Source: Spirogloea muscicola (Eukaryota > Streptophyta > Zygnematophyceae > Spirogloeales > Spirogloeaceae). From it: DNA of 27,609 bases. How positions within the stretch are numbered: position 1 is the first letter of the stretch; the number at the start of each line of letters is the position of its first letter. The position numbers and the translations under genes were made by a program. The notes under the pieces were generated by a model. It saw only the letters and a list, made by a program, of their open reading frames with translations, searched no databases and had not been told where the DNA came from. Shown here piece after piece: positions 1 through 27,609 of this stretch. The DNA is taken from positions 104,087-131,695 of the forward strand of contig WELB01000279.1 in NCBI GenBank assembly GCA_009602725.1. The letters run 5' to 3'.

Positions 1-760
1 TTTGACCCGTGGTTATTGAGCGGGTCAATCTGCTGTAGGTTATGTAGATTTTTAGATGTGCTTGCCTTTGTACCTGGCCATTTGGCCTACATTTCTTTCT
101 AATACACGATCTTTTCATTCTTCGGGCCTTGTCCACATTCGGGCTGGCTTTCATAGCCCTCGCCCCTTTCGGATGAGGTCACTACTGGGTCTGTTGTGCC
201 CTGCTGCCAGCAACTCGTTCATAGCCCACACCTCTTCAGGTTGACCTTTCATCCACCCGGCCAGTCTCAGGGGTCAGTGGCAACGGAGTTCTTAGGGCTG
301 GCCTTTCACAGCCTCGCCCCTCCTTCAGGGTGCTGCTTCTATCACAGCCGTCTGCCCTTTAGGGAAGAATTCTCGGTTGGTGCCTCCGCTCGATCGCCTA
401 GCAGTTCACCTTCTTGTCAGGCCAGAGTTGAGCTTGCTTGCGCCACTGGCACCTCGCCTGGCACCAGTGCAGGCTTCGGGCTTAGGGTTCTTGAGAGCAG
501 CTACTGGCGGTCAGGGCCTTTCTTCAGACGCGTTGCAGGACAAGCTGGTGTCGCTGCTGCAGCAGTACTTGACTGCCGTGCGTGTGACTGCAAAGACCAA
601 TGCACAAGTCACATAGGCCAATGCGAAAAGCAGTGGCACAGTCATCATGTTGGAAGGACGCTTGTGTTCACATCTTCATTGTTGGTTTGTTCAAGATTGA
701 TGAGGCAACTTGTGGTCAATGTGGCATCTTCTGTTATAAAGACTGCACCTTTGTTCATTT
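1..760 (+). mobile_element. 3' end of a LINE: last codons, stop and 3' UTR
   Basis: The window opens inside the tail of a non-LTR retrotransposon ORF. Positions 2-19 read L-T-R-G-Y-stop, the same C-terminus found in eight other places here. The following sequence has the family's 3'-UTR features: a segment at about 57-125 (TGTGCTTGCCTTTGTAC...) that recurs at 17735-17800, and two hairpin copies at 141-159 and 295-313, the first preceded by a CTTGTCCACATTC block close to the family's CTTGTCCATTCCTTT. The ORF body lies to the left of the window. No host gene is seen here. The right limit is uncertain: beyond about 330 I see no further family motif, and 330-760 is unassigned, so 760 is only an outer bound. 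Confidence 0.6.
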
Positions 761-1279
761 AAGACATCCTTGATCTTTCTGTCAGGCTAGAAGTAATAGC
801 TCAGGTGTCTAGCAGGGCGTTGTGTATCGCAGGTCCCTAGCTGCTGGGAAGCTGATGCTCCTGCATGGGCAGATCAAGGCTTTTGGCCTGTGGGCTATCG
901 TGTCATTTCTTATGCAGTGATTCTGAGGTGACTTGGGCGGAAGCTTAGCAGATAGAGCGAATCTTTACGAGGTGGTGTAGCAAAAGAGCTTAACATGCAG
1001 GCTGGCACTTCGCTAACATAGGTTAGAGGTTCCTGGCTAAGCACAATATACACGGGACCGGAATGACAACAATGGTGTATGTGACCACCGCCTGAGCCTT
1101 CTTGATAAGGCCTCGCGACGTGTATACTAATGCGGGGAGCGGAAGCCATCCGATCACGCCGATCCAACGGCTAAGCCTCCTCGCACGCACCCCAGGGTTT
1201 TAACCCCTCGCCCCCCTCCACCATCTCTCTCACGAGACCCCCTGCCGAGCTCTACGCGCCTGCTGCGGCGGGGGCCCCG
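761..1279. other. Unassigned stretch without a recognisable gene
   Basis: No open frame here resembles a known protein, and I see no RNA gene or clear repeat. It lies between a LINE tail and a CCG-rich tract. It could be intron or 5' flank of the STK16-like kinase gene downstream. Confidence 0.3.
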
Positions 1280-1356
1280 GCCGCCCGCCGCCGCCGCCGC
1301 CGCCGTCGCCCATCGCCAGCGATGGGTCTCCGGCGCCGCCGCCGCCGCGGCCGCTG
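1280..1356. repeat. CCG/GGC trinucleotide tract
   Basis: Two runs of CCG/GCC (about 1281-1310 and 1331-1355) flank the short inverted repeat CCATCGC-CAGCGATGG. Open frames through it encode only poly-Ala, poly-Gly or poly-Arg and are not taken as genes. Similar tracts sit at or near the start of the EF-P, CrRLK1L and VPS13-like genes, so this one may mark the 5' region of the kinase gene. Confidence 0.6.
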
Positions 1357-1444
1357 CCCCACTTCGTGGCAGGTGAGAGGGCGAGACAGTGTCCGGCCGC
1401 CCACCTCCCTCCTCCTTCAGGTCGAGGCAGTGGAGTGTGCATCG

Positions 1445-1560
1445 GTCATGGAGGGCCTCAGTGGCTAAGCACAAAGGCAAAGCAGATGGGTATATGTGTA
1501 TCACCTGCTGCCAAGCTGACCCGCTCAAAACCCACGAGTCGGTACGTAGAGGTCGCTAGC
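1445..1560 (-). mobile_element. LINE 3'-end fragment, minus orientation
   Basis: Read on the minus strand, 1540 to 1525 gives T-R-G-F-stop, a diverged form of the LTRGY terminus. Downstream it aligns by eye with positions 5-75: CGTGGGTTTTGAGCGGGTCA against CGTGGTTATTGAGCGGGTCA, then a CTTTGCCTTTGTGCTTAGCC block like CTTGCCTTTGTACCTGGCC. It therefore opposes the copy at the left edge. Degenerate and non-coding. Confidence 0.55.
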
Positions 1561-1668
1561 TGATCCCCGAGGAGGTAGGAGCCGTGAGGTAGGAGTCATG
1601 CGCAGTCATGAGGCATTACTTCATGCTTTTCAGGCTCTTGGGTACTTCGGGATCTTGTAGTATCCATT

Positions 1669-1686
1669 GGGCTGGCCTCTCACAGC
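1669..1686 (+). repeat. Isolated LINE 3'-UTR hairpin copy
   Basis: GGGCTGGCCTCTCACAGCC is the family hairpin, preceded by TATCCATT as in better preserved copies (CTTGTCCATTCCTTT). It lies about 100 bp before the first visible kinase exon, so retroelement sequence reaches into the kinase gene's upstream intron or flank. Confidence 0.5.
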
Positions 1687-1789
1687 CAATGCATTAAATT
1701 GGAAAAGCTGTTTCTCCGTCAGTTAGTAACCTCCTATCTCCCTCCTCTATGCAATGCCGAGCCTGCTGAGTTGCCCTGAGTCATCGCAG

Positions 1790-3641
1790 ACGACGGAATG
1801 TACGCCGTCAAGAAGGTGCTGGTGCAGTCAGAGGAGCAGCTCGCGCTCGTGCGCGCCGAGGTGGCCGCCATGCGCCGCTTCGCGCACCCCAACATCCTCC
1901 CGCTCCTCGACCACTCCATCATCCCGGTCAAGGTCTGGCCACCAAACGCCTGCTTTGATCCCTCCCTCCCCCCTCTGCTCTTTGCCTCCTCTCGTCCAGC
2001 TCTCCAACATTTGCGCGTGTGGGAGCCCAGCGCGCTCGCTCTTGGTGCAAGCCCAGCGGCATCAGTCATAGCCACGCCGTGCTCGGTGCTTTTGATGTCG
2101 ACCCCAAAACCCACCGAAACAGAAGCAACACATTCAACCAAAGCCTCTATCAAAGTGAAGTGTATCGAAGCCGAAGGGGGGCGAGCTGGCAGCTACCCTC
2201 CCTCCTTCGCGAGCGGTCGGCGCTCGGCAAGGTCTGGCCAGGCTCCTGATCTGACCCACCATCGATCCACCCCTCCTTCCTCCCTCCTCTCCTTGCGGCT
2301 GCAGCCCAAGAACCCCGGCGCAGGAGGCCCCAGTCAGGAGGCGTACCTGCTGTTCCCGGTGCACCGCGGCGGCACGCTTGCCGAGCACCTCGAGCGCATG
2401 CGGCGGCCCCGCGGCAGCGCTGGTGGCCGCGACTACGAGCACTTCCCCGCCCTCGCCGTCCTCCAGATCTTCCGCCAGGTGAAGCTCCACCCCCCCTCAT
2501 TGCTTCCTCCCTCTTCCACTCTGAGCCACCGCGAACAGAGCGGCCATCTAAAACGCCATTGCTGTCATTGCCGACCGCCAGATTTGCGCCGGCCTGGAGC
2601 ACATGCACGGAGCAGCGCCCCCGCACGCCCACAACGATGTGAAGCCTGGCAACGTGCTGCTCTCAGAGGCCGCCGCCAATGGTGGTGCTGCAGATGGCAC
2701 CTCCCTTGTGGCGGTGCTCATGGATTTTGGCTCGTGCACGCCGGCAGTCCGCCGCGTCGCGGGCCGCAACGAGGCCCTCGCGCTGCAGGAGTGGGCCGCG
2801 AGCCACTGCACCGCACCGTACCGCGCGCCGGAGCTGTGGGACTGCCCGAGCCATGCTGAGTTCGATGCGCGCAACGATATCTGGTCCCTCGGCTGCACGC
2901 TGTTCGCCATCATGTCAGCTCGCCAAACCCAAATCCTTGTCCTCCTCCTCGGCCGCAGTGTGGCCTCGTTTGGCTCTCTCTCTCTCTCCCCCCTCCTCTC
3001 CCCTCCTCCTCCCTCTCCTACATCTCTTCCATGGTGTTCCTCCACACTCACTCCCTCCCTCCTCTCTTTTCATATTGTCCTCTGTTCCTCCTTTCTGCTT
3101 CTCCCACCCACAGTGCCTCTTGTGTCCTCCCTCCCTCCTTCATTCACCACCTTACCTGCCTCTTACATGCATTACGCCTCCTCTTTGTTACCTCTTCAGA
3201 TTTCATCATCTCCTTCTGTGCTCCTTCTCTATCCCAGCCGTAGTGCTGCATAAGCACTGAGATGCTGGGAATGCCTGTTGCTGTTGGTGTTAGCTTTCTC
3301 TTGGCTGCTGCGCCTTGGGACACAGCCTCCACCAGTGCCAACAGCAATTCGAGGTTGCCTCCGGCAGGTACGGGCAGTCGCCGTTCGAGTATGCAGTGGG
3401 CGAGGCGGGCGGCAGCTTGCAGCTGGCGGTGATGAACGCGGCGGTCAAGTGGCCGCCGCCGCCGGACCCGCCGTACCCGCTCGCCTTCCACCAGCTCGTC
3501 ACCTGGATGCTCCAGCCGCAGCAGTCCATTCGGCCGGCCATCGGCGACGTCGTGCTACACACCGAGCGCCTGCTTGCCAAGCTGCCACCGACATGCCAGC
3601 CGCTACTCCATGGCGGCACTGCCATCAACCTCCGTACTTGA
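1790..3641 (+). CDS. STK16/NAK-like serine/threonine kinase (5' part not visible)
   Basis: Cytoplasmic-type Ser/Thr kinase resembling the plant STK16 family. Exons by frame and GT-AG sites: 1790-1932, 2305-2478, 2582-2913, 3368-3641 (stop TGA 3639-3641). They join in phase to 307 residues. Visible motifs in order are DDGMYAVKKV (subdomain II lysine), EAYLLFPVHRGGTL, AHNDVKPGNVLL (catalytic loop with HND in place of HRD, as I recall for plant STK16 relatives), MDFGS (DFG), RAPELWDCPSH (APE) and DIWSLGCTLFAIMYGQSPFE (subdomain IX). The C-terminus ends shortly after the last helix, as expected for a kinase that is little more than its domain. The glycine-rich loop and N-terminus (about 40-50 residues) are missing. 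The first visible exon has an acceptor at 1787-1789 and begins in phase 2, so at least one exon lies upstream, probably left of the window beyond LINE-derived sequence. Either a large intron or a broken gene is possible. It is convergent with EF-P. Confidence 0.85.
2968..3240 (+). repeat. Long pyrimidine-rich tract inside kinase intron 3
   Basis: Most of the third kinase intron (2914-3367) is CT-rich on the coding strand, including CTCTCTCTCTC at about 2973-2990 followed by many CCTCC repeats. The frame stays open for long stretches, which is a composition effect. Similar but shorter CT-rich stretches occur in this gene's other introns. Confidence 0.55.
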
Positions 3642-4339
3642 CCTTAAACTTTTGAAGCTTAAAATGTGTGTCAAGCCACCTCAAACATCAGATAAAGGCC
3701 CTGATCCTTGAATTAACATACTGTTATGATCTTAAGCTACCTGCAAAGCTTATTTTGGCCTGCTGTTGCCTGCTTGGGCCCCTCCTTCAACCAGGTGACA
3801 CTAAATTCATACTTCAAAAACAACGGTAAAATATGCCACAGGCAAGCGCTGCTCCCATGGCCAACTTGTCTGCAGGTTTGGAAACCGTGAGCACAACCAA
3901 CGCTGCCCTCCTTTATATCATCAGCATGCCTAAGGACACTCGGCTCATGCAGCACAAAGGCATGCTACAGCAGCAGTGTGCGTGTGCGTCTCATTTGCAA
4001 ACTGTTGCAAATGGGCAGCGACAAGCACAGAATGATGCAGGAAAACTGGTGGCCATGTCTTTCTTGGTGTTGAGGATGAAGGAATGAGTACATGGGCTCC
4101 ACTACTGCTGCCAAGTCTAACGATCAAAAACATCCTCAAGCACAATGGGGGCAGTCAAGATGAAAGAGACTTGGTTACAGCCTACTTAAGTTGACTATAA
4201 AATATGGGGGAAGGGATAGGGGGGGGGCCTCAGTGGTGACAGCGATAGCCGAAGGGGGAGTGGTGCACATGAGAGCCTCCTTCTGGCTTGGGCACGCCAT
4301 CCTCACGCAGCTGGCGCTGAATAATGTGCAGAATCCCGC
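3642..4339. other. Convergent intergenic region (3' UTRs)
   Basis: Lies between the stop codons of the kinase (+) and EF-P (-) genes, so it should hold both 3' UTRs and polyadenylation sites. A short G-run occurs at about 4219-4227. No frame here resembles a protein and no repeat family of the window is seen. Confidence 0.5.
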
Positions 4340-6343
4340 TTAACCTCTGCTCATGTACGAGCCCGCACGTGTGTCAATGATGACGGTGTCGCCCTGGTTG
4401 ATGAACAGCGGCACCATGATTGTGGCTCCTGTCTCCAGCGTTGCGGGCTTCGTGCCACCTGACATGAAGCATGGCATGCAAGAGTTGTCATTCCTTCAGG
4501 CCCACTTGACTCACAGTCAGCCTCAAGCTCTGTGGCTGTGCAACTTGATGATGCTTGAAGAGACAATCAAAATGTGAACCTGTTGGGAAGAAGTTACTAA
4601 AGTTTTTACCGATTAGTCATGTGACACCTGACCTTTCCTCCCCAGAAGCACTGGAATGTGCAGACATTTGATATCTAGACTCTGGAAGACTTAAACTGCT
4701 GCTCATACGGGGCATCACATACCGCCACTAGCTGTGTCGCCCTTGACCCCAGGGTCCGTCTGAGTGACCGACAGCTTCACGTTGATGGGCAGCTCAACAT
4801 CAATGACCTGCCCACGAGACCGAGAGTGCGCATCAGCCGTTTCTGAGGAGTTTTGAGGCGCGCAAGGAAAGGAGGCTGATCGAGAAGAGGTGGTCTATCA
4901 CGGCAGTCCAGCTACGCACCGTGAGAAAGCACAGATATCTGGACCAAAAAAGAACAGGTTAGGAAGATTGATTTTCTACGACTACGACAATGAAAGCAAT
5001 GTCTGCATCTTGCTACCAGAGAGGCCTCAGCATAGGACTCTCACCTTGCCATTCCACTGCAGCACGTTGCATTCCATCCCCTCCATAAGCCACTTGCTCT
5101 TGTCCCCAATGTTGCCCGCCGTAAGCCGCGTCTCCTCATATGTCCCCTGCACGAAGACCAAGGTGGACGGAAGCTCTGACTGGCAATGTTATTGGTTGCT
5201 GGAGGCAAAAGTGACCACCAATCTAGCTGCTTACAGAGTAGCAGAGCAGTGGCTTGCAAAGCACCCCGAGCTGGAGCCCTCACCATGTCCATGAACACAT
5301 ACTGGTCGCCCTCAGCGTATGTGTACTGCATGACCTCCTTGGTCACAGTCGCCTCGTCGATCTGCTCCCCATGCAGCGCCCAGCAGAATGACAACGGCAG
5401 TGAGCTTGTGAGCCATGCGGCCACGGACAGCCTCAACCCTTGCCCTGATGAGATGAGAAGCATCATGGAAAGGTGTGGAGAGAGCCAGAGTTGATCATAT
5501 TATGTCTCTGCAGTATCAGCAGCAAGTACTGACCATCGAGACAAGCTGCATAAACTTCATGACAGAATCACGAAAAGACGAGAGTAGGTTTCAAAAATTG
5601 TTAAATATATGTCTTTCAAAACGTTGTAGGAAATGGGTGGGTTGGAGGTTAAGCTCTCACCGACTCTCCCGCTCGGAAGGTCCTCTCCACCGTGTTGCCG
5701 GTGACGTAGTTGCGCAACTTTGTGCGCACAAACGCCGCACCCTTGCCGGGCTTGACGTGCAGGAACTCTGAGCGGGGACCAATGTCAGGACAAGCGAAGT
5801 TGGCGTTCAGCACGCGATGGCACTGAGCCACTGAGGCCGTCACCCGCTGAACTGACTACAAGTGACGAGCTCCTGCCGCAAGTTGCTGGCCAGTATGCAG
5901 TGCCAGTGGCGGCCTTGCAGCTCTAACGGCATGGCCGCCGCAACCCATGTCGCCGTCGGTGGCGTGGCAGCTGCTTGATCAGATGGACCGCAGGAGAGCA
6001 CAGCCAGCACCGCAACTTTGGCGCCGGCGGCGGCGGCGGTGGCGGCGGCGGCGGCTGCGGCGGGGAGGTATCAAACCTTGGACCCTCCAGGGGGCGCCGT
6101 CGATCTCCAGGCTGGTGCCGTTGCGGATGTCGTTGCTGGAGAGCGCGACGATGCCTGCGGATGGAGCGACGCGGCGGCCAGGCGCTGAGCCGGCGGCGGC
6201 GGCGGCGGCGGCGGATTTCATGCGCCCCGCGCGTCTTCCTATGAAGTAGCCATCGTTTTTTGCTGGCCTTGTGCCCATGTACCGCAAAACTTTTTCAAGC
6301 AGCNGCCCGCCGCCGCCACCGCCGCCGCCGCCGCCGCCGCCAT
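4340..6343 (-). CDS. efp: Elongation factor P, plastid-type
   Basis: EF-P binds ribosomes stalled at proline-rich stretches and promotes peptide bond formation; this one is predicted to act in the plastid. Exons (minus strand): about 6077-6343, 5661-5767, 5284-5361, 5045-5146, 4723-4807, 4340-4458 (stop TAA). The mature part is about 185 residues, the normal EF-P length. Motifs in order: [40 protein letters not shown] with the conserved modifiable lysine of the PGKG loop, [77 protein letters not shown], and the end [17 protein letters not shown]. The ALSSND start and Ala-rich leader match plastid EF-P of plants. The best initiator is the ATG at 6343 (Met plus an alanine run), but it is out of frame with the mature domain as written, and an N lies at 6304. 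If that N hides a different repeat length, the frame is restored. Other in-frame ATGs are 6422, 6278 and 6221. Confidence 0.9.
6021..6341. repeat. GGC/GCG tracts in EF-P exon 1 and intron 1
   Basis: Three runs occur: about 6021-6062 in intron 1, 6191-6214 coding alanines in the leader, and 6305-6341 coding the alanine run after the ATG at 6343. The undetermined base at 6304 lies at the edge of the last run. Repeat-length errors here would shift the leader's reading frame. Confidence 0.7.
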
Positions 6344-6429
6344 GGCTGGTCCGGCTTAACTGGTTTCCATTAGCGGCGGCCGTCGGGGCGTCGTTCGGGC
6401 AGCTCGCGTCAGAGCAGCCCATCGGCGCG

Positions 6430-6789
6430 CATCCCTCGTTGGGCTTGGCTGGTCCGGCATAAGTGCTTTACATTAGGGGCAGTTGTCGGGGCGACGTGCA
6501 CACGTGGCAGTATTAGTTCCAGCACAGTACGGCCACGTGCTGGTGTGCGTTGATCGCGTGAGTAGTTTTGGGTACTAACGTAACACTGTTACCTTAGCCA
6601 CCGTAGCATAGGGCTTCGTGCTATTATGTAGCCTCGAATGTCGAATATAGAAATATGGTGAGTCAGTGGGTCGGTAGAATCACCCACTCCGCCTATTCTG
6701 CTCGGCCGATGAGAGTCTCCATAGGTAAGGGAGGCCCCGGCACATCGTATCATTGGCCCGAACAGTCTTGTGGCTCTGAGTGCGGCGAT
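6430..6789. other. Upstream flank of EF-P; no gene seen
   Basis: Should contain the EF-P promoter (minus strand). I see no convincing TATA box, no conserved frame and no copy of the window's repeat families. Confidence 0.3.
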
Positions 6790-6976
6790 ACGGCGCTGTG
6801 TGCACGGCGGCTCTGTGTGCGGCGAGGCGGCGCTGTGTGCACGGCGGCTCTGTGTGCGGCGAGGCGGCACTGTGTGTGCGGCGGCTCTGTGTGCGGCGAG
6901 GCGGCGCTGTGTGTGCGACAGCTCTGTGTGTGCGGCCAGGTGGAGCTGAGTGCTCGCCGGCTCTGTGTAAAACCAG
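6790..6976. repeat. 37-bp minisatellite, five copies
   Basis: Tandem units start at 6790, 6827, 6864, 6901 and 6940, with lengths 37, 37, 37, 39 and 37. Units 1 and 2 differ only at the first base; units 4 and 5 are increasingly diverged. Each unit holds two related halves around CTGTGTGC (GGCGCTGTGTGCACG and GGCTCTGTGTGCGGCGAG), so an 18-19 bp ancestor probably doubled first. Open frames through it (for instance His/Thr/Pro-rich on the minus strand) are by-products of the repeat. Confidence 0.9.
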
Positions 6977-7204
6977 GCAAGCCTTTGTGTTACTCTGAAG
7001 TCTTTGTGATCATGTCTGCGTCTGCGTCCGCATTTGCACCAAGACGAGGACGGCCTGCCGGTCCTCCTACCTCAAGACAGGAAGTGGCTGTAAGACATAA
7101 AGGACAGGTGCAAAATGTAGATCGTGAACAGCAGGTTCAGGTTGCAGATCATGGAAGACGAGGGCAGGCAAAGCAATAGTCGTTTCACGAAAGTGGTCAC
7201 GGAG

Positions 7205-7300
7205 GAGAAAAGCGCGGCCAAATTGACTTGTGGCTGTGAGAGGCCAGCCCAAAGAGAGAAGGCGCGCGGAGCGCATGAAATGAAAGGGACGCCAATCCAA
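7205..7300 (-). mobile_element. LINE 3'-UTR fragment, minus orientation
   Basis: Contains AAGCGCGGCCAAATTGACTT and the hairpin GGCTGTGAGAGGCCAGCCC (7232-7250), matching the block at 18231-18273 and, in reverse, 17596-17640. The right part (GGAGCGCATGAAATGAAAGG) resembles 19190-19215. Non-coding remnant. Confidence 0.55.
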
Positions 7301-7539
7301 GCCAATACATTGCTCAGGCAGAGTCTAGTGCAAATTGAACAAGGCTACATGATTCGATGACCTGAACTAAGGAATGGACAAGTATTGAGGGAGCTGATGG
7401 TGCAGAAAGCACACAAAGGTGCGATAGACAAGGCATTGGCCAGCACCAACAAGCGCTCAGTAGCGTGGTCGGGAACGGCGCCGGGTACAGGTTGCAGCAC
7501 TTCCTGGAGGCTCGGTGCCTTTGGGTCTTGTGTCCTGCT

Positions 7540-7790
7540 ACCGCATGCGATTGTCTATGTCCCTCCAGCGCTCCCAAGCGCTTGCTTTGCACCGCCGCGC
7601 CGGTCGCGCCCTTGCAGCAGCCTCTGGCTTGCGCATTGGGGTTGCTCTTCCTCCCCTCAGCTCATCTGACATCCTAATGCTGACCCGGGGGTACTAAGAG
7701 CGCCCTGTCTGCCTAGCCTGTGGCTCCGTCATAAACACCTGTATGCATCTGGCTGGCTTTCACAGTCGCTCTTTTAATATGAGCAGCTGC
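7540..7790 (+). pseudogene. LINE ORF C-terminal fragment and 3' UTR
   Basis: Reading + from 7543: YRMRLSMSLQRS, then RRAGRALAAASG, then SSSDILMLTRGY and stop TAA at 7695-7697. This aligns by eye with the end of the longer LINE ORF at 15862-17517 and with the fragment at 18569-18868. Upstream the frame loses similarity, so the fragment is 5'-truncated. A hairpin relative (GGCTGGCTTTCACAGTC) follows at 7751-7767. The piece 7775-7805 (TTTTAATATGAGCAGCTGC) resembles 15511-15532. Confidence 0.7.
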
Positions 7791-7792
7791 AT

Positions 7793-8056
7793 TCATTTTC
7801 GAAAGCGTGGTCTGCAGTAAGAAGGGCCCACGTCCACCGAAGTCACAATCTGCTGTGCGAGGTTGCTGAGAGCAGCAGCTGTCATGGCTATCATGAAGAG
7901 GTGAAAGTCTTGAGTGGGCGACTTGCTCGATCCAGATCCTCTGACAAGGGATTGGCTACTGAGGGGCCGACAGCGCGGGAGCAGGAGAATAAGCTCAAGA
8001 AGCGATGTACTAAGAATTACAGTCACACCAGCAGTAGCTTTGAATATCACTTCCAT
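7793..8056 (-). other. Unrecognised 87-codon open frame
   Basis: An open frame directly after a splice-acceptor-like TGATTTTGCAG. The start is apolar (TAGVTVILSTSLLELILLLP), which could be a membrane segment. I recognise no family. It lies downstream of the CrRLK1L stop on the same strand, so it may be 3' UTR, a small separate gene or chance. Confidence 0.15.
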
Positions 8057-8385
8057 ACTGCAAAATCATATGATTAGTGCAGCTTATGAATTGCAAGCTG
8101 CTCGCATGTTGGGAAATGAGTACTCAGACACGGCCTTCATCTCCCATTGCCAATACCTGCTGATGACCAGAGCTGAATGACTTTGGTAACAAGACTACAA
8201 GCAGTCTCTAAATGTCATGCTCTTGGCAATCAAAGAGGGCGAAGCGCTCCTTTGGAGTTGAAAGCGTTTGAGCAGCCTCCACGGGTAAAAATGAATGAAA
8301 TGGGTGCTTTGCACTTACAGCAGTCAATTGACCATTAGGAGGAGCCTCTGTGAGAGTAGATGGCTCAGCAGGCTAATTGAGTGTC

Positions 8386-11300
8386 CTACCAGGAGTCACT
8401 ATCTTCAAGGGAGTGTAAATTTGGGATACTGGGAGGCGGAGCCAAGGCAGACACACCACTCTTATCAGGCTGCACAAATCAACACATATCTTATTCGTAT
8501 ATTAATTGCACTGACTCGCCGTAGTGAAGCTGCGCAAGTATGAAGCAGCCACTAGGAGACTTGTGCATTGAAGGAACTTGTCAACTCGTGGGAAAAAAAA
8601 CAAGTGCATTGCAGTAAGGGATATTCACAATCTGCAGGTCGCGAAAAGCGAAAGAGTAGGTCCAAGGACACACCGGTAGCATCGAGAGTGCAATTTCAAG
8701 GGTGGTCAAGACATCGCCCATGGCGGGTCGTTTGGAGCTGTCATGGCGAACACACTTCCCTGCCAATTCCCCCACCTTTTCCACAGACGCCCACTCATAC
8801 TGCCCTTGCATATTTGGATCTATTACTTTGTACAGTGTCCCCTCGCCTAAGTGGTGCAGAGCCTGTGCATCAAATGACAGATACACATAATGAGATTGTT
8901 CATCCTCCTGTGCAATGCTAGCACAGTCACTGTCACAAGAGAATGGCATTCCGTGCAACTCGTACGAAAGCGTTCCATTACTCACCCACTCAACAAGTAT
9001 GAGCTCGTCGGAAGCAATTTCAGAGTCTATGGGGCTCCTTCCACACAGTACTTCTAGGAGCACCACTCCAAAGCTGTAGACATCTGACTTTGTTGTGAGC
9101 TGCAACCTGCAGATCAGAGACGTTGACCACGTCAGGCCTTTACATCAAGCTGCAGTCACACAATTGTGCACTGCTATATACAACAGTGATTTGGTTGATT
9201 GTACTTGCATGAGCCAGCACTTACTTGCGGAAGTACTCCGGGTCCAAGTAGCCAATGCTACCCTTCACAGTGGTACTGACCTGTAACAGTGCAGTGGAGT
9301 TTAGATGACGTCGTTATTTGTGAAAGTGGATGCGTAACGATGTGTCATGCTGAGGACCTGCTCATGTGGACTTCCCATGCAAGTAGATAGCTGCATAGAT
9401 TAATGCCACCTAAGATGAGCACCATGTAGGCTCTTACATGCGACTTGTCCAGATCAGGGCCTAGTCGTGAAAGGCCAAAGTCTGAGACTTTGGCCACGAA
9501 GTGTTCATCAAGAAGAATATTCGTGCTCTGTGGAAGAACGACTCTCTAGTAATCAGTATGGACGAGGGTCCAAAACCCTAAGTCCCAACATGTGCACAGA
9601 CTAACAGAAAGCAAGAACCTGCTGGTGAGTTGACTACTTAATGGCTGTAAGTCGACCTCATTTGCAGGGTTGGCGACGTGGAGTTAAGGTTGACTGTTAC
9701 ACACTTGACTTGGCTGCAACTACACCTCATTTGCAGGATTGACAATGTGGGACTGTGGTACAATAGTAACACCCTTGACGTGCAAAATTCAAGTTGCTGA
9801 TGCAACAGGTTAAGATTACCTTGACATCTCTGTGAATGACACTGTGTGTAGCCCCGTTATGTAGATAGTTGAGGCCGCTGCAAGCGCCAACGCAGATCTC
9901 TAGTCGCTGCCTCCAAGTGAGCACCTTTCTGGTGTCCAACTCCTTCCCTGCTCCATTACAAGATTGTGAGATCTGTTCTTGAGCATCACAGACCCTTTGT
10001 GCAAGGCCGGAGGTGATTGAGGTATGCAAAGCAAGCTGTAATTTGAAAGGCTCACCGTAGAGGTGACTTCTGAGTGTGCCATTTGGCATGAAGTCATAGA
10101 CAAGGAGCATCTCCTGCCGCTCATCACAGTAGCCGATGAGAGACACTAGGTGCCTATGCCTGAGCTGGCTGAGCAGAAGGATCTCCGTTTCAAACTCCTT
10201 GATACCTTGCACGCAGTTTGGTACACCCCTCTTAATGGCCACCTCAGGGCCATCAGGTAGTACACCCTGCATCATTAAGCCAAGGCATTTACTCAGCATA
10301 TGTCTGTGATCATGCTTCTGGAACAGGACTTGAGCACTGGAAAAGTCACACAAGTATCCTGTTCAAGATACAGCACAGAAGGGTAATAGTATTGTGACAT
10401 CATGATTCTAAGTACATCCAGCTTGCTATACTACTCATTTCCACTTGCAATACCTTATAAACCTTGCCAAAACCTCCTTCTCCAATCAGCAGATTGTCAG
10501 CGAAGTTGTTTGTTGCATTCTTCAGTTCCTGCAAGCGGAATCTTCTTCCTAGAGCCTCCTTCTTTGAAATACCTGATTGCAGGTAGCAAATATCAGTGCA
10601 AGCAGATCAACATTTGCACCAATCTATGTAGTTGTTCAAAAGGCTGCTAGTGTGGCTGAAGGAAAATATCGGATCCTCCTCTTATCCCACCTGCTTGCTT
10701 GGGCCTTGGTGTTGGAGACTCGTTCCCATTGATGGCAACTCTTTTCCGCTTCACCAAGAATATATATATGATGCTTGCGAGGATGAGGAGGGCAGCAATG
10801 CCACCTACAGCGCCCCCCACTACCGGTGCAATGCTTGAGCTGCTCTTCTTCTTGCCTGTTTTTCAGTCAGTAACGAAACAGGATAAGAAGAAGAGCCTCC
10901 ACGTGTACGTGAACGTCTCTCAGACTCACCTTGATAATGCTTAATGTGCAATTTAACTGTGACGTGCTCTTCCTCAACAGAGCACTGTATCTGGACAGTA
11001 ATGTAATGGCTCTAAGTTGTATGGCTTCAGTACAACTTGACTATATGAGGGGGCCGCTCTTCAATGAATACCAGATGTTGGGGGGACTTGTGCAGGGGAT
11101 GCAACTGGGCTTGTTGCTGGAGATGCTGCTCCTGTCATACCATGAAGCAGATATTGAATCTGTAAGCACTGTGGTATACTTGTATGCATGTGGTCTCTTG
11201 AACACTTGCAAGCACTGGCTTGATCTAAGGCCCTCTCATTGTCTTTATGCACTCTGAGGCTGTCCTTCTCTTGCTAAATTACAAACTCGTGCTAGGCAAG

Positions 11301-14300
11301 GTGTCTCAAATGAGAATCTAACAAATTCGACATTGATTGACTGTTGAGCAGGGTGTGTCCTCTTGCAGTGCAGATTATTTGCCTGACCAGTCCTTTATGC
11401 TTACTCGTATAATAAGTACAAAGTGGTAGGGTGCCTAGGCTGCGTTGTACAGGTTCTATGACTGGGGAAGAGACAAGGATGTCTGCGGCAAGAGTGAGAG
11501 GGAGGTAGTCTTACCTGGAGGCTGTATAGGAGGACTATGGGGAGGAGGTGGAGAAAACTGTGGTGAGACAGAAGAGCCTGCTCTTGCCCCACGAGCAGGT
11601 CATTAGACGATTGTCAGCAACAAATGACCACAGGATACCTACGAGGCAGATCCTACATCTGCAGAAGAACCTGCAGAAGCAGACCTTATCAGAGCTGCTT
11701 GTGCGTCTACTGGACCTCTAAAAAGCTCAAGCTATTAAGCTTAGAAACATAACTCATAAAATCTTGCCGCTTCTGCAGTTAAGACTTACCCAGGCTCTGG
11801 TAAAAACGGTCTATCCCACTCAGGTCTCTTGTTCCCATCTTAAAAATCTCCACGCCAGCAATTTCCACATCCATCACCTGAAGTATGGTAAGCGGGTCCA
11901 CTAAAGTTTATCATCAAAAAGGGCACAAGTGCTTGTGCATTTTCCAAAGATCATCATCCTTGCCATTACATACCTCTGGAATGATAGAACAGTTGTTAGC
12001 AGTTGAGATGGTCTGAAAACTGCTCACCTTGCTCTTGGCACCGACAATGAGGCTGATGTTGAGCGTCGCTTGAGCAGGCAAGAGGCTCACTACGAAGTCC
12101 CTAACTTGGACACCATATATGGGCGTTTTGATTATTTGACGTTCTGCATCTACTTTGTACACATACTGATTTGTAACCTACAACAAAAACACCCATTGCT
12201 ATGTCAGACATACGGCAATGCTGTACAAAGACTTCAGAAGATAGTTTCTTGCAGAACGTGCTCATTCCAGCAAGATTCTCTAACATATACGTGATCACCT
12301 CTGCTTCACAGCACACTCTCATGAACAACAGACTTGAAGCCACAATGTCATTACCATAAGTACTGAGTCTGAGAGAGGAAAGCTCATAATATGCACGGAC
12401 ATTGAGTCAGGCCTGCTTACGGTGTCTACAACCACATCATTGATGCTTAGGTCGAATTCATTGTCTTCGTACTGAGAGAAGATTAGTCGGATTACATAGA
12501 TGCCCCCAGCCTGTACGGGGAAGGCATAAGTCAAGTTTGTCACTGATGATACTCGCAGCTCACGAGTATCTTGTGTTACAAGTCTGCATACAGATGCAAA
12601 CAGGTCAGAGACATCAGTCCAGCCTTTCTTGCAAATGTGCAAGATTGACAGTATGCTGTATGCCTGGACTATTGCTCAACTTGTTGACACGAAGCTTTCA
12701 TTTTACCGAATGTGTTGTACCAGGAGACTTACGTAGGAATATAGTAAAGGGCAGTTGCATTGACGTTGTTCACTAGTGGACCTCCTCCAGGCCTTGTTGC
12801 ATCCAAATGATGATGCTGGCTAGAGGTCATTGTGTAATTACCATCAGTGTCCAGCCAAGTCCGTGAGAACGGATCTGTCAAGGCATATACAATTGGGCCG
12901 CCACAATTGAAGCGGTATACCATCCTTAGATTCTGCACATACAGTAACATTTCACAGTCAGTGCACCAATGCATCACCAGTGTTTCTCTGACAAGACAGA
13001 TGTCTTTTCAAAATCCTGCCAGTCGCTTAAGGCAAATGGCCAACAAGTTTACACTCCGCTTGGCAATCATACGCAAGATCTTGCAAGGCAAAATTCAAGT
13101 ATCTCCATGTGATAGGGTAGCATCTAATGTGCCCGTTGCAGCTGACCTTCCCATGGACCGCATCTGTTCGATTTACTGAGACACCTGAAGTAGTCACAGC
13201 TCGTGGATTCACATCATAGAGATCATCTTGTGCTGAGACAACTTCTATGGCACTGATGATGGCAAACGTGTCTGGATATGGATTGAACGTGATGATCAAG
13301 GGCTGCCCTGGGTCATTTAAATTTGGAATGAGGAACTCCTCCACTACTGCTGTGTAAAGTCCACTGCCAGGGAACTGCAAGGAAGAGATGATGAGAAGGG
13401 GGCTCAGTGAAGGTGAAGGCGCTCCAACATTGACCTGCCACCTTCAACCTTTAAGAATAACTCTGTTCACTACACAAGCTCTTGCTGCTTGAGGTTGTAA
13501 CTCAGTAACGGTAGCACTGTAGTGAGCTATGACAATATATCACACCACTTGAGGCAGCAACAGCTATTCCCGTTCTCTGGCTTAGAGTGATTAGGAATTG
13601 ACGCATATGGACGAGCCTCCCATGCTTGACTGATCATGCACCTGATTCGCAGCTTCTTGCGTCACGTTGTAGTTAGCAAGCAGCACCACTGTTTGTACTG
13701 CGCCACTTGCAGTCACGTTAAATATGGGGTCCAGACCCAGTAGATTGAGCTGGAATTCGGCCGGAGCCAATGTTGCAAAGTGCAATCGCACGAAGTGCGC
13801 TCCACTGCTCTTGACATTGATTGTGTACTGCAGTCGAACGCCATAGCATATCGGTATTACGAACCAGCAACAGATAGAACGTCTCCATGCCGCCAACTAA
13901 CAGTTGCGAAACATGTCCGTAAAGTCTAAGTACGACGATCAGGCATATACAGGGAGCTATATGATCTGCACGATGGCTATCTGAAAGTAGACAAAGGCCA
14001 ACTACAGATGATACTAAAGTAGGAGCTTGAATCAGCCACAGTACTCATACACTTTGAAAGCAGTGCACAACAGGGACCTGATACTCACTGCAAGACTTGC
14101 TGGGAATCTGCTATATCTGGCATTCTGATAGAGCTGGGCCCCCGCATAAGCCACATTGAGGATGGGCAATGTTGTGCTCAGTTGACCTTCAGCTTTTATT
14201 GTCAGATTGTCCGTGGCTGAGATGCTGTCGTCGCCTAACCAAGCCCGGGAATATGGAGGCACGTCTTGGAAAGGAGTGCCTCCACAATTGATGAGCACAT

Positions 14301-14777
14301 TGTCTGGCTTACCATACATCGCAAGTTCACAGCAACAGCCATGCATCACTATTTGAATGTCAAGAGCATGCAATTTGAGGAGGTTCAAGCTGATCTCCGA
14401 CATCTGAGAGTCGACTTCACCAATTTCAACGAGAAGCAGCAGTAAGACATCTGATGTATGAGCCGCTGAATTGCCAAACCGAACACATTGGCCCAGCCTC
14501 GGCTGTGCCCATATTCTGCCAGGAGCAGGCCAAAGTATGGCGGCGACTTTCTAATCTGTGCGTCGCAGCCCGCCCTGTGTGCCGCCATAAGTGGCGTTAC
14601 CGTGGCTCCCGACAGCTGCAGTCTACGCGGCCTCAGCGTAGACTGCAGCTGCAACACTGGCGAGAGCAGCGATTTCGCACCAGTCTGCGCGCTGGAGGTC
14701 GCAGCCCCGGCCGCCAGCAGCAGCAGACAGACGCCGAAGCTCGCTTGCGATCTCCGGAACCACCAAGGGCGCCGCAT
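8386..14777 (-). CDS. CrRLK1L (malectin-like) receptor kinase
   Basis: Plasma-membrane receptor kinase of the FERONIA/THESEUS type; land-plant members sense cell-wall state and RALF peptides. My model has 20 exons (minus): 14681-14777, 14089-14303, 13642-13827, 13147-13374, 12733-12932, 12421-12583, 12317-12382, 12028-12165, 11790-11877, 11643-11715, 11515-11582, 10691-10855, 10454-10572, 10056-10266, 9820-9947, 9438-9527, 9225-9280, 8986-9106, 8674-8862, 8386-8469. All phases agree, giving 894 residues, normal for the family. Residues 1-30 are a signal peptide ([17 protein letters not shown]). The malectin-like region starts DNVLINCGG, has SAIEVVSA mid-way, restarts VYRFNCGGP and ends AGVEIFKM. 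A Pro-rich stalk ([13 protein letters not shown]) precedes the membrane span at about 519-542. Kinase motifs are intact: [10 protein letters not shown] 593-602, VAIK lysine 614, HRDVK 711-715, DFG 731-733, [17 protein letters not shown] and RPAMGDVL. It is predicted active. The least certain exons are 12317-12382 and 11515-11582 (weak acceptors) and the last one. Confidence 0.9.
14613..14651. repeat. Perfect 16-bp inverted repeat, 7-nt loop
   Basis: CAGCTGCAGTCTACGC (14613-14628), loop GGCCTCA, then GCGTAGACTGCAGCTG (14636-14651), with no mismatch. It falls in the first intron of the CrRLK1L gene, about 30 nt after the 5' splice site on the minus strand. It could fold in the pre-mRNA or extrude as a cruciform. 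It is too short for a typical plant microRNA precursor. Confidence 0.9.
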
Positions 14778-15360
14778 GGCGGGCCGGCGCCGGCAGCTCC
14801 CTGTGCCGAGCCGCCGCGGCCGGCGGCAAGCCCGCTTCCCGCCCCGCGTCTCGCCCCCTCGGTCGCCACAAAGGCCGCAGACGTCGCCACTTCCGTGCGC
14901 GGCGACCTGCGGCGGCGTCGGCGCAGGGAATTGCGACGGCGACGGCGGCAGGGGCGGCGACGTCGGCGGCGGCGGCGGCCGCGGCGGCGGGTTTGGTGAT
15001 GGCCTTGGCGCTCCCGGGAAGGCCGGGACGCCTGATCAGCGGGCGCGCCGCCAAGTTTGGGCCCGCTGCCAGAGCTGGCGGAGCCCCGCCGGAGCTGCCC
15101 GGGAAGTGGGGCGCCCCGCACCGGTGCCGCCAGAAGTGGCGGCACCGCCAGCTCGGGCGGGGCCCTGGCTCTGTGGTGCGCGCCTGGGTGGGCGCCCCCT
15201 GAGCAGTCTGGTGCCAGCCATTCCCCACCGCCGTCCCCTCTGTTCCCGGTAATTTCTCGCTGAGCTCCGTCTACATCCGCGGGCACCAGTTGCCCGGGGC
15301 AGCGGGGAGCCCACATCAGTGATGCGATAACTTCTCGATAGCATTCCCCGCTAAGAGGCC
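14778..15360. other. GC-rich upstream region of the CrRLK1L gene
   Basis: Presumed promoter and 5' UTR of the receptor kinase (minus). GGC/GAC repeats occupy about 14911-14992. Long open frames on both strands (Arg-, Ala- or Gly-rich) come from base composition and match nothing I know. Confidence 0.4.
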
Positions 15361-15367
15361 GGCGAGT

Positions 15368-15476
15368 GCTGCCGGCGAGCGGTCGGAGCTTGTCGCAGGC
15401 CGGGGGAGGCGTCATCCCCGCCGCCCCGTAGTCCCCTTCAGCGACGTGGCGCGGTGTTCGAATCCTGCCGGCAGCA
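15368..15476 (+). tRNA. tRNA-like sequence, probably a remnant
   Basis: GCTGCCGG near 15369 pairs with CCGGCAGC at 15468-15475 as in an acceptor stem, and TGCTGCCGGC/GCCGGCAGCA is a perfect 10-bp inverted repeat. GCGAGCGGTCGGAGC resembles a D-arm (A box) of a long-variable-arm tRNA. GTTCGAATCC is a near-perfect B box. Against a working gene: the T-stem pairs poorly (GCGGTG against CCTGC) and I find no clean 7-nt anticodon loop. It may be a decayed tRNA or the head of a tRNA-derived SINE. Confidence 0.3.
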
Positions 15477-15659
15477 GACGTTCTCCTCTCTCTCTTCGTA
15501 AGCCGATTTTTTAATATCAGCAGCCGCTTGACTCTTTTTCGTAAGTCTTTCCCGCAGTTCTAGTCGCCTCGTTATTTATAGCATCCTGGCTACCCGCTGT
15601 GGGTAAGCCGCTGTTGGCACCATCTCAATGCCTAGCCCCAGCTATATCCTAGTAGTCGG

Positions 15660-15861
15660 GAGGTTTCGTCTGTCCAATGGTAACAAGAAAGTGGCCACTT
15701 ATTGAAGAAGGGCTCGCCCATTGAGAATATGGGCTGGAACAGCCAGCCCAAAAAAGAATGAACAGAGTACAAGAAGAGGGGGGGGGAAGCCAGGCGAAGC
15801 CCTAGGGCGAAGCAGCAGAAATGACAAGCACACAAGAAAAAACAAAGCAGCTACTAACCAC
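15660..15861 (-). mobile_element. 3' UTR of the LINE copy at 15.9-17.5 kb
   Basis: On the minus strand it follows the ORF stop and contains GTTCATTCTTTTTT, the hairpin GGGCTGGCTGTTCCAGCCC (15731-15749) and then AATGGGCGAGCCCTTCTTCAATA. The same order appears after the stops at 18176 (-) and 19639 (+). Similarity between the copies ends just after CTTCTTCAATA, which probably marks the element's 3' end (near 15700). Confidence 0.65.
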
Positions 15862-17517
15862 TCAGTAACCCCTGCTAAGCAGGCGCAGGTCGGAGAGGCT
15901 ATGCTCCTGGAAGTATGTCCCCTGGCCAGAGCCAGAGGCAGCAGCAAGGGCTCGGCCAGCACGCAGGTGCAGCGCACGGGCCATGGACCTCTGCAGCGAG
16001 ACGGCCAGGCGCATGCGATACACCTGGGCCAACGACCCGGCGGCGGGGAAGTCCACCGGCTCCCCATGGAAGCGGCGGGCAACGGCGTGACGAGCAAGTT
16101 GGTGGAGCAGTTCGAGCCACCGAGCACCCAACGCCCCATGGGTGTCGATAGCCAGAGGGAAGAACGCGTCGGCTGGCGGATGGTTGGCGTACTTGGTCAC
16201 CTTTGCGCGAGCGGCGCCTTCGACCGCATACCCAGCCTGGGTGGCACACTGGACTGGGTGGGAGCGGTCGAAGGCGTCGGTGGTCACCACGTCCAGGAGA
16301 AGACGTGGCCCGCCGGCCTGTGGGGTGGCCACCAGGTCGACTCGCCGGCCGTGGACACCGTCGGCCCTCTCCTGTAGCGGCATGACGCCGGAGTGCTCCG
16401 CAGCCACCGAGAAGCCCGCCTCCGCCAGGATGCCATGCATGGCATCGCGGAGGCGGTCGTGGGCCGCCGTCCGCTCGCCGCCGTGAGCGCAGCGCAGGAC
16501 GTGGGCGGCTAGCTCCCCAGACTCGGCCCCTCGCTCGCCGCATGCACATTGTCGCACGCCCTGGAGACAAGGAGGCGGCAAGCCCAGGAGCCTGTGGACT
16601 GCAGTACGGAAGACCTCATCGGGAAGCGTGAGGGCGTCGGTGAGGGGGAGGGCCTGAAGCCACGCCGCTGCTCCCGGGGACGAGGCAGAGAGGAGTCACG
16701 CGCGCCCGCGCTGGTCGGCCTCAGGGAGCTGCAGTACGACGGTGGTGTAGGCGGCTTTGTCGACGACGGCCGCGAAGCGCGCTTGGACGCGCAGGTCAGC
16801 GGTGTGCGCGAGGTGCGCAAACGAGACCGCCTGGCCTGCCATGTCGGGGTGTGCCGCGAGCAGCTCCTGGTGGGCGGTGCTAAGCGCCACTTGGAACGGC
16901 AGCGCGCCCTTGTCCACCTCCACCACCGCCTGCTCCAGTGCACGCCGGCCATGGACCAAGAAGCGCTGCGCCACGGAGGCGGCAGTCTGTGCCCAGCTGC
17001 CGAGGTATGCCGCCCGGCATGTGCGGACGAGCGGGCGCAGGCCGAGGCCGCCGTGGCTGATGGGTAGCGCCGCCTGGTGGAGAGCTGCTGACGACGGGAC
17101 GAAGCCCGGGTGGCGGACCAGGGCCGCCAAGCTCGCCCCCATGCCCGCGTCGAACGCCTCGTACGCTGCCAATGCCCCTGGGGACGGCGGGGTGGCCCGC
17201 GTCAGGTACTGGGGCCGCTGCCCTATGGCCTTGGTCAGCATGGCCAAGGACAGCTGCATATCCTCCAGCTCGGGGAGTCGGGCCGCGGGCAGAAGGTGCT
17301 CCTCGAGGCGGGCTCGCAGCTGCCCCTCCACGAAGGCCGGCGTGCCGATGGGGACGCCCAAGAGGGTGAAGCCATCCGCCGGAGTCCGGCATCCGGGGGG
17401 CAGCGCCAGGGTGGGTGGAATAACGCCAGGGGACCAAGCCGCGCACTTCGCCGCCCGAATGGACAGGCCGAGGGAGGCCAGCTGCTGCTCGAAGGGGGGC
17501 CACCGGACACTTCGTAT
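15862..17517 (-). pseudogene. 5'-truncated LINE ORF: RT C-terminus plus endonuclease
   Basis: About 552 codons in a single minus frame, interrupted once by TGA at 16696-16698 (codon 274). The start (FEQQLASLGLSI, then AAKCAAWSP and DGFTLLGVPIG) matches the region just after the catalytic motif of LINE reverse transcriptases; the YxDD part is missing, and sequence before about 17517 belongs to other repeats. Next comes an alpha-helical region (SHGGLGLRPLVRTCRAAYLG), then a CCHC-like knuckle (CACGERG...HVLRC). A PD-(D/E)XK-type pattern follows (RRVDLVATP...RLLLDVVTTDAF, two aspartates separated by 14 residues), as in restriction-like-endonuclease LINEs. The C-terminus is YRMRLAVSLQRS, RAGRALAAASG and LRLLSRGY-stop. 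TGA follows GCG, so one C-to-T change at a CpG (CGA to TGA) would explain it. Otherwise the frame is clean, which suggests a fairly recent loss. Confidence 0.8.
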
Positions 17518-17555
17518 TGTAATGGGCCAGACCCATGGCGGACAGGGTACCCCGC
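17516..17555 (-). repeat. Conserved flank block shared with 19130-19172
   Basis: On the minus strand CTGCGGGGTACCCTGTCCGCC followed by ATGGGTCTGGCCCATTAC matches, with few changes, the + strand at 19131-19172. In both places it directly follows the TG...CA module, except that here a LINE 3'-UTR fragment separates them. Confidence 0.55.
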
Positions 17556-17557
17556 AG

Positions 17558-17643
17558 GTTGCACTCAGGCTCCCTCAGACCTTGTCCATTCCTTTGGGCT
17601 GGCCTTTCCCAGCACCAGTCAATCTGGCCGCGCTTCTTCTTGT
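17558..17643 (+). mobile_element. LINE 3'-UTR fragment inserted in another repeat
   Basis: Contains CAGACCTTGTCCATTCCTTT, the hairpin GGGCTGGCCTTTCCCAGC (17596-17613) and CCAGTCAATCTGGCCGCGC. The second copy of the surrounding repeat at 18.98-19.17 kb lacks this segment. It is therefore a candidate empty site. GTTG occurs at both ends and could be a target-site duplication. Confidence 0.6.
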
Positions 17644-17644
17644 T

Positions 17645-17723
17645 GTAACCCGTCCGGTTCCCGATTGCCTCTTACATCATCTGCTAACGTCTCTCCTAAC
17701 TATGGGTTAGCCTATCCGTTACA
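17645..17723 (-). repeat. 79-bp TG...CA module, copy 1
   Basis: On the minus strand it runs TGTAACGGATAGGCTAACCC... to GGACGGGTTACA, preceded by the purine-rich GGGGGGAGCAG. TGTAAC and GTTACA are inverted termini like the TG...CA ends of an LTR, and the purine run resembles a polypurine tract. Partner copy at 19034-19129 (+). At under 100 bp it would be a very short LTR (TRIM-like) or a part of one. Confidence 0.55.
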
Positions 17724-17734
17724 CTGCTCCCCCC

Positions 17735-17843
17735 TGTGCTTGCCTTTGTACTTGGCCACACATGGCCTCCCCATCTCTTAATATACACGCATTTTCTTGC
17801 TTGGCCGGGAGTCCTTGTCGCGTCTCCAGTCTTCGTCGCATGT
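17735..17843 (-). repeat. 65-bp insert and flank shared with other repeats
   Basis: 17803-17843 (minus: GCGACGAAGACTGGAGACGC and onward) matches 18984-19020 (+). Between it and the purine tract, about 65 bp (17735-17800; + GTGCTTGCCTTTGTACTTGG...) is present here and absent from the 19-kb copy. The same segment occurs at 57-125 in the LINE tail. Confidence 0.55.
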
Positions 17844-18059
17844 AAACGGGCCCGGAGCCGGTGGCGAGGAGCCGGCCCCTGAGGAGTTGAGGTCCATGAG
17901 GGGCCTCGTCCGATGGCGGCGGAAAGGCCCGGCGGGCGAGCGACCTGATCACACGGCCCAGGCAGCCGACGGCGCCCGGAGTGCGGAGGTGGGGATAATG
18001 CAGCCTGGCTTGGCGCGTACCCCAACCCAAGATCAGAAGAAGAAAAGCGCTCGCCCATT

Positions 18060-18226
18060 GAGGATAGGGGCTGGAAAAGCCAGCCCAAAAAAGAATGAAC
18101 AGAGTACGAGAAGGGGGCCAGGGGAAGCGCTAAGAAAAACAAGCACACAAAGAAAACAAAGCAGCTACGAATCACTCAGTAACCCCTGCTAAGCAGCCGC
18201 AGATCAGAGATGCTAGGCTCCTGGAA
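18060..18226 (-). mobile_element. LINE 3'-end fragment, minus orientation
   Basis: Minus strand: S-I-S-D-L-R-L-L-S-R-G-Y and stop TGA at 18178-18176. The 3' UTR is nearly identical to that after 15862, including GTTCATTCTTTTTT, the hairpin GGGCTGGCTTTTCCAGCCC (18068-18086) and the start of the GGGCGAG block. It is a recent copy kept only for its last 12 codons. Confidence 0.75.
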
Positions 18227-18230
18227 GAAA

Positions 18231-18421
18231 GAAAGCGCGGCCAGATTAACTGGTGGCTGGGAAAGGCCAGCCCAAAGGTATGGTCTGAAGGAGCCGGAGT
18301 GCGAAGGACTAGGATAAGACATCAGCTAGGGAAGAAAGCGCGGCCAGATTGACTGGTGGCTGGGAAAGGCCAGCCCAGAGCAATGGACAAGGCCTAAAGG
18401 AGCCGGAGTGCGAGGGACCAG
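18231..18421 (-). repeat. 103-bp tandem duplication of a LINE 3' UTR
   Basis: Units start at 18231 and 18334 with GAAAGCGCGGCCAGATT. Each carries the hairpin GGCTGGGAAAGGCCAGCCC (18255-18273 and 18358-18376) and AGGAGCCGGAGTGCGA. The second unit keeps AATGGACAAGG, which is altered in the first. A third diverged hairpin (GGGCTGGCAAAGCCAACCC, 18449-18467) follows. Confidence 0.75.
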
Positions 18422-18568
18422 GGAGAAGTGCTCGCCCATAGAGAAGAGGGGCTGGCAAAGCCAACCCAAAAAGAATGGACAATGTCCAAAGCCAAAGAAA
18501 AAAGTGTCGGAAAAGGACTACACTACAAAGCACGAGACGGTGCGGAGGGAGATGCAGATGGATGCTCT

Positions 18569-18868
18569 GTATCCACGTGTGATCAACAGCAAATCAGAGT
18601 AACTCGAAGCGGGATAAGCGGCACTCTGTCGAGACCCGGAAGCTGCAGCCATAGCACGGCCAGCGCGCGCGTGGACCGCATGAGCCAAAGAGCGCTGCAG
18701 CGAGACCGCCAGCCTCATCCGAAAGACCTGCGAGAGGGAGTCGGCAGCATTGAAACCTGGCGAGCCCTGCCGCCGCTCGATGGCCTCCCGGGCAAGCCGC
18801 TGGAGGAGATCCAACCAGCCACTGCCGAAGGCCCCTTGTACGTCAATGGCTAGTGCCGCGAAGGGCAT
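18569..18868 (-). pseudogene. LINE ORF C-terminal fragment with lost stop
   Basis: Minus frame: LAIDVQGAFGSGWLDLLQRL, then FRMRLAVSLQRSLAHAVHAR, AGRAMAAASG and SYSDLLLITRGY. It is clearly related to the end of the ORF at 15862-17517. After RGY the expected TGA reads AGA (18568-18566), so the frame runs on into unrelated sequence. 5'-truncated and not functional by itself. Confidence 0.75.
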
Positions 18869-18916
18869 CGCCTGGAGGGTGGTCAGAGTACTTGCGCTCC
18901 TTAATCCAGGGAACGC

Positions 18917-18958
18917 TCAGTAACCTCTAGTCAGGAGATGCAAGTCTGAGTAGCTAGC
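18917..18958 (-). mobile_element. LINE C-terminal fragment (SYSDLHLLTRGY-stop)
   Basis: Minus strand reads S-Y-S-D-L-H-L-L-T-R-G-Y-stop with TGA at 18919-18917. It is nearly the same as the + strand fragment at 19365-19400, so a subfamily with DLHLLTRGY is present twice. Confidence 0.65.
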
Positions 18959-18983
18959 CGGCGAAGCGCTGGAGGTCGGAGAT

Positions 18984-19172
18984 GCGACGAAGACTGGAGA
19001 CGCGACAAGGACTCCCGGCCAAGGGGGGAGCAGTGTAACGGATAGGCTAACCCATACTTAGGAGATAGAGGTTAGCAGATGAAGTAAGAGACAATCTTCA
19101 TCAATACTGGGAACCGGACGGGTGTTACAGCCTGCGGGGTAACCTGTCCGCCCTGGGTCTGGCCCGTTACCG
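18984..19172 (+). repeat. TG...CA module copy 2 with flanks
   Basis: Contains GCGACGAAGACTGGAGACGC, the purine tract AAGGGGGGAGCAG (19021-19033), the 96-bp module TGTAACGGATAGGC...GGGTGTTACA (19034-19129) and the flank CTGCGGGGTAACCTGTCCGCC. The flank contains GGTAAC...GTTACC (about 19138-19172), a second inverted pair. It is an inverted copy of 17.52-17.84 kb without the two LINE-derived inserts there. It is 17 bp longer inside the module, around CTTCATCAATACT. Confidence 0.6.
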
Positions 19173-19334
19173 TGTAGAAAGGCGGGCGGTGCGCATGAGA
19201 TTGAAAGAGAGGCCAAGTCGAACCTTACAATAGTCCTGGTAACGAGGCAATGAGATAAGGGGGACACCAAATAGATATCCACGAGTGAGCACATACATAT
19301 TTGACAAGCTAAGCTGAGGAGCCAGACCACCACC

Positions 19335-19400
19335 ATGGAAGCCATTAGCCTGCCGCCTGCGAGCTATTCCGACTTGCATCTTCTGACTAGAGGTTACTGA
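19335..19400 (+). mobile_element. LINE C-terminal fragment, plus orientation
   Basis: A 22-codon stretch ending SYSDLHLLTRGY with stop TGA at 19398-19400. A 3' UTR follows with CAGACCTTGTCCATTGCTTT, the hairpin GGGCTGGCTCCTCCCAGCC (19465-19483) and CCAGTTAATGTGGCCGCGC up to about 19503. Confidence 0.65.
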
Positions 19401-19602
19401 GCGTCCCCTTGCTGATGTCTTAGTCCTTAGCACCCCAGCTCCTTCAGACCTTGTCCATTGCTTTGGGCTGGCTCCTCCCAGCCACCAGTTAATGTGGCCG
19501 CGCTTGCTTTCATTAGCCTGGCCAAATGCGCGCTCAGCACGCTGGTGTATAACGAGTGCCTGAGAGCGCTACAGACTCAATGATAGCCGCCCTCTATAGC
19601 CA

Positions 19603-19790
19603 AGTTTCTCTGACTTGAGGCTGCTTAGCAGGGATTACTGAGAGTTTCGTAGCTGCTTAGTTTCTTCTTGTGCTTGTTTTTCTTAGTGCTTCCCCTGGCC
19701 CCTTCTCGCACTTTCTTCATTCTTGTTTTGGGCCGGCTTTCTCCAGCCTTTATCCTTTATGGGCGAGCCCTTCTTCAATAGCAAGCAATG
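19603..19790 (+). mobile_element. LINE 3'-end fragment, plus orientation
   Basis: SFSDLRLLSRDY-stop (TGA 19639-19641), then a 3' UTR close to that at 15.7 and 18.1 kb. It contains GTAGCTGCTTAGTTTCTTCT, the hairpin GGGCCGGCTTTCTCCAGCC (19730-19748) and ATGGGCGAGCCCTTCTTCAATA. Sequence after CAATA differs from the other copies, supporting that as the 3' end. Confidence 0.65.
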
Positions 19791-19879
19791 GTTGCTTGCG
19801 GGACGCTGCAAAGCCCTGAATGGGCGAGCGCTTTCGTCCTGAGCTACCAGCTCAACCTTGTCGACGGGCATAGACAAGT

Positions 19880-20215
19880 TGTGCCAGGTGAAGATCACTT
19901 CATTTATAGAGAATTGCGCGCCCAATGAGACTAGGGCTTCATTTCGTAGCCGCCATGAATATTCATAGCGCATGGGAAGACTTGTCGCCGCGGGGGTGGT
20001 CCACATTATGTCTCTCCTTCTTCTCTGCATGATGCGTCGCCCAACCTGGCACAGTCGTCGTGGGTTCCCCTGGTTGGAATGCGTCAATAAGAACGACGGT
20101 GAGGACGAGACGAGGCCCACCGCTCTGGGGGATGGCAACCACATCCAGACGCCTGTAGTAAGGTCTGCCGCACTTCTGGAATACCGGCACGTATACAGAG
20201 AGGGAAGGCAGAACA
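19880..20215 (-). pseudogene. Degenerate LINE endonuclease-domain fragment
   Basis: Minus frame: YYRRLDVVAIPQSGGPRLVL and then TVVLIDAFQPGEP, corresponding to RRVDLVATP...LLLDVVTTDAF of the longer copy. The second catalytic-type aspartate is replaced by threonine. A frame change near 19975 follows. A hairpin relative lies upstream on the same strand at 20367-20386. Confidence 0.6.
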
Positions 20216-20455
20216 CGCGGTCTACAGGGCCTCTCTTTCGAAAGTGTTGTTTTTTTTCTTCTTGTCGCCTTTCGCCTTCTGGTGCCTTTCGGCCTTTCGG
20301 CCCTTTGGACCTTGTTCATTTTTTCTGGAAGAAAGTGGCTCTCCCAAAGGAAAAGAAAGGGGGCAAGGGCTGTGAACAGCCAGCCCAAAAGAAATTGACA
20401 AGGGGGCCAAAAGCGCTACGCAAAGCTTTCCCTGTCGGAGATTCGCCCTCGTCCC
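20216..20455 (-). mobile_element. LINE 3'-UTR-like sequence with hairpin
   Basis: Carries GGGCTGTGAACAGCCAGCCC (20367-20386) next to CCAAAAGAAATTGACAAGG, the reverse-orientation block of the family. The rest (pyrimidine runs, CCTTTCGGCC repeats at about 20285-20305) is low-complexity. No intact frame. Confidence 0.45.
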
Positions 20456-20780
20456 CTTAGGAAGAGCTTATGTCTCTATTTCCGAACTCTAACATGGTGA
20501 CCAATTAATTGGCTGGGGATCACTTTTGCAAATGCATGGTGAACGAGCGCATGGGCTGGGTAACGAGCTGGCTATGCCAAAATGGGTTCGTAGGAGCGTC
20601 CCTGTGATATAGGGTGCCCCGGCACATCGGGCCTGATGTGTATTCATGGATCTGAGGCAACCACGCTGCTCCTCCTGTGCGCCCTGGCTATGTCGCCTTT
20701 CGGCCTCTTCAGACCTTGTGCACTTCAAACTTTTGGGAGGGGTTGCCTCTGACAGTCACCACCTTACTTTGGAGGAGGAC
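20456..20780. other. Unassigned stretch
   Basis: No frame resembles a protein. It does not carry the LINE hairpin, and I see no gene in it. Confidence 0.3.
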
Positions 20781-20837
20781 CTATTTCTTCTTACATTGAT
20801 ACCACCCGCTGAGTGAGGGCGGAGCCTGTGCTGTCTG

Positions 20838-20929
20838 TGCGGCATTGTCTAGTCTTTGTGTGCCGCAATGAGCAGATCTACAATCTGTACCGCCTAGACG
20901 AGGGCGATCTGCTGGTTCTCTATATAAGG
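20838..20929 (+). promoter_or_regulatory. Possible TATA-type promoter with inverted repeat
   Basis: CTCTATATAAGG (20918-20929) is a near-perfect TATA box on the + strand, about 50 bp downstream of the 7-bp inverted pair TGCGGCA (20838-20844) and TGCCGCA (20861-20867). No + strand gene follows in the next kilobase. It may be the promoter of a solo LTR or of a non-coding transcript, or chance. Confidence 0.3.
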
Positions 20930-21249
20930 CAACCGCCAAGTTGAGGACTCTGAGTGGAGAACAAGAGAGATTCAGGCTGTTGAACCTAGCCAGGAGGTGC
21001 GACATCAAGAGTCGCCTGATCTAGAACTTCAGCGTCCTCTTGGTTGTGTGAGTCGAGAATGCGAGTAAGGTGGCCGCATGAATGCCAGCAGCCCATAGGC
21101 GAAATGCGAGCTCCAGCCAAGAGTGTAGCTGTGAATGTTCACAAGCCTGCGAGAACAGTTCGAGGAGGGGCCAGCCCACAAATAAGCAACACCAGGTGAG
21201 ACAGAAGTAGCTCATGAGCCACAGGTCAGGAAACGAGAAGCTTGCACAG

Positions 21250-21400
21250 GGACGGTGATGTAAGCTGTGGAGGCTCCCATCGGTAGAATACTCCATTGCG
21301 CAAAGGATTTGACTAGCAGTCCGCTCTGGCTCCCATCTTCCACACCAAATTCGCGTTGTATCCTGCTTACTGGATGAGCAGTCCTGTCCGAGCATTGGTT
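21250..21400 (-). other. Possible exon of unknown identity
   Basis: A minus frame after GTAAGCAG near 21363 reads through FGVEDGSQSGLLVKSFAQWS and TAYITVPVQASRFLT before a stop near 21220. It has protein-like composition and lies downstream of the VPS13-like exons on the same strand. I could not connect it in phase, and recognise no domain. Confidence 0.2.
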
Positions 21401-22032
21401 CGGAATCTGTCAGCCTCGTGAGTACAATTGCTCGTTCACAGGATTCTCTCAGCCAAGGACACAAATGGGGGCGATCCTAGGCCGTTTCTGTCGAGCAGTT
21501 ACCAGGACGCGCCAGATGTGCTGCCACTTCCTTCTTAGGTACTCTAGTTGACAATGTTGGCAAAAGAAGAAAGCTGAGGACTATGTCAGTGAGTCAATAC
21601 CATTCTCAAATAGCACGCAATCATAAGGGCCTCTTACTCTCCTCTCAAGTCCTTGAGCCTTGCCAGCTCCTCTCAAACTCCAATCCCACCCTTCATTATC
21701 ATTGTTCCAACTCCGCCAACCTACAAAAAGAACCCTGCTTCTTGGGGACAGATCTGCTGACTGTGAATAGTCTCTATTCCTGGGTGCTAATAAGTGCTCG
21801 CTTGACAGCGAGGTCAGCTGACAGATAGACAACCATAAGGTTTAGCACAATGAGACGCTTCTAAAATTCATTAACGACTGAACGAGGATATTGTGATAGG
21901 CATCAATAGCAATCTAGGCTTCACTCAGGATGGGGCACTGTGCGGAACAGGAGAGCAGCAGATGGAAGACAAAGGCGGTAGCTTCTCGGCGCATCCCTGA
22001 GAGCATGGGATCTGGCCATTCCTGGCGCCTAC

Positions 22033-25000
22033 TCTCGGCAGGTCACAAGAACCACAGATGACAAGTGGTTGGAAGAGTAGATCAGCATGCAGCTGAAAGC
22101 AAGAGCGATGAGCTGAAAATAGAGCTGAGAGAACCCCACTCAGCACCTTACAGATCGTTCACGAATTGGAGTCGATTGTGCAGCCGCAAGCCTGATAGCT
22201 GCTTGGGGCAGAAGGCAAACTGCACATGCTCTGCCTTTACTCGAATACAGCAATATGAATCTGGAATAGTCATGTTTATTATTCATGTCTTGCATAGCGC
22301 ACCTTCCGAGCAACCTATATCGATTCAATCAAAAAATTGAAAAGTGAAAGGCCATTGGGCTTTTGTCCTGTCTCAGAACTATTTAAAAACATCAACAACC
22401 TCGGACCTATCTACTTCTCACCCATGAGCTCATCCATTTCCAGGAGTTGCAAAATTTTCCCGCCAATCTTCTTGATATTGTACATAGCTTTATCACCGGG
22501 CACATCCTGCAGACAATGTAGACAGCAATAATATAAGATGTGAGTGTGGGTTGGGCTGAGATTGAAGCCAGAGCTCCTGCCGATTGTGGCAACGCCACTG
22601 AAGGAAGTGTTGGCCAAATAACACATCACTCGGTTGGCAACCTCAGCAGCAATGTAGCATACCTCTGTGCTGGTGACTGGCGCCTGGACTCCATGTCCTA
22701 TCATGACATTTGTGGCACCCATGCGCAAGCTTATTGCTGTCTCTTGATCTACTAAATTGTCAGGCCATACTATAGCAACCCCGCTGCTGACTGCAGCTGA
22801 TTGTCTTAAACCTGCAGAGCCAGACTTATCTAGGAGTAGAATAAGGGGTCCAATATTCACATCAAATGCTAAGTGGGCAATAAATGGCCACAGCCAAGAA
22901 CTTGAGAGGAGCCCATTGCTACAACTGGAGCTAGGATGCCAGTCAGAGACCAGCGAGATTAAAACACGACCAACGGCCATGGAGATTGTAGTGCCATCTG
23001 GCAATGACCAGGAAGGTGCTGGGCCGCTCTTCTGAGTCAACAGGTGCTCATTGACTTGGAGAAGGGACATAAGAAAATAGCATGACGAAGTTTTGAGCTG
23101 GATGCTTAGACAAGGAACCTCAACGTCTGCTCGGCAGCCCATTGGTGAAAGCGTTGCTCGTTGGTACTTCATCATGAAGGCCGCTGCATGAGCAGCTTCT
23201 GGTGCACAACATAGCTTACTGACAATCAACACAAGGTTATGTCAGTCGGTGTTCTGAGTAGGAAACAGTCAAACCAGCAAGCTTAGTCAACATATATTTG
23301 TTGTGGGCAACCTTAAGCCCGTATTAATGACTGTAGCATCTGCAGAAGGCCTCTCAAGGCCCCAGCTTGACAGTCTCACTTCAAGCAAGACCCTATCAAA
23401 CAGGCTAGACGATCTTTCTGCCTTGCTCCTCCTGAGCATGACGCAGTCATGTGTAAACGCTACTCAGAGAAGCTTCTGGAGTCGCTTACCTAGCTCCAAA
23501 CAGCTCAACCTCAAGGGTTGAGATCTGCAACTTGCCAGCCTCAAGGTCTGCCAAGGGCCCCCTCTCTGCTTCTATGGCTAAGTCCAATATGCTGACCTTG
23601 AACCAAGGTCCTGCATATTCAGTAATGCTTTAACTCAGGACCACAATTACGAGCTTATGATGATGCTCTGGAGCTAAGGAACTAGTGGGAATGACATGTG
23701 CTGAAACGATTGATTGCCTGCAGATCGGAGTCCCAACTCGTTAGAAGAAATACTGGGTTGCTTGGCAAGTTGTCTTGTGGTGCCATGAAGACGCAATGAG
23801 CTCAAAACAGATACTGACAAGTCACCTGCACAGAGGGATTCTGGAAGCTCCACGCTTGGAAGTGGTCTTCTGAGGTCCTCATGCACACTTTTCATCACAA
23901 GCAGTATATTGCGGCAGTCCTTCCTCTCAAGCAGAAGCACAAGTTGGTCAAGGTGCAGTGTGCACTCTAGGCACAGGGCCTCCTTGTCGTCCTTGTTGAC
24001 AATCGGTTTCTGCACCAGGGAGCCTTGGAGATGCAAAGGTTGCAACACGACGTTGGAAGCCTGACACAGGCAAGACATTCATGCTCATTGTCACAAAATA
24101 ACCAAAGACCAAGGATACGAGAGAACCTGATCACAACGCTTGAACATCCCTGCATAACAAGTTCCTTCATCCCTCCTATGAATCAGTTCCCTAGAAGTTG
24201 TCAACCTCACGTGGTTCTTCTCACCTGTCTTTCAAGACCTGTCTCTTCTAGAACAATCTGAGCACCAACTATCTTAATCTGCAAAGTGGAGTACTCGTCT
24301 GGCCGATGTGGTTCCGAAGCTGATTGACACCTAACACTGTCTATGCACAGAAGGGCTGCTAGGTGGGTGTCCACCACATCCTTTGCTGGTAAGGAGCACC
24401 TGCATGCTTGGATGCTCATATCTAAGGTTATCAAACCCAGGAGGTAGTGAGGGAAAACAAATCTGTTTTTATGTGTAGCTTGATCAGCTCTGTCTTGAGT
24501 GAGTCCAACACCAGCATCATGGGCCTGCTCCGCTAGGCTGATTTCACACTCTATCTTGTCAATAGAGGACTCAGCAGCCTCTGAAGTTGCTTGTGTCTGC
24601 CGGCACCCTTCAAGCCTCAGCTCATTCCACTCTATATTGATAAATGGCGGCTGGCTTGACGATTTGAAAGAACGGTTGGGTGGCAACTCTTCTGGCAAGC
24701 TACGGAATAGCTCTGGGGTGGGAATGAAGAAAGGGCTTGAGGAACATTCGTTGGACATCTGCTGTTCCAGAGGATATCCTGTTGATACTGCTACATCAGC
24801 AACACAGTCAGGCGTGCTGTCAAACTGGAACCGCAAACCCCCTGCCTGCAAGAGGACCTTGAAGTCAATCTGGATAGGGTCCAAGGAAGTCTCTGAGCTG
24901 GCCTCGTCTTGCTGCTGATTTGCCTCTCGCCTTGCTTGAGAAGCCCCTGGCGCCTGCTCAACCGCATCCTCGTCAGCTATGAAGTTCCAAGCCCAACCCA

Positions 25001-27029
25001 AGACTCGGCTTCCCGCCGCTGTGACTTGACTAACCGCACCCCTGGGCACCTCCTTCTTAGTTGGAGAAAGGGTCCCATTCATGTGCGTCTCTGAGAACCC
25101 CTGAGGATGAGCTCGTGTGTCAGCCTGAACTTGGAGCGGCTGCTCAACAGGCTGCCTCATGGACGCAAGAAGGTCCAGCAGGCTTGTGATCTCAAAGCTG
25201 TTAAGATTCAGCTGAAGTCGTTCAGAGTCGACATCAATCAAGCAATGCTGGAGGTCACCAGCCCCAGTGAGTGGCTCAAAGGACATTTTTATGGAGCAGA
25301 CCTTGCTTCTCAGTAGTGGATCTGCACACACCCAAGCTTTGGCTAGTGAGACCAGTGAGCCACTAAAGTGCCATCCATTCATGAACAATAATCAGGTAGC
25401 CCGTGAATAACAAAATGATCCCAGCTGATGCAGATGCCTGTCATGCTCTGCTTTCCCATATCATGAGTCCAATCGCAAGAAGGATGATGCCTTACCTTTA
25501 CATGCATAGGCCCGTCCATTGGACAGCTTGTCCAAAGACATGGTCAGGTTCACAACATTCAGAACCTTGCGGAGACCTTGGGCAATATCCTGCCTCGGCT
25601 CAAGCAACCTAATGAGTATCAATACTTGTTAAGATCTTCTTATTGCAACCTAAGTTGTATGGGCGCGTCGCACTTTAAGCTAGTAACAGTAAGGAGGATG
25701 AGTATAAGAGCAGAAGGACAGGTACTGAGCGCTGACCACAATGCCCTTCGTCCAGTCAGTTGTGGCAGACCAAGTCGTGATTGATTCGCTTGATATAGTC
25801 ATAAGAGCCTGCTGCATTGTGTACTTGAATACCAGATTTCGAACTCGCACGCTGACATTGTTCATCGCATGCCTCATAATGTCGCTCATCCAACCTCCTC
25901 CACCAGCCTGTGCTATTTCTTCGTCGTCGCTGACAACTACAGCTCCAATGGCAGACAATGTAGCTCTAAGCACAGGCTTCAAACAGGCAGCTTCCACTCT
26001 AAATGCAGGCCCTAATTGTGCAATATTCTTTTCCTAGCCACCAAGTCAAGAGGATGAAAGACTGCAATGACTGCAAATCGCCCCATCATCATGCAGCAAT
26101 CTTTCCCAGACCACTATAGCCAAGGGGATGATGACTTACGCTCTTCCACGACAGGCTGACTGGGACACGAGGCAGTGTTGGACGAGGGAAGGAACTCCTC
26201 TTCTTCGGAGAAGATGCATTCCACATCCTCCAGCAGCACCTCGACAGGCTCCGTTGCAAGAGAAGTCCATGGAATATTTATATGAAGCTCCCGAGCAAAA
26301 GTCCGCTCAACTGAGCAAGGCCAATTGTGCAAGAAATCTGCCAGAAGCTTCGGTCTGTAAGCTGGTTGTTCCTGCTATCCTGAGGTCATATGATTGTTGC
26401 AAGCAGCATCCCTCCATCTTGCTGGAGATCTTTGGAAACAGAGGGCATGTAAATGCAAGGAGGCATGCGGTCATCTGAATTGCAGTATTCAGCCAACAGA
26501 AGCTAAGGAGTTCACACGAAGCTCACTGCTCACCCTCAATATTCAATTCAACGTTTCGGAATATCACGGCGCCCCCAGTAACGGATACCCTCAAGTCCGA
26601 GACAGAAGCATCTTCCGCATTCTTGATGTACTTGCTGGCGATGCTCAGGACAAGCTGCAACCGCGCTATCTTTGTTAGCTTACAATTCACCTGCTCCGTG
26701 AGCAAGTGCTCGCTCCACGTCCTGACGAGCTCAGAAGCTCCACACGAGAACCCTCTGTGAATGTAGTGATGCTAAGCGCCAAAAGCACGACCATCATAAC
26801 TAGCACAATGAGCGTTCTAGAGTCATCCGCATCCCTGGATGTCGAATCAGGTGAGCATGTGCGCCGCGCGCTTGCTCCACAGTAGCTAGCAATGACAAAT
26901 GACCGCGATTGCGGGATGCACATCAAATGCCATCCGGAGTATTGCCGAGACAGGCAAGTCGAAGTTTGGCAGTACCGGAGTGAGCAGATATCGCTGGACG
27001 TTGCCGAGCACGGAGGGCCGGCCCAGCAT
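22033..27029 (-). CDS. VPS13-family (chorein) lipid-transfer protein, N-terminal part
   Basis: VPS13-type proteins form long hydrophobic grooves that move lipids between membranes at contact sites. Exons (minus): 26976-27029, 26534-26654, 26140-26337, 25737-26011, 25496-25589, 24225-25321, 23826-24060, 23490-23610, 22663-23218, 22422-22506, 22033-22112. All phases agree, for 972 codons. The N-terminus (VQRYLLTPLVLSIASKYIKN, then LRVSVTGGAVIFRNVELNIE, ELHINIPWTSLATEPVEVLL and MNNVSVRVRNLVFKY) follows the chorein pattern of an amphipathic start, a strand pair and IPWTSL. Later come GLRKVLNVVNLTMSLDKLSN and KDPLLRSKVCSIKMSFEPLT. By memory of the family the order looks closest to VPS13B, with low confidence in the subfamily. 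Start: ATG at 27029. No stop was reached; below 22 kb I cannot follow it. Family members are 3000-4000 residues, but only about 7 kb of partly retroelement DNA separates this from the next gene, so it is truncated or a short relative. Confidence 0.8.
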
Positions 27030-27201
27030 AGAGCTCAGCAGACGGCTCAGCAGACGTCCGGAGGCCGCGCGGGACGGGAATGCGCGCCTCCTTCTGTATC
27101 AGGCGCCCCCGCTTGCTGATTCACAATTCACAGCGCCGCCGCTCGCTCCTCAGCAGCGCCGTGGACGACCGGGCGGCGAGAGAAACGGAGCCTCGATGGA
27201 T

Positions 27202-27210
27202 CTCTCCCGC

Positions 27211-27241
<31 letters not shown>

Positions 27242-27275
27242 GCTGCCGCCGCCGCCGCCGCCACCGCCGTCGCCG
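27202..27275. repeat. CCG/GCC tract upstream of the VPS13-like gene
   Basis: Almost uninterrupted CCG triplets with occasional GTC/CAC, about 180 bp upstream of the proposed ATG at 27029. Probably in the promoter or 5' UTR. Frames through it give poly-Ala, poly-Arg or poly-Gly and are not counted as genes. Confidence 0.7.
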
Positions 27276-27374
27276 CTGGATACGGCAGTGGTCAGAGGGA
27301 GGAGGCGCAGACGGGGCGTGGTGTTTGCCCTCAAATCTGAGTGCTCCTGTTTGTGCAAACGCCGTTAGGTTAAA

Positions 27375-27550
27375 CACGGACCTTATTTAGACGTTTCCTA
27401 GACCGAAACAATCGAGGAACGCTCTCCCACTGCTTGCCTCCGCCGCAGGCGTCCGTTCAACACCGTTACCAAAATCACGGACCTTAACCATTTGCTAGAC
27501 CGAAACAATCGAGGAACGCTTCCCCGCCCTTGCCTCCGCCGCAGGCCTCC
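27375..27550. repeat. Tandem duplication of about 97-100 bp
   Basis: CACGGACCTTA...CTAGACCGAAACAATCGAGG...CTTGCCTCCGCCGCAGGC occurs twice, with CTAGACCG starting at 27398 and 27495. The first copy has TTTAGACG where the second has a shorter ACCATTTG. It lies between the VPS13-like gene and the GGC tract at the right edge, in what looks like a divergent promoter region. Confidence 0.8.
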
Positions 27551-27553
27551 TCC

Positions 27554-27609
27554 GCGGCGGCGGCGGCGGCGGCGGCGGGGCGGCGGCGGCAATGGCGGCG
27601 ACGGCGGCG
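27554..27609 (+). CDS. GGC tract and possible start codon of a divergent gene
   Basis: After a GGC run (27554-27590) the sequence GGCAATGGCGGCG puts an ATG at 27592-27594 in a strong plant-like context (A at -3, G at +4), followed by MAATAA to the window end. Six codons cannot identify a protein. The EF-P gene also starts with ATG plus GCG codons, which makes a real start plausible. Confidence 0.3.

Follow-up and report, generated by a model that had tools for sequence, protein, structure and literature searches.

We conclude, with a probability of roughly 0.6, that a short hairpin dispersed over the 27,609-nucleotide stretch of DNA analysed here (the window) is the 3'-terminal element of a LINE-like (non-LTR) retrotransposon family in what is apparently an algal nuclear genome, and that it is recognised by the element's reverse transcriptase. 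The hairpin follows LINE-like ORF ends, lies close to insert boundaries and persists on 5'-truncated copies, and its stem is conserved over its surroundings. By analogy with the stringent-type LINEs described in excerpts of PMC4176376 and PMC3747384, the element's protein would grip the hairpin on its own RNA, and target-primed reverse transcription may start a short fixed distance downstream; with such a start, even tail-only copies would retain the hairpin.

Hairpin copies and LINE-like ORF ends

All 14 positions at which the original prediction had placed a GGGCTGG-loop-CCAGCCC hairpin or close variant (at least 14 copies) indeed carry one, seven on each strand in the sense of the element (Table 1), every copy analysed being from this one window. 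The exact pattern GGGCTGG-N3-9-CCAGCCC was found twice in the window where 0.01 was expected, and allowing a loop of 5-6 and up to two mismatches gave 15, where 200 dinucleotide shuffles averaged 0.485 and never exceeded 3. Thirteen of these 15 are listed copies, the copy at 7751 being excluded by more mismatches, and the remaining two (14689 and 25245) are missed by a covariance model trained on the 14 copies. This model recovered the 14 at E ≤ 1.1e-9 in a search of the window and no further copy, the next E being 0.28. Relaxing the pattern to a loop of 3-9 and three mismatches at most gave no enrichment, with 25 in the window against 17.25 (maximum 27).

The suggested association with LINE-like 3' ends was borne out in the window by ORF ends lying upstream in sense and by insert boundaries. 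A C-terminal protein motif located eight ORF ends, six of which have a hairpin 55-115 nt downstream in sense, and a seventh (18920-18955) reaches B18357 once a nested insertion is set aside. In the copies that retain an ORF, 52-112 nt separate the hairpin from the ORF end. The 15.9-17.7 kb ORF, used as a tblastn query blind to hairpins, gave ends at 18569, 7694, 18179 and 19638, each then followed by a hairpin. The upper limit of the remnant at 15862-17500 is approximate; 17510-17556 also occurs at an unrelated locus near 19140.

Table 1. Hairpin copies, ORF remnants, insertions and outer-helix strands in the window
Feature	Position	Strand	Remarks
Copy A15731, exact 7-bp stem	15731..15749	-	112 nt after ORF stop
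Copy A18068, exact 7-bp stem	18068..18086	-	89 nt after ORF stop
Copy A18449, one U-G pair	18449..18467	-	98 nt after ORF end (stop lost)
Copy A19730, one C-A mismatch in core	19730..19749	+	88 nt after ORF stop
Copy B18357	18357..18376	-	Assigned to ORF end 18920-18955 after A18449 insert set aside
Copy B18254, 5'-truncated tail	18254..18273	-	
Copy B19465	19465..19484	+	64 nt after ORF stop
Copy B17596, tail-only insertion	17596..17615	+	
Copy B7231	7231..7250	-	Homology with other B copies begins just before hairpin
Copy X7751, diverged	7750..7768	+	52 nt after ORF stop
Copy X1669	1669..1688	+	No upstream ORF end found
Copy C20367	20367..20386	-	No upstream ORF end found
Copy C141	141..159	+	No upstream ORF end found in the only 140 nt of window there
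Copy C295	295..314	+	No upstream ORF end found
5'-truncated LINE-like ORF remnant, one internal stop	15862..17500	-	End SDLRLLSRGY*
Second ORF fragment, stop lost	18569..18862	-	End SDLLLITRGY; 61% aa identity to 15862..17500 remnant; upstream of A18449
Third ORF fragment	7527..7694	+	End SDILMLTRGY*; 61% aa identity; upstream of X7751
Fourth ORF fragment	19981..20199	-	38% aa identity; tied to none of the hairpin copies
Insertion with B19465	19353..19510	+	Exact 10-bp repeat CATTAGCCTG at 19343-19352 and 19511-19520
Insertion with A18449, nested in 3' UTR of another copy	18425..18905	-	TCCCTGG at 18906-18912 and 18418-18424
84-nt tail-only insertion with B17596	17559..17642	+	Missing from related locus near 19140
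Probable insertion with X7751	7471..7803	+	9-bp repeat AGCGTGGTC at 7462-7470 and 7804-7812; moderate, chance match possible
Outer helix of A15731, 5' strand	15757..15767	-	CTCTGTTCATT
Outer helix of A15731, 3' strand	15713..15722	-	AATGGGCGAG, part of supposed second hairpin
Outer helix of C141, 5' strand	125..134	+	GGCCTTGTCC
Outer helix of C141, 3' strand	171..180	+	GGATGAGGTC

Pfam, NCBIfam and PDB sequence searches with the ORF remnants revealed no reverse-transcriptase domain. Pfam gave neither an RT nor an endonuclease match, only one chance match at 0.11 (fragment 7527-7694), NCBIfam returned one MerD match (E 0.094) far below cut-off, and of the PDB sequence searches one yielded none at E ≤ 10, another two at 0.11 and 0.63, and a third eight unrelated ones at 0.26-2.5. 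The catalytic parts appear to be missing from the remnants. By eye, CxC...HxxxC and RRVDLVA...LLLDVV can be seen, without a convincing Pfam or PDB match; they may be candidate motifs of the C-terminal restriction-like endonuclease of an RLE-type LINE (R2, Dualen/RandI). An AlphaFold model of the C-terminal part of the ORF had a mean pLDDT of 43 and a pTM of 0.26. Rfam returned three matches at E ≤ 1, far below gathering score, all within 6181-6335 and none at the hairpins. Two LINE ORF pieces and the tail pattern were without any match in a viral contig collection, and the sole tail-pattern match in a genome contig collection, in a Nitrospiraceae MAG (L001), was judged to be due to chance because convincing homology beyond the pattern was absent (best tblastn E 0.11, blastn E 0.015).

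Insert boundaries and solo copies

Among the 14 copies, the limits of the insert can be read at three sites and probably at a fourth. Judged by the signs of TPRT (5' truncation, target duplication, common 3' end), the three are TPRT-like insertions: one has an exact 10-bp repeat, one a 7-bp repeat with homology regained when the insert is set aside, and one a related site that lacks the insert. With the insert at 18425-18905 set aside, the joined flanks align with B19465, leaving a 12-nt gap at the join. When all 14 copies were scanned for target duplications, B19465 and X7751 alone had clean candidates; A15731 and A19730 have imperfect ones, read by eye. An empty-site reading of B7231 was not retained: its flanks scored 56 when joined and 54 when left unjoined, and 29 of 500 random deletions did no worse. 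The 3' ends are mostly a short C/T-rich stretch, not poly(A) (CTTCTT, CTTTCTTTC, CTTGCTTT).

At the three readable sites, 24-28 nt more of element sequence separate the hairpin from the insert 3' end (35 nt at the probable fourth), which speaks against a part for the hairpin in terminating the element's transcription or processing its 3' end; such a role would suit a hairpin near the 3' end, yet we regard it as very improbable. Some of the solo copies at 141, 295 and 1669, for which an upstream ORF end was not found, might in turn be SINEs with a borrowed LINE tail, and the stretch at ~57-120, just before copy 141, resembles an insertion at ~17735-17799. We consider such an origin unlikely, since neither a tRNA gene in the window (bacterial settings) nor a 5' body common to two solo copies was found, and tail-only truncation, as at 17596, accounts for the solo copies too.

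Conservation and folding of the tail

The earlier description of a mostly kept stem around a freely changing loop holds for the core, whose near-fixed arms (5 bp, paired in 68 of 69 cells over the 14 copies) enclose a loop of varying length and sequence, but not for the full 7-bp stem, which is not general because the outermost and the innermost pair are each unpaired in 6 of 14 copies. Three of the four changes in the five core pairs still pair (G-U), compared with 0/6 at the innermost and 3/9 at the outermost pair. Among the six ORF-linked copies, mean pairwise identity (15 pairs, not independent of each other) reaches 82% in the stem, a value inflated by the choice of copies by their hairpin, 68% at the ORF end, 47% in the rest of the upstream UTR and 67% in the 30 nt after the hairpin; in pairs including X7751, the stem (64-71%) is barely over the ORF end (62-64%).

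Stem covariation, which the original prediction had named as a test, did not emerge: both sides changed in 1 of 97 cells, a value equalled by 238 of 500 shuffles, and RNAalifold on the hairpin copies gave 0 compensated pairs. As the core stem hardly varies, the test has low power; lacking compensatory change, the stem does not demonstrate selection for the fold. For five of the 14 copies (B18357, B17596 and the three C copies), free minimum-energy folding gives something other than the listed hairpin; in the C copies, GGGC.GGCT pairs with AGCC..GCCC in place of the listed stem.

A CTTGTCCATT block or variant, said to sit beside most copies, adjoins 10 of 14 by eye, being exact at 17596, 18357 and 19465 and absent beside 7231, 7751, 295 and 18254. 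Of the 14 copies, only those at 15731 and 19730 have the second mini-hairpin GGGCGAGCCC in exact, palindromic form; by eye, its site reads GGGCGAGCGC at 18068, GGGCGAGCAC at 18449 and GGCCGCGCTT in all five B copies, and the remaining five have it degenerate or not at all. The downstream block is conserved as sequence and not as a palindrome. In three of the four A copies, the GGGCGAGCCC block pairs with the upstream block as an outer helix, and in most A copies this helix, in which the TGTTCATT/TTGTCCATT block pairs with the ATGGGCGAG block, is capped by the hairpin.

The flanks of the four A copies paired better than shuffled ones at 0.017, 0.004, 0.054 and 0.019, and those of C141 at 0.007; A15731 and A18068 are not independent, being near-identical in the tail, and the best flank duplex of A19730 lies in a shifted register. 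The outer helix is borderline in B18357 (0.064), the value for B7231 (0.016) rests on a non-homologous flank, and the same shuffles (0.11-0.64) left the helix unsupported in B19465, B17596, B18254, X1669, X7751, C20367 and C295. Fold z was -3.55 for A15731, -3.75 for A18068, -2.88 for A18449 and -3.60 for C141, and unremarkable in 9 of 14 tails, A19730 (+0.34) among them. Co-variation as a proof of the outer helix was rejected, with swapped flanks pairing equally well and 5130 of 20000 permutations equalling or exceeding the cognate.

The missing stem covariation, the equal pairing of swapped flanks, the downstream block conserved in sequence but not in its palindrome, and the five departures from the minimum-energy fold would all suit an inherited piece of LINE 3' end that is kept as sequence (e.g. 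for protein binding or priming) or by common descent, its RNA fold having no role. We view this as a possible but doubtful explanation, as the near-fixed core arms contrast with a loop varying in both length and sequence, and most core changes preserve pairing, though the innermost and outermost positions do so poorly. Recognition of a folded 3' tail by the reverse transcriptase remains our preferred reading. A bolder version, which we put forward with considerable reserve, would see an undescribed LINE lineage whose two-helix tail (near-invariant cap hairpin and outer helix, with an alternative inner stem specific to the C subfamily) fixes the start of reverse transcription and whose C/T-rich tail is itself a preferred target, new copies stacking one-way behind old ones (18357, 18254, 18068; minus strand).

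Comparison with known LINE tails

To our knowledge, how a LINE protein picks its own RNA is understood for few elements. A LINE family of the green lineage that combines a near-fixed core stem and a free loop with an 84-nt tail-only insertion would offer a short tail on which stringent recognition could be tested. The kind of feature is already known, and the family here would be a further case: in excerpts of PMC4176376, the stem-loop of a LINE 3' tail is bound by the cognate ORF2 protein, and by their description there the stringent-type tails (UnaL2, ZfL2-1, ZfL2-2; R2 also requires its 3' UTR) resemble ours in having a stem-loop near the RNA 3' end. Such a 3' UTR stem-loop near the element 3' end is present in our family, as read from the boundaries of three of the 14 copies and, probably, of a fourth, and compensatory changes were not seen in the window. 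Unlike UnaL2, given with TGTAA repeats in excerpts of PMC3747384, the 3' end here is mostly C/T-rich.

Within the green lineage, a conserved LINE 3' end, which according to the same excerpts of PMC3747384 the reverse transcriptase probably recognises, also characterises the monocot L1 lineage, where it holds a conserved hairpin (LINE1-1_ZM/ZmSINE2), and green-algal LINE/SINE pairs (L1-1_CR/SINEX-3_CR; RandI-Dualen with other SINEX families). The monocot LINE1-1_ZM stem is described there with compensatory changes and a conserved loop, whereas our core is near-fixed and our loop varies; CGAG stands 3' of the monocot stem and also after the A-type hairpin, which we treat as a lead only. Stringent-type LINEs often, though not necessarily, share their tail with a partner SINE. 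Partner SINEs are known for the monocot and green-algal LINEs (PMC3747384, excerpts); in the window we found solo copies and no common SINE body. The nested, clustered copies recall Zepp and ZeppL, L1-clade LINEs of the green algae Coccomyxa and Chlamydomonas (excerpts of PMC3446292 and PMC8226300), although Zepp and L1-1_CR are listed with poly(A) 3' ends in a table of PMC3747384, unlike the copies here; other algal L1 families appear in that table with other 3' repeats or none. Stringent recognition has been proposed, in excerpts of PMC3747384, as ancestral in green plants, and the LINE family described here would bear on that proposal.

Hairpin copies and ORF ends

All 14 hairpins (GGGCTGG-loop-CCAGCCC or close variants) that the original prediction had likened to the 3' recognition structure of a LINE were found at their positions. 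With a loop of 5-6 nt and at most two mismatches, the window contained 15 matches, 13 of them copies of this set, whereas 200 dinucleotide shuffles averaged 0.485. A looser pattern performed no better than chance in the window (25 matches vs 17.25, maximum 27). A covariance model built from these copies recovered the same 14 in the window, by construction, and no fifteenth. Put in one sense, the copies have flanks in common and sort into groups, for which the names A, B, C and X are our own.

The end of one ORF was found upstream of several copies. A six-frame scan of the window for the ORF-end motif, which was drawn up once ends beside hairpins were known and is thus not fully independent, returned eight matches. 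For six of these, a hairpin follows in the same sense 55-115 nt downstream; the hairpin of the seventh (18920) is copy 18357, beyond an inserted fragment, and for the eighth (19275), which lacks a stop, no hairpin lies within 700 nt. The ORF ends found by tblastn, unlike those of the motif scan, are independent of the hairpins. Within the window, the location of the hairpin at the 3' ends of LINE-like insertions is supported. The LINE reading is based on the motifs GVPIG, PISHGGLGLR, CxC...HxxxC and RRVDLVA...LLLDVV, which we take to mark the ORF as putatively LINE-like, perhaps with a restriction-like endonuclease. The character of the host-like genes (protein kinase matches and an EF-P match below the cut-off) suggests a green alga as host.

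Features of the window
Feature	Position	Strand	Remark
Hairpin group A	15731, 18068, 18449, 19730		shared flanks
Hairpin group B	7231, 17596, 18254, 18357, 19465		shared flanks
Hairpin group C	141, 295, 20367		shared flanks
Hairpin group X	1669, 7751		two diverged copies
Longest ORF remnant	~17500 down to 15862	minus	C-terminus SLSDLRLLSRGY, then stop
ORF fragment	18569-18862		61% protein identity to longest remnant; leads into hairpin
ORF fragment	7527-7694		61% protein identity to longest remnant; leads into hairpin
ORF fragment	19981-20199		38% protein identity to longest remnant; no tie to any hairpin
Shorter ORF ends	18179, 19603		78-83% identity to longest remnant over 18 and 12 residues
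Degenerate ORF-end match	19275-19310	minus	SLSNMYVLTRGYL; no hairpin copy found downstream
Degenerate ORF-end match	1528-1563	minus	SASDLYVPTRGF, then stop; no hairpin copy found downstream
Second short repeat	~57-120, 17735-17799		small hairpin GGCCA-N-TGGCC in both copies
80-96-bp element	17644-17723, 19034-19129		inverted copies; TGTAAC...GTTACA
Tandem repeat	6772-6968		37-bp unit, 5.3 copies
Host-like exons	2603-3253, 5041-5466, 8581-10353		protein kinase matches; EF-P match below curated cut-off

Insert boundaries and nesting

At copy B19465, the 10-bp CATTAGCCTG precedes the LINE homology and is repeated 26 nt after the hairpin; TCCCTGG occurs at both sides of the A18449 insert (18425-18905), and a 9-bp repeat, graded moderate, surrounds the probable insert of X7751. 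B17596 lies in an 84-nt insert (17559-17642) missing from a related locus near 19140, with a duplication, TTG, too short to carry weight. The 3' end falls 24-28 nt past the hairpin at B19465, A18449 and B17596 and 35 nt past it at X7751, and the ends of the boundary-read copies are C/T-rich, X7751 excepted.

Copies 18449, 18357, 18254 and 18068 succeed one another in one orientation. The LINE-like fragment carrying 18449 lies inside the 3' UTR of the same-sense element of 18357 (region 18331-18963); with this fragment set aside, the joined flanks align with B19465 across ORF end, 3' UTR and hairpin, leaving a 12-nt gap at the join. The other stacked copies would fit insertion into older tails. 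Sequence beside copy 7231 (7206-7300) resembles 19166-19232 (84% over 38 nt at 19179-19216), and judging by this likeness the copy may, unproven, sit in another copy of that target locus.

The GGCCA-N-TGGCC repeat, whose copy at 17.7 kb is an insertion relative to the inverted copy near 19020, could represent the tail of a different retroelement family. The TGTAAC...GTTACA element, preceded in its own sense by purine-rich GGGGGGAGCAG, resembles a short LTR with a polypurine tract; homology between its two copies runs on past both sides.

Stem conservation and outer helix

Among the six directly ORF-linked copies, the stem had a mean pairwise identity of 82%, against 68% for the final 39 nt of the ORF and 64% for the 24 nt preceding the stem; the remaining UTR reached 47% and the 30 nt downstream of the stem 67%. 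These means comprise 15 non-independent pairs of copies chosen by hairpin, with a small stem gain for X7751. Of 97 stem cells (one pair in one copy), 86.6% are paired, and slid controls reached 31-62%, as expected when the structure comes from these very sequences. The five core pairs are kept almost throughout (68 of 69 cells); the outermost pair and the innermost pair each fail in 6 of 14 copies. Covariation was absent from the stem, since the single cell altered on both sides (1/97) was equalled by 238 of 500 shuffles, and RNAalifold gave no compensated pair among five.

In folded 67-69-nt tails, the hairpin caps an outer helix in A15731 (z -3.55), A18068 (-3.75) and A18449 (-2.88), and C141 forms one from GGCCTTGTCC and GGATGAGGTC (-3.60); B7231 reached -3.29, but with a non-homologous flank, and the remaining nine tails ranged from -1.97 to +0.45. 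Flank pairing against shuffled flanks gave 0.017, 0.004, 0.054 and 0.019 for the A copies, 0.007 (C141), 0.347 (C20367) and 0.368 (C295), 0.109 (B18254), 0.064 (B18357), 0.638 (B19465), 0.557 (B17596) and 0.016 (B7231), and 0.426 (X1669) and 0.31 (X7751), and cognate flanks paired no better than flanks exchanged among copies. From these fold, shuffled-flank and swapped-flank results, a modelled outer helix is likely in the A copies and C141 and unproven for the family. The second mini-hairpin predicted to follow within 15-20 nt becomes, in group A, part of the 3' strand of this helix. The free minimum-energy inner stem differs from the listed hairpin in B18357 and B17596, and in the three C copies it is GGGC.GGCT with AGCC..GCCC.

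Family identity and known LINE tails

Searches of the ORF remnants against Pfam, NCBIfam and PDB sequences gave no convincing match and the predicted structure was unusable, so that the LINE clade is not assignable. We consider it reasonably probable (about 0.62) that the hairpin is the 3'-terminal element of a LINE-like retrotransposon family, gripped by the element's own protein; the estimate is slightly reduced (from 0.65) by the deviating fold of the C copies and by the 38% ORF fragment, which is not tied to a hairpin.

Stringent-type LINEs are described as binding a stem-loop of their own 3' tail (PMC4176376), and conserved LINE 3' ends occur in the green lineage in a monocot L1 lineage and in Chlamydomonas LINE/SINE pairs (PMC3747384). 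The monocot L1 hairpin combines a variable, compensated stem with a conserved loop (PMC3747384), from which the present family differs, and Zepp and L1-1_CR, unlike it, have poly(A) ends. In position and anatomy, the family resembles the stringent or conserved LINE 3' tails, and the hairpin is a real, well-placed feature of a kind already known.
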